Below are positions 1-64,000 of a stretch of 64,000 nucleotides of DNA, piece after piece. Within the stretch, counting starts at the first letter, position 1, and the number at the start of each line of letters is the position of its first letter. The DNA is taken from positions 62,001-126,000 of the forward strand of contig JACJGO010000008.1 in NCBI GenBank assembly GCA_014163555.1. The letters run 5' to 3'. Position numbers and translations under genes: made by a program. The DNA is from Flavisolibacter longurius. Its GTDB lineage: Bacteria; Bacteroidota; Bacteroidia; Chitinophagales; Chitinophagaceae. The notes below the pieces were generated by a model. That model made no database searches, was not told the origin of the DNA, and worked only from the letters and a program-made list of their open reading frames with translations.

Positions 1-327
1 CGGCATGCCCAAACCATACAGGGCGAGTGGACTGAAATAGCAGAAGAGTATTGCGGCGTCACCAATGCTCCGGCTTATCTGCTGGTGTCTAACCTGGAAA
101 AGCTTGGATTGACCCCAACGGATATTCATAACCTGGAGTACCTGGAAGACCGCAGCGTTCTGGAAGCCTTGCCAGGCGGTTTTCGCTGGCTGAAAAAAAA
201 CCTGCGGGAAGATGTGATTCTTTATTTTGAAACCTTAGCAAACCTTTTGGAAGAAAAATTACTTTCCTCGGTTCCGTTGCCAAAGCTGGAAAAATGGCAG
301 AAAGCATATCAACCTGTGCAAGCCTAA
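1..327 (+). CDS. hypothetical protein, C-terminal part (5' end outside window)
   Basis: The reading frame is open from base 1 to the stop at 325-327, so this is the last 108 residues of a protein that starts upstream. The visible part is soluble and leucine- and glutamate-rich, with a probable helical C-terminus (a run such as YFETLANLLEEKLL) and no membrane segment or signal. I do not recognise the family. A GTG at 85 could act as a start, but the frame continues above it without a stop. The M23 peptidase gene follows in the same direction. Function unknown. Confidence 0.6.
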   Translation, partial: RHAQTIQGEWTEIAEEYCGVTNAPAYLLVSNLEKLGLTPTDIHNLEYLEDRSVLEALPGGFRWLKKNLREDVILYFETLANLLEEKLLSSVPLPKLEKWQKAYQPVQA

Positions 328-416
328 ACCTTTATTGGAGCAGCGAAAAATGGTTTTCAGATTCCTTTTCACTACATGATAGTTTTATCGCCGTTATTTC
401 GCAGCAAAAAACCGTT

Positions 417-1124
417 ATGTCTGTTAATTCCATCAATGAGCTGTTGAAAGGATCTGCCACCCTTTTTCACCCAGTAGTGCCCTGGGAGAATGGTGACCGG
501 CTGCTGCTGATGGATTTTACGGCTTCCAATACAGAACTAACGGATGCAGTACTGGAGAATACCCAACTTTTTTCCGATTATGTAAACAGGAAGCTTTCCG
601 ATGCCGGCGCCCGGTACGGCATTGGCGGCTACAACGAGCACCGTACAGTGTACAGTCGCAGCAAGGTGTTTGATGCCACGGATGGCGGTGAACCCCGCCG
701 GCTGCATCTGGGCACGGACATCTGGGGAAAGCCCCATACGAAAGTAATGGCACCACTCGACGGCATTGTGCACAGCTTTGCGTTTAACAATGCCTACGGC
801 GATTACGGCGCCACAATTATTCTTACCCATCAACTGGAAGGTGTCTCGTTTCATACCCTGTATGGCCACCTCAGCCTGAACTCCCTGAAAAATCTGCAGG
901 AGGGAGATGTTGTGCGAAGGGGAGATGTGTTTTGCGAATTCGGTATTCCTTTCGAAAATGGGCAATGGCCGCCGCACCTGCATTTTCAGATCATCTGGGA
1001 TATGGAAGGAAAACGGGGCGATTACCCCGGCGTTTGTGCGTTCTCGCAACGGGAACATTATTTGGCCAATTGTCCCGATGCTGACCTGATTCTGCAAATG
1101 ATGGCGCATGCATCTCCTGCCTGA
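417..1124 (+). CDS. M23 family metallopeptidase (LytM-like)
   Basis: A 235-residue protein with the zinc-binding signature of M23 (LytM/lysostaphin) endopeptidases: HLGTD with His97 and Asp101, then HTLYGH, then HLHF (His187, His189). The family cuts peptide cross-links in peptidoglycan, or acts as an activator of such enzymes. The frame is open upstream to 294, which would overlap the preceding gene by 34 bp; ATG 417 avoids the overlap and gives a normal N-terminus (MSVNSINELL). No signal peptide is visible, so periplasmic location is not shown by the sequence and a cytoplasmic or unconventionally exported role remains possible. Confidence 0.8.
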   Translation: MSVNSINELLKGSATLFHPVVPWENGDRLLLMDFTASNTELTDAVLENTQLFSDYVNRKLSDAGARYGIGGYNEHRTVYSRSKVFDATDGGEPRRLHLGTDIWGKPHTKVMAPLDGIVHSFAFNNAYGDYGATIILTHQLEGVSFHTLYGHLSLNSLKNLQEGDVVRRGDVFCEFGIPFENGQWPPHLHFQIIWDMEGKRGDYPGVCAFSQREHYLANCPDADLILQMMAHASPA

Positions 1125-1220
1125 ACATTTGCAAACAATGGTTCCACGAAGATTGAGTAACTTAGGAGAAGCTGTGCAGTCAGGACTAGTGTGTTTTCCC
1201 TTAACCTTAAATTCTTCCTT

Positions 1221-2471
1221 ATGGCCTTCAATCTCTTGGATTCCGTCCGCAGTTACCTCACGCCTGACCTTATTGACAAAGCCAGTAGTCATCTTGGCGA
1301 AAACAACAACAACATCAGCAGGGCACTTAGTGCGGCTGTTCCCGCTTTGCTGGGCCTTTTTATCAATCGTTCTGAAAGAGGAGATTCGCAAGGCTTGCTG
1401 GCTGACGCCCGGGAGGCGGCCGAAGGCAATGCGTTTCGGCATCCGCAAAATTTATTCAGCGGTGGAATGGGCCCTGTTGTGTCAAATGGCATTAACTGGC
1501 TGCGGAATACATTTGGCGATGCTGGAAACAATGTTGTTTCGGCCATTTCCGATTACGCCGGCATCAAGTCCGATTCAGCCAGAGGATTGTTTGGCATGCT
1601 GGCACCGGTGGGACTGGGTGTGTTGGGCCGTCATGCGCAGGAGGCAAATCTTTCACCTCAAGGACTCAACGCTTACCTGGCCGATCAGAAGCCTTCCGTC
1701 ATGAATGCCCTGCCTACAGGTATGAACCTCGGTTTTTTATTTGCCGATGGGCCAAGGGCAGAACATGCTGCATCAGCACACCATGTTTCGGAAACACGCC
1801 GTACAGAAACAGTGCACGAAGAAAAACGCACCAACTGGTTGCCCTGGCTCTTGTTGGCACTGGGCGCCATTGCCCTCATCTATTTTTTAACCCGAAGCAA
1901 TGGTGATGATGATGTTTCATTGACGGGAGCTGATACAACAGCAGTTACGACAACTACAACGGATACCGGAGCGGCTGCCACCACACCTGTTGCCACGGTG
2001 CCAGTCCGCGAAACCACCCGTGTGCAGTTAGCTGGTGATACCGCGATCAATGCGTTCCGGGGTGGGGTAGAAGACCAACTGGTTACCTGCCTGAATGATG
2101 CCGCCTGTACACCGGGAACAGAACGCTGGTTTGATTTTGACAACATCAATTTTGAAACGGGCAGCGCCAGGCTTACCGATTCCAGCCAGGTACAGGTGCA
2201 GAACATTGCTGCTATATTGAAAGCGTATCCAAAGGCCAAGATCAAAATTGGTGGCTATACCGATAGCACCGGTAACGCTGCCGACAACAAGCGGTTAAGC
2301 CAGCAACGGGCCGATGCTGTGCTCAATGCCATTAAGGCTGCCGGTGCCAATGCCGCCCAATTGGTAGGTGCCGAAGGGTATGGATCGGAGTTTGCAAAAA
2401 TGCCCGCTACGGCATCGGATGAAGAGCGGAAAACCGACCGCCGGATTGCCGTGCAGTTGCGGGAAAAATAA
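1221..2471 (+). CDS. DUF937 and OmpA-like domain membrane protein
   Basis: A 416-residue protein with three parts. The first about 190 residues match the DUF937 family (starts MAFNLLDSVRSYL, Gly/Ala-rich helices). A single membrane helix follows (WLPWLLLALGAIALIYFL), then a Thr/Ala-rich linker, then an OmpA/MotB-type peptidoglycan-binding domain (INFETGSARL, GGYTDSTG, LSQQRADAV, and a C-terminal DRR motif). This suggests a cytoplasmic DUF937 head tied across the inner membrane to the cell wall. A GTG start at 1191 is possible but the conserved DUF937 start is ATG 1221. A strong terminator follows at once. Role unknown beyond wall anchoring. Confidence 0.85.
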   Translation: MAFNLLDSVRSYLTPDLIDKASSHLGENNNNISRALSAAVPALLGLFINRSERGDSQGLLADAREAAEGNAFRHPQNLFSGGMGPVVSNGINWLRNTFGDAGNNVVSAISDYAGIKSDSARGLFGMLAPVGLGVLGRHAQEANLSPQGLNAYLADQKPSVMNALPTGMNLGFLFADGPRAEHAASAHHVSETRRTETVHEEKRTNWLPWLLLALGAIALIYFLTRSNGDDDVSLTGADTTAVTTTTTDTGAAATTPVATVPVRETTRVQLAGDTAINAFRGGVEDQLVTCLNDAACTPGTERWFDFDNINFETGSARLTDSSQVQVQNIAAILKAYPKAKIKIGGYTDSTGNAADNKRLSQQRADAVLNAIKAAGANAAQLVGAEGYGSEFAKMPATASDEERKTDRRIAVQLREK

Positions 2472-2484
2472 GTTATCGTTTCAT

Positions 2485-2518
2485 AAAAAAAGAGGCAACA
2501 GGCGTTGCCTCTTTTTTT
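2485..2518 (+). terminator. Rho-independent terminator after the DUF937-OmpA gene
   Basis: Fifteen-base stem (arms 2485-2499 and 2504-2518, core GAGGCAAC/GTTGCCTC) with a 4-nt loop, A-run before and T-run after. It begins 14 nt after the stop codon. The flanking A and T runs would let it act in both directions. Confidence 0.85.
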
Positions 2519-2702
2519 ATTTGCCAGCACCTTGGTGTATTGGCATTGTCAAAGCAGGGTGGTATACTTTGCATTACTGAAAAAGCACTTGAAAGACAGC
2601 GGTTTTAAGCATTTCTTAGGCCTGTTTCTTTGCTAAAATCCTTAGCTTTACAGCTATTGAACAAAAGATTTTACCTGTAAGATTGCAAGTGAAAACATAA
2701 AA

Positions 2703-2737
2703 TAGCTTGTAGCTTGCAGCTCATAGCTTACAGCTTC
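2703..2737. repeat. heptad array 1 (five 7-bp units)
   Basis: Units start at 2703, 2710, 2717, 2724 and 2731, each of the form (T/C)AGCT(T/C)N. It lies 7 nt before the ruvB start codon. It belongs to the degenerate 7-bp-period arrays described in the findings. The AGCT core is self-complementary. Confidence 0.8.
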
Positions 2738-2744
2738 TCTCATT

Positions 2745-3788
2745 ATGACAAATCCAAATTTACAACCGGCAAAAGACGGGCTTTCGGCAACGGAAAAAGA
2801 CTTTGAAAATGGCATCCGGCCAAAACAGATCGAAGACTTTTCGGGTCAGCCGCAGATTATCGAAAACCTCCGCATTTTTATCAAGGCGGCCAAAATACGG
2901 GGCGAAGCCCTGGACCATGTGCTGTTTCACGGGCCTCCCGGATTGGGAAAAACCACCCTGTCCCGCATTGTAGCCAATGAAATGGGAGTAAGCATCAAAG
3001 AAACCTCCGGACCGGTAATTGAAAAACCCGGTGACCTGGCCGGCCTGCTCACGGGCCTTCAGCCCAACGATGTGTTGTTCATCGACGAGATTCATCGCCT
3101 GAGCACCGTGGTGGAAGAATACCTCTATTCAGCCATGGAAGATTACAAGATCGACATTATGATCGACAGCGGACCCAATGCCCGCAGCATTCAGATCAAC
3201 CTGTCGCCGTTTACCCTGATTGGCGCTACTACCCGAAGTGGTTTGCTTACCGCTCCGCTCTTATCACGTTTTGCCATTAAATCGCGTTTGGAATATTATG
3301 ATGCGGAAACCCTCAAGCGCATCATCCTGCGGTCGGCTCAAATCTTAAATGCAGAAATTTCTACTGATGCTGCCGGCGAAATTGCCCGCCGCAGCCGCGG
3401 TACACCACGTATTGCCAATGGCCTGTTGCGCCGCGTTCGTGATTTTGCCCAGGTACTGAACGACAGCACCATTGACCTTGGCATTACCCAACATGCCTTG
3501 CGTGCCCTGAACGTGGATGAGCATGGATTGGATGAAATGGACAACCGCATCCTGGCCGCCATTATTGAAAAGTTCAAAGGTGGTCCGGTGGGCATTACCA
3601 CTATTGCTACAGCGGTTGGTGAAGAAGCCGGAACTCTGGAAGAAGTGTATGAGCCTTTCCTGATCCAGGAAGGATTTATCATGCGAACGCCAAGAGGACG
3701 GGAAGTGACGGCAAAAGCCTATGCGCACCTGGGAAAGAATCCCCCGTTACAGGGAACAACCGGAAATTTGTTCGGTGGGCTGGCATGA
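2745..3788 (+). CDS. ruvB: Holliday junction branch migration DNA helicase RuvB
   Basis: A 347-residue AAA+ motor that drives Holliday-junction branch migration with RuvA. Visible motifs are Walker [10 protein letters not shown] (residues 63-71), Walker B LFIDEIHR (about 111-118), sensor 1 GATTRSG, the arginine-finger region LLSRF, and a C-terminal winged helix with [10 protein letters not shown]. Length is normal for the family. No TAnnTTTG element lies close to ATG 2745; the nearest promoter-like motif is at about 2563-2571, which would give a long leader containing heptad array 1. Convergent with the GNAT gene. Confidence 0.97.
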
Positions 3789-3799
3789 TAGGAAATGAG

Positions 3800-3870
3800 C
3801 AATAAACAATGGACAATTGGCAAATGGAATGCTACATTGCTTATTGCCCATTGCCTGTTGCTAATTGATT
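3800..3870. repeat. heptad array 2, facing CAAT and ATTG arrays
   Basis: Left half: units start at 3800, 3807, 3814 and 3821, form CAA(T/A)NNN. Right half: units start at 3836, 3843, 3850, 3857 and 3864, form (A/G)TTGNNN, the reverse complement of the left core. The two halves can pair as a hairpin between two convergent genes. The right half overlaps the stop codon of the GNAT gene (3869-3871 on the minus strand). Confidence 0.85.
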
Positions 3871-4297
3871 ACAATCCTTTTTCCATCACATAATGCGGAA
3901 TGGTGATCTCCTGGAATTCGTCGCCGATTTTGCGGTAGCCCATTTTTTCGTAAAAGCCAACGGCGGCCTTGCGGGCATGCATGGTAATGCGTTTGTAGCC
4001 GCGGTCGCGGGCCAGGTTTTCGGCAAACTGCATCAGGGCCCGGCCAATGCCTTTCCCCTGTACGTCATCCACCACCGCCATTTGCCGCAGCCGAACAGTT
4101 TCGGGATCTTCTTCTACCAGCATGCAGCAACCCAACATTCGTTCGTCTTCAAACGCAGCCATGTGCATATGGTGCCTTTCCTTTTCCAGTTCATCCTCGG
4201 AAAAATGTAAACCCAGGGGCTTGCGCAAAATTTCATCACGCAATTTTAGCATTTGCTTGTATTCCTTTGTGCCGTAGTCGATGATCTTTAACGCCAT
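3869..4297 (-). CDS. GNAT family N-acetyltransferase
   Basis: A 142-residue single-domain acetyltransferase of the GCN5-related (GNAT) superfamily. The acetyl-CoA loop is visible as VVDDVQGKGIGRALM, close to the family pattern V.x.x.QGxGxGxAL, and the C-terminus has GFYEKMGYRKIGDEF, the usual strand-helix end. ElaA-like and phosphinothricin-type GNATs look similar, and the small-molecule or protein substrate cannot be told from sequence. ATG 4297 is preferred over an in-frame TTG at 4303. It stands alone, convergent with ruvB and divergent from acpP. Confidence 0.85.
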   Translation of the reverse strand: MALKIIDYGTKEYKQMLKLRDEILRKPLGLHFSEDELEKERHHMHMAAFEDERMLGCCMLVEEDPETVRLRQMAVVDDVQGKGIGRALMQFAENLARDRGYKRITMHARKAAVGFYEKMGYRKIGDEFQEITIPHYVMEKGL

Positions 4298-4541
4298 GAG
4301 CAATCAGGTTATCGTCTTCAATAACTACAAATATCCGTTCTACAGCGCAAATCACCTTTTGTTGGGTTAACTTTTTTATGGTGAATTGTATTTGGCTGAT
4401 GGTACAAATCAACTCATAGCATACAACTTCTATATATTTATTATCCTATAAGACCAGGAAGTGGTATGCATAAAGCAGAATAAGTCATCGGGCTTAACGG
4501 TGAATGTGCGAAACTGTTTTGCGGTTGTTTATGATGGAAAG

Positions 4542-4570
4542 TTGTTTTTTTCCAAAAACCTATATTTTTG
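4542..4570 (+). promoter_or_regulatory. acpP promoter (TTG / TAnnTTTG)
   Basis: TATTTTTG at 4563-4570 fits the Bacteroidetes -7 consensus exactly, and a TTG at 4542-4544 sits 18 bp upstream in the -33 position. The predicted transcript has an A/T-rich leader of about 20 nt before ATG 4597, typical of highly expressed Bacteroidetes genes. Confidence 0.75.
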
Positions 4571-4596
4571 CACCACTATAACCAAATTTTTACAAT

Positions 4597-4833
4597 ATGT
4601 CAGACATTGCAGCAAGAGTAAAAAAGATCATCGTTGATAAGCTGGGCGTTGATGAAGCGGAAGTAACGAATGAAGCTTCTTTCACCAACGATTTAGGCGC
4701 GGACTCGCTGGATACTGTTGAATTGATTATGGAATTCGAAAAAGAATTCAACATCTCTATCCCTGATGAGCAAGCCGAAACCATCACCACTGTTGGTCAA
4801 GCTGTTTCTTACCTTGAAGAACACGCAAAGTAA
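4597..4833 (+). CDS. acpP: acyl carrier protein
   Basis: A 78-residue acidic four-helix protein with the phosphopantetheine attachment site GADSLD, Ser37 being the modified residue. It carries growing acyl chains for fatty acid synthesis and supplies acyl groups to LpxA and LpxD-type enzymes. The order acpP-fabF-rnc is conserved in Bacteroidetes. It has its own strong promoter, and a terminator after the gene separates part of the transcription from fabF. Confidence 0.97.
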
Positions 4834-4865
4834 TTACCGTTCTGCTATAGAACTTAATAACAAAT

Positions 4866-4899
4866 CCGCCTTCATGTTCTTGTAACGGAAGGCGGTTTT
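4866..4899 (+). terminator. terminator after acpP
   Basis: Eight-base G/C-rich stem CCGCCTTC (4866-4873) with GAAGGCGG (4888-4895), 14-nt loop, then TTTT. It probably makes acpP mRNA more abundant than fabF-rnc. Confidence 0.75.
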
Positions 4900-4923
4900 A
4901 TCTTTACAGCGGAGCAAGGACTT

Positions 4924-5009
4924 TCAAAATTCAAAAGTAAAAGGACAGAAGCTTGTCTTCTGCTTCAACGTTCCTTTTGAATTTTGCTTTTTTACGTTTG
5001 ATTTTAATA
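4924..5009. repeat. heptad array 3, facing arrays between acpP and fabF
   Basis: Left units start at 4924, 4931, 4938 and 4945 (core TCAAAA, drifting). Right units start at 4975, 4982, 4989, 4996 and 5003 (core TTTTGNN). The inner parts are inverted repeats: CAAAATTCAAAAG on the left pairs with its complement on the right. The right arm also contains the exact -7 element used by fabF. Confidence 0.7.
4993..5000 (+). promoter_or_regulatory. fabF -7 element inside heptad array 3
   Basis: TACGTTTG matches TAnnTTTG exactly and ends 11 nt before ATG 5012. The -33 half is not clear. The promoter would be embedded in the array arm, so array changes would alter the promoter spacing. Confidence 0.55.
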
Positions 5010-5011
5010 CT

Positions 5012-6286
5012 ATGAGTGCAGGAAAAACGATTGAACTGAAACGGGTAGTGGTAACCGGTATGGGTGCACTGACGCCGCTGGGAAATACCATTACAGACTA
5101 CTGGAATAATTTACGGGACGGCGTTAGCGGATGTGATTTCATCACTCTTTTTGATGCATCGAAGTTCAAAACCCGTTTTGCCTGCGAGATCAAAGGCTTT
5201 GATCCCACCAGTGTACTGGACCGGAAAGAAGCCCGCAAGCTCGACCGCTTTTCGCAAACGGCCATTGCCGCCTCCGACCAGTGTATGCTGGATGCCGGCA
5301 TCAACAAAGACAATGTGGATGTGGACCGTGTTGGTGTTGTGCTGGGTTCGGGCATTGGTGGCCTGATCACCTTTCAGGAAGAAGTGATCAACTTTGCCAA
5401 AGGCGATGGTACACCCCGTTTCAATCCTTTCTTTATACCGAAGATGATCCTGGACATTGCGGCCGGTCACATCTCGATGCGCCATGGTTTCCGCGGTCCC
5501 AACTTTTCGGCGGTGAGTGCCTGCGCCTCCAGCACCAATGCCATGATGGAAGCTTTTAACCTCATTCGCATGGGCAAGGCCGATATCATTGTTACCGGTG
5601 GTTCGGAAAGTGTGATCAGCGAAGCCGGTGTTGGTGGATTTAATGCCATGAAAGCACTCAGCGAACGCAATGATGATCCAAAGACTGCCAGCCGTCCGTA
5701 CGACAAAGACCGCGATGGTTTTGTCATGGGCGAAGCGGCCGGTGTGCTTGTTTTTGAAGAATACAGCCATGCCATCAAACGCGGTGCTAAAATCTATTGC
5801 GAGATAGGCGGCGCCGGTGCTACCGCCGATGCACATCACCTTACAGCCCCGCATCCGGAAGGATTGGGTGCCAAAAACGTAATGATGCGTGCCCTGGAAG
5901 ATGCCGAAATGAAGCCTTCGGACATCGATTACATCAACACACACGGCACTTCAACACCGCTGGGCGATGTAGCAGAGATTAAAGCCATCGTAGATGTATT
6001 TGGAGAACATGCATTCAATCTGAACATCTCCTCGACAAAATCCATGACCGGTCACTCCCTGGGAGCTGCCGGTGTGATTGAGGCCATTGCTTGTATCATG
6101 GCCGTGCAGCACAATACAGTGCCCCCCACCATCAACCATTTTACCGATGATCCGGACATTGACCCAAGGCTGAACTTTACATTTGGCCAGGCACAGAACA
6201 GGCCTGTACGGGCTGCCTTAAGCAATACCTTCGGGTTTGGCGGGCACAATGCCTGTATGATTTTCAAGAAGTATGCAGCCCAGTAA
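5012..6286 (+). CDS. fabF: beta-ketoacyl-ACP synthase II
   Basis: A 424-residue KAS II that condenses malonyl-ACP with acyl-ACP in fatty acid elongation. The thiolase-fold catalytic triad is present: Cys171 in SACASSTN, His311 in THGTSTPLGD and His348 in KSMTGHSLGAAG. Other family marks are VVTGMGALTPLG at the N-terminus and the Gly-rich SNTFGFGGHNA at the C-terminus. Full length for the family. It lies between acpP and rnc, a conserved arrangement, and has a local promoter in the preceding array. Confidence 0.97.
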   Translation: MSAGKTIELKRVVVTGMGALTPLGNTITDYWNNLRDGVSGCDFITLFDASKFKTRFACEIKGFDPTSVLDRKEARKLDRFSQTAIAASDQCMLDAGINKDNVDVDRVGVVLGSGIGGLITFQEEVINFAKGDGTPRFNPFFIPKMILDIAAGHISMRHGFRGPNFSAVSACASSTNAMMEAFNLIRMGKADIIVTGGSESVISEAGVGGFNAMKALSERNDDPKTASRPYDKDRDGFVMGEAAGVLVFEEYSHAIKRGAKIYCEIGGAGATADAHHLTAPHPEGLGAKNVMMRALEDAEMKPSDIDYINTHGTSTPLGDVAEIKAIVDVFGEHAFNLNISSTKSMTGHSLGAAGVIEAIACIMAVQHNTVPPTINHFTDDPDIDPRLNFTFGQAQNRPVRAALSNTFGFGGHNACMIFKKYAAQ

Positions 6287-6328
6287 GGGTTAGTGGGTTT
6301 GAAATTGAATTAATCTTTATTTTCATTT

Positions 6329-7063
6329 GTGGACTTTTGGAAATCGCTTTATAAGAAAGACAGCAATCCATCCTTTAAGAAAAACCTGAAGGGGGTATTG
6401 GGATATACACCCGGTAATCTTTCGCTTTACAAAACTGCTCTCACACACCGCTCCGTAAAAGATGGGATTGACGAGAACAACGAACGCCTAGAGTACCTGG
6501 GCGATGCAATTCTTAGTGCACTGGTAGCCGACTATCTTTTTAAACGTTATCCCTACAAGGGCGAAGGCTTTTTAACCGAGATGCGCAGCAAGATGGTAAA
6601 CCGTCAGCAGCTCAACGACATTGCGCTGAAGATGGGGTTGAAAAAAGTGACGGCCTTCAATAAATCCGATGCATCGCTGAAGAGCAGCCAGATATTTGGA
6701 AATACCCTGGAAGCGCTGGTGGGTGCTGTTTACCTGGACAAAGGCTATAAAAAAACGGCCAAATGGGTGGGTGAACGCATCCTGATGCCGCACATGTTCA
6801 TGGACGACCTGGAAAACTTGGAGATCAATCACAAAAACAAATTGTACGGCTGGGCCAATAAAAACGGCAAGGCTCTGGAGTTTGAAACCGTGGATGAAAA
6901 GCTGGAGAACGGTCGTCGCCTCTTTACCATCGCTGCCGTTATCGACGGCAAGCCCATTGCCCAGGGCAAAGCCTTCAATAAAAAAGACGCTTCGCAAATT
7001 GCTGCCCAACTAGCAGTAGAAAAACTGGGAATTGTTGACTCGAACAGCGTAGGGGAAATGTGA
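6329..7063 (+). CDS. rnc: ribonuclease III
   Basis: A 244-residue double-strand-specific endoribonuclease used in rRNA and mRNA maturation. The catalytic signature NERLEYLGDAIL lies at residues 51-62, with the second acidic site in the GNTLEALVGAVYLDKG segment, and a double-stranded RNA-binding domain ends the protein (KKDASQIAAQLAVEKL). The start is GTG 6329; there is no in-frame ATG before the catalytic domain. It follows fabF by 42 bp and probably shares its transcript. A complex set of arrays lies after the stop. Confidence 0.95.
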   Translation: MDFWKSLYKKDSNPSFKKNLKGVLGYTPGNLSLYKTALTHRSVKDGIDENNERLEYLGDAILSALVADYLFKRYPYKGEGFLTEMRSKMVNRQQLNDIALKMGLKKVTAFNKSDASLKSSQIFGNTLEALVGAVYLDKGYKKTAKWVGERILMPHMFMDDLENLEINHKNKLYGWANKNGKALEFETVDEKLENGRRLFTIAAVIDGKPIAQGKAFNKKDASQIAAQLAVEKLGIVDSNSVGEM

Positions 7064-7065
7064 GG

Positions 7066-7100
7066 ACGTGAAACGACAAACGTCAGAGGTGAAACTGTAG
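7066..7100. repeat. heptad array 4a (five units)
   Basis: Units start at 7066, 7073, 7080, 7087 and 7094, general form A(C/G)(G)NNAA. It starts 3 nt after the rnc stop codon. The same ACGTSAA family recurs in the amidohydrolase gene at 58145-58172. Confidence 0.75.
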
Positions 7101-7150
7101 CGTCGCTATAATTTAAACCTGTCTTACGATAGCTTGTATTGGCTGTTCAA

Positions 7151-7182
7151 CTTGTGAACGAGTGAACCCGTGAACTTGTAAA
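7151..7182. repeat. octamer array 4b (four 8-bp units)
   Basis: Units start at 7151, 7159, 7167 and 7175, form CNNGT(G/A)AA. This is the 8-bp variant of the arrays; the same unit family occurs on the other strand at 43610-43649. Confidence 0.8.
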
Positions 7183-7191
7183 CTTCTCCAG

Positions 7192-7226
7192 TTTTACGTT
7201 CGACGATTCACATCTCATGTCTCACC
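7192..7226. repeat. heptad array 4c (five units)
   Basis: Units start at 7192, 7199, 7206, 7213 and 7220, with A fixed at position 5 and mostly C at position 6. Read on the minus strand they are GTGA/CGTNAA-like and resemble array 4a, so 4a and 4c face each other across the convergent gap. It ends 3 nt before the stop codon of the transporter gene. Confidence 0.65.
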
Positions 7227-7229
7227 TCC

Positions 7230-7847
7230 TCAATGCAAGAAAAACGTAACGATGCCCGCCAGGATCAACACGGCGCCGCTGATCTTTTTTTCATTGTGTT
7301 CAATAAATTCTGCGGGTAAAAGATCAACCCCTTTAATGCCCAGGCTTACCAGCAGCCAAATACCGGCGATGCTGATGACGGCATAGGCACCGGCCAGCGA
7401 AAACACAGCGCCCATGCCGAAGGCTCCGGCCGAAAGAAACAGGCTTTCTACTTCCAAACAGGGAGAAAGAAACATCATGCCCACAAAGATCCAGATCCAT
7501 TTTTGCTTTGATCGTTTGTAGTCCTGCACGTCTTCCTGCGTGCTGTGATGATGGTGCGGCAGGTTAACGGTGAAATAGATCAATCCAAAGGCAATCAGCA
7601 GCACCGCCGTTGCTACGTTGATGGAATGCCCGTATTCTTCTTTTAATTCTTTACCGATCAATCCCAGGATAATGCCCAGCACCACGGTACCCGTTACATG
7701 CGCTGCTGCTGCCAGTAACGTGATGGTAGTGATATCTTTTTTCTTCCAGCCTTCGGCTTTGGCTACAGCTACCAGCGGCAGCCAGTGATTCGGGATCAGG
7801 GCATGGACGGCAGCGAGAAGAATAGTGGCGGTGAAAAGGCTTAGCAT
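7230..7847 (-). CDS. polytopic membrane protein, nickel/cobalt-exporter or UreH-like
   Basis: A 205-residue protein with about six hydrophobic segments. The first helix carries HALIPNHW (His15, His21), similar to the metal-binding helix motif of NiCoT/RcnA/UreH-type transporters, and a loop near residue 100 has four consecutive histidines, as in nickel/cobalt exporters. A conserved FLSPCLEVES segment lies in a middle helix. I infer divalent metal transport, but the substrate is not shown. The upstream gene in the same direction is an AraC-type regulator 151 bp away. A heptad array ends exactly at the ATG, part of a perfect 28-bp inverted repeat. Confidence 0.7.
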   Translation of the reverse strand: MLSLFTATILLAAVHALIPNHWLPLVAVAKAEGWKKKDITTITLLAAAAHVTGTVVLGIILGLIGKELKEEYGHSINVATAVLLIAFGLIYFTVNLPHHHHSTQEDVQDYKRSKQKWIWIFVGMMFLSPCLEVESLFLSAGAFGMGAVFSLAGAYAVISIAGIWLLVSLGIKGVDLLPAEFIEHNEKKISGAVLILAGIVTFFLH

Positions 7848-7992
7848 GGTGAATGGTGAGTGGTCAGTGGTGAGTAGGTTTTCTTCATCTTAAGTTTCTT
7901 TACTAAACGGCTGGCAAGGTACTTATGATCGGTGTTATGGCGATGATAAAGTGATTCGTTCAAAACTCACCACTGACCACTCACCATTCACC
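7848..7992. repeat. heptad array 5, perfect 28-bp inverted repeat
   Basis: Left arm 7848-7875 (units at 7848, 7855, 7862, 7869, form GGT(G/C)A(A/G)T) and right arm 7965-7992 are exact reverse complements over 28 bp, with 89 bp between. The left arm touches the start codon of the transporter gene (minus strand) and the right arm ends 6 bp before the stop codon of the AraC gene. Confidence 0.9.
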
Positions 7993-7998
7993 AAAACA

Positions 7999-8928
7999 CT
8001 ACCGGAGCAGCAGTTCGCAAGGCTTCAGGCCCGTATGCTTTTTAAATGCAGTGGAAAAATGCGAAATAGAAGAGTAGCCCAATAGAGACGAAACTTCGGT
8101 AACGGAAATTCCTCTTTCATACAGCAGGAACCGGGCATGTTCCATCCGTTGGCTTTGGTAAAAGTCAAAGATGGTGGTGCCGAACATTTCCTTGAACCCT
8201 TTTTTCAGGTAACATTCGTTCATGGCCACCTTGCGGCTCAATTGCTTGATGGTTATGGGCTCGCCAATGTGTTGCAGGAGAACCTCGCGGGCCTTGGCTA
8301 CTTTTTCTCGGTCCGTTTCATTGTTCAGAAACTTGCAGGTAATCACCTCCAGTGCTTTTTCATCCATGCAATCGAGGCTGTGAAGAAGAAGCATCTGCGT
8401 TTGTGCATTCACGAAAATATTTTCCAGGCTACCGCTGTAGTTGTGATTCAGCAAACCTTCCAGCACCATGCGGGTACGGCCGCAAAGACTGATGGTTCGG
8501 GAAAATGACGTGTTGTGCTGAAACGAAAGGACTTTTTCGTGCAAGGGTTGCCCTTCGATATGTTGCCGGGCAAATTGCTCAAGCAGGGTTGACGAAAAAG
8601 CAAACGAAATAAAATCAACCGTCTCCACCTTTTCCACGCAATTGTGGCTTTCGTTGGCTTTGCAGAAATTACACTCGTAACGGTACTTGGTGCAATACAT
8701 ATTACCAACAAGGCAAAAGCGCAGCTCGATATAATTGTTCTCGGGTTTAGCGCTGCTGTAATGATAAGCAAGCTGGCCTTGTTCGTCGCCCATCCAGGTG
8801 GCTGGCTTGGCAAAACGCTTGATGGAATAATGCAAAGAACCTGCAATATGGCGGCTCTCCTCGTACAACACAGCGGTTGTGAGGCTGGCGGCGGCGGCCA
8901 TAATCTCGGACGTGACGGGTCGTTGCAT
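7999..8928 (-). CDS. AraC family transcriptional regulator
   Basis: A 309-residue protein with a C-terminal double helix-turn-helix of the AraC/XylS type (about residues 215-309: ITIKQLSRKVAMNECYLKKGF and the family signature around VSSLLGYSSISHFSTAFKKHTG). The N-terminal part is not a classic cupin arm; it contains five cysteines at 72, 79, 86, 89 and 97, a spacing that could bind a metal or Fe-S cluster. The start ATG 8928 lies 7 nt after a -7-like element. It is divergent from lpxC and upstream of the metal-transporter-like gene, which it may control. Confidence 0.88.
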   Translation of the reverse strand: MQRPVTSEIMAAAASLTTAVLYEESRHIAGSLHYSIKRFAKPATWMGDEQGQLAYHYSSAKPENNYIELRFCLVGNMYCTKYRYECNFCKANESHNCVEKVETVDFISFAFSSTLLEQFARQHIEGQPLHEKVLSFQHNTSFSRTISLCGRTRMVLEGLLNHNYSGSLENIFVNAQTQMLLLHSLDCMDEKALEVITCKFLNNETDREKVAKAREVLLQHIGEPITIKQLSRKVAMNECYLKKGFKEMFGTTIFDFYQSQRMEHARFLLYERGISVTEVSSLLGYSSISHFSTAFKKHTGLKPCELLLR

Positions 8929-8935
8929 GCGGGCA

Positions 8936-8943
8936 CGAAAATA
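8936..8943 (-). promoter_or_regulatory. -7-like element of the AraC gene
   Basis: On the minus strand TATTTTCG (TAnnTTTG with one change) ends 7 nt before ATG 8928, predicting a very short leader. Confidence 0.45.
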
Positions 8944-9065
8944 CGACGAACGTTTTTTATGCGTTCACGACACTTTCACAGCTTTGTCATTTTTAGAAGG
9001 TTATAACAGTTCAAAACAGGGCATGGCGGTTAAAATGTTCTTATAGAATGAGCCGAATTGTTTCA

Positions 9066-9073
9066 TACTTTCG
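9066..9073 (+). promoter_or_regulatory. -7-like element of lpxC/fabZ
   Basis: TACTTTCG (one change from TAnnTTTG) ends 4 nt before ATG 9078. It lies inside the longer frame that begins at ATG 9048, so it argues for 9078 as the start. Confidence 0.5.
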
Positions 9074-9077
9074 CCGC

Positions 9078-10493
9078 ATGCAGTCGAATCTTTCCGAAGT
9101 GCAACAAACGCTTGCCTCCGAGGTTTCTATGAGCGGCGTTGGCATTCATTCCGGCCAAACCGTTGCCATTCGTTTGTTGCCTGCCGAACCCAATACAGGC
9201 ATTGTTTTTAAGCGGGTTGATCTTCCCAATGCACCTACGGTAAAAGCCGATGTGGACAATGTGGTGGAGACCAACCGCAGCACCACGATTGAAGCAAATG
9301 GGGCCCGGGTTGGCACTATCGAACACCTGATGGCTGCTCTCGTGGGCAATGGTATCGATAATGTGGTGATAGAAATCAACGCGGCCGAAGTGCCTATCCT
9401 TGATGGCAGCGCCGAACCTTTTATTGAACTGATTCAGCAGGTAGGTGTAAAACAACAGGATGCGCCCAAGGTGTATTACACCCTTCAGCACAATATTGTG
9501 TTTGTGGACGAGGAAAAGAAAGTGGAGATGGTGGCCCTGCCCTACGACGGTTATCGCATCAATACATTGATTGATTTTAATTCGCCGGTGCTGGGCACGC
9601 AGCATGCTGATTTAAAACATATCGCTGATTTTAATACGCAGGTTGCTCCCTGCCGTACGTTTTGTTTTTTTCACGAGCTGGAATACCTGATCGACAATAA
9701 CCTCATCAAGGGCGGAGACATCAACAACGCCATTGTGGTGGTGGATAAACCAGTATCGGACGAACAGGTGCAGCGCATTTCAAAAGTGTTTCAGAAAGAA
9801 AATGTAAAGGTGGCCGAAGGCGGCATCCTGAACAACTTGGAGCTGCGTTTTCCCAACGAGCCGGCCCGGCACAAGTTGCTGGATGTTGTGGGTGACCTTG
9901 CGCTGGTAGGCATGCCGTTCAAGGCGCATATCATTGCCAATCGCCCGGGACATGCCAGCAATGTGGCTTTTGCCAAAAAAATAAAAGAGCACTTAAAAAA
10001 ATTCAAGAATAAAGCGGCCATTCCGGCTTACGATCCCAATCAGCCGCCGGTGTACGATATTCATGCCATTGAAAAAAAGCTGCCGCACCGCTATCCTTTC
10101 CTGCTGATTGATAAGATCATTCATCTGGATGAAAAAATGGTAGTGGCCGTGAAGAATGTAACCTACAATGAGCCTTTCTTCCAGGGGCATTTTCCCGGCA
10201 ACTGCGTCATGCCTGGCGTGTTGCAGGTAGAAGCGCTGGCGCAGACCGGTGGCATTCTAACCATTCCTGACGATCCGGATCATACCTACGATACGTATTT
10301 TCTGAAGATTGATAATTGTAAATTCAAGAACAAAGTGGTTCCCGGTGACACACTTATTTTAAAGATGGAACTAATGAATCCCGTTCGTCGCGGTATCTGC
10401 GAAATGAAAGGAACCATCTTTGTTGGCGACAAGCTGGTCTGCGAGGCTGACATGGTTGCGCAAATTGTAAAGAAACCCAAAGAAAAACTATGA
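9078..10493 (+). CDS. lpxC/fabZ: bifunctional UDP-3-O-acyl-N-acetylglucosamine deacetylase / 3-hydroxyacyl-ACP dehydratase
   Basis: A 471-residue fusion. The N-terminal about 310 residues are LpxC, the zinc deacetylase that commits lipid A synthesis, with the zinc ligands in TIEHLMAAL and HKLLD. The C-terminal about 145 residues are FabZ, a hot-dog dehydratase, with HRYPFLLIDKI and the catalytic GHFPGNCVMPG (His371). The fusion is known from Bacteroidetes and joins fatty-acid and lipid A synthesis on one chain. ATG 9078 is chosen over 9048 because a promoter-like element sits between them. The lpxA start overlaps the stop by 4 bp, indicating translational coupling. Confidence 0.96.
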   Translation: MQSNLSEVQQTLASEVSMSGVGIHSGQTVAIRLLPAEPNTGIVFKRVDLPNAPTVKADVDNVVETNRSTTIEANGARVGTIEHLMAALVGNGIDNVVIEINAAEVPILDGSAEPFIELIQQVGVKQQDAPKVYYTLQHNIVFVDEEKKVEMVALPYDGYRINTLIDFNSPVLGTQHADLKHIADFNTQVAPCRTFCFFHELEYLIDNNLIKGGDINNAIVVVDKPVSDEQVQRISKVFQKENVKVAEGGILNNLELRFPNEPARHKLLDVVGDLALVGMPFKAHIIANRPGHASNVAFAKKIKEHLKKFKNKAAIPAYDPNQPPVYDIHAIEKKLPHRYPFLLIDKIIHLDEKMVVAVKNVTYNEPFFQGHFPGNCVMPGVLQVEALAQTGGILTIPDDPDHTYDTYFLKIDNCKFKNKVVPGDTLILKMELMNPVRRGICEMKGTIFVGDKLVCEADMVAQIVKKPKEKL

Positions 10494-11287
10494 TCTCTCC
10501 GCTGGCATCCATACATCCTAACGCACAAATCGGAAACAACGTAACCATTGAGCCGTTTGCCATGATCCACGATAACGTGGTGATTGGCGATGAAAGCCAT
10601 ATCATGTCCAATGCCGTGATCATGCCCTACAGCCGGATTGGCATAGGCTGCCAGATTTTCCCCGGCGCCGTTATAGGCGGCGTACCACAGGACCTGAAAT
10701 TTGTTGGCGAAGAAACTATTGCTGAAATCGGCGACTATACTACCGTACGGGAATGTGTAACCGTAAACCGCGGTACAAAAGATAAATTCAAAACTGTTAT
10801 AGGCAAACATTGCCTGCTGATGGCGTATGCCCACGTGGCGCATGATTGCATTTTAGGTGATCATGTGATCCTGGCCAATGCCGTTCAACTGGCAGGTCAC
10901 GTAGAAGTGGGTGATTATGCCATTATCGGTGGCCTTGCCGGCGCCCACCAGTTTACCCGCATTGGTGCCCACACTTATATTGCCGGGCACACGGTTATTC
11001 GCAAAGATGTGCCACCTTATATCAAAGCGGCCCGCGAGCCGATGAGCTATGCAGGACTAAACATCGTAGGCCTTCAACGCAGAGCTTTTTCACAGGAAAA
11101 GATCGATACCATTTCCCAGATCTACCACCTGCTTTTTGTGGGCAACCACAGCATGAGCAGTGCGATAGAACGGATCAAAGCCGAAGTGCCGGATGGCGAC
11201 GTAAAAGACGAGATCCTTCAATTTGTGCAATCGTCCAGAACCGGTGTAATCAAGCGCTATGCAAAAGACGGCGTGGATGAAAATTAA
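10490..11287 (+). CDS. lpxA: acyl-ACP--UDP-N-acetylglucosamine O-acyltransferase
   Basis: A 265-residue left-handed beta-helix enzyme that adds a 3-hydroxyacyl chain to UDP-GlcNAc, the first step of lipid A synthesis. Hexapeptide repeats run from residue 2 to about 190 (SIHPNAQIGNNVTIEP, VIGDESHI and so on), the catalytic histidine lies in AYAHVAHDC, and the C-terminal helical domain is present. It overlaps lpxC/fabZ by 4 bp (ATGA) and the next gene by 11 bp, so the three form one operon. Confidence 0.96.
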   Translation: MISPLASIHPNAQIGNNVTIEPFAMIHDNVVIGDESHIMSNAVIMPYSRIGIGCQIFPGAVIGGVPQDLKFVGEETIAEIGDYTTVRECVTVNRGTKDKFKTVIGKHCLLMAYAHVAHDCILGDHVILANAVQLAGHVEVGDYAIIGGLAGAHQFTRIGAHTYIAGHTVIRKDVPPYIKAAREPMSYAGLNIVGLQRRAFSQEKIDTISQIYHLLFVGNHSMSSAIERIKAEVPDGDVKDEILQFVQSSRTGVIKRYAKDGVDEN

Positions 11288-11918
11288 CCTGAAAAACGCC
11301 GGCAAGCGCTTTAACCGCGAATGGATTTATAAAAGCGTCACCCTCGAATTTTCATCTTCTCATGCGTATGCCATTACAGGACCCAACGGGTCCGGTAAAT
11401 CAACTTTATTGCAAGCCATAGGCGGCATGCTGCAGTTGAGCGAAGGTACCATCCAATATGCAATGGGCAATGAGCAATTGGCAAATGACGATGTTTACAA
11501 GCAGCTTTCGTTTTGTGCTCCTTACCTGGATGTGATTGAAGAGATGACCCTGCTGGAGTTTCTGGATTTTCACAATCAGTTTAAACCGTTTCTTTCTGCT
11601 TTTACATCAAACGATATTATCCGCGAGGTAGGACTGGATGCCGCTGCCGGCAAACAGATCCGTTTTTTTTCCTCTGGTATGAAGCAGCGGGTGAAGTTGG
11701 CACAGGCTATTTTTTCGGATACAGCTATTGTTTTATTGGATGAACCCTGTAGTAACCTGGATCTGACCGGGATTGAATTGTATCATTCGCTGATACAGCG
11801 GTTTTGTAGCGACAGGTTGGTGATTGTTTGTTCGAATGATGCCGTGGAATATAGTTTTTGTAAGGAGGTGATTTCGATAGTGGACTACAAGAATGCAGCG
11901 TCTTCGAGGGTTGTGTGA
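11277..11918 (+). CDS. ABC transporter ATP-binding protein
   Basis: A 213-residue ABC ATPase with Walker A GPNGSGKST, signature FSSGMKQRVKLA, Walker B IVLLDEPCSNLD and no membrane segment. The signature is degenerate (SSGM rather than LSGGQ), as in CcmA-like and some antibiotic-type ATPases. No permease gene is next to it, so its partner must lie elsewhere or it works alone. ATG 11277 overlaps lpxA by 11 bp; a start at 11259 is possible. Linkage to lpxA suggests a link to the envelope, but that is inference. Confidence 0.88.
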   Translation: MKINLKNAGKRFNREWIYKSVTLEFSSSHAYAITGPNGSGKSTLLQAIGGMLQLSEGTIQYAMGNEQLANDDVYKQLSFCAPYLDVIEEMTLLEFLDFHNQFKPFLSAFTSNDIIREVGLDAAAGKQIRFFSSGMKQRVKLAQAIFSDTAIVLLDEPCSNLDLTGIELYHSLIQRFCSDRLVIVCSNDAVEYSFCKEVISIVDYKNAASSRVV

Positions 11919-11986
11919 TTGGCTGTTGATAGAATGGGCGGTGAGGTTGCTTTTAGATTTGGCCTTTCATTTCTATAGGTCCATTT

Positions 11987-12059
11987 CCACCTTTTCTTTT
12001 GGAAAGAAAAGGTGGAGCCAAAAGTTCAAGGAAAAAGCAAACGCTCCGCTGCTTTTTCC
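11987..12059. repeat. two adjacent strong hairpins, REP/MITE-like element
   Basis: Hairpin one: CCACCTTTTCTTT (11987-11999) and its exact complement (12003-12015) with a 3-nt loop. Hairpin two: GGAAAAAGCA (12030-12039) and its exact complement (12050-12059). They lie after the ABC ATPase gene in a 555-bp gene-free gap. Two perfect stems in 73 bp suggest a repeated intergenic element or a terminator unit, not coding DNA. Confidence 0.55.
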
Positions 12060-12304
12060 AAGGCCAGCGCACAAAAGCCAATCTTTAGTGGTTGCTTGAT
12101 TCGTTTTACAAATAGTCTTTCTCTTCAGCTTTTAGCGTCACTCTTGGCTGAGAGATGCAAAAAGCTCAATCGGCCGATTAAGCAAAATACTGTAGGCGCT
12201 GTATTGCGCTATCCTTTTCCTACTGTAAAGAGAAACGTTAGCACATGCGCAATAAGGCGCTGAACCATCGGGATTAGGAAATGGAAGGATGTATTGTTTT
12301 CTTA

Positions 12305-12346
12305 TTTGAGAATTGATCATTGTGTATTGAATACTGAGAATTGTGT
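12305..12346. repeat. heptad array 6 (six units)
   Basis: Units start at 12305, 12312, 12319, 12326, 12333 and 12340, form (A/T)(T/C)TGNNN, the same ATTGNNN core as array 2. It sits between the convergent ABC ATPase and ald genes, next to the ald terminator. The rest of 11919-12473 shows a 12-bp palindrome at 12168-12179 and a C/G-rich self-complementary stretch near 12435-12470, but no gene. Confidence 0.75.
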
Positions 12347-12349
12347 TTA

Positions 12350-12392
12350 CGTAAAAAAACAAAAAGCCTCCACCAAAAAACTGGCAGAGGCT
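12350..12392 (-). terminator. terminator of ald
   Basis: On the minus strand an 11-base stem (12382-12392 with 12365-12375, two G-U pairs) is followed by a long T-rich run, about 80 nt after the ald stop codon. Confidence 0.65.
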
Positions 12393-12473
12393 AAAATTGT
12401 ATCGTGCAAAAGCGAGGGTCTGTGCGTTGGCTATCCCTGCCCCATCGGGGAGGTTAGGTGGGGGCCGGAGGCT

Positions 12474-13685
12474 TTACCGCTGGCTTGCAATTAGCAGATT
12501 TAGATCGGTATATTTTAAATTAAACCGTTCGCTTAAATAAAAATTCGTCAGGGCACCTTTGAACATGTAAATGCCACTGCGCAGGTGCACCCGGTGCCAT
12601 ACCATATGTTCAAAACCACCATCGTCGCCGGCTTCCAGCAGCAGGGGCATCAGCACATTGCTGATAGCCTGCGAAGCCGTACGGGCAAAACCGGAAGGGA
12701 TATTGGGTACGCAGTAATGGATTACGCCGTACTTGGTATAAATAGGGCTTTGATGTGTTGTGATTTCCGAAGTTTCAAAGCAACCGCCGCGGTCGATGCT
12801 GACATCAATAATCACGCTGCCGGTACGCATGCTGCTTACCATTTCTTCGGTTACAACAATTGGTGTACGTCCCGTTTCGTTACTCAAGGCGCCTACCGCC
12901 ACCTCGCAGGTTTTTAATTGTTTTGCCAACAGGCGGGGTTCAATAACCGAGGTCCACAAGCGATGGCCCAGCACATCCTGCAGGCGTTTCAACCGGTACA
13001 CGCTGTTGTCAAAAACTTTTACGGAAGCACCCAGCGCAAGCGCAGCTCTTGCTGCATTTTCGCCCACAATACCGGCGCCAATGATAATGACTTTGGTTGG
13101 TGCAATGCCTGAAATACCACCGAGTAAAACACCTTTACCGTGGTTGGCCGAACTAAGGTACTGACCGGCAATCAGCATAACGGCACTGCCGGCAATTTCG
13201 CTCATGCTGCGTACGATAGGGTAGGAGCCGCCATCGTCTTTTAGGTTTTCAAACGAAATAGCCGTCACCCTTTTTTCCATCATCTTTTGCAGCAATTCTG
13301 CTTTCAGAATACTAAGATGAATGGGAGAGATTATCATCTGGTTATATTGCAGCAGCGGCAGGTCTTCGTCAATAATCGGTGCACTTTTTACAAGGATGGG
13401 TGCTTTGAAGATCTCCTCACGGTTGTACACAATCCGGGCGCCGGCTTCGCTGTAATCACGGTCGGCAAAATGAGCACCCTCACCGGCATTGTGTTCAATC
13501 GTTACCTGGTGGCCGTTGCTCACCAGTACACCCACAGCATCCGGCGTTAAGGCCACCCGGTTTTCCTGGAAAGCAATTTCCTTGGGCAAGCCGATGTGAA
13601 GCTGGGCCCCCTTGGGTTTAATATCAAGCGTTTCCTCTAAGGTCTCGTAACTAAATGACGTGCTGACAACTGGCTTTGACGACAT
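12474..13685 (-). CDS. ald: alanine dehydrogenase
   Basis: A 403-residue NAD-dependent enzyme of the alanine dehydrogenase / transhydrogenase-alpha family, which interconverts L-alanine with pyruvate and ammonia. The N-terminus has GLPKEIAFQENRVALTPD, the NAD-binding fold VIIIGAGIVGENAARAA is central, and CVPNIPSGFARTASQA near the C-terminus is typical. A 30-residue N-terminal extension before the conserved core is usual for Bacteroidetes members. It lies 33 bp downstream of tsaE in the same direction and is probably co-transcribed with it. Confidence 0.92.
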   Translation of the reverse strand: MSSKPVVSTSFSYETLEETLDIKPKGAQLHIGLPKEIAFQENRVALTPDAVGVLVSNGHQVTIEHNAGEGAHFADRDYSEAGARIVYNREEIFKAPILVKSAPIIDEDLPLLQYNQMIISPIHLSILKAELLQKMMEKRVTAISFENLKDDGGSYPIVRSMSEIAGSAVMLIAGQYLSSANHGKGVLLGGISGIAPTKVIIIGAGIVGENAARAALALGASVKVFDNSVYRLKRLQDVLGHRLWTSVIEPRLLAKQLKTCEVAVGALSNETGRTPIVVTEEMVSSMRTGSVIIDVSIDRGGCFETSEITTHQSPIYTKYGVIHYCVPNIPSGFARTASQAISNVLMPLLLEAGDDGGFEHMVWHRVHLRSGIYMFKGALTNFYLSERFNLKYTDLNLLIASQR

Positions 13686-13718
13686 AAGAAGTTGGTCTAT
13701 ACCGATTAATGGCTCAAA

Positions 13719-14168
13719 TTACAATTGTTCCGGCAGACTGCCGCCGGGAAGGCTGATTTTTACCCTGCGCTGCGTGTCGCTGATGGGTTCAAGAAACACG
13801 CTGACAGCCTCGGCATCAAATAGTCCCGGTGCTTTCTGCGGCCATTCTACCATACAAATGGAACCGCTGTACACACAGTCTTCCACACCGGCCTGTATGA
13901 TCTCCTCTTCATCTTTCAGGCGGTAAAGGTCAATGTGGTAGATGGTCTTCTCCTGCCCGTTTTCAGCGTACGCATACTGGTTGATGATAGAAAACGTAGG
14001 TGAGCCCATTCGCTCGTTCACGCCTTTCGCAGCGCAAAGCGCCTCAATAATTGTGGTTTTTCCGGCACCCATCTCACCATAAAAAAGAAAAACCGTCGTG
14101 TCGCCTATATAGTCCCAAAAACGCTTAGCAAATGAGGACAATTCATCAAGAGAAATTGCAACGTCCAT
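13719..14168 (-). CDS. tsaE: tRNA (adenosine(37)-N6)-threonylcarbamoyltransferase complex ATPase TsaE
   Basis: A 149-residue P-loop ATPase needed for t6A37 modification of ANN-decoding tRNAs. Walker A is GEMGAGKTT, followed by the family motifs SPTFSIINQY, HIDLYRL and MVEWPQKAPGLF. ATG 14168 is chosen because an exact -7 element (14172-14179) ends 3 nt before it and overlaps the only longer start (TTG 14174). Divergent from the copper ATPase gene, with both promoters in a 111-bp gap. Confidence 0.95.
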   Translation of the reverse strand: MDVAISLDELSSFAKRFWDYIGDTTVFLFYGEMGAGKTTIIEALCAAKGVNERMGSPTFSIINQYAYAENGQEKTIYHIDLYRLKDEEEIIQAGVEDCVYSGSICMVEWPQKAPGLFDAEAVSVFLEPISDTQRRVKISLPGGSLPEQL

Positions 14169-14171
14169 GCA

Positions 14172-14179
14172 CAAATTTA
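14172..14179 (-). promoter_or_regulatory. tsaE -7 element
   Basis: TAAATTTG on the minus strand fits TAnnTTTG exactly and ends 3 nt before ATG 14168. Transcription would start at or next to the start codon, predicting a leaderless mRNA. Confidence 0.65.
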
Positions 14180-14245
14180 ACGCCTGTTTGCAACGGCGTT
14201 GAAAAGATAATGAGGCAGGTCATTTTCCGCCGGAATGACCGTGGG

Positions 14246-14253
14246 TACCTTTG
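14246..14253 (+). promoter_or_regulatory. copper ATPase -7 element
   Basis: TACCTTTG fits TAnnTTTG exactly, 26 nt before ATG 14280. It lies inside the longer frame from 14235 and so sets the start at 14280. The -33 half is weak. Confidence 0.65.
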
Positions 14254-14279
14254 TAAAACTGAGTTACAAGGAGTACCAA

Positions 14280-16400
14280 ATGGAAAAGATTCAATGGAAA
14301 GTAGAAGGGATGCATTGCGCCAATTGTGCCCTGACTATCAATAAATACCTGCAGAATAAAGGCGCTAAAAACGTATCGGTAAACGCCATTGACGGCGATG
14401 TATCATTTGAAGTGGTGGAGGCGGAAAAACCAAAGGAACTGGCCAGGGCTATCGAGTCTATGGGCTATAAAGTTGAGGCTAATGATACCATCCAAACGGA
14501 AACGAAAAAACCGTTTTTGAGCAATCATATTCAGCGCTTTTGGTTCTGTTTGCCCTTTACTGCCATTCTGATGCTGCACATGATCCCGGGGCTGCATATT
14601 CATTTTCTGATGAACCCCTGGGTGCAACTGGCCCTAACGCTTCCGGTGTTTTATGTGGGGATGTCTTTTTTCGGCCGTTCGGCCATTAAAAGCCTGCGCA
14701 ATGGCATTCCCAATATGAACGTGCTGATTGCCCTGGGCGCTTTGGCTGCCTTTGTTTATAGCCTTGTTGGTGCTATTATGGGCCTGGGTGATGATTACCT
14801 GTTTTTCGAGACGTCGGCTACCATCATTACCCTTGTATTTTTTGGCGAATACCTCGAACACGCCTCGGTACAACGGACACAAAAATCACTGACGGCGCTG
14901 GTGAAATCGCAAAAGATAATGGCCAACATGATCGCCTTTGACGATCAGCATCAGGAGATCATTTTCCCGATTGAAAATACCCAGTTGAAAGTAGGCGACC
15001 TTGTGCAGATCAATACCGGTGAACAGGTACCTGCGGACTGTAAAATATTATGGGGTGAAGCCCAGGTAAACGAGGCCTTGCTAACCGGGGAAAGCCTGCC
15101 TGTTTCCAAACAAAAGAAAGATTTTATCATTGGCGGCAGTATTGTGGAAGACGGCTCGCTGAAAGCGCAGGTAACGGCCGTTGGTGGCGATACGGTGCTG
15201 TCAGGCATTATCAACCTGGTGAAAAAAGCCCAGGGCGAAAAGCCGCCCGTGCAACAACTGGCCGATCGCATCAGTGCTATTTTTGTTCCCACTGTTATTG
15301 CCATCGCACTGGTTACCCTCGCTGTAAACTGGATTGTATTGGGTGAATTCACACCATCCTTGTTGCGCAGTATTGCTGTTTTGGTGATTGCCTGTCCCTG
15401 CGCCATGGGATTGGCTACGCCGGCCGCTATTGCTGTAGGGCTGGGCCGCGGAGCCCGCAACGGTATCCTGTTTCGCAATGCCAGGAGTTTGGAATTGTTC
15501 AAGGACGTCAAACAGGCTGTGTTTGATAAAACCGGCACGCTGACAACAGGAAAGTTCTCTATTCACCGTTTTCAGTTTACCGAAGGCGTGTTAACGGAAG
15601 AAGAATTCAAACGCATTGTGTATTCGCTGGAAAAATACTCATCGCATCCCCTGGCCAAAAGCATTGCCGCTGCCTGGCGTACAAAAGATGAAATCCGCTG
15701 GAAAAAGATTGAAGAAATCAAAGGACTTGGTTTACAAGCCACCGATATGCAGGGCGCAGAATACACCATCGGATCATATAAGATAGCGCAAGCAGTGGCG
15801 ACCGATAAAGACCATAACGTTTACCTGCTGCGCAACGGTCAACTTCTTGGCTGGATAGACCTGCAGGACGAACTGCGGCCCGAAGCAAAAGAGGTGGTGC
15901 AGTACCTGCAGGCAAAAGGGGTGAAAACCATCCTTTTGAGCGGCGACCTTTATGCAAAGTGCAAACAGATAGCCGACGCCCTTGGAATTGAGGAAGTGAT
16001 AGCCGAACAAACGCCGGAGCAAAAGCTTCGGAAGGTAGCAGACCTTTCGGCTGCGGCTCCGACCCTGATGGTTGGTGACGGCATCAACGATGCGCCGGCA
16101 CTGGCCAAAGCAACCATTGGCGTCTCCATGAGCGAAGCTTCGCAAATGGCTATGCAAAGTGCGCATGTGGTGCTTATGGGCAGCGACCTGAAGAAACTGC
16201 CAACAGCCCTTGGATTGGGACGACACACCTATCTAACTATTAAGCAAAACCTGTTTTGGGCGTTTGCCTACAACATCGTTGCGATACCGATTGCTGCGGT
16301 AGGCTTGTTGAATCCAACTTTTGCGGCACTGGTAATGGGCTTCAGCGATGTGGTACTGGGCGTAAACTCAGTACGGCTGTACCGAAAGAATGTTCTCTGA
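14280..16400 (+). CDS. copA: heavy-metal (copper-type) translocating P-type ATPase
   Basis: A 706-residue P1B ATPase. One N-terminal HMA domain has GMHCANCA (Cys13, Cys16). The transport helix has the CPC motif (IACPCAMGLATPA), the phosphorylation site is FDKTGTLTTG, the P1B histidine motif is SSHPLAKS, and the hinge is GDGINDAPALA. CPC with the HMA CxxC points to Cu(I) or Ag(I) export from the cytoplasm. Eight membrane helices are expected. No copper chaperone or CueR-type regulator is next to it. The symbol is by family, not by proven orthology. Confidence 0.9.
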   Translation: MEKIQWKVEGMHCANCALTINKYLQNKGAKNVSVNAIDGDVSFEVVEAEKPKELARAIESMGYKVEANDTIQTETKKPFLSNHIQRFWFCLPFTAILMLHMIPGLHIHFLMNPWVQLALTLPVFYVGMSFFGRSAIKSLRNGIPNMNVLIALGALAAFVYSLVGAIMGLGDDYLFFETSATIITLVFFGEYLEHASVQRTQKSLTALVKSQKIMANMIAFDDQHQEIIFPIENTQLKVGDLVQINTGEQVPADCKILWGEAQVNEALLTGESLPVSKQKKDFIIGGSIVEDGSLKAQVTAVGGDTVLSGIINLVKKAQGEKPPVQQLADRISAIFVPTVIAIALVTLAVNWIVLGEFTPSLLRSIAVLVIACPCAMGLATPAAIAVGLGRGARNGILFRNARSLELFKDVKQAVFDKTGTLTTGKFSIHRFQFTEGVLTEEEFKRIVYSLEKYSSHPLAKSIAAAWRTKDEIRWKKIEEIKGLGLQATDMQGAEYTIGSYKIAQAVATDKDHNVYLLRNGQLLGWIDLQDELRPEAKEVVQYLQAKGVKTILLSGDLYAKCKQIADALGIEEVIAEQTPEQKLRKVADLSAAAPTLMVGDGINDAPALAKATIGVSMSEASQMAMQSAHVVLMGSDLKKLPTALGLGRHTYLTIKQNLFWAFAYNIVAIPIAAVGLLNPTFAALVMGFSDVVLGVNSVRLYRKNVL

Positions 16401-16445
16401 TGCAGATCTGTGCTGGATTGCTTATTTTCCCATACCGATCAGCTA

Positions 16446-16802
16446 ATGGACGAGAACCCCTATAATAACCGCCACGACATTTTCACCTCCTCCAAAAAGC
16501 TGGTACTTTCCTGTTATGCTTTAACACAGGAGTTGCCGGCCGATGAAAAGCCCAATCTTGTTTTCTATATCCGCAATGCAGCTCTTACAGCCCATCTTTC
16601 TGTTTCGCAGGGAATGTTTTCAAAAAAAGGAAAAGCAAAACGAAAGTTGTTGTTGAAGGCAAAAAACGCCTATATCGTAATTGATGCGGCCGTAGAAATT
16701 TTAGTCGAACTAAACCTGGTGACAGAAAGACAAACGGTTGATGTGCTGTCGCTGGTATCAACCTGTTATTCGCAAACAGAGAGTTTGCTGAAAGAAAATT
16801 AA
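16446..16802 (+). CDS. four-helix bundle protein
   Basis: A 118-residue all-helical protein that fits the four-helix bundle / 23S rRNA intervening-sequence family: FTSSKKLVLSCYALTQELP, FYIRNAALTAHLSVSQG and a long basic helix. Family members are small RNA-associated or unknown proteins; the Avd proteins of retroelements share the fold, but no reverse transcriptase is here. ATG 16446 is preferred over 16410, which gives an untypical leader. It lies between the copper ATPase and recQ, all in one direction. Confidence 0.7.
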   Translation: MDENPYNNRHDIFTSSKKLVLSCYALTQELPADEKPNLVFYIRNAALTAHLSVSQGMFSKKGKAKRKLLLKAKNAYIVIDAAVEILVELNLVTERQTVDVLSLVSTCYSQTESLLKEN

Positions 16803-16820
16803 ACCGCATGTTTGCAGGGC

Positions 16821-18722
16821 ATGGAGAGCAGCCTTTCGATACTAAGGCAATACTGGGGATATGATGCGTTTCGGCCGCAACAGGAGGATATTATTAACGC
16901 TGTACTAGCCGGTAAAGACACGCTGGCCTTGCTTCCTACCGGTGGCGGTAAATCGATTTGCTACCAGGTTCCTGCATTAGCGCAGGAAGGTATCTGCATC
17001 GTGGTTTCGCCCCTGATTGCCCTGATGAAAGACCAAGTAGAGAACCTGAAAAAGCGGGGCATCGGTGCCTTGGTCATTTATTCCGGCATGCAGCGAAAAG
17101 ATATTATCCGGACACTGGAAAATGCACGGCAGGAGTACTTCAAATTTCTGTACGTATCACCAGAGCGGTTAGAAACCTCGCTTTTCAGGGAATATCTTCC
17201 TGCCTTTGATATTAATCTAATTGCAGTTGATGAAGCGCATTGTATTTCGCAATGGGGATATGATTTTCGCCCTTCCTATTTAAAGATTGCAGCCCTGCGG
17301 GAAGAACTGCCGGATGTGCCCATTTTGGCTGTAACGGCTTCGGCCACGGAACGGGTACAGCGGGATATCTGCGAAAAGCTTCAGTTGAAAAAAACGGCCG
17401 TCTTCCACCAATCGTTTGAGCGAAAGAATCTTTCTTATTCTGTATTTGATGTGGATGCAAAGGCGACAAAGCTTGTCGACATTTTAAAAAAAGTAAGCGG
17501 CAGCAGCATTGTGTATTGCAAAACCCGCAAGCGCACAATTGAGGTTGCTTCGCTACTGCAGATGCATGGTATCTCTGCTAATTTTTACCATGCGGGGCTT
17601 CCACAGGATGAGCGGGCTAAACGCCAGCAGGACTGGATTGACAACAAAACCCGCATTGTTGTTTGTACCAATGCGTTTGGAATGGGCATTGACAAGCCCG
17701 ATGTAAGGGTTGTTGTACACATGGATGCGCCGGATTGCCTGGAGAACTATTACCAGGAAGCGGGCCGTTGCGGCCGGGACGGCAAAAAAGCCTACGCTGT
17801 TTTATTGTATCAGCAAAAAGACGTGGAGGAATTGGAAAACCTGCACATCAACCGGTATCCAACGTTTGAAACCATTCAGACGGTGTACGATGCGATGAAC
17901 AACTTTTTGCAGATTCCGGTGCATTCGGGCCAGGACCGTAGCTATACTTTTCACTTCGAAACCTTTGTCCGGAATTTTAAGCTGAATGTCCACCAGGCCC
18001 TTTATTCCCTGCAGGCCTTGGAAAGCGATGGCTGGATTGAATACAATGAAAAGAATTTTACACCTTCATCATTGGGGTTCACCACCAACAAGGAACAACT
18101 CTATGCGTTTTACCAAAGTCACCCGGAGCATGAAACCTTGCTGACCACTTTGCTTCGTACGTATGAAGGAATATTTGATTTCCCGGTCTTTATTTCAGAA
18201 ATGCTGGTGGCTAAACTGCTACAGGAAGATGAAAAAAATATCCGGCAGCACTTAAGCCGCATTGCTGCGTTTGGCGTGATCCGTTATACACCGCAGAGCG
18301 ACGAGCCGCAACTGGTTTTGCGGAAAAACCGCGTAGCCACCCGCGATCTGAAAATGGATCTGAAAGCCTACCAGGAACGCAAGGAGCATTTTATGGAGCG
18401 GGTTAAAGCAATGGTTGCGTACCTGAAAAAGAGTTCCTGCCGAAGCCAGTTTATCAGCCAATATTTTGGTGATAATGAAGCGAACCCTTGCGGAATATGT
18501 GATGTTTGTCTGGCTTCCAAATCCAATGATTTTTCGGCTGAGGAATTTACTTCCATTGCCCATGCTATAAGGCTTCACCTTGCGCAAAAGCAGGTGACGG
18601 CTGAACAACTTGTAGCTGATCTGTCTTCCATTAAGAAAGAAAAAACATGGAAAGTGCTACGTTTTTTACAGGCTGAAAAGCAGATTGCAGCCGACGGGCA
18701 AGGTATTCTGCAAAATAATTAG
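16821..18722 (+). CDS. recQ: ATP-dependent DNA helicase RecQ
   Basis: A 633-residue 3'-5' helicase for recombination and fork repair. Motifs: FRPQQEDII, Walker A LLPTGGGKS, VVSPLIALMKDQ, VDEAHCISQWG (DEAH), AVTASAT, and motif VI YYQEAGRCGRDG. The zinc site of the RQC domain is visible as CRSQ, then CGICDVC near residue 560. A C-terminal winged helix follows, but the HRDC domain seems reduced. ATG 16821 is chosen over a TTG at 16812. Confidence 0.95.
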   Translation: MESSLSILRQYWGYDAFRPQQEDIINAVLAGKDTLALLPTGGGKSICYQVPALAQEGICIVVSPLIALMKDQVENLKKRGIGALVIYSGMQRKDIIRTLENARQEYFKFLYVSPERLETSLFREYLPAFDINLIAVDEAHCISQWGYDFRPSYLKIAALREELPDVPILAVTASATERVQRDICEKLQLKKTAVFHQSFERKNLSYSVFDVDAKATKLVDILKKVSGSSIVYCKTRKRTIEVASLLQMHGISANFYHAGLPQDERAKRQQDWIDNKTRIVVCTNAFGMGIDKPDVRVVVHMDAPDCLENYYQEAGRCGRDGKKAYAVLLYQQKDVEELENLHINRYPTFETIQTVYDAMNNFLQIPVHSGQDRSYTFHFETFVRNFKLNVHQALYSLQALESDGWIEYNEKNFTPSSLGFTTNKEQLYAFYQSHPEHETLLTTLLRTYEGIFDFPVFISEMLVAKLLQEDEKNIRQHLSRIAAFGVIRYTPQSDEPQLVLRKNRVATRDLKMDLKAYQERKEHFMERVKAMVAYLKKSSCRSQFISQYFGDNEANPCGICDVCLASKSNDFSAEEFTSIAHAIRLHLAQKQVTAEQLVADLSSIKKEKTWKVLRFLQAEKQIAADGQGILQNN

Positions 18723-18798
18723 CCACGTAAGCACTTTCTGCTGTTGGTAAGGTCAATATATCGGCTGAACTTTGCGCAGGAATTGGAAACCTCGCCTT

Positions 18799-19026
18799 AT
18801 GGAATTTTTCTGTGTGATGTCGGTAGGTGGTTCATTGGCTTCCTACCATATGCAAAAAGAGAGTGAAAGAAGCTACAAGGCCGTTCTTCGTACAACCAAC
18901 GGAAAGCGGGATGACCTTCCTGACGAAATTCTTCTCGAAAAAAAAGCGGATGACTGGCAGGCTCAGCCTTGGCACGACGATGTGGTGAAAAGCATTATTC
19001 TCGCCATCGAAAACAATCATCACTGA
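18799..19026 (+). CDS. small hypothetical protein
   Basis: A 75-residue protein with no membrane segment after the first 15 residues and an acidic C-terminus (WHDDVVKSIILAIENNHH). I do not recognise the family. ATG 18799 is preferred over 18772. A -7-like TGAACTTTG lies just upstream (about 18765-18775). It is in the same direction as recQ and the receiver-domain gene. Coding status rests on the open frame, the promoter-like motif and the lack of a better explanation. Confidence 0.5.
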   Translation: MEFFCVMSVGGSLASYHMQKESERSYKAVLRTTNGKRDDLPDEILLEKKADDWQAQPWHDDVVKSIILAIENNHH

Positions 19027-19125
19027 TATATCTGCTGTCTTTACTCCTTTTTCATTTTTTACAACCGTTTGCCTCTTGCACAAGTTTGGAAAGGTTTTTG
19101 GGAAGAACTGGGCAAATTCGATGTT

Positions 19126-19500
19126 GTGAGGGAAAGAAAAATACTGTTGCTGGATGATAATAAGGACCTGCTTCTGATTGTGCAGATCATTTTAAAAGGC
19201 CAGGGATATACCGTGGTTCAGGCCTGTTGCATAGAAGAAGCCATGCAAAAGATAAAAATCCATCAGCCTTCGCTGATCATGATGGATGTTTTTATCAAAG
19301 AGGAAGATGGCCGGGAATTGTGCAGCCAGTTAAAAGCAGATCCTAACACCAATGGCATTAAGATTATCATGATGTCGGGCATTGAGTCTGAAAACACCAA
19401 CCTGCAACGGATCGGCGCGGATGATTTTTTACCGAAGCCATTTGACTACAGCGACCTGCTGGAACGGGTCGACCGGCAGATGTCCGGTGTAGAAGCCTGA
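19126..19500 (+). CDS. single-domain response regulator
   Basis: A 124-residue receiver (REC) domain with no output domain, as in CheY-like relay proteins. The acidic pair is in LLLDDNKD, the phosphorylated aspartate in IMMDVF, the switch serine in IMMSG, and the lysine in FLPKPFD. Start: a GTG at 19126 gives the usual short N-terminus (RERKILLLDD); a frame from 19069 is longer by 19 residues. No histidine kinase is next to it, so its partner is unknown. It is convergent with hemJ with only 12 bp between. Confidence 0.75.
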   Translation: MRERKILLLDDNKDLLLIVQIILKGQGYTVVQACCIEEAMQKIKIHQPSLIMMDVFIKEEDGRELCSQLKADPNTNGIKIIMMSGIESENTNLQRIGADDFLPKPFDYSDLLERVDRQMSGVEA

Positions 19501-19512
19501 TAGTTATGCTTG

Positions 19513-20058
19513 CTATTTAGTGCGGACCATCTTATAGATTTTTATGGCACTCATTAAAACAACGATTAATCCAACCAATCCAATGAGTCCCCACAACCAA
19601 CTGAGGCTGGACTTTACCGTTGCCAGCATCACAATCGGTACGAGAAAAAGGGTAGCCACCTCGTTCCATACACGTAATTTTTGAGAAGAATAGCGAAAGA
19701 TGCCGGTCGCTTGTTGTTTGTAAATAGCATGCAGCGAAAAATGATAGAAATACAGGAGCACCACAAATATTAGCTTTACCAGAAGCCACCGGCCGCCTTC
19801 AGTAGCGAGGTTTGCATGCCAGTTTCCTTTCAGCATCACCCAGGGACCAAAGAGTAGGGTAAGAATAGCAGATGGCCAGGTAATGCCCAGCCAAAGTCGC
19901 TTGATCATAATGGAAAACTGCCGCTGCAAAATTCCCTTTTCCGGCTCTGCTTTATCGTTCGCCTCCGCATTGTAAATAAACAGCCGGACGATGTAAAACA
20001 TGCCTGCAAACCAGGTGACGATAAAGATAATATGGAGGGCTTTTAAGTAAGCGTACAT
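19513..20058 (-). CDS. hemJ: protoporphyrinogen oxidase HemJ
   Basis: A 181-residue membrane protein of the HemJ/CopD-like family, which oxidises protoporphyrinogen IX to protoporphyrin IX in many bacteria that lack HemG and HemY. The first helix contains LHIIFIVTWFAGMFYIVRLF with the family histidine and arginine, and four to five hydrophobic helices follow. Position beside hemH and the other hem genes supports HemJ over CopD. It starts 54 bp after the hemH stop in the same direction and is probably co-transcribed, although heptad array 7 lies between. Confidence 0.85.
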   Translation of the reverse strand: MYAYLKALHIIFIVTWFAGMFYIVRLFIYNAEANDKAEPEKGILQRQFSIMIKRLWLGITWPSAILTLLFGPWVMLKGNWHANLATEGGRWLLVKLIFVVLLYFYHFSLHAIYKQQATGIFRYSSQKLRVWNEVATLFLVPIVMLATVKSSLSWLWGLIGLVGLIVVLMSAIKIYKMVRTK

Positions 20059-20087
20059 GGTAGCGGTTTAATGGATGCATGCCGGCG

Positions 20088-20115
20088 ATAATCAATAATC
20101 AGCAATCAATAATTA
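20088..20115. repeat. heptad array 7 (four units)
   Basis: Units start at 20088, 20095, 20102 and 20109, form (A/G)(T/C)AAT(C/T)A. The last unit contains the hemH stop codon (20113-20115, minus strand). Confidence 0.75.
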
Positions 20116-21156
20116 GTCAAGTACCATCTCCCTGCTTCCGTCAACATACTCCTTCACCCACTTAGCCAATGCGCTAACCCAAAGCGGGTGCACATTGAGG
20201 CAAGGGATCATTTCAAAGCTTTCGCCGCCGGCATGCAGAAAGGTTTCTTTTCCTTCTTCGGCAATTTCTTCCAGGGTTTCCAGGCAATCACTGACAAAGG
20301 CCGGGCAAACCACCAACAGTTTTTTGATACCCTGCTTTGGCAATTCTTCAAATTTCTGTGCGGTGTACGGCTGCAGCCAAGGATCACGGCCCAGGCGTGA
20401 CTGGAAGGAGAAGGTGAGTTTGTCCATTGGGATGTTCAGCCGCTCTGCTACAATTTTTGTAGTAACCCAGCATTGATGGCGGTAGCAATACTGGTGCGCC
20501 GGCGAGGCCACATCGCAGCAATTGGGCACTTTCAGGCAATGTTGGCCGGTGATATCACCCTTGTAAATATGCCGTTCGGGCACACCGTGGTAAGAAAAGA
20601 GGACATGGTCCCATTCACCTTCCAAATGCGGTTTTATGCTTTCGCAAAGCGCATGAATGTAATCTTCGTTGTCGTAGTAAGGCTTGATGGTAGTAAGCTT
20701 AAAACTGTAGCCGCCTTTTTCGTGCTGCTCCTTTGCGTATTCCACTGCTGTTTCGTAAGAACTCATGGCATAATGTGGGTACATCGGAATAGCAATCACT
20801 TCTTCGAGGTCAGGGTTCTTCTTTACCAACTCGTCAAAAGCTGCTTTCGGCGATGGGTTACCGTATCGCATGGCAATCATCACCGGTTCTTCCAACTCTT
20901 TTTTTAAGGCATCCCGCAATTGTTCGGAAATAACAATCAGTGGCGACCCTTTCTCTGTCCAGATAGATTTGTAGGCTTCGGCCGATTTGGGTGCCCGGAA
21001 TGGCACAATGATTCCTTTTACCAACAAGGCACGCAGTAACCAGGGTTTGTCAATCACCCTTTCATCCATCAGGAATTCATCGAGGTAGCGCTTCACATCT
21101 TTTACTTCTGTGGAATCGGGTGAACCCAGGTTCATTATAACAATTGCTCGCTTCAT
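20113..21156 (-). CDS. hemH: ferrochelatase
   Basis: A 347-residue chelatase that puts ferrous iron into protoporphyrin to make heme. Motifs: IVIMNLGSPDS at the N-terminus, LFSYHGVPERH with the catalytic histidine, and FQSRLGRDPWLQPYT. Cysteines in HCLKVPNCCDVASPAHQYCYRH are more numerous than usual and may hold a [2Fe-2S] cluster or be chance. It begins at ATG 21156 only 8 nt after an exact -7 element, and is divergent from hemA across 319 bp. Confidence 0.95.
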   Translation of the reverse strand: MKRAIVIMNLGSPDSTEVKDVKRYLDEFLMDERVIDKPWLLRALLVKGIIVPFRAPKSAEAYKSIWTEKGSPLIVISEQLRDALKKELEEPVMIAMRYGNPSPKAAFDELVKKNPDLEEVIAIPMYPHYAMSSYETAVEYAKEQHEKGGYSFKLTTIKPYYDNEDYIHALCESIKPHLEGEWDHVLFSYHGVPERHIYKGDITGQHCLKVPNCCDVASPAHQYCYRHQCWVTTKIVAERLNIPMDKLTFSFQSRLGRDPWLQPYTAQKFEELPKQGIKKLLVVCPAFVSDCLETLEEIAEEGKETFLHAGGESFEMIPCLNVHPLWVSALAKWVKEYVDGSREMVLD

Positions 21157-21164
21157 AATCTGTG

Positions 21165-21172
21165 CAAAAGTA
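21165..21172 (-). promoter_or_regulatory. hemH -7 element
   Basis: TACTTTTG on the minus strand fits TAnnTTTG exactly, 8 nt before ATG 21156. The 21173-21440 part of the gap holds no gene that I can see. Confidence 0.65.
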
Positions 21173-21442
21173 ATCCCGGAATGTAAACACGAATTTTTTC
21201 ACGGGTTACACGAAAGGGAACAGGAAAGACTTTGCTGATTCTTTAACCAATTTGGAAGAAATTCCTTTCATAGTTCCCTCATTTTATTTTAAATCGACAC
21301 AACCAATTATTGCTTCAATCCGTATTTACAATTCATATAGGTTTTCTGTCAATTGGTGTCGCCCCTTTGCAAACTGATGAAAATCAGGTTTTCAAATGAC
21401 AGTCTAATGACAAAGTTTTTAGGCTACGGCGTTTCCCCAAAT

Positions 21443-21450
21443 TACTTTTG
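21443..21450 (+). promoter_or_regulatory. hemA -7 element
   Basis: TACTTTTG fits TAnnTTTG exactly, 25 nt before ATG 21476. It lies inside the open frame that extends up to 21353, so it sets the start at 21476. Confidence 0.7.
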
Positions 21451-21475
21451 CACCATCGCTGTTGACGAATTGAGA

Positions 21476-22699
21476 ATGGAAAATCAGTACTTCAAAAATA
21501 TCCCCAACTTTTACGTAGCAGGTATCAACTATAAAAAGTCTGATGCATCGGTTCGCGGCCAATTTGCCATTGGTCACGAGCAATACAATGCTATCCTGAC
21601 ACTGGCCTCGCAACAGGGATTGAACGAGATTTTCATTCTTTCTACCTGCAATCGCACCGAGATTTACGGATTTGCTCACAGCAGTCAACAACTGGTAGAC
21701 CTGCTTTGTTCACAAACGGCTGGCGATGCGGTAATCTTCAAAAAGGCAGCTTACATCAAAAACGGTATTGAGGCGGTTGAACATGTGTTTAACGTAGGTG
21801 CCGGTCTCGATTCGCAAATTCTTGGCGACTACGAAATCGTTGGCCAGTTGAAAACCGCCGTGAAGTTTGCCAAAGAGCAGGGCTTTGTGGGTGCCTTTAC
21901 AGAGCGACTGATCAACTGCGTACTGCAATCGTCAAAGATTATCAAGAACAGTACATCGCTTAGCGGCGGAACCGTTTCGGTTTCTTTTGCTGCGGTGCAA
22001 TATATCATGAACCGGGTGGTAAATCCTTCCGGTAAAAAGATTTTATTGCTGGGTGTAGGCAAGATTGGCCGCAACACCTGTAAAAACCTGGTGGATTACC
22101 TGGGTACAAAAGATATTACACTCATCAACCGTTCGCCGGAGAAAGCCGCTGCGCTGGCCGATGAACTGGGACTTCGTTGCGCTTCGCTTGATAGCCTGGA
22201 TGCAGAACTGGATGCTGCCGACATTGTGCTGGTGGCTACCAATTCGGCGCAGCCCGTGATTTTAAAACATCACCTGGAAGGCAAGGGTGAAAAAGTGATT
22301 CTTGATCTTTCTATTCCGTATAACGTTGCCGACGATGCGCAAACTTTACCGAATGTACGCATGGTAAACGTGGACATGCTGAGCAAGCTGAAAGATGAAA
22401 CCCTGAAAATGCGTATGGCTGAAGTACCCAAGGCCAAAGGAATTATTTCAGAACTGATGCTGGAATTTCAGGATTGGTGCGAAATGCGCAAGCATGTACC
22501 GATGCTGAAGCAACTTAAGTCCACTTTGAAAGCCTTGTATACGCATCCGCATTACGTTCAAACCACTACCTGCCCCAAAAAGATTGACGGCCATATTCAG
22601 CGGGTGCTGAACGAAACGGCCGGAAAAGTAAAGGTGCAAAATCAGCGAGGCTGTCAGTACCTTTCTGCACTGAACGAATTTATCAACGCCAAAAATTAA
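21476..22699 (+). CDS. hemA: glutamyl-tRNA reductase
   Basis: A 407-residue enzyme that reduces glutamyl-tRNA to glutamate-1-semialdehyde, the first step of the C5 heme pathway. Motifs: FYVAGINYKKSDASVRGQF, the catalytic cysteine in LSTCNRTEIYG, and the NADPH fold KILLLGVGKIGRNTCKNL. ATG 21476 follows from the promoter position and gives the usual family length. The stop overlaps the hemC ATG by one base. It opens the hemACDE-hydrolase-hemF-hemB-hemL cluster. Confidence 0.96.
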   Translation: MENQYFKNIPNFYVAGINYKKSDASVRGQFAIGHEQYNAILTLASQQGLNEIFILSTCNRTEIYGFAHSSQQLVDLLCSQTAGDAVIFKKAAYIKNGIEAVEHVFNVGAGLDSQILGDYEIVGQLKTAVKFAKEQGFVGAFTERLINCVLQSSKIIKNSTSLSGGTVSVSFAAVQYIMNRVVNPSGKKILLLGVGKIGRNTCKNLVDYLGTKDITLINRSPEKAAALADELGLRCASLDSLDAELDAADIVLVATNSAQPVILKHHLEGKGEKVILDLSIPYNVADDAQTLPNVRMVNVDMLSKLKDETLKMRMAEVPKAKGIISELMLEFQDWCEMRKHVPMLKQLKSTLKALYTHPHYVQTTTCPKKIDGHIQRVLNETAGKVKVQNQRGCQYLSALNEFINAKN

Positions 22700-23622
22700 T
22701 GAACCCTTTACGTATTGGAACAAGAGACAGCCAATTGGCTGTGTGGCAGGCTACATTGGTGCAAGGCTTACTCAAAGAAGCCGGCGTTCCCTCTGAGTTG
22801 GTATATATGAAAAGTGAAGGCGATATTGATACCGTAACGCCGCTGTATGCATTGGGGGTAACGGGTGTTTTCACCAAAACATTGGACGCTGCACTGTTGA
22901 ACAACCGTATCGACATTGCCGTGCACTCCATGAAAGACGTACCAACACAACTGGCACAGGGCATACAGCAGGCCGCTGTTTTAAAAAGAGCTTCACATAA
23001 AGACATTTTGGTTTATAAGGATGGAATCGATTTTTTAGAAGATCCTGATTCTGTTTCTACCATCGCTACGGGAAGTATTCGCCGGGTAGCGCAATGGTTG
23101 CATCGTTTTCCGCATCATCACACCGAGAACCTTCGCGGGAATGTGAATACACGTTTGCGCAAGTTGGCGGAGAGTAATTGGAACGGCGCCATCTTCGCTG
23201 CTGCCGGTTTGGAACGCATCAATCTTCGCCCTGAACAATCCATTGATCTGGATTGGATGTTGCCGGCTCCCTCGCAGGGTGCCATTATGGTGGTGTGCAG
23301 AGAAGGCGATGATTACGCATTCAATTCCTGTCAATCGTTCAACGACGAAGCCACAGCACTTTGCACTAAGCTTGAAAAAGATTTTTTACGTGTGTTGATG
23401 GGCGGCTGTTCTACCCCAATCAGCGCCCTGGCTGAAGTAAAGGGAGATGCCATTTCTTTCCGCGGAAATATCTGCAGTCCGGATGGTAGTGATTTAATAG
23501 AATTGGAACTGGAAAAGCTCAAAAACGAAAGTTTGCATCTTGGCGAAGATGCGGCTCGTCAACTCCTGAACGATCCCAAAGCACAACACATCATAGAAAC
23601 GGTTCGGAATGGGAAAGTCTGA
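22699..23622 (+). CDS. hemC: hydroxymethylbilane synthase
   Basis: A 307-residue porphobilinogen deaminase that joins four porphobilinogens into hydroxymethylbilane. Motifs: RIGTRDSQLAVWQA at the N-terminus, IAVHSMKDVPTQL, and the cysteine that holds the dipyrromethane cofactor in LMGGCSTPISALA. It shares one base with the hemA stop and overlaps hemD by 14 bp, so the three genes are translationally coupled. Confidence 0.96.
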   Translation: MNPLRIGTRDSQLAVWQATLVQGLLKEAGVPSELVYMKSEGDIDTVTPLYALGVTGVFTKTLDAALLNNRIDIAVHSMKDVPTQLAQGIQQAAVLKRASHKDILVYKDGIDFLEDPDSVSTIATGSIRRVAQWLHRFPHHHTENLRGNVNTRLRKLAESNWNGAIFAAAGLERINLRPEQSIDLDWMLPAPSQGAIMVVCREGDDYAFNSCQSFNDEATALCTKLEKDFLRVLMGGCSTPISALAEVKGDAISFRGNICSPDGSDLIELELEKLKNESLHLGEDAARQLLNDPKAQHIIETVRNGKV

Positions 23623-24313
23623 AAAATATTTGCTCAGTACCCGTCCGCTGCCCAAGGCTGTGGTGGAGGAAGGTGCGAAAAAAGGCGTTGTTATTGAAGA
23701 ACTTTCTTTCATTGCCACCAAGGCAATCCAAGATGAAGCCTTGGTTCAGCGCATCAAAACATTAGCATCCGAAAAACACACCGTTGTTTTCACCAGCATG
23801 AATGCAGTGGAAGCCGTAGCGGAACAGATTGATGCCACTCCTGACTGGAAAATTTATTCCATCGGCAATACAACCCGCAAACTGATTGAGGAGGCCTGGG
23901 GCAGCGATAAAATTGTTGCGACGGCTGATTATGGGAAACATTTAGGCGAACGCCTGATTGACGACGGCGTGAGAGACGTGGTATTTTTTTGCGGCAACAT
24001 TCGCCGGGATGAACTGCCCAACAAGATCCGTTCGGAAGGCGGCAAAATAGAAGAAGTGGTGGTGTATGAAACAGAACAAACACCCGCCACGCTAACAAAG
24101 GAGTACGATGGTATTTTATTCTTTAGCCCCAGTGCGGTGAATGCATTCTTTTCTACCAATAAACCGTCGAAATCAACTGTACTCTTTGCCATTGGAAAAA
24201 CCACCGAAGAGGCCATCCGGCAGAACAAAGGCCGCAACATAATTGTTGCCAATAAGGTTGACAAAGTAGACATGACGCGGGATGCTATCAACTACCTCAC
24301 TTCAAACAAATAA
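23609..24313 (+). CDS. hemD: uroporphyrinogen-III synthase
   Basis: A 234-residue protein of the HemD fold, which closes and inverts ring D of hydroxymethylbilane. Sequence is weakly conserved in this family: visible are [47 protein letters not shown] and the C-terminal [14 protein letters not shown]. Position between hemC and hemE makes this the main HemD. A second HemD-like protein is encoded at 35230-36030. Confidence 0.9.
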
Positions 24314-24333
24314 CAAGCACAGAAAACCAGTAT

Positions 24334-25365
24334 ATGACAGCGTTGAAAAATGATCTTTTATTACGAGCTCTGAGAAAGGAAAAAGTTGAACGCCCGCCCG
24401 TGTGGATGATGCGCCAGGCAGGCCGGTATTTGCCGGATTATATCAAGTTAAGAGAGAAGTATGATTTCTTCACCCGTTGTCAAACGCCGGAACTGGCCAC
24501 TGAAATTACCTTGCAACCCATCGACCAGGTGGGTGTGGATGCAGCCATCATCTTCTCTGATATCTTGGTGATTCCGCAGGCCATGGGTGTAGAGGTGTTA
24601 ATGGAGGAAGGCAAAGGCCCCTCGCTTCCAAAAACCATCAAAACCCAACAAGACATTGATGCACTAAATACGGCTGATGCCGAACATCATTTAAAATATG
24701 TGATGGATGCCTTGGCCATGACAAAACGCGAATTGAATGGTAGGGTGCCGCTGATTGGTTTTGCCGGTGCGCCGTGGACAATTCTTTGTTACATGGTAGA
24801 AGGCAAGGGCAGCAAAACATGGGACAAAGCCAAACAGTTTGCCTATACCCAGCCGCAATTGGCCCATACGCTGTTGCAAAAAATTACCGATATCACCATT
24901 GATTATTTAAAAGCACAAGTGGCAGCCGGCGCCGATACGGTACAGGTTTTTGATAGCTGGGCAGGATCGTTATCACCGGAAGATTTTAAAACCTATGCAC
25001 AGCCCTACTTATTGCAAATTGCAGATGCTGTGAAAGACAATGCACCGGTGATTCTTTTCCCGAAAGGAACCTGGTATGCGCTGAAAGATTTAAGTCAAAG
25101 TGGCGCCAGCGGCATTGGTATTGATTGGACCATTACCCCGCAATTTGCCAGAGAATTAACATCCAACAACATCACACTGCAAGGTAACTTTGACCCCGCC
25201 AAACTGCTGGCACCTATTCCGCAAATCAGGCAGTGGGTAAAGGAGATGATTAGCGCATTTGGAACGCAGAATTACATTGCCAACCTCGGTCATGGCATTA
25301 CACCCAATGTACCGGTTGATCATGCCAGGGCCTTTGTGGAAGCCGTGAAGGAATACAAGCCGTGA
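24334..25365 (+). CDS. hemE: uroporphyrinogen decarboxylase
   Basis: A 343-residue TIM-barrel enzyme that removes four carboxyl groups from uroporphyrinogen III to give coproporphyrinogen III. Motifs: [17 protein letters not shown] at the N-terminus, the catalytic aspartate in [28 protein letters not shown] and [15 protein letters not shown]. It begins 20 bp after hemD. Heptad array 8 starts in its stop codon. Confidence 0.97.
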
Positions 25366-25389
25366 GTGGTGAGTAGTGAATCGTGAGTT
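25362..25389. repeat. heptad array 8 (four units)
   Basis: Units start at 25362, 25369, 25376 and 25383, form GTGA(G/A)TN. The hemE TGA stop (25363-25365) is in the first unit. Same GTGA family as array 5. Confidence 0.85.
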
Positions 25390-25449
25390 TGGGCCGTAGG
25401 TATTTGTGAAGACTTTTCTGCTTATGTAAACAGAATAAAAAAAGCTGTT

Positions 25450-26439
25450 ATGAAAAGAGCAGGTTTGTTTTTATGGATTCTTTTGATCAGTATAGGTGCA
25501 AAAGCACAGGTTCAGACCCTCGACCTGGACCTTCAGAATTTCCCCTATCCCTACCCGGTAGCTTACCTGCCGTTGAAGTTGCAAAAGCAAACCCTTCGGA
25601 TGGCGTATATGGATGTCAAACCATCTAAGCCCAATGGAAAAACGGTACTGCTCCTTCACGGTAAAAATTTTTCCGGTGCGTATTGGGATAGTACTGCTGC
25701 TGTTTTAGCGAGAAATGGTTTCCGGGTGATTATGCCCGACCAGGTTGGATTTGGCCGATCATCAAAGCCAACCCATTTTCAGTATTCCTTTCACCTGCTG
25801 GCGCAGAACACCAAAGCCCTGCTTGATAGTTTAGGCGTGGATAAGGTTAGCGTGTTAGGCCATTCCATGGGCGGTATGCTGGCCACCCGTTTTGTGTTGA
25901 TGTTTCCCAAGCGAGTAGACAAGTTCATCCTGGAAAATCCGATTGGGCTGGAAGATTACAAAACACTTTCACCCTACCAAACCATAGATGCGCTGTATCA
26001 GAATGAGCTGAAACAGGACTTTGAAAAGATCAAAGCCTATCAACTGGAAAGCTATTATGGTGGCCAATGGAAACCGCAGTACGACAAGGGGGTAGCCATG
26101 CTGGCCGGTTGGACGAAAAATCCGGATTATCCTGTAATTGCCTGGAATTCGGCCCTTACATCGGAGATGATTTATACCCAGCCGGTGGTTTATGAATTTG
26201 AAAAGATAACGGCGCCAACGCTGCTGATTATTGGTCAGCGTGACCGTACGGCTATTGGCAAGCCTTTGGTAAGTGAAGAGAAGCGAAAAACAATGGGCCA
26301 GTATCCTGAATTGGGGAAGAAAACAAAACAGCGGATACCGAATTCGACATTGGTGGAACTGGACAATGTGGGTCACCTGCCGCACATTGAAAAGTTCGAT
26401 GCTTTCATTCAACCGCTGCTGCAATTTCTGCGGAAATAA
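25450..26439 (+). CDS. secreted alpha/beta hydrolase in the heme cluster
   Basis: A 329-residue alpha/beta hydrolase with a signal peptide (first about 19 residues, ending GAKAQ), so it acts in the periplasm or outside. The oxyanion motif LLLHGKNFSG, the nucleophile elbow LGHSMGG (Ser) and the catalytic histidine in VGHLPHIEKF are all present. It lies between hemE and hemF, 3 bp from hemF, so it is made with the heme enzymes although no heme-pathway step needs a periplasmic hydrolase. The substrate is unknown. Confidence 0.85.
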   Translation: MKRAGLFLWILLISIGAKAQVQTLDLDLQNFPYPYPVAYLPLKLQKQTLRMAYMDVKPSKPNGKTVLLLHGKNFSGAYWDSTAAVLARNGFRVIMPDQVGFGRSSKPTHFQYSFHLLAQNTKALLDSLGVDKVSVLGHSMGGMLATRFVLMFPKRVDKFILENPIGLEDYKTLSPYQTIDALYQNELKQDFEKIKAYQLESYYGGQWKPQYDKGVAMLAGWTKNPDYPVIAWNSALTSEMIYTQPVVYEFEKITAPTLLIIGQRDRTAIGKPLVSEEKRKTMGQYPELGKKTKQRIPNSTLVELDNVGHLPHIEKFDAFIQPLLQFLRK

Positions 26440-26441
26440 CA

Positions 26442-27422
26442 ATGACTATGAGTGCTTCCATAAAAGAACAATTTATTGACTACATACACGATCTGCAAAA
26501 CCGCATCTGTGCGGCATTGGAAGAAGCGGACGGCAGCGCCAAATTCGTCGAGGACAAATGGGACCGCCCTGAAGGTGGTGGTGGAAAAACAAGAGTGATT
26601 GCGGATGGTGCCGTGTTTGAAAAAGGCGGTGTGAATACTTCGGTAGTGTATGGCGAGGTTACGGACGCGATGCGAACAGGCTTGAAGATTAATGGTTCGA
26701 GATGGTTTGCCTGTGGCCTTTCGCTGGTCATTCATCCCTTGAATCCCTTTGTACCCACAGTGCATTGCAACTACCGCATGTTTGAATTGTACAACGAAAG
26801 GGAAGAAGTCATTGACCGTTGGTTTGGCGGCGGCACGGACTTAACACCTTATTACTTGTTTGAAGAGGATGCAAGGCATTTTCATCAAACGTATAAGGAT
26901 GCCTGTGATAAATTTGATCCGGGGTTTTATCCCAAATTCAAAGAGGTTTGTGATAACTATTTTGTGAACTTTCATCGCAACAATGAGCGGCGGGGTATTG
27001 GCGGAATTTTTTACGATTACCAACGGCCCGATGAAACAAAAGGCGTGAACTTTTGGGTGGCCTTTGCCAAAGCCTGTGGTGATGCGTTTATTCCGGCCTA
27101 TGTACCGATTGTTGAAAAGAGAAAAAGCATGACGTACTCACCCCAGAACAAACATTGGCAGGAAATAAGAAGAGGACGCTATGTTGAATTTAATCTTGTG
27201 CACGATAGGGGAACGCTATTTGGACTGAAAACAAATGGCCGTATCGAAAGTATTTTAATGAGCCTGCCACCAACAGTGCGTTTTGAATATAATTATCAAC
27301 CTGTACCTGGCAGTGAAGAAGATAGGCTGTTGCAGGCTTGTTTGCATCCTAGAGATTGGGCAACCACAGAGCCTACTGAGGAAGAGCGGGTTGAGTGGGC
27401 AAGGCGTTCCAATACCTGCTGA
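26442..27422 (+). CDS. hemF: oxygen-dependent coproporphyrinogen III oxidase
   Basis: A 326-residue enzyme that decarboxylates two propionates of coproporphyrinogen III with O2, giving protoporphyrinogen IX. Motifs: RPEGGGGKTRVIADG, VHCNYRMFEL, WFGGGTDLTPYYLFEEDARHFH, ERRGIGGIFYDY and EIRRGRYVEFNLVHDRGTLFGL. The aerobic enzyme indicates growth with oxygen. ATG 26448 is an alternative start. The preceding hydrolase stops 2 bp upstream. Confidence 0.96.
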   Translation: MTMSASIKEQFIDYIHDLQNRICAALEEADGSAKFVEDKWDRPEGGGGKTRVIADGAVFEKGGVNTSVVYGEVTDAMRTGLKINGSRWFACGLSLVIHPLNPFVPTVHCNYRMFELYNEREEVIDRWFGGGTDLTPYYLFEEDARHFHQTYKDACDKFDPGFYPKFKEVCDNYFVNFHRNNERRGIGGIFYDYQRPDETKGVNFWVAFAKACGDAFIPAYVPIVEKRKSMTYSPQNKHWQEIRRGRYVEFNLVHDRGTLFGLKTNGRIESILMSLPPTVRFEYNYQPVPGSEEDRLLQACLHPRDWATTEPTEEERVEWARRSNTC

Positions 27423-27465
27423 TCAAGAATAACTGCGATTACCTTTAAAAGCGAAATTTTAGACG

Positions 27466-28443
27466 ATGTTTTTACAAAGACGCAACAGAATATTAAGAGC
27501 TACTCCAGCCATCAGGAGTATGGTGGCTGAAACGATCTTAACACCAGCCGATTTTATCGTTCCGCTTTTCATTGATGAAGGCGAGAATATAAAAACAGAA
27601 ATTGCTTCGATGCCGAACTACTATCGAAATAGTGTCGATCTTACTGTAAACGAGGTGAAAGAGTTGTGGAGCATAGGTATTAAAAGTGTGTTGCTGTTTA
27701 TCAAGTGTAAGGATGAACTAAAAGATAATACGGGAAAAGAAGCCTGGAACCCTGATGGCCTTATGCAACGTAGCATCAAGGCCATTAAAAACGCCGTGCC
27801 GGAAATGTATGTCATGACCGACGTGGCACTGGATCCCTATTCATCTTACGGGCATGATGGCATTGTAGAGCATGGCGAAATTGTCAATGATCCTACCGTT
27901 GAAGCACTGGTAAAAATGAGTGTTTCACATGCCCAGGCCGGGGCGGATATGGTGGCTCCCAGTGATATGATGGATGGACGTATCGGTGCCATTCGCGAAG
28001 GTTTGGAGAACAGCGGATTTACCAAAGTAGGCATCATGGCCTATAGTGCCAAATACGCGTCCTGCTTTTATGGGCCCTTCCGCGATGCCCTGGACAGTGC
28101 GCCGGGATTTGGTGATAAAAAGACCTACCAGATGGATTACGCCAACCGAACGGAAGCCGTGAAAGAAGCCTTGATGGATGTGGAAGAGGGCGCCGACATT
28201 GTGATGGTAAAACCCGGCCTGCCTTACTTGGATATTGTTCGGGAGGTAAAGAATGCCGTAGATGTTCCAGTAAGTGTGTACAACATCAGCGGTGAATACG
28301 CTATGATCAAAGCCGCCGCCAAAATGGGTTGGATCAATGAAGACAAAGCGATTTTAGAAACACTCACATCCATAAAAAGGGCCGGTGCCGATTTGATCGC
28401 AACGTATTTTGCAAAAGATGCGGTAAGACTGTTAAACAGCTAA
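27466..28443 (+). CDS. hemB: porphobilinogen synthase (delta-aminolevulinic acid dehydratase)
   Basis: A 325-residue TIM-barrel enzyme that joins two 5-aminolevulinate molecules into porphobilinogen. Motifs: FIVPLFIDEGEN, the aspartate-rich region TDVALDPYSSYGHDG, the first active-site lysine in MAYSAKYAS and the second in IVMVKPGLPYLD. The cysteine-rich zinc site of animal enzymes is absent, as in magnesium-dependent bacterial forms. It lies 43 bp after hemF. Confidence 0.96.
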   Translation: MFLQRRNRILRATPAIRSMVAETILTPADFIVPLFIDEGENIKTEIASMPNYYRNSVDLTVNEVKELWSIGIKSVLLFIKCKDELKDNTGKEAWNPDGLMQRSIKAIKNAVPEMYVMTDVALDPYSSYGHDGIVEHGEIVNDPTVEALVKMSVSHAQAGADMVAPSDMMDGRIGAIREGLENSGFTKVGIMAYSAKYASCFYGPFRDALDSAPGFGDKKTYQMDYANRTEAVKEALMDVEEGADIVMVKPGLPYLDIVREVKNAVDVPVSVYNISGEYAMIKAAAKMGWINEDKAILETLTSIKRAGADLIATYFAKDAVRLLNS

Positions 28444-28516
28444 GACAATAGATACGCAGATACAAAAAAGTTGTTTTTCCTGATGTCTGCGTGTTATTCA
28501 TCAAACTATTTCGGTC

Positions 28517-29806
28517 ATGAACATTTCCAAAAGCGAAGAACTTTTTAGCAGAGCACAGAACAGCATTCCCGGTGGTGTGAACTCACCTGTAAGAGCCTTT
28601 AAAAGCGTCGGTGGAAATCCTATCTTTTTGCAAAAAGCAAAAGGGGCTTACCTCTTTGACGTCGACGGGAACCGGTACATTGATTACATCAATTCCTGGG
28701 GACCAATGATCATGGGACATGCGTTTGAACCCGTGGTAGAAGCCATTCAGAAGAAAGCAGTTGAATCCACCTCATTTGGAGCGCCAACGGAACTGGAAGT
28801 AGAGATGGCCGAACTGGTGAAAAGCATGGTGCCCAATGTCGATCTCATACGCATGGTGAGCAGCGGTACCGAAGCTTGCATGAGTGCTATTCGTTTGGCA
28901 AGAGGCTATACCGGCAGAAACAAGATTATCAAGTTTGAAGGCTGTTATCACGGTCATGCTGATTCGTTTTTAGTGAAGGCCGGAAGTGGGGTGGCTACCT
29001 TCAATATTCAAACCGTACCGGGTGTAACGGCAGGTGTTTCTGCCGATACATTAACAGCGCCGTATAATGATCTTGCTGCCGTTCAGCAATTGGTAGAAGA
29101 AAATATTGGCGAGATCGCCGCCATCATCATTGAGCCCGTTGCCGGAAATATGGGTTGTATTATTCCTGAGGAAGGTTTCCTGCAGGGTCTGCGCAAGTTG
29201 TGTACGGAAAAAGGCATTGTTTTCATTTTTGATGAAGTGATGACGGGCTTTCGTCTGGCACAGGGCGGTGCGCAGGATCGACTGGGAATTGATGCCGATC
29301 TGGTTACTTATGGAAAAGTGATTGGTGCCGGTATGCCCGTGGGTGCCTTTGGTGGCAAGCTGGAAATTATGAAGCAGATTGCGCCGCTGGGCAATGTGTA
29401 CCAGGCCGGAACCCTGAGTGGAAATCCTTTAGCCATGATTGCAGGCTTTACTTTGCTCTCTCATTTAAAAGATAATCCCTCGGTCTATACGGAACTGGAG
29501 GAAAAAGGAGAGTACCTTAAAGCCGGATTGGACCAAGTATTAAAAGAAAGCGGTATTCCTTATGTCATCAATCATCTGGGAACCATGATCTCTATCCATT
29601 TCAGCGAACAGCCGGTAATAGATTTTGCTTCTGCCGCAGCAGCTAACAATTCATTCTTCAATAAATATTTTCATGCGATGCTCGACAAGGGAATTTACCT
29701 GCCACCGTCAGCATTTGAAACATGGTTTTTAAGTCATGCATTGACCAAAGAAGATTTGGATAGCACGATCGATGCGACACGGGAAAGTCTTGCTGAATTA
29801 ATTTAA
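28517..29806 (+). CDS. hemL: glutamate-1-semialdehyde 2,1-aminomutase
   Basis: A 429-residue PLP enzyme (class III aminotransferase fold) that makes 5-aminolevulinate from the product of HemA. Motifs: [46 protein letters not shown] and the PLP lysine in [18 protein letters not shown]. With hemA and hemB in the same cluster the C5 route is complete. The 73-bp gap from hemB contains a weak 7-bp inverted repeat (ACGCAGA/TCTGCGT). It is convergent with the MBL-fold gene. Confidence 0.96.
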
Positions 29807-29851
29807 TAAAATCGCTACCCCTGTAGGAATACCTCGAATTTTAAGCGCTGG

Positions 29852-30685
29852 CTACAGCGTCAATTGCCGTCCTTCTACGGCCATCTCGTAGGGGAATGGG
29901 TAAATGTTTTTTTCTTTCAAAGCAAAATATAATTGTTCCATTTCAACGTCAGTGCGCAAGGGATCGTGATGGGTAAGCAGAAGCGATTTTGCCCCTGTCA
30001 GGGAAGCGAATTTCAGTGCGTCTTCCATCGAACTGTGTCCCCACCCAATGCGTTCAGAATATTCTTCCGCGGTGTACTGGGCATCGTGCAGTAACATATC
30101 TGCTTCTTTGGCCAAATCGCTGCCGGATAACCAACGTATATCTTTTATCAAGCCATTGAGCCCTAAAGCCGGTTCATGATCAGGGATGTAGGTAAAAATC
30201 TTTTGTTCGTGTTGGATGCGGAAGCCTACTGTTGGTCCCGGATGCGTAACATAACAGGACTGAACGGTAAACGGTCCAATCGTAAAAGACGAATCTTCAA
30301 CCTCATGTAAAAACAACCGGCAGGTTAAGTTGCGGAAATAAACCGGGAAAAGCGGTGGTGAAAAATAGCGCCCCAGACGGGCACGTAAACTCACCGTTTT
30401 GCTGGCAGGTCCCCAAATGTGTATTTCTGAAGAAGGATCGAAAAGAGGCTTGAAAAAACCCAGTCCCTGGATATGGTCCATGTGCAGGTGCGAAAGAAGA
30501 ATGTCCACCCGTTTTGAGGAAAGTTCCGGGTTGTTCCGGATGTTTTGAATGCCACTGCCGGCATCCAGTACCAGACGCCAACCTTCGGCCACCACCTCCA
30601 CGCAGGATGTGTTGCCACCAAACCCTTTTGTATCTGGGTTAGTAGACGGAATGGAACCGCGGACACCTTGTAGTGTAATGTTCAT
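29852..30685 (-). CDS. MBL-fold metallohydrolase
   Basis: A 277-residue metallo-beta-lactamase-fold protein. Zinc ligands: HLHMDH (HxHxDH), then the histidine in CYVTHPGPTVG, the aspartate in LLHDAQYTAEEY and the final histidine in LLTHHDPLRTD. The N-terminus (VRGSIPSTNPDTKGFGGNTSC) resembles PhnP and cyclic-nucleotide phosphodiesterase-like members. The start overlaps the stop of the upstream PAS gene by 3 bp, so the two are translationally coupled. A PAS sensor with an MBL phosphodiesterase may form a signalling pair. Confidence 0.85.
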   Translation of the reverse strand: MNITLQGVRGSIPSTNPDTKGFGGNTSCVEVVAEGWRLVLDAGSGIQNIRNNPELSSKRVDILLSHLHMDHIQGLGFFKPLFDPSSEIHIWGPASKTVSLRARLGRYFSPPLFPVYFRNLTCRLFLHEVEDSSFTIGPFTVQSCYVTHPGPTVGFRIQHEQKIFTYIPDHEPALGLNGLIKDIRWLSGSDLAKEADMLLHDAQYTAEEYSERIGWGHSSMEDALKFASLTGAKSLLLTHHDPLRTDVEMEQLYFALKEKNIYPFPYEMAVEGRQLTL

Positions 30686-31074
30686 TCTTCTGTTGGTCGC
30701 CAGAATATTGCTACCGCACCAAGAAATTTTCCGGAACGGCCAATAACCGGATAAGAGGTTACCGAAATGCGCTCAGCCTTGCCCTGAAGGCTTTCTATCC
30801 AAAACGATTTGTGATAGGGTAACTGGTTTTTAAGCGTTTTCACAAGTGGCAATTCCTCTGCCGGTAAGGGATTTCCCAAATCATCTTTGTTGTTGAAAAC
30901 AGTGCCCCATTCATCCACCGACATTTCGCCAGTCTCTTCGTAGCGCTTGCCCAGGATTTCTTCGGCCGGTTCATTATAAAAAAGAAGATTGCCAGCGGTA
31001 TCAGTTATAAAAACGGGAATCGCTAAGCAGTCAGCGATCTGGCGATTCAGAATTATTTCAATTGCATAAGCCAT
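30682..31074 (-). CDS. PAS domain protein
   Basis: A 130-residue single PAS domain (IPVFITDTAGNLLFYNEPAEEILGKRYEE is the PAS start; SVTSYPVIGRSGKFLGAVAIFW the end), with no kinase or DNA-binding domain. PAS domains bind heme, flavin or small ligands. ATG 31074 is preferred over TTG 31098 because an exact -7 element sits 40 nt upstream. It overlaps the MBL gene and lies in the heme region, so heme or oxygen sensing is possible but not shown. Confidence 0.8.
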   Translation of the reverse strand: MAYAIEIILNRQIADCLAIPVFITDTAGNLLFYNEPAEEILGKRYEETGEMSVDEWGTVFNNKDDLGNPLPAEELPLVKTLKNQLPYHKSFWIESLQGKAERISVTSYPVIGRSGKFLGAVAIFWRPTEE

Positions 31075-31114
31075 ATTGGGAGCCTGTTGGGCCAGCAACT
31101 GTTTTCAGTTATAC

Positions 31115-31122
31115 CAAATTTA
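31115..31122 (-). promoter_or_regulatory. PAS/MBL operon -7 element
   Basis: TAAATTTG on the minus strand fits TAnnTTTG exactly, 40 nt before ATG 31074. Confidence 0.55.
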
Positions 31123-31271
31123 AAATATATGGGCTGAATTACTTACTATCCATCAACTTTTTTCGGATGGCAAACAGCGTTATCATGAAACTATTGATTG
31201 TAGAAGATTCCTGAAAAATTAGATAAAGGCATTCAGGGCCCAAATACAAGGATGAATCCGCCGCATGCGTT

Positions 31272-32396
31272 TTACACAAACAAATCCGCTGCGATGCCAT
31301 CGGCCCGCAGCATGCCTTCATCTGTAAGTCGGGCATGCTGCTCAGATACCGTTACCAATCCGGTACGGATGTATTTTGAAAGATCGTTCTGCAATCGCTG
31401 TTTTTCTTTATCACCCCAAAAGGCCTCAATTTTCTGCAGGTTAATGCCTTCCATCGTTCGCAGCGAGATCATGATGGTTTCGTTCAGTTGCTGTTCGGGT
31501 GTTAATACTTCCACTTCACGCTGCGGGGCAACTTCGTTGATGGCTTTTATATACAGATTGTTATTCGCCACATTCCATCTTCTTTCTTTTCCGTCGAAGG
31601 AATGCGCCGAAGGTCCAAGCCCCAAATACGGGATGCCTTTCCAATACGATGAGTTGTGCCGGCTACGATAGCCTGGCCTGGCAAAGTTGGAAACTTCGTA
31701 GTGCTCATAGCCGGCATAGCGCAGCCATTGCATCAGGTGCAAAAACTGCCTGGCCTGCTTGTCGCTGTCAACATCTACGCTCTTTTTTAATGCGATGTTC
31801 TTCTGCAACAGCGTTTTTTCTTCCACCGTTAACGCATAGCAGGAGAGATGCTTGATGCCGTAACCAATGGCTGTATGCACGTTCTTCTCCCACATTTCAT
31901 CCGTCAGCAGGGGAGAGCCGTAAATCAGGTCAATGCTCAAATTATCAATTCCGGCTGCGTAGCTATTCTCGATACAGGCCCTTGCCTGATCAGCCTTGTG
32001 GGCCCGGTTCATCCAGCGTAGCTCTTCTTCGTAAAACGACTGTATGCCGATGCTGAGACGATTGATGCCAAGTGCTTTCCAACCTGCCACGGCCTCATTG
32101 CTTACGTCATCCGGGTTGGCTTCCAGCGTAATTTCTGCATCGGGTACTAGCGGGTAATACTTTCTCAATGCAGAAAGCAAATAATCCAGATCGTCCATGC
32201 CCAGCAGGCTGGGGGTGCCGCCTCCAAAATAAATGGTCTGAACAGTTTCGCCGCCCAAATAGTCTTTTTCGGCTTCGGCCTCTTTTGCCAATGCCTTTAC
32301 CAGGTCATCTTTGTACCGTAGCGATGTGGTAAAGTGAAAATTGCAATAGGTGCAGGCCTGCTTGCAAAACGGGATATGCAAATAAATTCCAGCCAA
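31272..32396 (-). CDS. hemW: radical SAM protein HemW (heme chaperone)
   Basis: A 374-residue radical SAM protein. The cluster motif is CKQACTYCNF, with three cysteines and no fourth one as in true HemN, so HemW (heme-binding chaperone) is preferred over anaerobic coproporphyrinogen oxidase. Other marks are YFGGGTPSLL, LEANPDDV, RLSIGIQSF and the HemN C-terminal domain. The start appears to be TTG 32396, since no ATG precedes the conserved MAGIYLHIPFC. It is divergent from the BamA-like gene with 41 bp between. Confidence 0.9.
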   Translation of the reverse strand: MAGIYLHIPFCKQACTYCNFHFTTSLRYKDDLVKALAKEAEAEKDYLGGETVQTIYFGGGTPSLLGMDDLDYLLSALRKYYPLVPDAEITLEANPDDVSNEAVAGWKALGINRLSIGIQSFYEEELRWMNRAHKADQARACIENSYAAGIDNLSIDLIYGSPLLTDEMWEKNVHTAIGYGIKHLSCYALTVEEKTLLQKNIALKKSVDVDSDKQARQFLHLMQWLRYAGYEHYEVSNFARPGYRSRHNSSYWKGIPYLGLGPSAHSFDGKERRWNVANNNLYIKAINEVAPQREVEVLTPEQQLNETIMISLRTMEGINLQKIEAFWGDKEKQRLQNDLSKYIRTGLVTVSEQHARLTDEGMLRADGIAADLFV

Positions 32397-32437
32397 CTTC
32401 GTTATTCGTTTTGTTCGTCTTTTCGTTTGAAAAATTA

Positions 32438-34222
32438 ATGGCTAAGGTAAAGCAGAGAATCGGGGCCCTTTGGGTTTTAACACTCCTGTGGTGGAGTGTT
32501 TCGGCACAGGTGTACCCGGTGCGGTATCAGACCAGTGCGACAGATTCGGCACATCTGGCCGTACTTTCATTGCCTTCTTCCTTCTCCAGCCGTTTTGAGG
32601 CCAACGCTTATCTCGCAGGTTTGTTACCCCTGCTGCAAAGCAAGGGCTTTGTAACAGCGTCCATCGACAGTTTGCAGGTCGATTCTGCCCAAGCCTTTGT
32701 CAGTATTTATTTAGGAGATGTGTACCAATGGGGAAAGTTGCACACCGCAAAAAAAGATGAACCGCTGCTGGAGGCCATCCATTTTCGATCCCAAAAGGGC
32801 CCCGTGAGTTTTACCGCCATTCACAAATGGCAACAACAGATCCTGGATTACCTCGAAGAGAATGGCTACCCTTTTGGAAAAGCCTACCTCGATAGCATTG
32901 CTTTTGGTACAGATGGGATAGAAGCACTGCTAAAAATTGATCGGGGACCGCTCTATAAAATTGACAGTATTCAGGTAATAGGTGATGCCAACGTGAACAA
33001 GGTTTTCCTGCAACAATACCTGCAGATACCTCCCGGCAGCATTTACCGCAAAAGTCAGTTGGAAGGCATCCGAGCCAAACTGGCCGCCCTTTCCTACCTC
33101 GAAGAAGAAAAACCGGCTGACCTGAACCTGCTGGCCACAGGTTCCGTTCTCAATCTCTATCTGAAAGCCAAACGCAGTAGCCAGATCAATGCCCTCGTGG
33201 GTTTTTTGCCAAATGCGGATCCTCTGGGTATCAACCGAAAACTGCTGCTAACCGTAGATGCCAACATCCTCCTGCGAAATGCTCTGGGTGCCGGCGAAAC
33301 CATTGGGCTGATGTGGCAGCAACTGCAACGGGGGTCGCCACGATTGAACCTGCTTTACGAGCATCCCTATCTATTTCAATCACCTTTTGGCGCCAGGTTT
33401 TCACTGGATATGTACAAACTGGACAGTCTGTTCCTGAATATCAATATGACCCTGGGGCTGAACTACGGGTTGGGAGACAAACGTACCGCTTCGGTTTTTT
33501 TACAACGGCGTTCTACCATCGTCAGCGCCATCAATGCGGCGAGTATCATTCAAGGCAAACAATTGCCGCAGGAAGCCGATGTCAGTTCGCTGAACCTGGG
33601 CGCCGGCTATGATTACAATAACACGGATTACCGTTTCAACCCGCGACGTGGGAACCAGTTCGCGGTAACTGCTACGGCAGGAACCAAAAAGCTGAAAAAG
33701 AATAACCTGATCCTGGAACTGAAAGATCCTTCCAACCCGGATTTTGATTTTGAGCGTTTGTATGACACCGTAAAACAGAGTAGCTACCAGTTTCGGGTAA
33801 ACCTGACCGGCGCTCAATATTTTCAGTTAGGAAAACAAACCACTTTAAAATTGGGCGCCAATGCGGGTGTATTTCAAAGCCCTGTTATGTTCCGCAATGA
33901 ATTGTTCCAGATTGGCGGAAATAAATTACTCCGGGGTTTCAATGAAGAAAGCCAATTTGTATCGCAGTACGTTGTCGGCACTCTGGAGTTCCGGTTGCTG
34001 ACAGGACTCAATTCGGCTTTCTTTGGCTTTGTGGATGGCGGCTGGGGGAAATACCCGTTTGAAAACGTTCGGTCACATACTTATATCAGCGGCGGGGCAG
34101 GACTTTCATTCCAGCCCAAAGCCGGATTGATCAATATAACCTGGGCAGTAGGAAAGCGAGATGATCTGGATTTTAATCTTCGCCAGTCAAAAATTCATAT
34201 TGGTTTTGTGTCTTTTTTTTAA
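32438..34222 (+). CDS. BamA/TamA family outer membrane protein
   Basis: A 594-residue outer membrane protein. Signal peptide in the first about 24 residues (ALWVLTLLWWSVSAQ), then POTRA-like repeats (for example IDSIQVIGDANVNKVFLQQYL and GSIYRKSQLEGIRAKLAAL), then a C-terminal 16-strand-type barrel that ends with an aromatic residue (HIGFVSFF). Family members insert or translocate outer membrane and surface proteins. It is shorter than BamA and closer to TamA-like forms. ATG 32438 is chosen because the signal peptide begins there. The DUF4271 gene starts 4 bp after the stop. Confidence 0.85.
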   Translation: MAKVKQRIGALWVLTLLWWSVSAQVYPVRYQTSATDSAHLAVLSLPSSFSSRFEANAYLAGLLPLLQSKGFVTASIDSLQVDSAQAFVSIYLGDVYQWGKLHTAKKDEPLLEAIHFRSQKGPVSFTAIHKWQQQILDYLEENGYPFGKAYLDSIAFGTDGIEALLKIDRGPLYKIDSIQVIGDANVNKVFLQQYLQIPPGSIYRKSQLEGIRAKLAALSYLEEEKPADLNLLATGSVLNLYLKAKRSSQINALVGFLPNADPLGINRKLLLTVDANILLRNALGAGETIGLMWQQLQRGSPRLNLLYEHPYLFQSPFGARFSLDMYKLDSLFLNINMTLGLNYGLGDKRTASVFLQRRSTIVSAINAASIIQGKQLPQEADVSSLNLGAGYDYNNTDYRFNPRRGNQFAVTATAGTKKLKKNNLILELKDPSNPDFDFERLYDTVKQSSYQFRVNLTGAQYFQLGKQTTLKLGANAGVFQSPVMFRNELFQIGGNKLLRGFNEESQFVSQYVVGTLEFRLLTGLNSAFFGFVDGGWGKYPFENVRSHTYISGGAGLSFQPKAGLINITWAVGKRDDLDFNLRQSKIHIGFVSFF

Positions 34223-34226
34223 TGCA

Positions 34227-35201
34227 ATGGCGGAGCGACTATTTTTGCGGCTCGTGAGGTTTTTCCTGTTTATAACAATCCTGCTTTTTAGTTGCAGTGT
34301 CCGTGCCCAAACGCAGGCTGATAGCTTGCGGCAGGATTCGGTGCAGGCTGCCCGTCTGGCCGACTCGCTGCGGCGTCAGGAGGCCTTCGCTGATTCCCTT
34401 TCCAAGGTGCCGCCGCCCATCCGCGATTCCATTCGGCCGCAATTACAATTCCCCTTTGCTTCCGATTCATTCCGGTACCGCAAACGGCTTTTTTACGAAT
34501 TCACCAATCCGGTACGCTACAGTATCTCCGAACGGGAATGGGAGGGAAAGGAAGTTCTGTTTTATTCAATCGTAGGCCTGTTGCTGGTGTTTGCCATTAT
34601 CAAAAACAGTTTTCGGCGTTACCTGCCCGATTTGTTTGGCTCTTACTTCCGCACCACCATGCGCCAGCGGCAGGTAAAAGAGCAATTGCAGCAAAATCCC
34701 CTGCCTTCCCTGCTCTTCAATATTTTTTTCGTTCTAAGCGGGGCTGTTTTTGCGGGCCTGCTTTTCGACCATTTTGATGTGGCAGACGAACAAATGCCGT
34801 TTTGGATGCTGGCTCTTTACAGTGCCCTGGCTTTGGCCCTCATCTATGCCGGCAAATTCGTCCTGCTGAAATTCTTTGGCTGGGTCTTCCGCCTGCAGGA
34901 AGCTGCTAACACTTACATTTTCATTGTGTTCTCAACCAACAAAGTGCTGGGAATCCTGCTTTTGCCCTTCAGTATTCTGTTGGCGTTTACGGCCGGAGTG
35001 GTAAATACTGCCTCTGTTACATTGAGCCTGATCATGGTAGGTTGCCTCATTGCCTATCGCTTTTTCCTGGCCTATATTTCTATCAACCGCACGGTGCGCA
35101 TTCAATTTTTTCATTTTTTGCTTTACCTCGCGGCCTTCGAAATTTTGCCTGTACTGCTGATTAACAAACTGTTGTTCCTGTTTCTAAGTGAAATATATTA
35201 A
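34227..35201 (+). CDS. DUF4271 domain membrane protein
   Basis: A 324-residue protein with an N-terminal hydrophobic segment that may be a signal peptide (FLFITILLFSCSVRAQ), a charged linker rich in DSLRR-type repeats, and about six membrane helices (DUF4271). Function unknown. In many Bacteroidetes this gene is next to a uroporphyrinogen-III synthase gene, as here. ATG 34227 begins 4 bp after the preceding stop; an in-frame ATG at 34161 would overlap that gene. Confidence 0.85.
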   Translation: MAERLFLRLVRFFLFITILLFSCSVRAQTQADSLRQDSVQAARLADSLRRQEAFADSLSKVPPPIRDSIRPQLQFPFASDSFRYRKRLFYEFTNPVRYSISEREWEGKEVLFYSIVGLLLVFAIIKNSFRRYLPDLFGSYFRTTMRQRQVKEQLQQNPLPSLLFNIFFVLSGAVFAGLLFDHFDVADEQMPFWMLALYSALALALIYAGKFVLLKFFGWVFRLQEAANTYIFIVFSTNKVLGILLLPFSILLAFTAGVVNTASVTLSLIMVGCLIAYRFFLAYISINRTVRIQFFHFLLYLAAFEILPVLLINKLLFLFLSEIY

Positions 35202-35206
35202 TTTTG
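35199..35206 (+). promoter_or_regulatory. -7 element of the second HemD-like gene
   Basis: TAATTTTG fits TAnnTTTG exactly, 23 nt before ATG 35230, and overlaps the stop codon of the DUF4271 gene. Confidence 0.6.
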
Positions 35207-35229
35207 CTCAACGTTAGTCGAGCCACACT

Positions 35230-36030
35230 ATGGTAAAACACACAGGGGTCAAGGCCGCAAAAGAGGCCCAACAACCAAAAAAAGTACTGATTACCCAGCC
35301 CAGACCGGAAAGTGATAAGTCGCCTTATTTCGATCTGGAACGCAAATACGGTGTCCAGTTGGAGTTTCAGCCTTTTATTCGTCTGGAAGCAATTCCTGCC
35401 AAAGAATTCCGCAAGCAAAAGATTGATATTGCGGCGCATACGGCTGTCATACTGACGAGCCGAAACGCCATCGATCATTTTTTCCGGGTTTGTGAGGAAA
35501 TGAAAGTGGCCGTTTCGCAGGATACCAAGTATTTCTGCATTACCGAAGCGGTTGCCCTTTACCTGCAAAAATTCATTCTCTATCGAAAGCGCAAGGTTTT
35601 TTATGGCGCCGATGGCAGTAACAAAAGCCTGTTCGACGTCATTAACAAGCACAAGGCCAACGAAAAGTTCCTGTACGTTTGTTCTGAAAACCAACAGGAT
35701 AGCGAAATCACAGGCTGGCTGAAAACCAATAACTGCGATTTCTCACTGGCATTTATGTACCGCACCGTCAGCAATGACGTAAAGGAAATCCTGACGAAGA
35801 CAGAGTTTGACGTGATCTGCTTTTTTACCCCCAGCGGCGTTAAAAGCCTTTTTGATAATGTTCCCAAATTCAAACAAAACGGAACCGTGATTGGTGCTTT
35901 TGGCAACAATACATCCAAAGCGGTGGAGGAAGCCGGGCTGAAACTGGAGATCAAAGCGCCGCAACCACAAGCGCCGTCTATGGTGGCCGCTCTTGAAAAG
36001 TACCTGGCTGTTCACATCCCTAAACAATAA
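35230..36030 (+). CDS. uroporphyrinogen-III synthase family protein (second HemD-like)
   Basis: A 266-residue protein with the two-domain HemD fold: KVLITQPRPESDKSPYFDLE, VILTSRNAIDHFFRV, YFCITEAVALYLQKF, FFTPSGVKSLF and VIGAFGNNTSKAVEEAGL. It differs from the HemD at 23609-24313, has an N-terminal basic extension, and is rich in lysine. Whether it keeps the cyclase activity or has another role (for example with DUF4271) is unknown. A terminator follows. Confidence 0.85.
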   Translation: MVKHTGVKAAKEAQQPKKVLITQPRPESDKSPYFDLERKYGVQLEFQPFIRLEAIPAKEFRKQKIDIAAHTAVILTSRNAIDHFFRVCEEMKVAVSQDTKYFCITEAVALYLQKFILYRKRKVFYGADGSNKSLFDVINKHKANEKFLYVCSENQQDSEITGWLKTNNCDFSLAFMYRTVSNDVKEILTKTEFDVICFFTPSGVKSLFDNVPKFKQNGTVIGAFGNNTSKAVEEAGLKLEIKAPQPQAPSMVAALEKYLAVHIPKQ

Positions 36031-36059
36031 ATTGCTTGCGTATTTGGATAAAAAAATTG

Positions 36060-36086
36060 TCCCGCCACCCAGCGGGATTCTTTTTC
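36060..36086 (+). terminator. terminator after the second HemD-like gene
   Basis: TCCCGC (36060-36065) pairs with GCGGGA (36072-36077), followed by TTCTTTTT. The rest of 36087-36360 holds an eight-codon open frame at 36182 and A/T-rich DNA, with no gene that I can support. Confidence 0.7.
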
Positions 36087-36363
36087 AGCCTATTTTTCGC
36101 CTTAAAAACAGCCATGGATAAATACTCTTTTTTTGCAGAAGCACCGCGTAAAAGCCACAATTCTTACTGCCGTATTTACGTATGAAAAAGACCGGTATTC
36201 GTCTCTGAAATTGGCTGTAAGCCGTTATCTTTCAAAATCTTTACATTTTATACAATATTCCAAACAATCGTCCGTTTCTGTTTTTACGTCAAGACAACAC
36301 CATTGACTATTGGAAATGAGAAAAAATCTATTTAACCTTGCCTCATCCTTTAATGCAAAAAAA

Positions 36364-36371
36364 TATTTTTG
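36364..36371 (+). promoter_or_regulatory. gldK operon -7 element
   Basis: TATTTTTG fits TAnnTTTG exactly, 16 nt before ATG 36388. A TTG at 36338-36340 may be the -33 half, with long spacing. It overlaps the longer open frame from 36310 and sets the start. Confidence 0.7.
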
Positions 36372-36387
36372 CCGTATACCCCAGTCT

Positions 36388-37689
36388 ATGAATATGAAAA
36401 ACCATTACTACACCCTAGTTGCTCTCTCGGCACTTTCGTTAGCTAGCTGTGGAATTCTTGGGAAAAAAGACAGAGGCGGAGCCTTACCCAATGATGGGCA
36501 GGTGCATGGTATTGCACCCGGTACCCGTTATACCCTACCCAAACCTCCGGGAATGGTGTACATCCCGCAGGGAACCTTTCACATGGGTCCCAGCGACGAG
36601 GATCCTGCTTATGCCTTTAGTGCCCGCAATCGTTCCGTATCCATCAGCGGGTTCTGGATGGATGCCACTGAGATCACCAACAACGAGTACCGCCAGTTTG
36701 TGTATTGGGTTCGCGACTCAGTTGCCGCCAAGAAATTGGGAGCTCCCTATGTAAAACAAGCTTCCGACGGTTCGGAGGTGGTTGATTTTGCCAAAATGCG
36801 CACCCTGAAGTGGAACGATCCGAAAGTGGTGGAGCAACTGAACGACATGATTCTTCCCGAGCCAGACCGTCTTCGCGGCCGCAAGGAGCTTGATCCTTCC
36901 AAAATTGTTTACCAGGTAGAACGCTTTGACCTGAAAGAAGCGGCCCGCCGTGAAAATGCCGGCAAGCCCCGTTCGCAGTTCATCGAGCGTTTCCCGGTGT
37001 CGGTTTACCCCGATACGCTGGTGTGGATGCGTGACTTCTCGTATTCCTACAATGAGCCGATGACCAAGCGCTATTTCTCTCACCCTGCCTTTGGAAACTA
37101 TCCTGTAGTAGGTGTGAACTGGAAAATGGCCGAGGCTTTCTGTAACTGGCGTACGCTTTACCTGAATAACTTCCTGGAATCTAAGAACCGAGTTCAGGAG
37201 TCTGACTTCCGTCTGCCAACCGAAGCGCAGTGGGAGTACGCAGCCCGAGGCGGTCGTTCCCAGTCGATGTTCCCCTGGGGTAACTATTACCTCCGTAACA
37301 AAAAAGGCTGTCTGTTGGCCAACTTTAAGCCCGGCCGTGGTAACTATCCTGAAGATGGTGGATTCTACACGGTTCGTGCCGATGCCTACTGGCCCAACGA
37401 CTATGGCTTATATAATATGTCCGGAAACGTAGCGGAGTGGACCTCTTCTATTTATTATGAAGGTTCGTACACTTTCCAGCACGACATGAACCCGGATGTA
37501 CGCTTTAATGCTAAAGACAGCGATCCTCCCAAAATGAAACGCAAGGTATTGCGCGGCGGAAGCTGGAAGGATGTTGGTTATTACCTGCAAACCGGTACCC
37601 GTACGTATGAGTACCAGGATTCTACAAAATCCTACATTGGTTTCCGTACGGTAATTGACCTGCCTGCATCTGCAACCGGCCGTCGTTAA
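36388..37689 (+). CDS. gldK: type IX secretion system lipoprotein GldK
   Basis: A 433-residue outer membrane lipoprotein. The lipobox is LSLASC (Cys20 in the numbering from ATG 36388, by eye), followed by a sulfatase-modifying (FGE) type domain: MVYIPQGTFHMGP, WMDATEITNNEYRQFV, RLPTEAQWEYAARGG, NMSGNVAEW and VLRGGSW. GldK forms a periplasmic ring with GldN in the T9SS. It opens gldKLMN, which drives export of CTD proteins and, in gliding species, motility. The start is fixed by the promoter and the signal peptide. Confidence 0.95.
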   Translation: MNMKNHYYTLVALSALSLASCGILGKKDRGGALPNDGQVHGIAPGTRYTLPKPPGMVYIPQGTFHMGPSDEDPAYAFSARNRSVSISGFWMDATEITNNEYRQFVYWVRDSVAAKKLGAPYVKQASDGSEVVDFAKMRTLKWNDPKVVEQLNDMILPEPDRLRGRKELDPSKIVYQVERFDLKEAARRENAGKPRSQFIERFPVSVYPDTLVWMRDFSYSYNEPMTKRYFSHPAFGNYPVVGVNWKMAEAFCNWRTLYLNNFLESKNRVQESDFRLPTEAQWEYAARGGRSQSMFPWGNYYLRNKKGCLLANFKPGRGNYPEDGGFYTVRADAYWPNDYGLYNMSGNVAEWTSSIYYEGSYTFQHDMNPDVRFNAKDSDPPKMKRKVLRGGSWKDVGYYLQTGTRTYEYQDSTKSYIGFRTVIDLPASATGRR

Positions 37690-37712
37690 TACAGTGTATA
37701 AATTCAATTCAT

Positions 37713-37743
37713 CAGAAATGAGGTTGTCTGCAACCTCCTTTCT
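37713..37743 (+). promoter_or_regulatory. hairpin between gldK and gldL
   Basis: GAGGTTG (37720-37726) pairs with CAACCTC (37731-37737) around a 4-nt loop, and CAGAAA (37713-37718) pairs with TTTCTG (37738-37743) outside it. No long T-run follows, so it looks like an attenuator or RNA stability/processing element that could set the ratio of GldK to GldLMN. Confidence 0.6.
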
Positions 37744-37802
37744 GATATATTCAACAAGAAGTTTTAAAATCTAAATATCAACCATTAAAAACAACAACAA
37801 TT

Positions 37803-38573
37803 ATGGCAGCTGCTATTCCTCCAAAAATTAGTAAATACGTTGACGTAGCCGTTTCTTTCGGTGCCGCCCTGGTAATCTGGGGTGCCCTTCGCAAAATTAC
37901 CCACGCTCCTGATGCCGAAACCTGGCTCTGGATTGGTTTGACCACGGAAGCAGCCATCTTTGCGCTGTATGGTGTACTGTATCTTATTTTCCCGGCTGTA
38001 AAAGACAATGCTGCCAGAGAAGAAACAGTTGTAGAAGCCATCACTCCTCAGGGCCGTGTATTGGGCCAGATGGATAAAGCGCTATTGGAGGCCGATATCA
38101 CACCGGCCAACCTGAACCGCCTGAGCGAAGGTTTCAAAAAGCTGAACACCACCATCTCTAATATGAATGACATTACCGATGTAGTAGCGGCTACCGGTGA
38201 TTATACAAAAAAGACAAGAGAGGTAACAACCGCACTGACACAGGTAAAAGATGCCTATGTAAATGCTGCCAACTCGGTAGGTGCTTTTAACGCTGCATCT
38301 GACGGTGCCCGCATTTTCCATGATCAAATCCAAGTGCTGACAAAAAATCTGTCTTCACTGAACACGATTTATGAACTGGAGCTGCAGGAAAGCAACAACC
38401 ACCTGAAAGCAATGAATGGTTTTTATGGTAAGCTGGCTGAAACTGCCCAGATCATGACCAACAGTGCTGATGATGCGAAAAAAGTGCAGGATCAAATTGG
38501 CTCTTTGGCAAACAACCTTGGACGCTTGAATGGCATCTATGGTAATATGCTTACTGCCATGCAAGGTCGTTAA
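37803..38573 (+). CDS. gldL: type IX secretion system motor protein GldL
   Basis: A 256-residue inner membrane protein with two N-terminal helices (YVDVAVSFGAALVIWGALRK and WLWIGLTTEAAIFALYGVLY) and a long cytoplasmic coiled-coil-like C-terminus rich in Asn, Thr and Leu. With GldM it forms the proton-driven T9SS motor; a conserved membrane glutamate (TTEAAIF) is thought to carry protons. It begins 113 bp after gldK. Confidence 0.95.
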   Translation: MAAAIPPKISKYVDVAVSFGAALVIWGALRKITHAPDAETWLWIGLTTEAAIFALYGVLYLIFPAVKDNAAREETVVEAITPQGRVLGQMDKALLEADITPANLNRLSEGFKKLNTTISNMNDITDVVAATGDYTKKTREVTTALTQVKDAYVNAANSVGAFNAASDGARIFHDQIQVLTKNLSSLNTIYELELQESNNHLKAMNGFYGKLAETAQIMTNSADDAKKVQDQIGSLANNLGRLNGIYGNMLTAMQGR

Positions 38574-38637
38574 GCACCGTTGCACCTATGAAAGACAAAT
38601 TCAACAACTTTTACAACTAGAAAATCCAAAATAACTT

Positions 38638-40179
38638 ATGGCACTTCCCAAAGAGCCACGGCAGAAGATGATCAACCTGATGTACCTGGTGCTGACAGCC
38701 TTGTTAGCCCTGAACGTCTCGGCTGAGATTCTGAATGCATTTAAAACCGTGGACAATAGCCTGGATAAAACTAACAGCACCGTTAATATCTCAACGGAAA
38801 ATATCATGGAATCATTCCGGAACAAACTGGCTGATCCCACAAGCAAGGCAAAAGCTGAAGTTTGGTATCCGAAAGCACAAACAGCACAGCAGTTAACCAC
38901 AGCAATGTATAACTACATTGAAGGTCTGCGCAATGAGATTTTGAAGGCCGCTGATTTCGATCCGGCCCGAAAGAAAGATTCAACGTACAAAGAAGATAAT
39001 CAGGATATCGCCACCCGCATCATGGTAAAAGAAGGCAAGGGTAAAGAACTGCAGAAAAAACTGACAGAGTACCGCGCCGCTATGATCAACTTGGTAGCAC
39101 CTGATCGCAAAGCTGAGTTTGAGCGCAGCCTGCAGGTTGATCCTTCCATGCCGAAAGGCCTGAAAGGTGGCAACAAAACATGGGAAGACGCATACTTTAA
39201 CATGGTTCCTACTGTAGCTGCTCTGACCATTTTGCGCAAATTTGAGAACGACGTTAAGACGACCGAAAACCGTGTTGTAACGCATCTGCACGAGCAGGTA
39301 GGTAAGGTAGAAGTGATCTTCGATGCATTTGAAGCCATTGTAGGTCAAAATTCCAAATACCTTATGCCTGGACAGGAATTGGAAATTACAGCAGGTTTGG
39401 GAGCATTTTCAAAGTCAAAGCTGCCCGATATTTCTATTGGCGGATCCAGAGTTTCGCTGAATGAAAAAGGAATGGCGGTTTACAAAACCGCGGCCGGAAC
39501 CATCGGTAATCACAGCATCCCTGTTACGGTTGCCTTTACTGACCAAGATGGCAAACCCCAAACAAGAACGTTTAACGTGGAGTATACCGTTGGTCAGTCC
39601 AATGCCTCCATTGCCCTAGATAAAATGAACGTGCTTTACATTGGCGTTGACAACCCGGTTTCCATTGCAGCTTCCGGTGGCGGCGATGACAAAGTGCAGG
39701 TATCTATGAGCGGTGGTGGCGGAAGCATCAGCAAAATTGGTGCGGGTAAATACAATGTTCGTGTAACCACGCCTACGGAAGAAGCAATTATTACGGTAAG
39801 CGTTGATGGCAAGGTGGCTGGTTCTTCCCGCTTCCGGGTACGCAGCATTCCGGCGCCAACGGGTACTGTGGGTGGCTTTGCTTCCGGTGACAACGTGAAT
39901 GCCGGGGCGTTCCGGGCACAAGCCGGTGTGGGTGCTTACATTAAAGATTTTCCTTTCGATATTAAATATGATGTGGTAAGCTACAGCATCAGTATTGATA
40001 ACGATGAAGGTGATATTGAAAGCGCCGATGTACAGGGTGTATATTTCTCTCCCCGTGCAAAACAAATCATCAACTCACATGCAAAACCTGGCCGTACCAT
40101 TACCATTGATGGGTTGCGTGCAAAAGGGCCTGATGGTCGTGTGTTTAAGATCCCTTCACTGGTTTATTACCTTAAATAA
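38638..40179 (+). CDS. gldM: type IX secretion system motor protein GldM
   Basis: A 513-residue protein with one N-terminal membrane helix (KMINLMYLVLTALLALNVSAEILNAF) and a large periplasmic part made of four stacked domains (helical D1, then beta-rich D2-D4, for example GNHSIPVTVAFTDQDGKPQTR and a glycine-rich loop SGGGDDKVQVSMSGGGGS). It couples the inner membrane motor to the GldKN ring. A conserved acidic/arginine region near the helix is expected in the family. It is 64 bp after gldL. Confidence 0.95.
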   Translation: MALPKEPRQKMINLMYLVLTALLALNVSAEILNAFKTVDNSLDKTNSTVNISTENIMESFRNKLADPTSKAKAEVWYPKAQTAQQLTTAMYNYIEGLRNEILKAADFDPARKKDSTYKEDNQDIATRIMVKEGKGKELQKKLTEYRAAMINLVAPDRKAEFERSLQVDPSMPKGLKGGNKTWEDAYFNMVPTVAALTILRKFENDVKTTENRVVTHLHEQVGKVEVIFDAFEAIVGQNSKYLMPGQELEITAGLGAFSKSKLPDISIGGSRVSLNEKGMAVYKTAAGTIGNHSIPVTVAFTDQDGKPQTRTFNVEYTVGQSNASIALDKMNVLYIGVDNPVSIAASGGGDDKVQVSMSGGGGSISKIGAGKYNVRVTTPTEEAIITVSVDGKVAGSSRFRVRSIPAPTGTVGGFASGDNVNAGAFRAQAGVGAYIKDFPFDIKYDVVSYSISIDNDEGDIESADVQGVYFSPRAKQIINSHAKPGRTITIDGLRAKGPDGRVFKIPSLVYYLK

Positions 40180-40188
40180 GATATACGT

Positions 40189-41202
40189 ATGAAACGCCTG
40201 ATGATAAAATGCTGTGTTTTTTCGCTTTTGCTCGTGATGGTAGCTCAGTCGGCTGATGCGCAACGCACCGGTAGAAGACGAGGGCAAACCACACAGCCAG
40301 CAGGAGAGGAAACACAACAACAGAACAACAATAGCAGTGCGCCTTCTGGTTACAACCCATACGGCAACATTCCTATCCGGGTAGATACCGGTACGGGTCC
40401 TGGTGTAATTAATAAATCGTTGCGTAACGACGGTATTGTTGACAAAAGCTTTGTTAATGATCGTACACCACTTCCCTATGAACATCTTCGTTGGGACGAT
40501 GCCCTTTTTATGGAAAAAGTTTGGCGTGAACTGGATCTCCGTGAAAAGTTGAACCAAACGTTCCGCTATGAAGCCGAAGATGACAATGGTAGCCAGATGT
40601 TTATGAACATCCTTCTGGATGCTCTAAAAAAAGATTCAGTAGTGGCCTTTGCTGATGAGCGTTTTACTACGCCGTTGACACTCTCTGATATTGAATCCAA
40701 AACAATTGGTGGTCCTGCCGATACTACTCCGGTGGTAGATCCTACTGATCCAAACCGGATCCTTGAATATGTAGTGACGAAAGAAACCTTTAATCCAAAG
40801 TTGGTAACCAAATTGCGGATGAAAGAAGAGTGGGTATTTGACCGCGAATCAAGCCGTATGATTAGTAGGATCATTGGTATTGCACCGGTGATTGAAAGAG
40901 CAAGACCCGGATCAAAGGTTCCGGCTACAGAAGTGTTGTTCTGGGTTTATTATCCCGACCTGCGTAAAACGCTGGCACGTTACGAGGTATATAATCCGAA
41001 AAACATGGGTTATGGCCGCATGACCTGGGAAGAGCTGTTCGAAGCAAGAATGTTTTCTTCGTACATCACCAAGTCCACGCTGGACAACCCGGGTAACAAA
41101 ACAATCCGCCAGATGATCAAAGATCCGATCCTTGCCTTGCTGGAAGGTGAGAACATTAAGGAGCGCATCTTTAATTACGAGCAGGACCTGTGGTCGTATT
41201 AA
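40189..41202 (+). CDS. gldN: type IX secretion system ring protein GldN
   Basis: A 337-residue periplasmic protein with a signal peptide (CCVFSLLLVMVAQSADAQ), a basic and glutamine-rich linker, then the GldN domain (WDDALFMEKVWRELDLREKLNQ, EEWVFDRESSRMISRIIGIAP, FWVYYPDLRKTLARYEVYNP). It forms the ring with GldK. It starts 9 bp after gldM and ends the operon at a strong terminator. Confidence 0.95.
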   Translation: MKRLMIKCCVFSLLLVMVAQSADAQRTGRRRGQTTQPAGEETQQQNNNSSAPSGYNPYGNIPIRVDTGTGPGVINKSLRNDGIVDKSFVNDRTPLPYEHLRWDDALFMEKVWRELDLREKLNQTFRYEAEDDNGSQMFMNILLDALKKDSVVAFADERFTTPLTLSDIESKTIGGPADTTPVVDPTDPNRILEYVVTKETFNPKLVTKLRMKEEWVFDRESSRMISRIIGIAPVIERARPGSKVPATEVLFWVYYPDLRKTLARYEVYNPKNMGYGRMTWEELFEARMFSSYITKSTLDNPGNKTIRQMIKDPILALLEGENIKERIFNYEQDLWSY

Positions 41203-41222
41203 TACAAACGTTTTTCTTTTAT

Positions 41223-41254
41223 AAAAATCCTGCCTGTTAAGGCAGGATTTTTTG
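41223..41254 (+). terminator. terminator after gldN
   Basis: AATCCTGCCT (41226-41235) pairs with AGGCAGGATT (41240-41249), followed by TTTTTT. It begins about 20 nt after the gldN stop. Confidence 0.85.
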
Positions 41255-41493
41255 TTTTTGACTTTTGTTGCGATATCACGGGTTTATGAAAATTGACAGT
41301 AATTCATTGATATCTATTTTCGAAAATGAAGGACTTCAACAAAAATCATTTTGAAAGTTTTCTTGGTTCAAAACGAAGTGGAGTAAGGGTTTGGAAGGAT
41401 GAGTGATAAAAAATGTGGAAAGTACGTATAGGAAATCTGGCTAAAGGTTGTATTTTTACCTCGGTTTTTCATAGGATATTGGATTTTAAAACG

Positions 41494-41520
41494 GGGCAGG
41501 ATTTCTATCCAGCCCTTTTT
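41494..41520 (+). terminator. terminator-like hairpin in the gldN-uvrC gap
   Basis: GGGC-A-GGAT (41494-41502) pairs with ATCC-A-GCCC (41507-41515), one A-A mismatch, then TTTTT. No gene precedes it on this strand after gldN, so it may end a small RNA (see findings). The gap 41203-41774 is 572 bp; a 61-codon open frame at 41413-41598 is not supported as a gene. Confidence 0.45.
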
Positions 41521-41686
41521 CTTTGCCCTCTGTATCCCCTGATGGGAGAACTTAGGCAGGTTATACTTTTTCCTTTTTACCCTTTCTTACAGCAATAAGA
41601 TTTTATTTGCTCCATAGCATTACCAACAGCAAAAGTGTGCGACGCAACAGACGCTTTGTCATAGCACATCTGCTTAGTACATTAAA

Positions 41687-41720
41687 AGAAAATGCCTGTT
41701 CGAAAGAACAGGCATTTGTT
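41687..41720 (-). terminator. terminator of uvrC
   Basis: A perfect 12-base stem (41690-41701 with 41706-41717, core AATGCCTGTTC) with a GAAA tetraloop. On the minus strand it is followed by a T-rich run, about 55 nt after the uvrC stop. Confidence 0.8.
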
Positions 41721-41774
41721 ATTGAGAGAATTTATTACCTAAAGAAAGACTGAAAAATAAAAAGCCACATGGAC

Positions 41775-43598
41775 CTAAGTTTCCCCACTGGGAGACAGGG
41801 GGCCTTCTCCCTCAAAATGACTTTTGATTATACGTGCCTTTGATACGCCGACAACCCTTGCCAGTTCCGACTCAGGCTGCTGCTTGATGTTGTTGATGGA
41901 GCGGAACGTTTTTAAAAGCAGGTTGGCGGTATTGTTGCCAATGCCTTTGATATCTTCAAGACCGTTTTTAAACGTGCCTTTACTCCGTTTTTCACGGTGG
42001 AAATTAAGACCGTAGCGGTGCACTTCATCCCGGATGCGACGAATCAGCTTATGGCTTTCGCTGTCGTAAGGAAGTTTTAGCGATTCTTTATCTCCAACAA
42101 AAAAAAGTTCCTCTTCGTTTTTGGCCAATCCAACCATCGTCATTTGTCCCTGCAGGTCCAGTTCTTCAATGGCTTCGTAGGCAGCGCTTAACTGCCCTTT
42201 TCCGCCATCAATAATCACCAATTGAGGAAAAGGGTTGCCTTCGCTTTTTAAGCGTTTATAGCGCCTGTAAACCGCTTCCCGCATGGTGGCAAAATCGTTG
42301 ATGCCTTCCACGGTTTTTACGTTGAACAGGCGATAGTCTTTTTTACTCGGTTCGCCATTTTTAAAACAAACCATTGCCGAAACCGGGTAGCTTCCGTGCA
42401 GGTTGGAGTTGTCGAAGCATTCAATATGCTGGGGAACAGAGGATAATTGCAGGTCTTTTTGGATCTGCAGGAGCACAGTGGATTTGTCAGCCTTCATCGC
42501 TTTCAGCCTTGCCTTGCTGGCTTCGCTGTCGATGAAATACTGCGCATTTTTCTGCGAAAGCTCCAGTAGTTTTTTCTTATCACCCGCCTTCGGAATAGTC
42601 AGAACTACCTCTGGCTCTTCGTATTCAATCTCAAACGGAACAACAACTTCCACGGCGTCGCTGTTAAACGTTGTTCGCAACTGCCCGATGGCAGCGGCAA
42701 GCGTTTCTTCGATGGTTTCATCCAGGTGCGTTTCTACCCTGATGGTTTTGGTTTGAATGATAGCCCCGTTATTCACCATCAGGTAATTGACATAGGCAAT
42801 ATCGGTGTCCTTTACAATATTGAAAACATCCACATCTTTCAGCGTGGTGTTCACCACAATGGAACGTGACTGGTAATTTTCCAAGTAGGTGATCTTCTTA
42901 CGGACCTGTTCCGCCTTTTCAAATTCCAGCGCTTCGGCAAGGCCTTTCATTTCGCGTTTGAAATGCTGGATCACCTCACCAAGATTTCCTTTCAGAATGT
43001 TTTTGATCTGGCGGATGTTTTCGTTATAATCTTCTTCGGATTGATTTGCCTCGCAGGGACCCTTGCAATTGCCCAGATGAAATTCCAAGCATACTTTGAA
43101 TTTGCCTTTTTCAATATTGCGTTGCGTCAGGTTGAGCGGACAAGTACGCAATGGAATGGTTTGTTTGATAAAATCCAGCAGTTCCCGCACTTTGCCAACC
43201 GAGGTATACGGCCCGAAATATTGCGAACCATCGTCAATTTTCTGCCGGGTTAAAAATACCCGCGGAAAAGGCTCATTCTTGATAACGATATAGGGGTAAG
43301 TTTTGTCGTCTTTCAGGTTAATGTTGAACAGGGGCTGGTACTGCTTGATCAGCGAGTTTTCCAGCAGAAAGGCATCTTGTTCGGTATGAACAATGGTAAA
43401 TTCAATGCGGCGAATCCGCCGTACCAATTCATGTGTTTTATAACTGTTGATGGATTTGTTGAAATAAGAGCTTACCCGTTTGCGAATGTTTTTGGCTTTG
43501 CCTACATACAGCAGGTCGCCATCTTGGTTGTAGTATTTGTAAATGCCGGGTTCCTGTGGTAAGCTGCCGGCGATTTCCTGAAATTCTTTCTGCGTCAT
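41775..43598 (-). CDS. uvrC: excinuclease ABC subunit C
   Basis: A 607-residue nuclease that makes both cuts in nucleotide excision repair. The GIY-YIG domain starts at the N-terminus (EPGIYKYY, LLYVGKAKNIRKRVSSYF), the UVR motif is LEFEKAEQVRKKI, the RNase H-like second nuclease has IDGGKGQLSAA, and two helix-hairpin-helix motifs end the protein (IKGIGNNTANLLLKTF). Full length for the family. Octamer array 9 lies just upstream of the start. Confidence 0.96.
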   Translation of the reverse strand: MTQKEFQEIAGSLPQEPGIYKYYNQDGDLLYVGKAKNIRKRVSSYFNKSINSYKTHELVRRIRRIEFTIVHTEQDAFLLENSLIKQYQPLFNINLKDDKTYPYIVIKNEPFPRVFLTRQKIDDGSQYFGPYTSVGKVRELLDFIKQTIPLRTCPLNLTQRNIEKGKFKVCLEFHLGNCKGPCEANQSEEDYNENIRQIKNILKGNLGEVIQHFKREMKGLAEALEFEKAEQVRKKITYLENYQSRSIVVNTTLKDVDVFNIVKDTDIAYVNYLMVNNGAIIQTKTIRVETHLDETIEETLAAAIGQLRTTFNSDAVEVVVPFEIEYEEPEVVLTIPKAGDKKKLLELSQKNAQYFIDSEASKARLKAMKADKSTVLLQIQKDLQLSSVPQHIECFDNSNLHGSYPVSAMVCFKNGEPSKKDYRLFNVKTVEGINDFATMREAVYRRYKRLKSEGNPFPQLVIIDGGKGQLSAAYEAIEELDLQGQMTMVGLAKNEEELFFVGDKESLKLPYDSESHKLIRRIRDEVHRYGLNFHREKRSKGTFKNGLEDIKGIGNNTANLLLKTFRSINNIKQQPESELARVVGVSKARIIKSHFEGEGPLSPSGET

Positions 43599-43609
43599 AA
43601 AATTCTTCG

Positions 43610-43649
43610 TTCACAAGTTCACGGGTTCACACGTCGACGGGTTGAGCCG
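43610..43649. repeat. octamer array 9 (five 8-bp units)
   Basis: Units start at 43610, 43618, 43626, 43634 and 43642, form TTCACNNG drifting to TTGAGCCG. On the other strand the units read C-NN-GTGAA, the same family as array 4b at 7151. Two further 8-mers (ATCAACNT) lie at 43671-43686. It begins 11 nt upstream of the uvrC start codon. Confidence 0.75.
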
Positions 43650-43692
43650 AATTGCCTTTTCCTTTCTCCTATCAACGTATCAACCTGCCTCT

Positions 43693-44280
43693 TTAGGGGT
43701 TTTGGCCATCAAAACCATTCCAAACTACCTGCAGCTTTTTTGTTTGTTGTGTTCCGCCGGCTTCGCTAACCGTTGTTACCTGAAAGTTTTTTCCTGCTTC
43801 CCAGAGCATATTTTTCCTTACCAGGGTATCACCGCTATTCTGCCAGAGTTCTACAAAAATAGACTGAATATCGTTCTTTCCCTGCGCATTGGGGGCCGGG
43901 TCCAGCACAACGTCTTCCCGCTTTACCGGGTGTTCTTCATTGGTGGTGAACATAAACACAAATGCATTCAACATATCGTCATATTCGTGAGTGATCTGGT
44001 AATCATTTTTCAGCTCATTGGAACTTATATCCGGCAGGGTAGCAAAATCACGTGCATACCGCTTTACATCTGTATTGCGGATAGGAACGGTATCGCTGAC
44101 GCCATCCACTGTTTCAATTTTGTAAAACGTGGCCAGCGACGTATCCAGCTTTGCCAGTTCACCTTTGATATAATCGGTCACCGGGAAAAACTGCTCTGCC
44201 GGCACATCGGTTTTTTTGTTTTTGCCTTTACAGCCAATCAGTACGATCAAAAAAACGAAGGAGGCCAAAAGTCGGGTCAT
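43693..44280 (-). CDS. hypothetical lipoprotein
   Basis: A 195-residue protein with a type II signal peptide and lipobox (FLIVLIGC, Cys17), followed by KGKNKK. The rest is soluble and mostly beta, with no family I recognise. It is in the same direction as the ECF sigma/membrane protein pair upstream and uvrC downstream, but the terminator between it and the 44366 gene makes it a separate unit. Function unknown. Confidence 0.75.
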   Translation of the reverse strand: MTRLLASFVFLIVLIGCKGKNKKTDVPAEQFFPVTDYIKGELAKLDTSLATFYKIETVDGVSDTVPIRNTDVKRYARDFATLPDISSNELKNDYQITHEYDDMLNAFVFMFTTNEEHPVKREDVVLDPAPNAQGKNDIQSIFVELWQNSGDTLVRKNMLWEAGKNFQVTTVSEAGGTQQTKKLQVVWNGFDGQNP

Positions 44281-44309
44281 GCGGTAAAATTAGGGAACAG
44301 TGTAAAACG

Positions 44310-44343
44310 AAAAATTCCCGTGCCTATTGTTAGGTCACGGGAA
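44310..44343 (-). terminator. terminator of the sigma-factor operon
   Basis: TTCCCGTG (44315-44322) pairs with CACGGGAA (44336-44343), extended by CCT/AGG across one bulge. On the minus strand it is followed by TTTTTCGTTTT, just after the end of the 44366-45691 gene. Confidence 0.75.
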
Positions 44344-44365
44344 CGGCTAAGCAATTAGACAGGGT

Positions 44366-45691
44366 TTATTTGTTGACCGAAATGCCAATCTTCAAACCAA
44401 AGTCAAACAGGTTTTCTTTAACCGGGTAGTTGGAAATAAAGCTTGACAGCAACTGGTACCGCACTTGTGGTCCCACCTGCCAGGTGGTTTTGCCCGTGTT
44501 GTAAAGAACAAAGGTCTCAAACGAGGTATTCACATTCCAGCGGCGCAGCATCCAGGGTACCTGCGTGTACCGTTTGTAATCGGTGGTGATCATGTAAGAT
44601 CGATCGCCTAGTACATAAGTAGGCTGCACCGAACCGGCTATTCCAAACTGCATTTTCTCATTTCCTTTAAGCGAAACTTCAATACCTACCGGCGCAGAAG
44701 CCTGGAAGGAGAAATTCTGCAGCCAGCTTCCGCGGTTGTTGCGGGTTACATCCACATTGCTATAGCTGCTGGTTGTCCTCACAGAATCTACCCGGGAAGA
44801 GCGGCGATTGTTCAAAGCAATGGTGGCCACGGCATTGGGGGCCTGAAAGGCTTTGATGTCGTATCGGTTTACATTGAACTGAAGCCCGGCCCGAACCCGT
44901 ACTTTTTGCGAAACGGAATATTTTTCCGTTATACCCAGTTCAAAACCAAGATCCGGCTTGTGGGTAACCATATTATTCACACTGCTGTACAAAGCCGCAT
45001 AGTTAATGGACGTAGGCTGCTGTGTATTGCGCAGGTAAGATTTGTTTTCGGTAAGCTTGCGGTAGCTGATGGTGGGTGCAAAATGAAACTGGGTTTGAAA
45101 ACGTTTGCGTTTGGCCCCGGAAGACGGATACGAATTCAGAGCACTTTCAATGGTCCAGGGAGCATTGTTGGTTTGCGAAAGAAAAGCGGGCTTCAGCAAT
45201 TCATTTTCTGCCTTTTTTTCCTCCGTTGGCTCGGGGTGAGAATCCACAGTGGTCATTTCAAAGCTATTTTCTGCCGACACACCAATTTCTGCTGCGTGAG
45301 TTTCCGGTACTGCTGTCAGTGCAGCAATCCCGTTTTCAATCGAAGCTGGAAATGTTTGAGTGGGGGTTGATGTCCGGAAATCTCTTGTGGCAGAAGCCAG
45401 AGACGTTGATGTTCCTGCTTTTGCAGATGCCGTAGCGGTCGATTGGGTTTGGTCGGCTGGTACTGGAATGTCCGTTACCCGAATTTGCCTTGTTGTATTG
45501 GAAATGGTTAAATAAGAGAGTAAGGATGCCGCCATTAAAAATGTACTTAATCCGGCGCTAAATCGTTTGCGGCTTTTTTTTAGCTCACCGGTGATGTTCT
45601 GCCATATTTTCTCCGGTGCCTTCATCCGGAGGTTGTCGGCACTGCGTTTTAAAAATTCTTCAAAGTTTTCATTTTTGAATTCACTCTTCAT
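44366..45691 (-). CDS. membrane-anchored protein with C-terminal beta-barrel-like domain, partner of ECF sigma
   Basis: A 441-residue protein. The first 45 residues are cytoplasmic and helical (NFEEFLKRSADNLRMKAPEKIW), then one membrane helix (AGLSTFLMAASLLSYLTI), a Ser/Thr/Ala-rich linker, and a C-terminal part of about 250 residues with the alternating pattern of an outer membrane barrel (FHFAPTISYRKL, LGFELGITEKYSVSQKVRVRAGL, VGPQVRYQLL). The gene starts 25 bp after the ECF sigma gene, so an anti-sigma-type role for the N-terminus is likely. A helix plus barrel in one chain is unusual. Confidence 0.7.
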   Translation of the reverse strand: MKSEFKNENFEEFLKRSADNLRMKAPEKIWQNITGELKKSRKRFSAGLSTFLMAASLLSYLTISNTTRQIRVTDIPVPADQTQSTATASAKAGTSTSLASATRDFRTSTPTQTFPASIENGIAALTAVPETHAAEIGVSAENSFEMTTVDSHPEPTEEKKAENELLKPAFLSQTNNAPWTIESALNSYPSSGAKRKRFQTQFHFAPTISYRKLTENKSYLRNTQQPTSINYAALYSSVNNMVTHKPDLGFELGITEKYSVSQKVRVRAGLQFNVNRYDIKAFQAPNAVATIALNNRRSSRVDSVRTTSSYSNVDVTRNNRGSWLQNFSFQASAPVGIEVSLKGNEKMQFGIAGSVQPTYVLGDRSYMITTDYKRYTQVPWMLRRWNVNTSFETFVLYNTGKTTWQVGPQVRYQLLSSFISNYPVKENLFDFGLKIGISVNK

Positions 45692-45716
45692 AATCAGTCA
45701 GGCTTTGCGGGAATGG

Positions 45717-46292
45717 TTAGCGGCCACCTACAGCAGCGTACATGGGTTCTTTTGGTTTATAGATGATGTTTTTCTTGAGCAGAATATCCTCCAGCATCGT
45801 TCGGGCACGGGTATATTGGCTTCGGCTGGTGCTTTCTTCTACATCCAGCATATCTGAAATTTCTTTGTGTGAGAAGCCTTCAATCGCGTAAAGGTTCAGC
45901 ACTGTGCGATAACCCAACGGCAGCATGCGGATGCATTCCACTACCTCTTTTGCCTGCACAATGGAGGGAATGGATTCTTCCCTTACCTGCAGGGCACCGG
46001 CATGAATCAGGTCCACGCTTTCGTTGAAGCGTTTGTTTTTCTTCAGAATGTTGATACAGGTGTGAATCATAATGCGACGGATCCATCCTTCCAAAGCGCC
46101 ACGGTTTTCAAACTTGTGGATCTGCGAAAACACCTTGATGAAACCTTCCTGTAACATATCTTCTGCGTCTTCCCGGTTATGGGCATAACGGTAACACACA
46201 GCAAACATTTTGTGACTATACCGGTCATACAATGCTCGCTGGGCGGCTGCCTGATTTTGAATGCAACCTTGTAATAGGGCTTCCTCAGTCAT
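45717..46292 (-). CDS. ECF-type RNA polymerase sigma factor
   Basis: A 191-residue sigma70-family protein with region 2 (YSHKMFAVCYRYAHNREDAEDMLQEGFIKVFSQIHKF) and region 4 (LPLGYRTVLNLYAIEGFSHKEISDMLDVEESTSRSQYTRARTML), and no region 1 or 3. It should direct RNA polymerase to an alternative promoter set when released by its partner, probably the membrane protein encoded downstream. Regulon unknown. Confidence 0.93.
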   Translation of the reverse strand: MTEEALLQGCIQNQAAAQRALYDRYSHKMFAVCYRYAHNREDAEDMLQEGFIKVFSQIHKFENRGALEGWIRRIMIHTCINILKKNKRFNESVDLIHAGALQVREESIPSIVQAKEVVECIRMLPLGYRTVLNLYAIEGFSHKEISDMLDVEESTSRSQYTRARTMLEDILLKKNIIYKPKEPMYAAVGGR

Positions 46293-46353
46293 AGAAATAC
46301 TTTGGCTGCATGTAAGTTAGACAAATTTTTTGGTGGAATGCTGCACCTGCTGT

Positions 46354-46385
46354 AAAAAAAGAAAGGCGGGACCTGCCCGCCTTTC
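46354..46385 (-). terminator. terminator of the PepSY/TonB operon
   Basis: A 10-base stem, GAAAGGCGGG (46361-46370) with CCCGCCTTTC (46376-46385), loop of 5 nt; on the minus strand a T-run follows. It begins 6 nt after the PepSY gene ends. Confidence 0.85.
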
Positions 46386-46390
46386 CAGCT

Positions 46391-46954
46391 TTACCGGGCC
46401 CGTTTTTGTGCCCGGATGCGTTTGGGACCATACCAAAGCCACATGCCCGAAAGCACCAACAGCAGAAGACTGATGCCCATCACAATGTTGTACCCAACCT
46501 TAAAGGGTTCATCGCCGGTGCCCAGCAGGTCATCTACAATGGAGCCGTCGTGCAGGCTTTCAATAAAGTCACTGCTTCTTTTTTCCACGTATAACAACTG
46601 CCCGGTAGAAAGGTCGAGCTGCAGCCCGTAATAGTGCTCTTTGTAGATAAACTTGGCAATGCCTTTGCCGGGGCGGATGTCGATGCGATCGATTTCTGTG
46701 GGAAGTGTGTTGTCAACAGAATCGTGCAGGTACCGAACCGCCTTTTGCTCCAGTTGGGCCACTGGCAACCAATTAGCGGCGTCACCCGAAACTCCTTTTT
46801 GCGTGGGCGCCAGCAGGCCTGTTTGCTTTTTAATGCCCAGGAGCAGGCCGGTGGCTGCCATCAGCACAAAAAACAGAAACAAGGCCAGGGCCAGTTTGCG
46901 GTGCAGCCAGCGGTAAATACGAATCCATTTTGTTTTTTGTTTGATTTCTGACAT
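46391..46954 (-). CDS. PepSY-associated membrane protein
   Basis: A 187-residue protein with an N-terminal helix (KLALALFLFFVLMAATGLLLG) and a C-terminal helix (IVMGISLLLLVLSGMWLWYG) around a PepSY-like periplasmic domain (KFIYKEHYYGLQLDLSTGQLLYVEKR). Such proteins often accompany siderophore or heme receptors and may reduce or release iron. It follows the TonB receptor gene by 16 bp and ends at a strong terminator. Confidence 0.85.
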   Translation of the reverse strand: MSEIKQKTKWIRIYRWLHRKLALALFLFFVLMAATGLLLGIKKQTGLLAPTQKGVSGDAANWLPVAQLEQKAVRYLHDSVDNTLPTEIDRIDIRPGKGIAKFIYKEHYYGLQLDLSTGQLLYVEKRSSDFIESLHDGSIVDDLLGTGDEPFKVGYNIVMGISLLLLVLSGMWLWYGPKRIRAQKRAR

Positions 46955-46970
46955 GCGCAGAAAAAGTTGC

Positions 46971-49169
46971 TTAGAGTGTAGTTCTCAGTGAAAAAATCAG
47001 GTTGCTGCCTGCCGCCACAATGCCCGATGAATAGGGCCGGTACCGCTGGTCGGTGATGTTTTCCCAGCCTGCCGCGACAAAAAGATATTTGTGCAACTGG
47101 TAGGAAAGCTTTGCGTTGAGCGTATACCATTCGGGTGAAAAGGGGCGACCGTTTGCATCTTTTGCATAGATGTCGGGCTTTGCCCTTTCGGTTGGTGCCA
47201 GGTCATCGTAAGCCACTTCGCTGTTGTAGAACAGGTAGAGCTCTGCATGCAGCTTGTTTTTACGGTAATGCACATGGGCACTTCCGTAAAAAGGTGGTGC
47301 ATGCCGCAGGGGCACCTGTTCGTCTTTGGCATCGTCGGTTTCTTTGCCCCAGATCCAGTTGGCATGGGCCTGCAAGTAAAGGCTTTTGGCAACATAAAAA
47401 CGGGCTGAACCTTGTACGCCCCATACCGTTGCTTTGGCCACATTCTGCAGGGCTTCCACGCGGCTCTGTACGCCGGAGAAAAGAATGCTGTCGCTGCCGT
47501 TGAAGGTATGGGGCCGCCTGACCACGGCATCTGTCATGATGGTATGAAACAGGTTGGCCTCCAGCCGGAATTTGTGCAGTAAATCTTTTACAAAGCCAGC
47601 TTCGAAATTGACGGCGTATTCCGGTTTCAGTCCTGGGTTTGGAACGGTAACATTTCCCGGTGAGCTTTCAAACAGCTTCCCGATATCATCTACATTGGGC
47701 ATCCGATAGCCAGTGGAAATATTGCCATTGAACTGCCAAGTCTTTTCCGGGCGGTAGGTAGCTCCCAGATTGCCGGTGAGGGCGCCATCGCCCAAGTTTG
47801 CCTTTTTGTAGGGAAAGGGAATAAACGTAGGGTCGAAGGTTGCGTTCAGCCGATTGTAACTGTACCGGAGGCCACCATTGAGCGTGGTAATAGCCGACAG
47901 GTCGTATTTATAGCTCCCGTAAACACCCGTTGTGGACCAGGTGCTGCCATTGGGGTAGCGAGTAGCAAAATTCACCGTAGCGCCGTTGGCAATGTTGGTT
48001 TGCGTACCAAAAGAACCCACCTTGTTGTAAACGGTTTCCATCCCATAAAAGACTTGGCCCCGACCCAACCGTTTGGTAGCGTCAATATTCAGGCTGTAGG
48101 CATCCACTTCTTCGGCCTGGCGGGTACGGGTGTTGCTGTTGCGGGCCCTGTCGATGCGGCTCTCTTCATAGTTCTGGTAAGAAGCCACGATGCTGATGTT
48201 ATCGGCAAGGCCGCTTTTCTGCGTTAGCAGGGCACTCAGCGTATGCATGCGCCAAAGCATGGGACCGTAATTCCATTCGGCAAAACGCGGGGCACCATTG
48301 CGGTACTGGATCAGGCGGTCGTAACGGGGTGCGATGCCGGTACCGGCATAGGTAAATGCGTACTGCAATTCCACGGCCTCACCGGCCTTGTAGCGAACCT
48401 TGCTCAGGAAATTTTCCTGAGAATACCCGCTGAACCGCTGCACGTTGGGATTGCTGTTTTGGGTGACCACATCCTGCCCGCCGATACGCTCTACATATTC
48501 GGGACGGATGTAGTTCTCTGCCCTTCCATTCTTTCCCATGCGCAGGTCGTCAAACGCACTACGGGTATAGGCGGCAAGAAAAGAAAGGTTGCGGTTGCCC
48601 ACCGCCACATCGGCATGGGCCGTTCTTTCGTTATTGGCCGTGGCATACCGGGCAAAGGCCGAGCCCCTTACCAGGTGTTTTGAATCGTTGGCAAACTGCG
48701 GCTGCAGGGTACGGAAAGCCATCACGCCGCCAATGGCATCGCTGCCGTAAATAAGTGAGCCTGGACCAAAAATAACCTCGGTATTTTCCACGGTCAGTGG
48801 GTCAATGCTGATGATATTTTGCAGGTTGCCGCTGCGGTAGATGGCGTTGTTCATGCGAACGCCGTCCACCACCAGTAATAAGCGGTTGGTGGCAAAGCCC
48901 CTGATCATGGGACTGCCGCCGCCCAACTGGCTTTTCTGTACAAATACGGTCCCGGTTTGCGCCAGCATATCGGCTGCTGTTTGCGGATTGTAATGATAGA
49001 TCTGCTGGGGCACCACGCGGGTGATCTTGTTGGGTACTTCGTTGCGGGATTGCTGCCATTTGTTCACCGAAAGGGTAATGGCATCCAAGTTCCGTTCGGG
49101 CAGGCTGTCCTGCCCGGCGGACATAAGCGCACAGCCGAGCACAAGGCCCAGGCTTACCGGTCTTTTCAT
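46971..49169 (-). CDS. TonB-dependent receptor
   Basis: A 732-residue outer membrane receptor with signal peptide (SLGLVLGCALMSAGQ), plug domain (about residues 40-150: MLAQTGTVFVQKSQLGGGSPMIRG, DGVRMNNAIYRSG) and a 22-strand-type barrel. The plug's RGFATNRLLLVVDGVRMN is close to the hemoglobin/heme receptor subgroup, and the PepSY partner also points to iron or heme, but the ligand is not proven. There is no CTD and no carboxypeptidase-like N-terminal extension, so it is not a SusC-type receptor. Confidence 0.9.
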   Translation of the reverse strand: MKRPVSLGLVLGCALMSAGQDSLPERNLDAITLSVNKWQQSRNEVPNKITRVVPQQIYHYNPQTAADMLAQTGTVFVQKSQLGGGSPMIRGFATNRLLLVVDGVRMNNAIYRSGNLQNIISIDPLTVENTEVIFGPGSLIYGSDAIGGVMAFRTLQPQFANDSKHLVRGSAFARYATANNERTAHADVAVGNRNLSFLAAYTRSAFDDLRMGKNGRAENYIRPEYVERIGGQDVVTQNSNPNVQRFSGYSQENFLSKVRYKAGEAVELQYAFTYAGTGIAPRYDRLIQYRNGAPRFAEWNYGPMLWRMHTLSALLTQKSGLADNISIVASYQNYEESRIDRARNSNTRTRQAEEVDAYSLNIDATKRLGRGQVFYGMETVYNKVGSFGTQTNIANGATVNFATRYPNGSTWSTTGVYGSYKYDLSAITTLNGGLRYSYNRLNATFDPTFIPFPYKKANLGDGALTGNLGATYRPEKTWQFNGNISTGYRMPNVDDIGKLFESSPGNVTVPNPGLKPEYAVNFEAGFVKDLLHKFRLEANLFHTIMTDAVVRRPHTFNGSDSILFSGVQSRVEALQNVAKATVWGVQGSARFYVAKSLYLQAHANWIWGKETDDAKDEQVPLRHAPPFYGSAHVHYRKNKLHAELYLFYNSEVAYDDLAPTERAKPDIYAKDANGRPFSPEWYTLNAKLSYQLHKYLFVAAGWENITDQRYRPYSSGIVAAGSNLIFSLRTTL

Positions 49170-49203
49170 GTAATTTTTTGTTTTCGTAAAAAAATGTTGC
49201 GGA

Positions 49204-49713
49204 TCAGAAAAGAAGGCGCTTTCGGGGTGGGGGACCCAACACCAGGCGAATGGGGGAGAGAAGGGTAAATCGCGGAAAAATGACCTTTTCTTTTTTTACA
49301 AAGAAAATCACTGAAAAATGAAGAAGGAGAATGCAACCAATAAAGCTTTGGAGCAGGAGCAGAAATTGTAAGAAACCGGCATTATTTCCCGACAGCAGGA
49401 GGTGCAACAAGGAGCCAGCCACCTCTGTTTCGTCATCATCATACACACCGGTGAGCTGATAGTTGCCGCCAACGATGGTGTAGGAAGATACATCAAACAT
49501 GCGATCACCGACCCAAAGCTCTCGCCCCTTCTCTTCCCAAACTATCTTGGCTGCGGGTACTACAACCGTAACCTGGTCTTCTGTTTGGAGTCTTTCTTCC
49601 CGTGTTGACTGGATGTAGGCCTTGCCAAGTTGCAACACAAACATGGCCAGCAGCGGAAAGAGCAACATTGTGCTGAAGATAGCTGCGCTGATATGTCGGC
49701 TGCCGTTTCTCAC
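49204..49713 (-). CDS. hypothetical membrane protein in the TonB operon
   Basis: A 169-residue protein with one helix near the N-terminus (AAIFSTMLLFPLLAMFVLQL), a charged domain of about 80 residues, a second hydrophobic stretch (FLQFLLLLQSFIGCILLLHF) and a basic tail. I do not recognise it. It starts with GTG 49713, lies 20 bp after gpmI and 34 bp before the TonB receptor, so it belongs to the same transcript. Its position suggests a role with the receptor, but this is inference. Confidence 0.65.
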   Translation of the reverse strand: MRNGSRHISAAIFSTMLLFPLLAMFVLQLGKAYIQSTREERLQTEDQVTVVVPAAKIVWEEKGRELWVGDRMFDVSSYTIVGGNYQLTGVYDDDETEVAGSLLHLLLSGNNAGFLQFLLLLQSFIGCILLLHFSVIFFVKKEKVIFPRFTLLSPIRLVLGPPPRKRLLF

Positions 49714-49733
49714 AACACAATGTTACGAATGAT

Positions 49734-51263
49734 TTAAGTGGTCAATACTTCACCGGTCATTTCCTCCGGAATGTGGAGCCCCATCATGGTTAAGATGGTA
49801 GGCGCAAGGTCCCCCAGCTTACCGGGTTTGATGTTGCCTTTCCATTTATTGTCGATAATGAAAAAAGGAACCAGGTTTAGTGTATGGGCTGTATTGGGCG
49901 TGCCGTCAGGATTGATCATATAATCCGCATTGCCATGATCGGCCGTAAGGAAAATCGTATACCCGTTTTCAAGGCCGGTAGTCACAACCTGTGCTACGCA
50001 GCTATCGACGGTTTCTGCTGCTTTTATAGCCGCTTCCCATACACCGGTATGGCCCACCATGTCGGCATTGGCATAATTGAGACAAATAAACGAGGCTTCT
50101 CCTTTTTCAATCTCGGCAAGAATAGCCGTGGTTACTTCCGGGGCACTCATTTCGGGCTGCAGGTCGTAGGTGGCTACTTTGGGTGAAGAAACCATGAGAC
50201 GTGTTTCACCTTCAAATGGTTTTTCCCTGCCGCCGCTAAAGAAAAACGTGACGTGAGGATATTTTTCGGTTTCGGCAATCCGCACCTGTTTCAATCCGGC
50301 CTGCTCAATAATTTCGCCCAACGTATTGTTCAGGTTGTCAGTTTCGAAAATCACATGCACACCTTTGAAGGTAGCGTCGTATTCCGTCATGGTGGTGTAA
50401 TGCAGGTCCAAAGGCTTCATTTCCTGCTGCGGAAATTCCAGTTGCGTAAGCGCCTTGGTGATTTCGCGGCAGCGGTCAGTACGGAAATTAAAACAGATGG
50501 CGGCATCACCGTCTTTTATGGTGGCAATCGGACTGCCGTCTTCGTGTGTAATAACGGTTGGTAAGATAAACTCGTCAGTTATGTTTTGTGCGTACGAGCT
50601 GGAAATGGCTTCTGCTGCACTGGTGGCTTTTTCGCCAACGCCTTTTACCATGGCATCATAAGCCAGTTTCACCCGTTCCCAACGGTTATCGCGGTCCATG
50701 GCATAATACCGTCCGCTGACACTAGCAACCTTTCCGATGGTTTGGCGGCAATGGGCTTCGAGTTCTTCTACAAAACCAGCCCCGCTTTTCGGATCGGTAT
50801 CACGGCCATCGGTAAATACATGGATAAAAACATTGTGAAAGCTGTTCTGCTGGCAGATATCGAGCAGGGCTTTCAGGTGATTAAGGTGTGAATGCACACC
50901 CCCATCGCTCACCAGGCCCAAAAGGTGCAAGGGCTTATTTTGTTCTTTTGCATAGGCTATACTGTTCAGTAAAACTTCATTATTCGCCAGTTCGCCTTCG
51001 CGAATGGCCACATTGATGCGCTGTAACTCCTGGTAAACGATCCTACCGGCGCCCAGGTTCAGGTGGCCTACTTCAGAATTTCCCATTTGCCCCTCCGGCA
51101 GCCCAACGGCTTCTCCACAGGTCGTAAGGGTTGTATTGGGAAACCGGTTGTATAAAGAGGAAACAAATGGCACATTGGCATTGCGGATGGCATCCGAAGA
51201 AGGCACGGTGCCCAGTCCCCAACCATCCATAATGACTAAAATAATTTTCTTTGACGGTGTCAT
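49734..51263 (-). CDS. gpmI: 2,3-bisphosphoglycerate-independent phosphoglycerate mutase
   Basis: A 509-residue manganese enzyme of the alkaline phosphatase superfamily that interconverts 3- and 2-phosphoglycerate. The catalytic serine is in GNSEVGHLNLGAG, and metal ligands lie in VIMDGWG, HVFTDGRDT and TADHGNADYM. ATG 51263 is chosen over 51380, because an exact -7 element (51282-51289) lies between them. It is first in a probable operon with an unknown membrane protein, a TonB receptor and a PepSY protein. Confidence 0.95.
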   Translation of the reverse strand: MTPSKKIILVIMDGWGLGTVPSSDAIRNANVPFVSSLYNRFPNTTLTTCGEAVGLPEGQMGNSEVGHLNLGAGRIVYQELQRINVAIREGELANNEVLLNSIAYAKEQNKPLHLLGLVSDGGVHSHLNHLKALLDICQQNSFHNVFIHVFTDGRDTDPKSGAGFVEELEAHCRQTIGKVASVSGRYYAMDRDNRWERVKLAYDAMVKGVGEKATSAAEAISSSYAQNITDEFILPTVITHEDGSPIATIKDGDAAICFNFRTDRCREITKALTQLEFPQQEMKPLDLHYTTMTEYDATFKGVHVIFETDNLNNTLGEIIEQAGLKQVRIAETEKYPHVTFFFSGGREKPFEGETRLMVSSPKVATYDLQPEMSAPEVTTAILAEIEKGEASFICLNYANADMVGHTGVWEAAIKAAETVDSCVAQVVTTGLENGYTIFLTADHGNADYMINPDGTPNTAHTLNLVPFFIIDNKWKGNIKPGKLGDLAPTILTMMGLHIPEEMTGEVLTT

Positions 51264-51281
51264 ATATTGCTTTGAAGGTTG

Positions 51282-51289
51282 CAAATCTA
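51282..51289 (-). promoter_or_regulatory. gpmI -7 element
   Basis: TAGATTTG on the minus strand fits TAnnTTTG exactly, 18 nt before ATG 51263. Confidence 0.65.
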
Positions 51290-51348
51290 ACCATTCGTGA
51301 AGGTTTTGTTTATATTCATCGGCCGAAATTGACGGCTGATATATGGCA

Positions 51349-51357
51349 TATTTTTCG
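51349..51357 (+). promoter_or_regulatory. -7-like element of the DUF4783 gene
   Basis: TATTTTTCG (TAnnTTTG with a C inserted) lies 24 nt before ATG 51382, divergent from the gpmI promoter. Confidence 0.4.
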
Positions 51358-51381
51358 CTTTCAGCAGGCCGGACTAACAAA

Positions 51382-51768
51382 ATGTCTATGAAAAAGATAA
51401 TTACACTCCTCTGTATCGGCGCTTTTGTTCTTTTTTCCGCGTTTCAAACCACATCCAACGTGGATGATGTGATCAGCGCTTTGCGCAGTGGCAATGCCAC
51501 GGCCCTGGCCAAACACGTGGACGAAAACATTGAGATTGCTCTGCCTTCTAAGAGCGATACCTATAGCCGTTCGCAGGCTTTAGTGATTTTGCAGGATTTT
51601 TTCCAAAACAAGGGCGTACGCGGCTTTGATGTAAAGTTTCAAGGTGAGAACGGTGGCAGCCAGTATTGCATTGGCACGCTGCAAACCAAGGGCGGTAACC
51701 TGCGCACGACCTTTTTTATGTCGAACCGCAACGGAAAACAATTCCTGAAAGAAATTCGATTCCAGTAA
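51382..51768 (+). CDS. DUF4783 domain protein (secreted)
   Basis: A 128-residue protein with a signal peptide (ITLLCIGAFVLFSAFQ) and a small alpha+beta domain of the NTF2-like DUF4783 family (VISALRSGNATALAKHVDENIEIAL). Function unknown. Start: 51382 or 51388 (both MKK-like); the longer frame from 51343 overlaps the promoter. A terminator follows. Confidence 0.8.
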   Translation: MSMKKIITLLCIGAFVLFSAFQTTSNVDDVISALRSGNATALAKHVDENIEIALPSKSDTYSRSQALVILQDFFQNKGVRGFDVKFQGENGGSQYCIGTLQTKGGNLRTTFFMSNRNGKQFLKEIRFQ

Positions 51769-51804
51769 TCATAATACTTCGGATTGTTTTCAACGATCCT
51801 GATG

Positions 51805-51835
51805 AAACGGCTGCCCGAAAACGGCAGCCGTTTTT
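51805..51835 (+). terminator. terminator after the DUF4783 gene
   Basis: AAACGGCTGCC (51805-51815) pairs with GGCAGCCGTTT (51823-51833), then TTT. About 37 nt after the stop. Confidence 0.85.
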
Positions 51836-51908
51836 ATTTTGCCTGGGCAGAATAGCGGTTGTTCCATTAATCACGGTTTTTCTCTTTTAAATCATGCCCG
51901 TCTGCGGT

Positions 51909-51916
51909 TATTTTTG
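51909..51916 (+). promoter_or_regulatory. nadC -7 element
   Basis: TATTTTTG fits TAnnTTTG exactly and ends 5 nt before ATG 51922, so a leaderless or very short-leader mRNA is predicted. Confidence 0.65.
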
Positions 51917-51921
51917 TAGAC

Positions 51922-52785
51922 ATGATCAGAGACTTTGATGCGCAGTTGTTCAAGTTGGTGGATGCGGCTCTTCAGGAAGATATAGGCGATGGCGATCACT
52001 CGACGCTTTGCTGCATTCCGGCCGATGTAAAAGGAAAAGCGGTTTTAAAGATCAAGCAGGATGGTATTTTGGCCGGACTGGATGTGGCGGAAAAAATTTT
52101 CCGGTATAAAAAACCGCAGTGTCAGTTCGTACGCCACAAAACAGATGGAGAGGAAATGAAAGCCGGCGAGACTGCTTTTGAGGTGGAAACCTTTGTGCAC
52201 ACCATTTTGCAACTGGAGCGGCTGGTGCTGAACTGCATGCAGCGCATGAGCGGCATTGCCACCCAAACCAAACAGTACACCGACAAACTGAAAGGCTATA
52301 AAACTAAGCTGCTGGATACCCGTAAAACCACACCCAATTTTCGGCTTCTGGAAAAGAAAGCGGTGCAGATTGGGGGTGGCGTGAATCACCGCTTCGGGTT
52401 GTTTGATATGATCATGCTAAAGGATAATCATATTGATTACAGCGGCGGGCTGGAAGCGGCCATAGAAAGAGCCCACGCTTACGTGCAGGATTACCGTCCG
52501 GATCTGAAAATTGAAGTGGAAACCAGAAGCATTGCCGATGTAAAAAGGGTGCTGGAAACAGGAAAAGGAAAAGTGTTTCGAGTGATGCTGGATAACTTCC
52601 AACCGGAAGAAGTGAAAGAAGCAGTGGAACTGATCGGTGAGACCTTCGAAACGGAAGCCAGCGGCGGTATTAACCTCGATACCATTGAAGCCTATGCGGC
52701 CACTGGTGTGGATTATGTAAGTGTGGGTGGGTTGATTCACCAGGCAAAGAGCCTGGACCTGAGCTTAAAGGCAGTGATCGTCTGA
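51922..52785 (+). CDS. nadC: nicotinate-nucleotide diphosphorylase (carboxylating)
   Basis: A 287-residue quinolinate phosphoribosyltransferase of NAD synthesis. Motifs: EDIGDGDHST at the N-terminus, LNCMQRMSGIAT, DTRKTTPNFRLLEKKAV, GGVNHRFGLFDMIMLKDNHI and EASGGINLDTIEAYAATGVDYVSVG. nadA and nadB are not in the window. It is 53 bp before the SUI1 gene in the same direction. Confidence 0.95.
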   Translation: MIRDFDAQLFKLVDAALQEDIGDGDHSTLCCIPADVKGKAVLKIKQDGILAGLDVAEKIFRYKKPQCQFVRHKTDGEEMKAGETAFEVETFVHTILQLERLVLNCMQRMSGIATQTKQYTDKLKGYKTKLLDTRKTTPNFRLLEKKAVQIGGGVNHRFGLFDMIMLKDNHIDYSGGLEAAIERAHAYVQDYRPDLKIEVETRSIADVKRVLETGKGKVFRVMLDNFQPEEVKEAVELIGETFETEASGGINLDTIEAYAATGVDYVSVGGLIHQAKSLDLSLKAVIV

Positions 52786-52838
52786 ACCGGGTTTTTAGGA
52801 TGTGTGGGATTTGATGGAGTTTATTTTAAACGCAAGCA

Positions 52839-53186
52839 ATGAGCAAAAAAAACAAGAGCGATAAACATGGATTTGTGTACAGCACCGATCCGAACTTCAG
52901 CTTTCAGCACGAAGAAGAGAGCACGCAGGAAACCCTGCCGCCACAACAGCAAAAGCTGAAAGTGCGCCTGGATACCAAACAACGTGGAGGCAAGGCCGTT
53001 ACTCTGGTGGAAGGCTTTGTGGGTACAGATGACGATTTACAGGATCTTGGCAAAAAGCTAAAAAATTTTTGCGGAACCGGCGGTTCGGCAAAAGACGGCG
53101 AAGTGATTGTACAAGGTGACCAACGCGATAAAGTCTTGCAGTGGCTGCAGAAGAATGGGTATAAGAATGCGAAAAGAGTTGGGTGA
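52839..53186 (+). CDS. SUI1/eIF1-like translation initiation factor (YciH family)
   Basis: A 115-residue protein whose C-terminal about 75 residues form a SUI1 domain (VRLDTKQRGGKAVTLVEGFVG, LKNFCGTGGSAKDGEVIVQGDQ, VLQWLQKNGYK), the eIF1 fold that checks start-codon choice in eukaryotes and archaea. The N-terminus is charged and disordered. In bacteria such YciH proteins have unclear roles. Its stop codon overlaps heptad array 10. Confidence 0.9.
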   Translation: MSKKNKSDKHGFVYSTDPNFSFQHEEESTQETLPPQQQKLKVRLDTKQRGGKAVTLVEGFVGTDDDLQDLGKKLKNFCGTGGSAKDGEVIVQGDQRDKVLQWLQKNGYKNAKRVG

Positions 53187-53230
53187 TTGGATATTGGATA
53201 GTTGATATTGGGATATTAGGAAATTGCAAT
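53186..53230. repeat. heptad/octamer array 10, left part
   Basis: Units start at 53186, 53193, 53200, 53207 (7-bp steps) and then 53215 and 53223 (8-bp steps), core ATTGG/ATTAG. The A of the SUI1 TGA stop (53186) is the first base. Confidence 0.7.
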
Positions 53231-53241
53231 ATTGTGTAAAC

Positions 53242-53279
53242 AAAAAATGGCTTCAGGTTGTTCCCTGAAGCCATTTTTT
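53242..53279. terminator. bidirectional terminator between SUI1 and icd
   Basis: A 16-base stem (53242-53257 with 53264-53279, core ATGGCTTCAGG) and 7-nt loop, with A-run before and T-run after, between two convergent genes. Confidence 0.85.
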
Positions 53280-53291
53280 ATTGAAGAAAAA

Positions 53292-53319
53292 ATATCGACT
53301 ATCTAATATCTCTTTATTC
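53292..53319. repeat. heptad array 10, right part
   Basis: Units start at 53292, 53299, 53306 and 53313, form (A/C)TAT(C)NN drifting to TTTATTC. With the left part it flanks the terminator between the two convergent genes. Confidence 0.55.
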
Positions 53320-53322
53320 TCT

Positions 53323-54774
53323 CTATTGTCCTTGCGCCAGGCTGTAACTCCGTTTATCACCCCACATATTCAAAACTTCCATGGAAGCGATTTTAAAATC
53401 GCCACTCAGGCTGGCATAAAGTCCCAGGATATCCTGTTGATTTAGCGGCTGATCGTTGATGGATTCAAAACGGGCATTAAACAGGTTAACAAGGTTGGTA
53501 TATTTTGAACCGGTAGGCCATACCTGCGTACCGCGGTTGCTGATGTTAATCAGTTTGAATTTTGTTCCGCCGTGGTGCATGCAACGATTAGCCACCACTT
53601 CGGGTTGCTCTTCGCATTCAATAAACATATCCACGCCTACGATCTTTTCCTGCTCGGTTTCTTTGGTCACCATCATCGAGTTTTCCTGCAGCTTAAATAC
53701 GGAAGGTGTACCCGGTTGATTGGGTGTTACCGGCTTGGCGCCTTGTTCCGGTGTTTTGCCAAAGTTGCCAATAATGGCATCAGCAAAATCTTTTGTATTC
53801 AGGGCTGTTTTGCCCTTGTCGCCAAAATCGCCGGTACGAATTCCCTGCTCTAACGTGTACAGCAATGCGTTTTCAATCACTGCTGCATTTTCCATCAAGC
53901 CTACGTGACGCAGGAGGCCCAGACCGCTTAACAACAATGCGGTTGGGTTGGCAATACCTTTACCGGCAATGTCAGGCGCTGTGCCGTGCACCGCTTCGAA
54001 GATGGAAATAAAATCACCGATGTTGGCTGAAGGCGCAAAGCCCAAACCGCCAACAAGACCGGCGCAGAGATCGGAGATAATATCGCCCTGCAGATTAGTT
54101 AATACCACTACCTCAAATACATTTGGACGAACCACCAGTTGCATAGCCAAATCATCTACAATCTTATCATCGGCCTGCAGCTCGGGATATTCTTTTGCCA
54201 CTTCATAAAACACTTCCAGAAAAAGACCATCCGTCAGCTTCATGATGTTGGCTTTATGCCCGCAGGTAATGCGTTTGGCGCCGGTCTTTCTCGCCATTTC
54301 AAACGCATACCGAATCACTTGTAAACTACCCGGTCTTGTGATAAAACGGCGGCTCAGGGCAACGTCCTGCGTAATCATATGTTCAATGCCACCATAAGTA
54401 TCTTCAATGTTTTCGCGAACGATGGTGAGATCGATGGGAATGCCGGCCTTACTAAAAACCGTATCCACGCCGTGAAGGGTTTTAAACGTACGGTTGTTAG
54501 CGTAGGTGTTCCAGGTCTTACGAGCTGTAACGTTCACACTTTTCACACCTTTCCCTTTTGGTGTTTCCATGGGGCCTTTAAACAAAATGCCCAGGTCTTC
54601 AATCGTCTGCTGGGCTTGCGGCGTCATCCCATTGCTGAAGCCTTTGTCAAATACCCATTTTCCCATTTCTACGAATTCGTATTGCAATTCCACCCCATTT
54701 GCATCGAAGATGCGCAACACTGCATCCATGATTTCCGGTCCGATTCCATCGCCTTTGGCTACTGCTATTTTCAT
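53323..54774 (-). CDS. icd: isocitrate dehydrogenase (NADP-type)
   Basis: A 483-residue enzyme of the isocitrate/isopropylmalate dehydrogenase family that makes 2-oxoglutarate in the TCA cycle. Motifs: VAKGDGIGPEIMDAVL, IVRENIEDTYGGIEHM, DDLAMQLVVRP, and GTAPDIAGKGIANP. A C-terminal extension of about 130 residues beyond the core is present, as in Thermus-type enzymes. Cofactor assignment (NADP) is by family resemblance and not certain. An exact -7 element lies 27 nt before ATG 54774. Confidence 0.9.
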   Translation of the reverse strand: MKIAVAKGDGIGPEIMDAVLRIFDANGVELQYEFVEMGKWVFDKGFSNGMTPQAQQTIEDLGILFKGPMETPKGKGVKSVNVTARKTWNTYANNRTFKTLHGVDTVFSKAGIPIDLTIVRENIEDTYGGIEHMITQDVALSRRFITRPGSLQVIRYAFEMARKTGAKRITCGHKANIMKLTDGLFLEVFYEVAKEYPELQADDKIVDDLAMQLVVRPNVFEVVVLTNLQGDIISDLCAGLVGGLGFAPSANIGDFISIFEAVHGTAPDIAGKGIANPTALLLSGLGLLRHVGLMENAAVIENALLYTLEQGIRTGDFGDKGKTALNTKDFADAIIGNFGKTPEQGAKPVTPNQPGTPSVFKLQENSMMVTKETEQEKIVGVDMFIECEEQPEVVANRCMHHGGTKFKLINISNRGTQVWPTGSKYTNLVNLFNARFESINDQPLNQQDILGLYASLSGDFKIASMEVLNMWGDKRSYSLAQGQ

Positions 54775-54801
54775 ATTGAACTATTTGAGGTTACGTTTCC
54801 G

Positions 54802-54809
54802 CAAAAATA
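54802..54809 (-). promoter_or_regulatory. icd -7 element
   Basis: TATTTTTG on the minus strand fits TAnnTTTG exactly, 27 nt before ATG 54774. Confidence 0.65.
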
Positions 54810-54897
54810 TACCGGGATAGTGCGGCATTTCCACAAAAAAATCACAGAACAATTTATGGCAACAACTTTGATTTACATTTAGCAAAAATCGCAGCAT

Positions 54898-55284
54898 ATG
54901 GTTAGCATGATATCGGAAGGCGTGAAGGTGAGCGTGGAAACATTTTACCAGCAGGATTACAGCAACCCGTTGCAGTCAGAGTTTATGTTTGCTTATCGTA
55001 TCACAATAGAAAATCACAACGGATTTCCAGTGAAGTTGCACAGCCGTCACTGGCACATATTTGATTCAGATGGTAGCTATCGCGAAGTAGAAGGAGAAGG
55101 AGTGGTAGGTATGCAACCTGTGATCAGCCCGGGTGAAGAATACCAATACGTAAGTGGTTGCAATCTGCATACAGAAATGGGACGGATGCATGGCTCGTAC
55201 CTGATGGAAAACCTGCACACAAAAGAATTGTTTGATGTCAATATACCTGCGTTTGAGATGGTAACTCCGTTCAAGTACAACTAA
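54898..55284 (+). CDS. apaG: ApaG family protein
   Basis: A 128-residue fibronectin-III-like single-domain protein (FAYRITIENHNGFPVKLHSRHWHIFD, VEGEGVVGMQPVISPGEEYQYVSGC, GRMHGSYLM). ApaG proteins are linked to Co/Mg tolerance and to diadenosine tetraphosphate metabolism in proteobacteria, but the biochemical role is unclear. ATG 54907 is an alternative start. Divergent from icd. Confidence 0.92.
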   Translation: MVSMISEGVKVSVETFYQQDYSNPLQSEFMFAYRITIENHNGFPVKLHSRHWHIFDSDGSYREVEGEGVVGMQPVISPGEEYQYVSGCNLHTEMGRMHGSYLMENLHTKELFDVNIPAFEMVTPFKYN

Positions 55285-55488
55285 CCGTGTACACAACTAA
55301 TTACCTATCCTGCCCTTAACGGTAATCATGCACCTATTTGTGATTTTATCCTGTTTGTAAACGCAATTGGTACGGCTGGTTGCGTTTTTGCGTATTTGTA
55401 CAATTCAGTTCCTCGCTGTTCTCTATTTTAATTTTTCTCCCTCCTTTCTTCATTCGTCAATTGCGAGTCCAACGAGTTAATTTGCAGC

Positions 55489-55857
55489 ATGCTGCAAAAG
55501 TTAATGCAAAGCCGGGTAGTAGCCTTTCTCTGGCTGTTTATCATTACCATTCTTTTTCTGCTTCCGGGTTCGGCATTGCCGAAAAACGAAATGCTGATTC
55601 CGCATTTTGACAAATACGTACACGTTGGCTTTTTTGCGGTGCTGCTTTTTTTGTGGCGGCTCCAGGGAGAACCTTCTTTCCGATTTGGATTATTGCTATT
55701 GCTGCCGGCGTTTGTTTACGGGTTAGGGATTGAATACATCCAGCATTATTTTATTGCCAACCGCTCATTTGATATGGGCGATGTTATTGCCGATATGGTT
55801 GGCGCCGTTGCAGGAGTTTTGGTAGCAGGGTTATATAAAAAAAATAGACCCCTGTAG
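55489..55857 (+). CDS. VanZ family membrane protein
   Basis: A 122-residue protein with four hydrophobic helices (VVAFLWLFIITILFLLPGS, VHVGFFAVLLFLWRL, FGLLLLLPAFVYGLGIEYIQ, IADMVGAVAGVLVAGL) and the family's FDKYVHVGFFAV and EYIQ marks. VanZ homologues range from teicoplanin resistance to unknown envelope roles; here nothing points to resistance. Its last codons form the stem of a terminator that serves the opposite strand. Confidence 0.85.
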   Translation: MLQKLMQSRVVAFLWLFIITILFLLPGSALPKNEMLIPHFDKYVHVGFFAVLLFLWRLQGEPSFRFGLLLLLPAFVYGLGIEYIQHYFIANRSFDMGDVIADMVGAVAGVLVAGLYKKNRPL

Positions 55858-55868
55858 AAACAGGGGTC
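55838..55868 (-). terminator. terminator of prfA overlapping the VanZ 3' end
   Basis: GACCCCTGT (55847-55855) pairs with ACAGGGGTC (55860-55868), 4-nt loop; on the minus strand a long T-run follows (55838-55846 region). The stem includes the VanZ stop codon. On the plus strand there is no T-run. Confidence 0.7.
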
Positions 55869-56191
55869 GCAACCAAAACTAACTGCTTATGAGAAAATTG
55901 ACTGCTTTATGTGAGAAGAACTATCTTTTATAGAGCAAAATTGCTGCCAATTATTTTTATCGATTTGTTAAGTGATTCTAAAAATGAATTTTCATTTCAG
56001 AACCATTGTAAAGAACTATTGTAAACTTAGTAAATAACGTGCCAAAATCAAATACTGTTCTCAAAATAAATAAAGCATTCTGTTGAATGACATTTTTCTG
56101 ACAAATTATTATCGACTGGTTTTTTTATTACAATTATCTATAATTCAACCAGCGTGTGGAGAGTGAAAATTAATTCCCAATCCTTCCACAA

Positions 56192-57256
56192 TTAATTTTG
56201 CTTTGCCATTTTTTCAGCATTCTCGGCAAACTGCAGCGCATCTACCAGTTCATCAATAAATCCATTTAGCACATCCTGTAGATTGTAAAGTGTCAGACCA
56301 ATACGGTGATCGGTTACACGTCCCTGTGGAAAGTTATAGGTTCGGATCTTGGCACTGCGGTCGCCAGTACTTACCAGGCTTTTCCGGTGACGGGCAATTT
56401 CGTCTTCCTGCTTGCGCACCTGTTCTTCATACAGGCGGGTACGTAGCATCTGCATGGCTTTTTCGCGGTTGGCCAACTGGGTTCGTTCCGTTTGGCAAAC
56501 CACTACTGTTCCTGTGGGAATATGCGTTAACAATACTTTTGTTTCCACCTTGTTTACGTTCTGTCCACCGGCGCCACCGCTTCGGGCTGTCTCCATCTTT
56601 ACATCACTTTCCTTCAGCTCAAAATCTATTTCGTCTGCTTCGGGCATAACGGCCACAGTAGCTGCACTGGTGTGTACCCGTCCGCTGGTTTCGGTATCCG
56701 GCACCCGTTGTACACGATGCACACCGCTTTCAAATTTCAGTGTTCCGTACACATCGTCACCTACCACTTCAATCTGGATCTCTTTATAGCCGCCAACGGT
56801 TCCTTCGGTCTCCGACAGAATGCTTGTTTTCCAGCCCTTGCGTTCGCAGTACCGCATGTACATGCGGGCCAGGTCGCCGGCAAATAAGCTGGCTTCATCG
56901 CCACCCGTACCGGCACGGATTTCGAGAATGGCGTTTTTGTCATCCTGCGGGTCTTTCGGGATCAGCATCTGCCGGATAACGGCTTCCATACCGGATAATT
57001 TTTCTTCGGCCTCGGGTAATTCCATTTTGGCCAGCTCCCGCATTTCTTCGTCGGAGCCGTTCAGCGCCTCTTTGTAAAAAGAAACATCATCAATGCGTTT
57101 TTTATACTCATGGTGCGCCTGCACAATCTTTTCCAGGCTGCGGTACTCTTTGGAAAGTTGTCCAAACTTTTTATTGTCAGCAATGATTTCAGGGTTGGTC
57201 AGCGCCACGCCAAGATCATCGAAGCGGGCCTTGATAGCTTCCAGTTTATCGAGCAT
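56192..57256 (-). CDS. prfA: peptide chain release factor 1
   Basis: A 354-residue class I release factor for UAA and UAG. The GGQ motif that triggers hydrolysis is in [11 protein letters not shown], and the codon-recognition segment is [18 protein letters not shown], where the usual PxT tripeptide reads PDT. Domain order is normal. It ends 323 bp before the terminator in the VanZ gene, so the transcript has a long 3' tail. Divergent from the amidohydrolase gene. Confidence 0.96.
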
Positions 57257-57273
57257 AGGTAAAATTAGAGCCG

Positions 57274-57281
57274 CAAAGGTA
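57274..57281 (-). promoter_or_regulatory. prfA -7 element
   Basis: TACCTTTG on the minus strand fits TAnnTTTG exactly, 17 nt before ATG 57256. Confidence 0.65.
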
Positions 57282-57317
57282 ACCCTTGCCGCACGAATAA
57301 GACGTTAAGAAGGGCCG

Positions 57318-57325
57318 TATTTTCG
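57318..57325 (+). promoter_or_regulatory. amidohydrolase -7-like element
   Basis: TATTTTCG (one change from TAnnTTTG) ends 5 nt before ATG 57331. Confidence 0.45.
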
Positions 57326-57330
57326 TCCCG

Positions 57331-58548
57331 ATGAAAACCCGGAAACTTACCGCTCCTCGCATTTTTGATGGTTATCGTTTTGTAGAAAACCATGTGCTGA
57401 TTGTTCAGGAATCCGGTGTGGTAGAAGCCCTTCTGCCCTCTGATGAAGTAGGGGAGGATGTGGCTGTTTACGATGGAATTCTAACCCCAGGTCTTATCAA
57501 TTGTCACTGCCACCTGGAATTAAGCCATATGCGGGAAAAGATTCCGGAAAAAACCGGCCTGGTGGATTTTGTTTTTAAAGTAGTGACTGAACGCAGCGCT
57601 TCTGAAGAAGTGATTCTTTCGGCGATAGATGCAGCAGAAACGGAGATGATCCGAAACGGGATTGTTGCCGTTGGTGATATTTGCAACAATACGATGACAT
57701 TGGGGCAGAAAGCAAAAGGCAACCTGCATTATTACAATTTTATTGAAGCCAGTGGCTGGTTGCCGCATGTTTCGGCGCAACGGCTTGAAAGAGCGAAGGG
57801 GATTTTAGATGAATACAGGAGGCGGGAGTCAGGAAATGGGAGGGAAGGGAGTTCGATCGTTCCGCATGCGCCATATTCTATTTCAGAAAGTTTATGGAAG
57901 GCCATTCAGCCTTATTTTGAAAGAAGAGTGGTTTCTATTCATAACCAGGAAACTCGTTTTGAGGATGAATTTTTTCTGCAGGGCACCGGCGATTTTGAAC
58001 GCATGTACCGCCTGATGAAGATCGACAACAGGCATCATCAACCCACAAAGCGAAGCAGTTTGCAATCGTATTTCGATAAATTACTAGGTGCTGAAAACAT
58101 CATTCTTGTACACAATACGTTCACGAAAAAAGAGGATGTGACGTACGTCAAACGTGAAACGGCAAACGTCAAACAGGAGGTGACTCAACTTCAAACCCCA
58201 AACGCCAAACTCCAAACTTTTTTCTGTCTTTGCGTGAATGCAAACCAATACATTGAAGATGCATTGCCGCCGGTAGAAATGTTGCGGCAGCAAGGTTGCA
58301 ACATAGTGTTAGGCACGGACAGCCTGGCCAGTAACTGGAGCCTGAATATTTTGGATGAGATCAACACCATCCGCAAACATTTCCCGAAAATTTCCATGGA
58401 AGAGCTGCTGACTTGGGCGACCAGTAATGGGGCCAAAGCACTTGGTATGGATAGCTATTTAGGCAGTTTTGAAAAGGGGAAAAAGCCCGGTGTGATGCTG
58501 CTGGATACAGGAGCAAGGCAGGTGCGCAGTGTGCTGCTCAACTCATAA
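57331..58548 (+). CDS. amidohydrolase family protein with heptad-array insertions
   Basis: A 405-residue metal-dependent hydrolase of the amidohydrolase superfamily (chlorohydrolase/aminodeaminase-like). Metal and active-site motifs: [10 protein letters not shown] (HxH), [22 protein letters not shown] and [12 protein letters not shown]. Two segments are built from 7-bp-period arrays: residues about 163-175 (Arg/Gly/Ser-rich, before VPHAPYS) and about 272-297 (Lys/Gln/Thr-rich, after [11 protein letters not shown]). Both lie in loops and keep the frame. The substrate is unknown. The 3' end overlaps recO by 11 bp, convergent. Confidence 0.85.
57818..57852. repeat. heptad array 11, inside the amidohydrolase gene
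   Basis: Units start at 57818, 57825, 57832, 57839 (GGA followed by four changing bases) and 57846 (AGGGAGT). Translated in frame as about residues 163-175. Confidence 0.8.
58145..58221. repeat. heptad array 12, inside the amidohydrolase gene (eleven units)
   Basis: Units start every 7 bp from 58145 to 58215. The first four are ACG(T/G)(C/G)AA, two are degraded, and the last five are AAC(N)(N)CA-like. The first part matches array 4a, the last part matches array 15 (61864). All are read in frame. Confidence 0.9.
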
Positions 58549-59275
58549 CTTCCCGCAACACCGGCAGGGTTCGCAGGGTTCCAAACTCCGGAATGTGAAA
58601 GGCATAATACTGCTCAATGGCATGCGTAATACGGCGACGCATCTCCTGGTTTAAAAACACCTGCTCCAGTTCCTGTGGCTGCATGATTTTTAAAATATCG
58701 GAAACGGTGGCCGCTTCTCTGTCTAAAAGGTAAAACTGGTGCTGCGGTTGGTGTTCTGTAAACTGACCTTCCTGCAGATCGAGGTAATGTTTTTCCTCGG
58801 AATATTCATCGCTGACACGAAAGCCAAAAAACACCGCAAGATGAAGGGCAAAAAACAGCGGAAAGTTTCCGGTTACAGCATCATTGGCCTCATCGAGGTG
58901 GTGCAGGGCGTCTTCCACAAAATAAAAAAGATCAGGATTGGCTTCGGGTTGCTTCAGACATTTGGCCATCAGTTCTACCATGAACATGGCAACAGCATTC
59001 TTTCGAACATCAGAAAGCACATGCTGGTACAGGTAGTCCCATTTGTACTCCCGCAGTCGCTGCAGTTTGTTGAAATCGTTGTGATAGGCCACCAGTTCCA
59101 GAATGGAAGCCGGCTGGAAAAACGTGGCTTTGGCACTGCCTTTTTTGCTGGCCTGCCGCACACCGTTAACCAGGTAGGATTGAAGTCCGAAAAGCTCTGT
59201 AAAGATGGTTACGATGAGGGAAGTTTCGCCGTATTTTACCGAACGAAGAACAATGCCTTTTGTTTTTTGGATCAT
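58538..59275 (-). CDS. recO: DNA repair protein RecO
   Basis: A 245-residue recombination mediator that loads RecA with RecR. The N-terminal OB fold starts [27 protein letters not shown], followed by [25 protein letters not shown]. The zinc-finger cysteines of many RecO proteins are missing, as in other Bacteroidetes members. The porZ gene lies next to it as is common in this phylum. Confidence 0.92.
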
Positions 59276-59286
59276 CGAATTTTAAA

Positions 59287-59321
59287 AGTTTACCGTTTGC
59301 GGTTTACTGTTTACAAGTTAA
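59287..59321. repeat. heptad array 13 (five units)
   Basis: Units start at 59287, 59294, 59301, 59308 and 59315, form NGTTTAC drifting. It lies 11 bp upstream of the recO start. Its complement (GTAAAC) matches array 14, so 13 and 14 face each other. Confidence 0.8.
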
Positions 59322-59402
59322 GCGTAATGCAGATTAAAATACGCTTACATTTGGTAGAGTATTCTTAAAATATAACGGAAGAATCAATTGTAAAACAATC
59401 CC

Positions 59403-59444
59403 GAACGGTAAAGTGCAAACGGTAAACCTGGAACGATGAACAGT
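59403..59444. repeat. heptad array 14 (six units)
   Basis: Units start at 59403, 59410, 59417, 59424, 59431 and 59438, form (A/G)AA(A/C)(C/G)NN. The last base (59444) is part of the porZ stop codon (minus strand). Confidence 0.8.
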
Positions 59445-61729
59445 CACTTTACCAGCACTATTTTTCCTACAACCTGTTCACCTTTTACCGGATCCACTGC
59501 AATCACCAGGTACACGCCGGTAACAGCTTTGTTGCCTTTCGGGTCGCGGCCATTCCAAACGGCCTGGCCGCCCAGTGACCGTGTTTGGTACACCAGTTTT
59601 CCATTGGCTTCCGTGATCTTGACTATACTATTTTCCGGCAAACCACGGATGCCGATGGTGCCATTGTAACCCGGCGGAACCGGGTTGGGATAAACCAGCG
59701 CAGCCCCATTGACCGTTTCTGCTTCGGTGGCATCTCCCCGAAATGAGATGAGGCCATTGGCAGTAGCAATAAAAACTTCTCCTGTATTGCCATTGATGGC
59801 GATTTTCCGGACATCGTTGCTCGGCAGCGGACTGTTACTTTCCGTGTAATTTGCAAGAAGCTGATCGCCCTGCGCCGACACCAGGTACACCCCGCTCGTA
59901 GTGGCTACCCACTTACGGTTGGCGCCATCCACGGCAATGCTCCGCACTTCTTGTCCGCGGAAAAGATAATTAGCAAAAGCTCCTTCTTTTACAATGGGCA
60001 AAATGGCTTCGCAGGCAAGCGAAAAAACCTCGGCTCCACATTGGAAAACCGCAATGCCGTTGGTCGTTCCTATCCAGATGGCGCCTTCCTTGTCTTTGGC
60101 CAGGCAAAGCACATCATTAGCCGGGAGATTGCCTTGGCCGGCTCCTGTTTGCACCAGTCGCCACCGGTCGTCGCCAGGCGATTCAAACCTGCCGTGGTCA
60201 AAAAGGAGAAGGCCATTGCCAAGGGGTGATTGAATCCACTTCAGCCCCGCATCATCCACTATAATTTGTGCAACCGCATTCTCCCGGAGGGTGAAAGGCG
60301 AGGAAAAGGATTGCCAGCTACCATCGGGTTTCAGCACATGCAACTGCCGGTCAGCACCAAAATTGGATATCCAAAGATTGGCATCGGTGTCAAAGGCAAG
60401 ACCCGCCACCCGGTAACTCGAAGGATCGCCAAGAGCAGGGAGAATAGGAGAGGCCTGCTTGTAAATTTCCGGTTGGCCGTTTGCGTTAATATGTACAAGG
60501 CCGCCCCCAAATGATCCAGCCCAGACCGACCCGTCTCGCGGGTCGGCGGCAACAGAAACAACATCCAAAACTGTATCCAGTTGCGGGTGGCTATATTGGT
60601 TGTATGCCGACCATTCAGAGCCTTCCAGCTTAAAAATGCCACTGGGATTATACTGGTAATTCCAGCTACTGTTTACAGCCCCGGCCGCAGTCCAAAGGAC
60701 ACCTTTTTGTATCGTCATCTCTCCCAGCACAATATTTTGCGGGGAAGCCGGTTTGAAGTTTTCAATGCCGCCGGCTGATGCCTGCACCAGGCCTTCTGCC
60801 GCGTCGGCAATCCAATAGCTGTTGTTGCGATAGATTGTTTTTTGCGGTAGCACAATACGGCCGGCCTGTTGCAGCACCTGCTGAACCGCACCGGCCCCCG
60901 AAATCACGGTTACCTGCGCAGCACCGTTGGTGTTGTATTGTGAAAGCAATAACCGGTCATTCTCGGCCTTTACTGAATTAATGGGCAGCCCATTGGCAAA
61001 CAAAAAGCTCCAACTATTGCTATTTTCTATGAACAGGGAATCATTCTGAACCACCACAACGGTGCCGGCAAAGCTGGCAACGTCCTTCGCTGCTGCTGCC
61101 GCCAGCCCATTATTGCCGGAAAGCGTTTGCCAGGCCCTGAAATCGGCAGGATTGGGTGCGTTCACCACCGTTCGTTTGAGTCCTTCATCCGTGGCGGCAT
61201 AAAAATGCAGACCGGTTTTGGCAAAGGCATTTGTTTTTACGTTTCCGCCATTGTTGGCAATGGACCAGCGTTCTTTTACTTCATATTTTTCAGCATCCAG
61301 CACCACCACACCGAGGCCGGTGGAAAGGTAACAATACCGCCCGTCAGGATAGATTGCATAAATGTTTTTATTGCCGGCGACAGCAGAGCGTTTGAGGTCA
61401 GGGATATTGCGAATACTGCCCGATGTAATGACATCGATATTGCTGTTACTGTAGGCAACAAAAAGTTTTTGGGAGGGAATGTCAAATTGGATGGCGCTGA
61501 TGCCAGTTTCGCTCAATCCTGAAACGGTGCTGTAACGGCTTATTTCCCCGCTTTCCAAGTGAATACTGAAAAGGCTCAGTGGTGTGGCAGCAAAGACCGT
61601 GGTTTCGGATGCGGTTACATCCAGTGCCACTTGGTAGGGAAGGTGCTCCCGCCACATGCCCAGCGGCGGAAGTGTCGTTTGTCCCGCTGCACAAATCGAA
61701 ATCAACAGAAAAACAAAAACAAGTCTCAC
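59444..61729 (-). CDS. porZ: T9SS-associated beta-propeller protein PorZ
   Basis: A 761-residue secreted protein. Signal peptide (VFVFLLISICAAGQ), then the PorZ start (MWREHLPYQVALDV, TTVFAATPLSLFSI), repeated two-component-regulator-type propeller blades (for example VLCLAKDKEGAIWIGTTNG, KWVATTSGVYLVS), and a C-terminal type A sorting domain (KLVYQTRSLGGQAVWNGRD, GVYLV). PorZ helps deliver A-LPS for anchoring T9SS cargo. GTG 61729 follows an exact -7 element by 4 nt. With gldKLMN this makes a second T9SS locus in the window. Confidence 0.9.
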   Translation of the reverse strand: MRLVFVFLLISICAAGQTTLPPLGMWREHLPYQVALDVTASETTVFAATPLSLFSIHLESGEISRYSTVSGLSETGISAIQFDIPSQKLFVAYSNSNIDVITSGSIRNIPDLKRSAVAGNKNIYAIYPDGRYCYLSTGLGVVVLDAEKYEVKERWSIANNGGNVKTNAFAKTGLHFYAATDEGLKRTVVNAPNPADFRAWQTLSGNNGLAAAAAKDVASFAGTVVVVQNDSLFIENSNSWSFLFANGLPINSVKAENDRLLLSQYNTNGAAQVTVISGAGAVQQVLQQAGRIVLPQKTIYRNNSYWIADAAEGLVQASAGGIENFKPASPQNIVLGEMTIQKGVLWTAAGAVNSSWNYQYNPSGIFKLEGSEWSAYNQYSHPQLDTVLDVVSVAADPRDGSVWAGSFGGGLVHINANGQPEIYKQASPILPALGDPSSYRVAGLAFDTDANLWISNFGADRQLHVLKPDGSWQSFSSPFTLRENAVAQIIVDDAGLKWIQSPLGNGLLLFDHGRFESPGDDRWRLVQTGAGQGNLPANDVLCLAKDKEGAIWIGTTNGIAVFQCGAEVFSLACEAILPIVKEGAFANYLFRGQEVRSIAVDGANRKWVATTSGVYLVSAQGDQLLANYTESNSPLPSNDVRKIAINGNTGEVFIATANGLISFRGDATEAETVNGAALVYPNPVPPGYNGTIGIRGLPENSIVKITEANGKLVYQTRSLGGQAVWNGRDPKGNKAVTGVYLVIAVDPVKGEQVVGKIVLVK

Positions 61730-61733
61730 CTTT

Positions 61734-61741
61734 CAAATCTA
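61734..61741 (-). promoter_or_regulatory. porZ -7 element
   Basis: TAGATTTG on the minus strand fits TAnnTTTG exactly, 4 nt before GTG 61729. Confidence 0.65.
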
Positions 61742-61863
61742 AGCGACAAAGTGGAAAGAGAAAAAGCGCAAGACTCTGTAGTGGGTTGCAGGCAAGACTT
61801 GAAGAGCAATTACCCAACCATTTTATGCCTTGCAGCCTGAATTAAATGAAGACAACCATGACA

Positions 61864-61905
61864 AAAACCCAACGCCAAACTCCCAACGCCAAAATTCAAA
61901 CTGCT
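61864..61905. repeat. heptad array 15 (six units)
   Basis: Units start at 61864, 61871, 61878, 61885, 61892 and 61899, mostly AAC(G/T)CC(A/C). The same family as the end of array 12. It abuts the -7-like element of the exporter gene. Confidence 0.85.
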
Positions 61906-61906
61906 C

Positions 61907-61914
61907 TATCTTCG
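61907..61914 (+). promoter_or_regulatory. -7-like element of the exporter gene
   Basis: TATCTTCG (one change from TAnnTTTG) ends 5 nt before ATG 61920. Confidence 0.4.
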
Positions 61915-61919
61915 CCCCC

Positions 61920-64000
61920 ATGTGGAAATCCATCGCCATTGCTGTACTGCGTTACAAAACCGTTTTACTCATCCTGCTTTTGCTGGCAACCGCCTTTTTT
62001 GGTTACCATGCCAGCCAGGTGAAGCTCGGATATGATTTTGCGAAGGCCATTCCCACCGACAATCCAAAATATCTTGCTTTCGAACGCTTTAAAAAAACCT
62101 TTGGCGATAACGGCGGGATGCTGGTGATTGCCGCCCAGACGGACCGGTTTTTTGACTCCAGCTTTTTTAATGACTTTACCGCCCTGCAGCGGAACCTGAA
62201 AAACGTTCGTGGAATTGAAGGGATTCTTTCTGCGCCGGGGGCTGTTAACCTTGTCCGTGCCGAAGGATCGGAACGACTGCAAGCGTTGCCGATCTTCAAA
62301 GACTCGATTCTGACGCAGGCACAAATTGACAGTGGAAAGGCGGTGTTGCTCAACATTCCGTTTTACCGCGGGCTGTTGTATAACCTGTCGTCCAAAACCT
62401 GGATGATGGCTGCTACGGTAAACAATGCCCTGTTTAATTCGCCTGAGCGGACGGGGATCATCGAGAATGTGCTTTCGCTGACAGATGCCTTTGAAAAAAA
62501 GCAAAACATAGACCTGCGCATGAGTGGCCTGCCCCTGATCCGTACTATTCTTTCGGACCGGATCAAGGCGGAAATGAAGTTTTTCCTGATTGGCTCCGTG
62601 CTGCTTTCGGCCCTGATCCTTTTGCTTTTTTTCCGGTCGATTGGCGCTATGGTGCTTTCGCTGGTGGTAGTGGGTATTGGCGTAGTATGGAGCGTAGGCT
62701 TTTTACACCTGATGGGGTATAAGATTTCATTGCTGACGGCCCTTATTCCGCCACTTGTTGTGGTGATCGGAATCCCTAACTGTATTTATTTCCTGAATAA
62801 ATTTCATACAAGCTATAAAGAAACAGGCGACCGGCGGGAGGCAATTATTCAGATGGTCAGCAAAATGGGGATTGTTACGCTGTTCTGCAACATAGCCGCC
62901 GCCATCGGCTTTGCCGTATTTGCGCTGACCAAAAGTGCCATTTTAAAAGAGTTTGGCGCAGTTGCCGGTGTCAACATCCTGGCCCTTTTCTTTATTTCGC
63001 TTTTCCTGATCCCGGCCGTACTGAGCATACAGGCGCCACCCAAGCCAAGGCACATGCGCTACCTCGACAATCACAGCCTGCAACAGTTTCTGGCAAGGGT
63101 AGAACGTTGGTCCGTCAATCACAGGCGGCTTATTTTCGGGATCACCGCTGTCGTACTGGCTCTTTCCTTTATCGGTATGACACGGTTGAAAAGCGTGGGG
63201 TATATCGTGGACGACGTGCCGAAAAACGATGTGATCTTTACAGACCTGAAGTTTTTTGAAGAAAACTTTGGCGGCGTCATGCCGCTGGAGATTGTAGTGG
63301 ACACCAAAAAAAGACAAGGCGTTACCCGAAACCTGCAAAACCTGGTCAAGATTGATTCACTGGTGCAATTCCTTGCTTCCCAGCCCTATATTGGAAAGCC
63401 GCTAACGCTTACCGAAGGACTGAAGTTTGCCCGCCAGGCTTTTTTTGAAGGCGACAGCAATTTTTACAGCATGCCGGGCGATAATGACCTGATTGCCCTG
63501 CGGCCTTACCTTTCGCAAAACAACACGGATTCAAGCAGTACCGCCGCTGGCGGAAAAGGATTCAACCGGCTGGTTTCTTCTTTTATGGACGAAGAAAAAC
63601 AGCAGGCCCGAATTTCGGTAACCATGAAAGATGTGGGTTCGGAACGGCTGCCTTTTATTCTCGACAGCATTCAAAACCGGGCAGAATTTATTTTTAATCG
63701 CGATAGCATAACAGTTTTAACAGCCAGCGCAGATGAGAGGGAGGCGAACAAGGACGACTCACTTTGGGGCAAGCGGCGTTTCGAAGTAGAACTTACCGGG
63801 GCTTCGGTTACGTTCCTGGAAGGTTCGCGGTTCATTATCAACGGCTTAAAAGAAAGTGTGTTTTGGGCTTTCCTGCTGATAGCACTTTGCATGCTCTACC
63901 TTTTCCGGTCATTGCGTATTCTTTTGTGCTCTCTGATCCCGAATGTGATTCCCCTAATCACCACGGCGGGCATTATGGGCTGGGCAGGTGTACCCTTAAA
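61920..64000 (+). CDS. MMPL/RND family exporter, 5' part
   Basis: The first 693 residues of a large inner membrane exporter; the 3' end is outside the window. It starts with a helix (YKTVLLILLLLATAFFGYH) and a periplasmic loop, then helices (KFFLIGSVLLSALILLLFF, AMVLSLVVVGIGVVWSVGF, ALIPPLVVVIGIPNCIYFL), and NKFHTSYKETGDRREAI, repeated in a second half (ESVFWAFLLIALCMLYLF). This is the two-halves layout of MmpL/patched-type RND proteins (SSD-like), which move lipids or hopanoids. The GIPNCIYFLN segment fits the family. No stop is met. Confidence 0.85.
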   Translation, partial: MWKSIAIAVLRYKTVLLILLLLATAFFGYHASQVKLGYDFAKAIPTDNPKYLAFERFKKTFGDNGGMLVIAAQTDRFFDSSFFNDFTALQRNLKNVRGIEGILSAPGAVNLVRAEGSERLQALPIFKDSILTQAQIDSGKAVLLNIPFYRGLLYNLSSKTWMMAATVNNALFNSPERTGIIENVLSLTDAFEKKQNIDLRMSGLPLIRTILSDRIKAEMKFFLIGSVLLSALILLLFFRSIGAMVLSLVVVGIGVVWSVGFLHLMGYKISLLTALIPPLVVVIGIPNCIYFLNKFHTSYKETGDRREAIIQMVSKMGIVTLFCNIAAAIGFAVFALTKSAILKEFGAVAGVNILALFFISLFLIPAVLSIQAPPKPRHMRYLDNHSLQQFLARVERWSVNHRRLIFGITAVVLALSFIGMTRLKSVGYIVDDVPKNDVIFTDLKFFEENFGGVMPLEIVVDTKKRQGVTRNLQNLVKIDSLVQFLASQPYIGKPLTLTEGLKFARQAFFEGDSNFYSMPGDNDLIALRPYLSQNNTDSSSTAAGGKGFNRLVSSFMDEEKQQARISVTMKDVGSERLPFILDSIQNRAEFIFNRDSITVLTASADEREANKDDSLWGKRRFEVELTGASVTFLEGSRFIINGLKESVFWAFLLIALCMLYLFRSLRILLCSLIPNVIPLITTAGIMGWAGVPL

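Follow-up and report, generated by a model that had tools for sequence, protein, structure and literature searches.

Degenerate heptamer and octamer arrays in the intergenic DNA of a Flavisolibacter-like genome, a variant of a published repeat architecture

Short tandem arrays that keep a strict 7-bp step while part of each unit changes are found at many places in the window, a stretch of 64,000 nucleotides from Flavisolibacter longurius, and they raise the question of what such arrays are and why their units are spaced as they are. A first-pass annotation had described them as a genome-scattered class with cores common to distant loci. Ten of the arrays that it named (at 2703, 3836, 7066, 7848, 12312, 25362, 58145, 58201, 59288 and 61871) were verified at their coordinates with 7-bp steps, and the class is confirmed as real and more numerous than first described. 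Overall, we regard the arrays as a variant of the heptamer-repeat architecture already published for Xanthomonas, and why the pitch is restricted to 7 and 8 bp is a question both sharp and testable.

The features of the window are given below, with their state in the sister species G009 where compared. Inverted partners were accepted at a pairing score of 14, and the gene names ruvB, recO, rpsI, rpsB, tsf and amidohydrolase were assigned by eye from translations.

2703..2736, 7-bp AGCTTGN array; no inverted partner found (score 9, control 7); one unit more in the sister species
3794..3866, CAATNNN 7-bp inverted pair (arms 3794-3823 and 3837-3866) directly after the ruvB-like gene; an 8-bp GTTGATNN hairpin stands in its stead in the sister species
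7065..7214, composite element: GTSAAAC 7-bp arm 7065-7093, GTGAACNN 8-bp array at about 7148-7185, outer 7-bp arm 7184-7214 (pairing score 12, below the cut-off)
7847..7993, GGTGANT inverted pair, 29 bp perfect (arms 7847-7875 and 7965-7993 around an 89-bp loop); retained in the sister species
12307..12343, degenerate ATTGNNN 7-bp array; no partner (score 8, control 8)
20084..20115, TAATCAN 7-bp array; no inverted match (score 6, control 7); absent from the sister species, where a GGTGA array lies close by
25362..25388, GTGANNN 7-bp array starting at the stop codon of ORF 24334-25365; retained in the sister species
43609..43643, GTTCACNN 8-bp array flanked by ORFs 41775-43598 (-) and 43642-44358 (+); phase retained in the sister species
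53189..53310, GATATT-core inverted pair (arms 53190-53209 and 53291-53310)
58145..58218 (+), two 7-bp arrays, GTCAAAC type at 58145-58174 and AACNNCA type at 58187-58218, within the amidohydrolase-like ORF 57331-58548, where a loop varies in length among relatives
59288..59427, GTTTACC 7-bp inverted pair (arms 59288-59311 and 59404-59427) separating the recO-like ORF from ORF 59444-61729; an 8-bp GTTCACNN array at the left-arm position in the sister species
61866..61902, AACNNCA 7-bp array; no inverted match (score 7, control 10); same phase but different variable bases in the sister species

Intergenic DNA of the window has an identity of 0.286 at lag 7, against 0.264-0.270 at lags 5, 6, 8 and 9; the values at lags 3 and 14 are 0.290 and 0.280. 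The excess over shuffled controls that the first-pass annotation had asked about is large: 102 period-7 and 29 period-8 degenerate arrays lie in the intergenic DNA of 1.264 Mb of the window genome, where five Markov shuffles gave 2-5 and 0-1, and no arrays with periods of 9-13 were present in this intergenic scan. Across 400 kb of C21, at a threshold of at least 15 of 21 lag matches in intergenic DNA, there are 30 period-7 and 22 period-8 arrays and 0-3 for each of the periods 4-6, 9-13, 15 and 17-20; the 13 and 17 arrays at periods 14 and 16 are double periods of 7 and 8. Further counts of period-7 and period-8 arrays are 103 and 49 in 152 kb of the window genome, and 109 and 47 in 198 kb from 80 named Chitinophagaceae loci, and the arrays make up a visible share of intergenic DNA in both this genome and the sampled family. 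The 8-bp sister class occurs beside the 7-bp arrays (in the window at about 7148 and at 43609); neither this class nor the inverted pairing had been noticed in the first-pass annotation.

Most period-7 arrays are short and only partly fixed. At least four of the seven columns reach 75% or more in 114 of 121, and 95 of the 121 are 4 to 5.5 units long, the lower limit of about four units being imposed by a detection rule that needs about that many. Runs of at least 3.5 identical units occur in only 5/174 arrays. Seven core clusters in the sample contain at least seven arrays each; GGG is absent from most cores, and the CAATNNN, GATAATNN, GTGAACNN and AACNNCA families are free of G-tracts. An Rfam scan of the window at gathering scores gave no match.

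The closest published case that we found comes from Xanthomonas, in its GGGANTN heptamer repeats (PMC4692102). That report describes GGGAATC/GGGANTN units of 7 bp with five conserved positions, most commonly four to a set; a genome has 183-186 sets, of which about 90% are intergenic and 7-8% lie between divergent genes; two sets stand in convergent inverted orientation in 70-75 cases, the sets accompany different genes in two species, and Nostoc has GGGGAYT heptamer repeats. The arrays described here have the same 7-bp unit, mostly fixed columns, common length of four units, convergent inverted sets and rarity between divergent genes, but Xanthomonas has one G-rich core, examined as a G-quadruplex former, whereas here there are many cores, mostly without G-tracts, and an 8-bp class. 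Our literature searches turned up nothing on Bacteroidota beyond remarks about heptamer arrays; the first-pass annotation had missed the Xanthomonas and Nostoc precedent. TAACTGA heptamers form mostly intergenic 7-bp arrays in Beggiatoaceae, some Cyanobacteria and Bacteroidetes, and other heptamer direct repeats are mentioned beside them in Gramella forsetii, A. sublithincola and Elizabethkingia anophelis (PMC4679880). TAACTGA is described there as a single exact sequence, mostly just 5' of start codons, with one inverted case, whereas the present arrays are degenerate, belong to many families, are often inverted and do not favor the start-codon side (in tandem regions of at least 100 bp, 43/79 are nearer the stop and 36/79 nearer the start).

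Neighboring arrays are usually inverted with respect to each other: among 44 adjacent pairs, 31 are inverted, one is direct and 12 are unrelated. Polarity is constant in nearly every family counted, with inward against outward counts of 13/0 for GTGA, 6/0 for GTTCAC, 11/0 for GTT, 6/0 for GATA and 4/0 for GATGA, classes that may overlap; 7 of 50 elements were unclassified. A CAAT-based count of 4 versus 3 was set aside because the three contrary cases look, by eye, like GATATTG elements, which contain ATTG. Pairing is far from universal, since a partner scoring at least 14 is absent for 95/174 arrays (about half), and only 8 of 18 window arrays have an inverted match at that level. An arm's own partner is its best match in only 18/50 elements, and with pairs pre-selected for similarity, the idea that the two arms evolve in concert was set aside as weak in this genome.

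Arms recur singly at distant places, in keeping with the earlier observation of shared cores. The GGTGA arm of the window has matches at about 40 other places (a hand count from 76 listed matches), where homology extends no more than a few bases past a single arm. Four loci (C4, two in C11, and C21) share a 26-base GGTGA variant letter for letter, and two (C16 and C21) likewise share a GTGAACNN variant of 30 bases; dispersed copies have therefore inherited the differences among units, at least in part. The order of units is not fixed, because the position of the odd GTCA unit differs between pattern counts: it is third in 12/18 GGTGA-type matches to a looser pattern sorted manually, and second and third equally (4 and 4 of 13 matches) under a stricter genome-wide pattern. 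The looser pattern gave 44 matches, from which 21 in two perfect GTCAGGA runs were set aside; the remaining 23 include five assigned manually to the GTSAAAC type, two that overlap and two that are the arms of one element. Controls with the reversed GGTGA pattern also matched, up to 27 times in one genome, and are not clean, since reversing GGTGAGT yields a rotation of that heptamer. Of 88 genomes, 23 carry the GGTGA family, and a same-genus relative lacks it.

Comparison of 22 array regions (14 in the window and eight outside; 23 by a slightly different alignment) with G009 shows arrays kept in phase, altered by whole units, present in one species only, or replaced in place by another family. 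Presence and absence, whole-unit indels and family exchanges are likewise seen between L088 and L092. In the comparison with G009, the whole-unit indels at orthologous arrays measure 7, 21, 16 and 14 bp. Replacement at the same address was found between rpsI and rpsB (L088/L092) and, in the window against G009, at the ruvB 3' end and in the region upstream of recO. Arrays turn over between sister species, even within the conserved rpsI-rpsB operon, and since they can also enter reading frames they give rise to indels and to low-complexity loops in proteins. The sister species is too diverged for a target-site duplication to be established at the arrays.

Base changes are unevenly distributed. 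Across 12 ungapped orthologous arrays, of which two (window 36194 and C56:52119) are low-complexity, in our judgement not true arrays and dropped from the 22 compared regions, yet are counted here, differences number 13/147 in the core, 40/134 at variable positions and 179/784 in the flanks, and a simple neutral simulation with the identical detection rule predicts a core difference of about 0.17-0.20. These figures support constraint on the periodic core, which diverges less than the flanks, and bear out the suggestion of selection upon it. The alternative suggestion of a diversifying process finds no such backing: variable positions diverge slightly more than flanks (0.30 versus 0.23, one-sided p 0.036), and identical variant arms recur.

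Our tentative preference, at somewhat less than an even chance, is that the arrays form the arms of small dispersed DNA elements without coding function, acting like REPINs or BIMEs. Each arm would comprise about four to five units (about 28-38 bp) at a 7- or 8-bp pitch, many arms facing inward in inverted pairs, with a separate core for each family. Elements would disperse as single arms or whole and be scarcer between divergent genes, where two promoters come together, and unit differences would be partly inherited as copies spread; whole units would be gained or lost through slippage, and elements lost or superseded quickly. The conserved core and pitch may mark a row of adjoining candidate sites at which a protein binds DNA, whether a transposase or a partner, with mobility presumably supplied in trans. 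REP, BIME and REPIN sequences are dispersed repeats of 20-40 bp, often in inverted pairs and associated with RAYT (TnpA-REP) (PMC6006769, PMC3733652). The inverted doublet with fixed polarity is shared with them, apart from the 95 arrays without a partner; the 7/8-bp stutter and the lack of a cognate RAYT gene flanked by repeats are differences. An extended form, that this is a cassette-like intergenic class of Bacteroidota in which inverted arms are putative 7/8-bp protein-binding rows, enzyme-moved families supersede one another at the same address and lineages have their own core dialects, is speculative and improbable at present.

The arrays might instead be born locally, by slippage of heptamers or octamers followed by template switching on a quasi-palindrome that makes the inverted partner, with no mobile element or binding protein and with 7/8 bp a property of the replication machinery. 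This is rather unlikely, but it would account for the whole-unit indels, for the perfect GTCAGGA runs (about 18 units in C58 and about nine in C43), the 17 CAATAAC units in C58 and the long alternating arrays of G087, and for three co-changes in both arms of one stem in the tsf leader of L088 versus L092. Heptanucleotides are also the dominant long simple sequence repeats in most genomes, with units gained and lost as here (Mrazek 2007 as cited in PMC4679880). Such repeats, however, consist of one unit repeated, whereas identical units are rare in our sample; local birth likewise fits poorly with a variant arm at several distant loci, with inward polarity constant within a family and with core constraint. 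The idea that the arrays are RNA hairpins at gene ends, fast-evolving terminators or mRNA-protecting stems, draws on the strong folds at rpsI-rpsB sites (-12.6 to -44.8 kcal/mol, 12/18 loci judged hairpin-bearing), on an array density of 0.46 per kb between divergent genes against 1.27-1.51 elsewhere, and on P0008 orthologues, which have an array within 200 bp downstream at 17/75 loci and upstream at 7/74 (p 0.043). Array stems nevertheless lack the G-U excess of ordinary stems, with G-U 25 versus A-C 41 on the transcribed strand compared with 39 versus 19 in those stems (p 0.0013), a result that favors a DNA-level element resembling REPINs or BIMEs. Terminator-like ordinary hairpins already lie within some loops (53190-53310, C56:29479), RNA pairing has no need of tandem units, and the near-even placement in tandem regions also counts against this reading, which we consider distinctly improbable.

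The MetJ met boxes are 8 bp long. The ribbon-helix-helix protein ParB of pSM19035 binds contiguous 7-bp heptads, at least four being needed for full ParA activation (PMC9499535). Both pitches, together with the four- to five-unit length and the core constraint, would suit a reading as operators of several ribbon-helix-helix (or similar) regulators, with every array serving the genes next to it; the dozens of copies per family, the lower density in promoter regions, the loss or exchange between sister species and the lack of a given family in most relatives (GTGAACNN occurs in 5/294 genomes) make this still less probable than the RNA reading. Least credible by a wide margin is a G-quadruplex or other special DNA structure, as suggested for the Xanthomonas heptamers: the architecture is equal, but most families have no G-tract, and the G-poor cores and 8-bp pitch by which the Xanthomonas pattern is now extended speak against G-quadruplexes as its general reason. 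The A-C surplus of the array stems does not follow from the element reading preferred above and weighs against it.

For the preferred reading, dispersed elements moved in trans, a mover was sought in the window genome. It has four Y1 (PF01797) genes, only one of which lies within 1.5 kb of a family-like array; arrays are not enriched at these genes, so a RAYT/Y1 transposase was rejected and no cognate transposase was found. G009 contains a stretch of about 960 bp at C56:17621, absent from the window genome, with a Y1-like ORF (by eye) beside an array; it was not counted as support because GC-rich hairpins of another kind lie near the end of the stretch. Loops are mostly unique. Masked interiors are shared with another region in 19/125 array-bearing intergenic regions and 61/581 without arrays, no excess over other intergenic DNA, so shared loops were rejected as proof of MITEs, whose copies have a common interior. 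Ten pairs of array-bearing regions do share sequence, including the composite-element group, which alone was inspected. Composite elements with a related interior exist: that of 7065..7214 is akin, by eye, to the interiors at C21:382043, C21:392887 and C58:396631.

The first-pass annotation had described scattered, degenerate arrays with a 7-bp period and cores recurring at distant loci, and the arrays it named are present in the window where it placed them. The source genome comprises 5.66 Mb in 58 contigs, the window being C56:62001–126000, and its nearest named relative by a window protein, among the matches listed (from which very near records may be missing), is Flavisolibacter nicotianae. 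A further 1.2 Mb from other stretches of this genome was added to the sample, and intergenic DNA was defined by a simple longest-ORF rule, so that gene borders are approximate. Two array rules were used, one with a three-unit window and 71% lag matches, the other with a fixed 21-base window. Under the three-unit rule, 102 period-7 and 29 period-8 intergenic arrays were found in 1.264 Mb vs 2–5 and 0–1 in five order-1 Markov shuffles; periods 9–13 gave none, and short periods lie at about chance level (period 6: 16 real vs 9–11 shuffled). The fixed window yields 103 period-7 and 49 period-8 arrays, with 1–7 for periods 9–13; at twice the two pitches it gives 51 (period 14) and 36 (period 16). 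Applied to 100 kb of E. coli K-12, of which 18.6 kb is intergenic, it found no period-7 array, 2 of period 8, and 0–2 for other periods. The arrays are a real, common and fast-changing class of intergenic element whose arms stutter at 7 or 8 bp and frequently form inverted pairs.

Anatomy was described from 174 retained arrays. Those of period 7 have 4 to 5.5 units in 95 of 121 cases, under a rule that itself requires about four, and only 5 of the 174 contain at least 3.5 identical units.

Array clusters (labels assigned by us)
TSACYAC, 7 bp: 36 arrays
AACNNCA, 7 bp: 33 arrays
CAATNNN, 7 bp: 25 arrays
GAGCNNN, 7 bp: 10 arrays
RTYTSAC, 7 bp: 7 arrays
ATTATCNN, 8 bp: 29 arrays
AACNNGTG, 8 bp: 21 arrays
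Remaining small clusters: 13 arrays

There are 54 inverted pairs (partner score of at least 14, within 250 bp), or 50 once overlaps are removed; 95 of the 174 arrays have no partner at that score and distance. Among 44 array pairs no more than 300 bp apart, 31 are inverted, one is direct and 12 are unrelated. Polarity within families is inward (13/0, 6/0, 11/0, 6/0 and 4/0 by motif, in classes that may overlap), with 7 of 50 elements unclassified; the CAAT count (4 v 3) is apparently confounded by GATATTG. At 53190–53310, and at C56:29479 on the window's contig, the loops enclosed by two inverted arms contain ordinary terminator-like hairpins.

A 181-base stretch around 7847–7993 has 76 genome matches, many places being counted twice because both arms match; by our count this arm recurs at about 40 other places, with homology that stays within one arm or runs no more than a few bases past it. 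Exact copies of a 26-base GGTGA variant occur at four loci, and of a 30-base GTGAACNN variant at two. An odd GTCA unit in 18 GGTGA-type hits is third in 12, second in 2, fourth in 1 and never first; over all 23 hits the counts from first to fourth are 0, 6, 15 and 2 (p 4e-5, some hits not being independent), and a stricter genome-wide pattern places it second in 4 and third in 4 of 13. The GTGAACNN family has TT as its end dinucleotides in 10 and 9 of 17 cases, with variable inner ones. The differences between units are thus inherited, at least in part. Long perfect arrays of GTCAGGA (about 18 units at about C58:270381–270503 and about 9 at about C43:171893–171952) and CAATAAC (17 units, C58:152–299) are signs of recent slippage.

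Four loci, including 7064–7229, have by eye a common interior of about 50 bp, flanked by a 7-bp array on one side and an 8-bp array on the other, and masked BLAST grouped three regions (7054–7239, C21:382033 and C43:108005). Interior sharing by masked BLAST is not clearly above that of other intergenic DNA (19 of 125 array-bearing regions v 61 of 581 others); ten pairs of interior-sharing regions join two array-bearing regions. Another dispersed repeat, distinct from the arrays and about 108 bp long (88% identity; 12264–12473 and C21:148679–148937), has its matched part outside the array at 12307–12343.

A genome of the same genus (G009) is syntenic with 1149–64000 at 76–84% in long hits, and 22 array regions (14 + 8) were compared by eye. 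The same family is in phase in 11, some with whole-unit changes.

Whole-unit changes relative to G009
2703: 7 bp
7064: 21 bp
C56:9053: 16 bp
C56:53408: 14 bp

Three regions (3794, 59288 and C56:45477) have a different family or shifted core at the same place, the period at 59288 switching from 7 to 8; six are in one species only or lack a counterpart, and two were dropped as low complexity. Opposite C56:17621, G009 has about 960 bp extra (C11:327230–328420; about 17230–18420 of stretch L247). This region contains an ORF resembling a Y1 transposase, an array, and GC-rich hairpins that belong to a different kind of repeat.

In a second pair of loci, L088 and L092 (86.6% identity), the hairpin between rpsI and rpsB is built of GAGC at one locus and of GTTTGGG at the other, within conserved flanks, and the stem of the tsf leader has changes at three places on both arms. 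By eye, 12 of 18 loci have such a hairpin at the rpsI–rpsB site; among 30 loci that partly overlap with these, nine spacers are bare (45–53 nt) and 21 measure 78–125 nt. In the rpsB–tsf spacer, many of the Chitinophagaceae at L176–L204 have a terminator-like hairpin in common (TTGGGTCATTAGTCAT...ATTGACCCATCTTTT); a stutter hairpin stands in its place in L175, identical to L088 in gene sequence.

In the G009 orthologues, differences number 13/147 at core positions, 40/134 at variable positions and 179/784 in flanks. This count was made by leaving one unit out in 12 ungapped, in-phase arrays, two of them of low complexity and one (2703) aligned across a unit gain. Demanding an array in one species biases core differences downward; neutral arrays simulated under the same rule and divergence gave core values of 0.17–0.20, and the observed 0.088 is lower (p 0.0002–0.004). 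Unnoticed exchange of units could mimic part of this effect.

The fixed-window rule was also applied to sequence from related genomes. Eighty named Chitinophagaceae loci gave 109 period-7 and 47 period-8 arrays vs 9–21 for periods 9–13, and 19 further genomes of the family (20 stretches) gave 27 and 21 vs 1–9. Other families of the class (10 genomes, 6 families) gave 12 and 4 vs 1–3, and 10 genomes sharing only the phylum gave 0 and 4 vs 0–1, three of those four in a single locus (L241). By these counts the arrays are common in Chitinophagaceae and also occur in other families of the class; outside the class they are not evident in this small sample. Families are patchy, with lineage dialects. 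Four successive GTGAACNN units with at most one mismatch occur 31 times in the window's genome, 12 times, with other dinucleotides, in the congeneric G005, and 5, 2 and 1 times in three others; they are absent from 289 of 294 genomes, and a reversed control gave 0. The GGTGA family is present in 23 of 88 genomes (38 in the window's genome, 126 in G087, 0 in G005), and the long alternating arrays of G087 indicate that expansion happens too.

Titles and abstract openings, with few subscription papers covered, yielded no description of degenerate inverted 7/8-bp arrays in Bacteroidota. GGGANTN heptamers of Xanthomonas (PMC4692102) have the same architecture as these arrays and a similar sequence style, TAACTGA repeats are described and heptamer assemblages mentioned in some Bacteroidetes (PMC4679880), and an RHH ParB binds contiguous heptads and needs four (PMC9499535). 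REPINs, treated with REP and RAYT in PMC6006769 and PMC3733652, are similar in layout.

As far as can be told, the elements act at the DNA level. One best stem was taken from each of 271 intergenic regions (our own sample and the 80 loci). Between tandem genes, on the coding strand, 46 array stems have 25 G-U and 41 A-C mismatches vs 39 and 19 in 81 other stems (p 0.0013); the other stems behave as expected of selected RNA stems and array stems do not. The A-C surplus in array stems has p 0.06. Rfam gave nothing at gathering score within the window. Divergent gene pairs have a lower array density between them: 15 in 32.7 kb, compared with 150 in 113.4 kb. The arrays at 58145–58218 lie inside an amidohydrolase-like ORF (57331–58548), at a loop that most of the 13 aligned relatives have in a shorter form and that some fill with other sequence. 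The gene carries an array-derived peptide in this loop, where two relatives (L040 and L056) have other long inserts.
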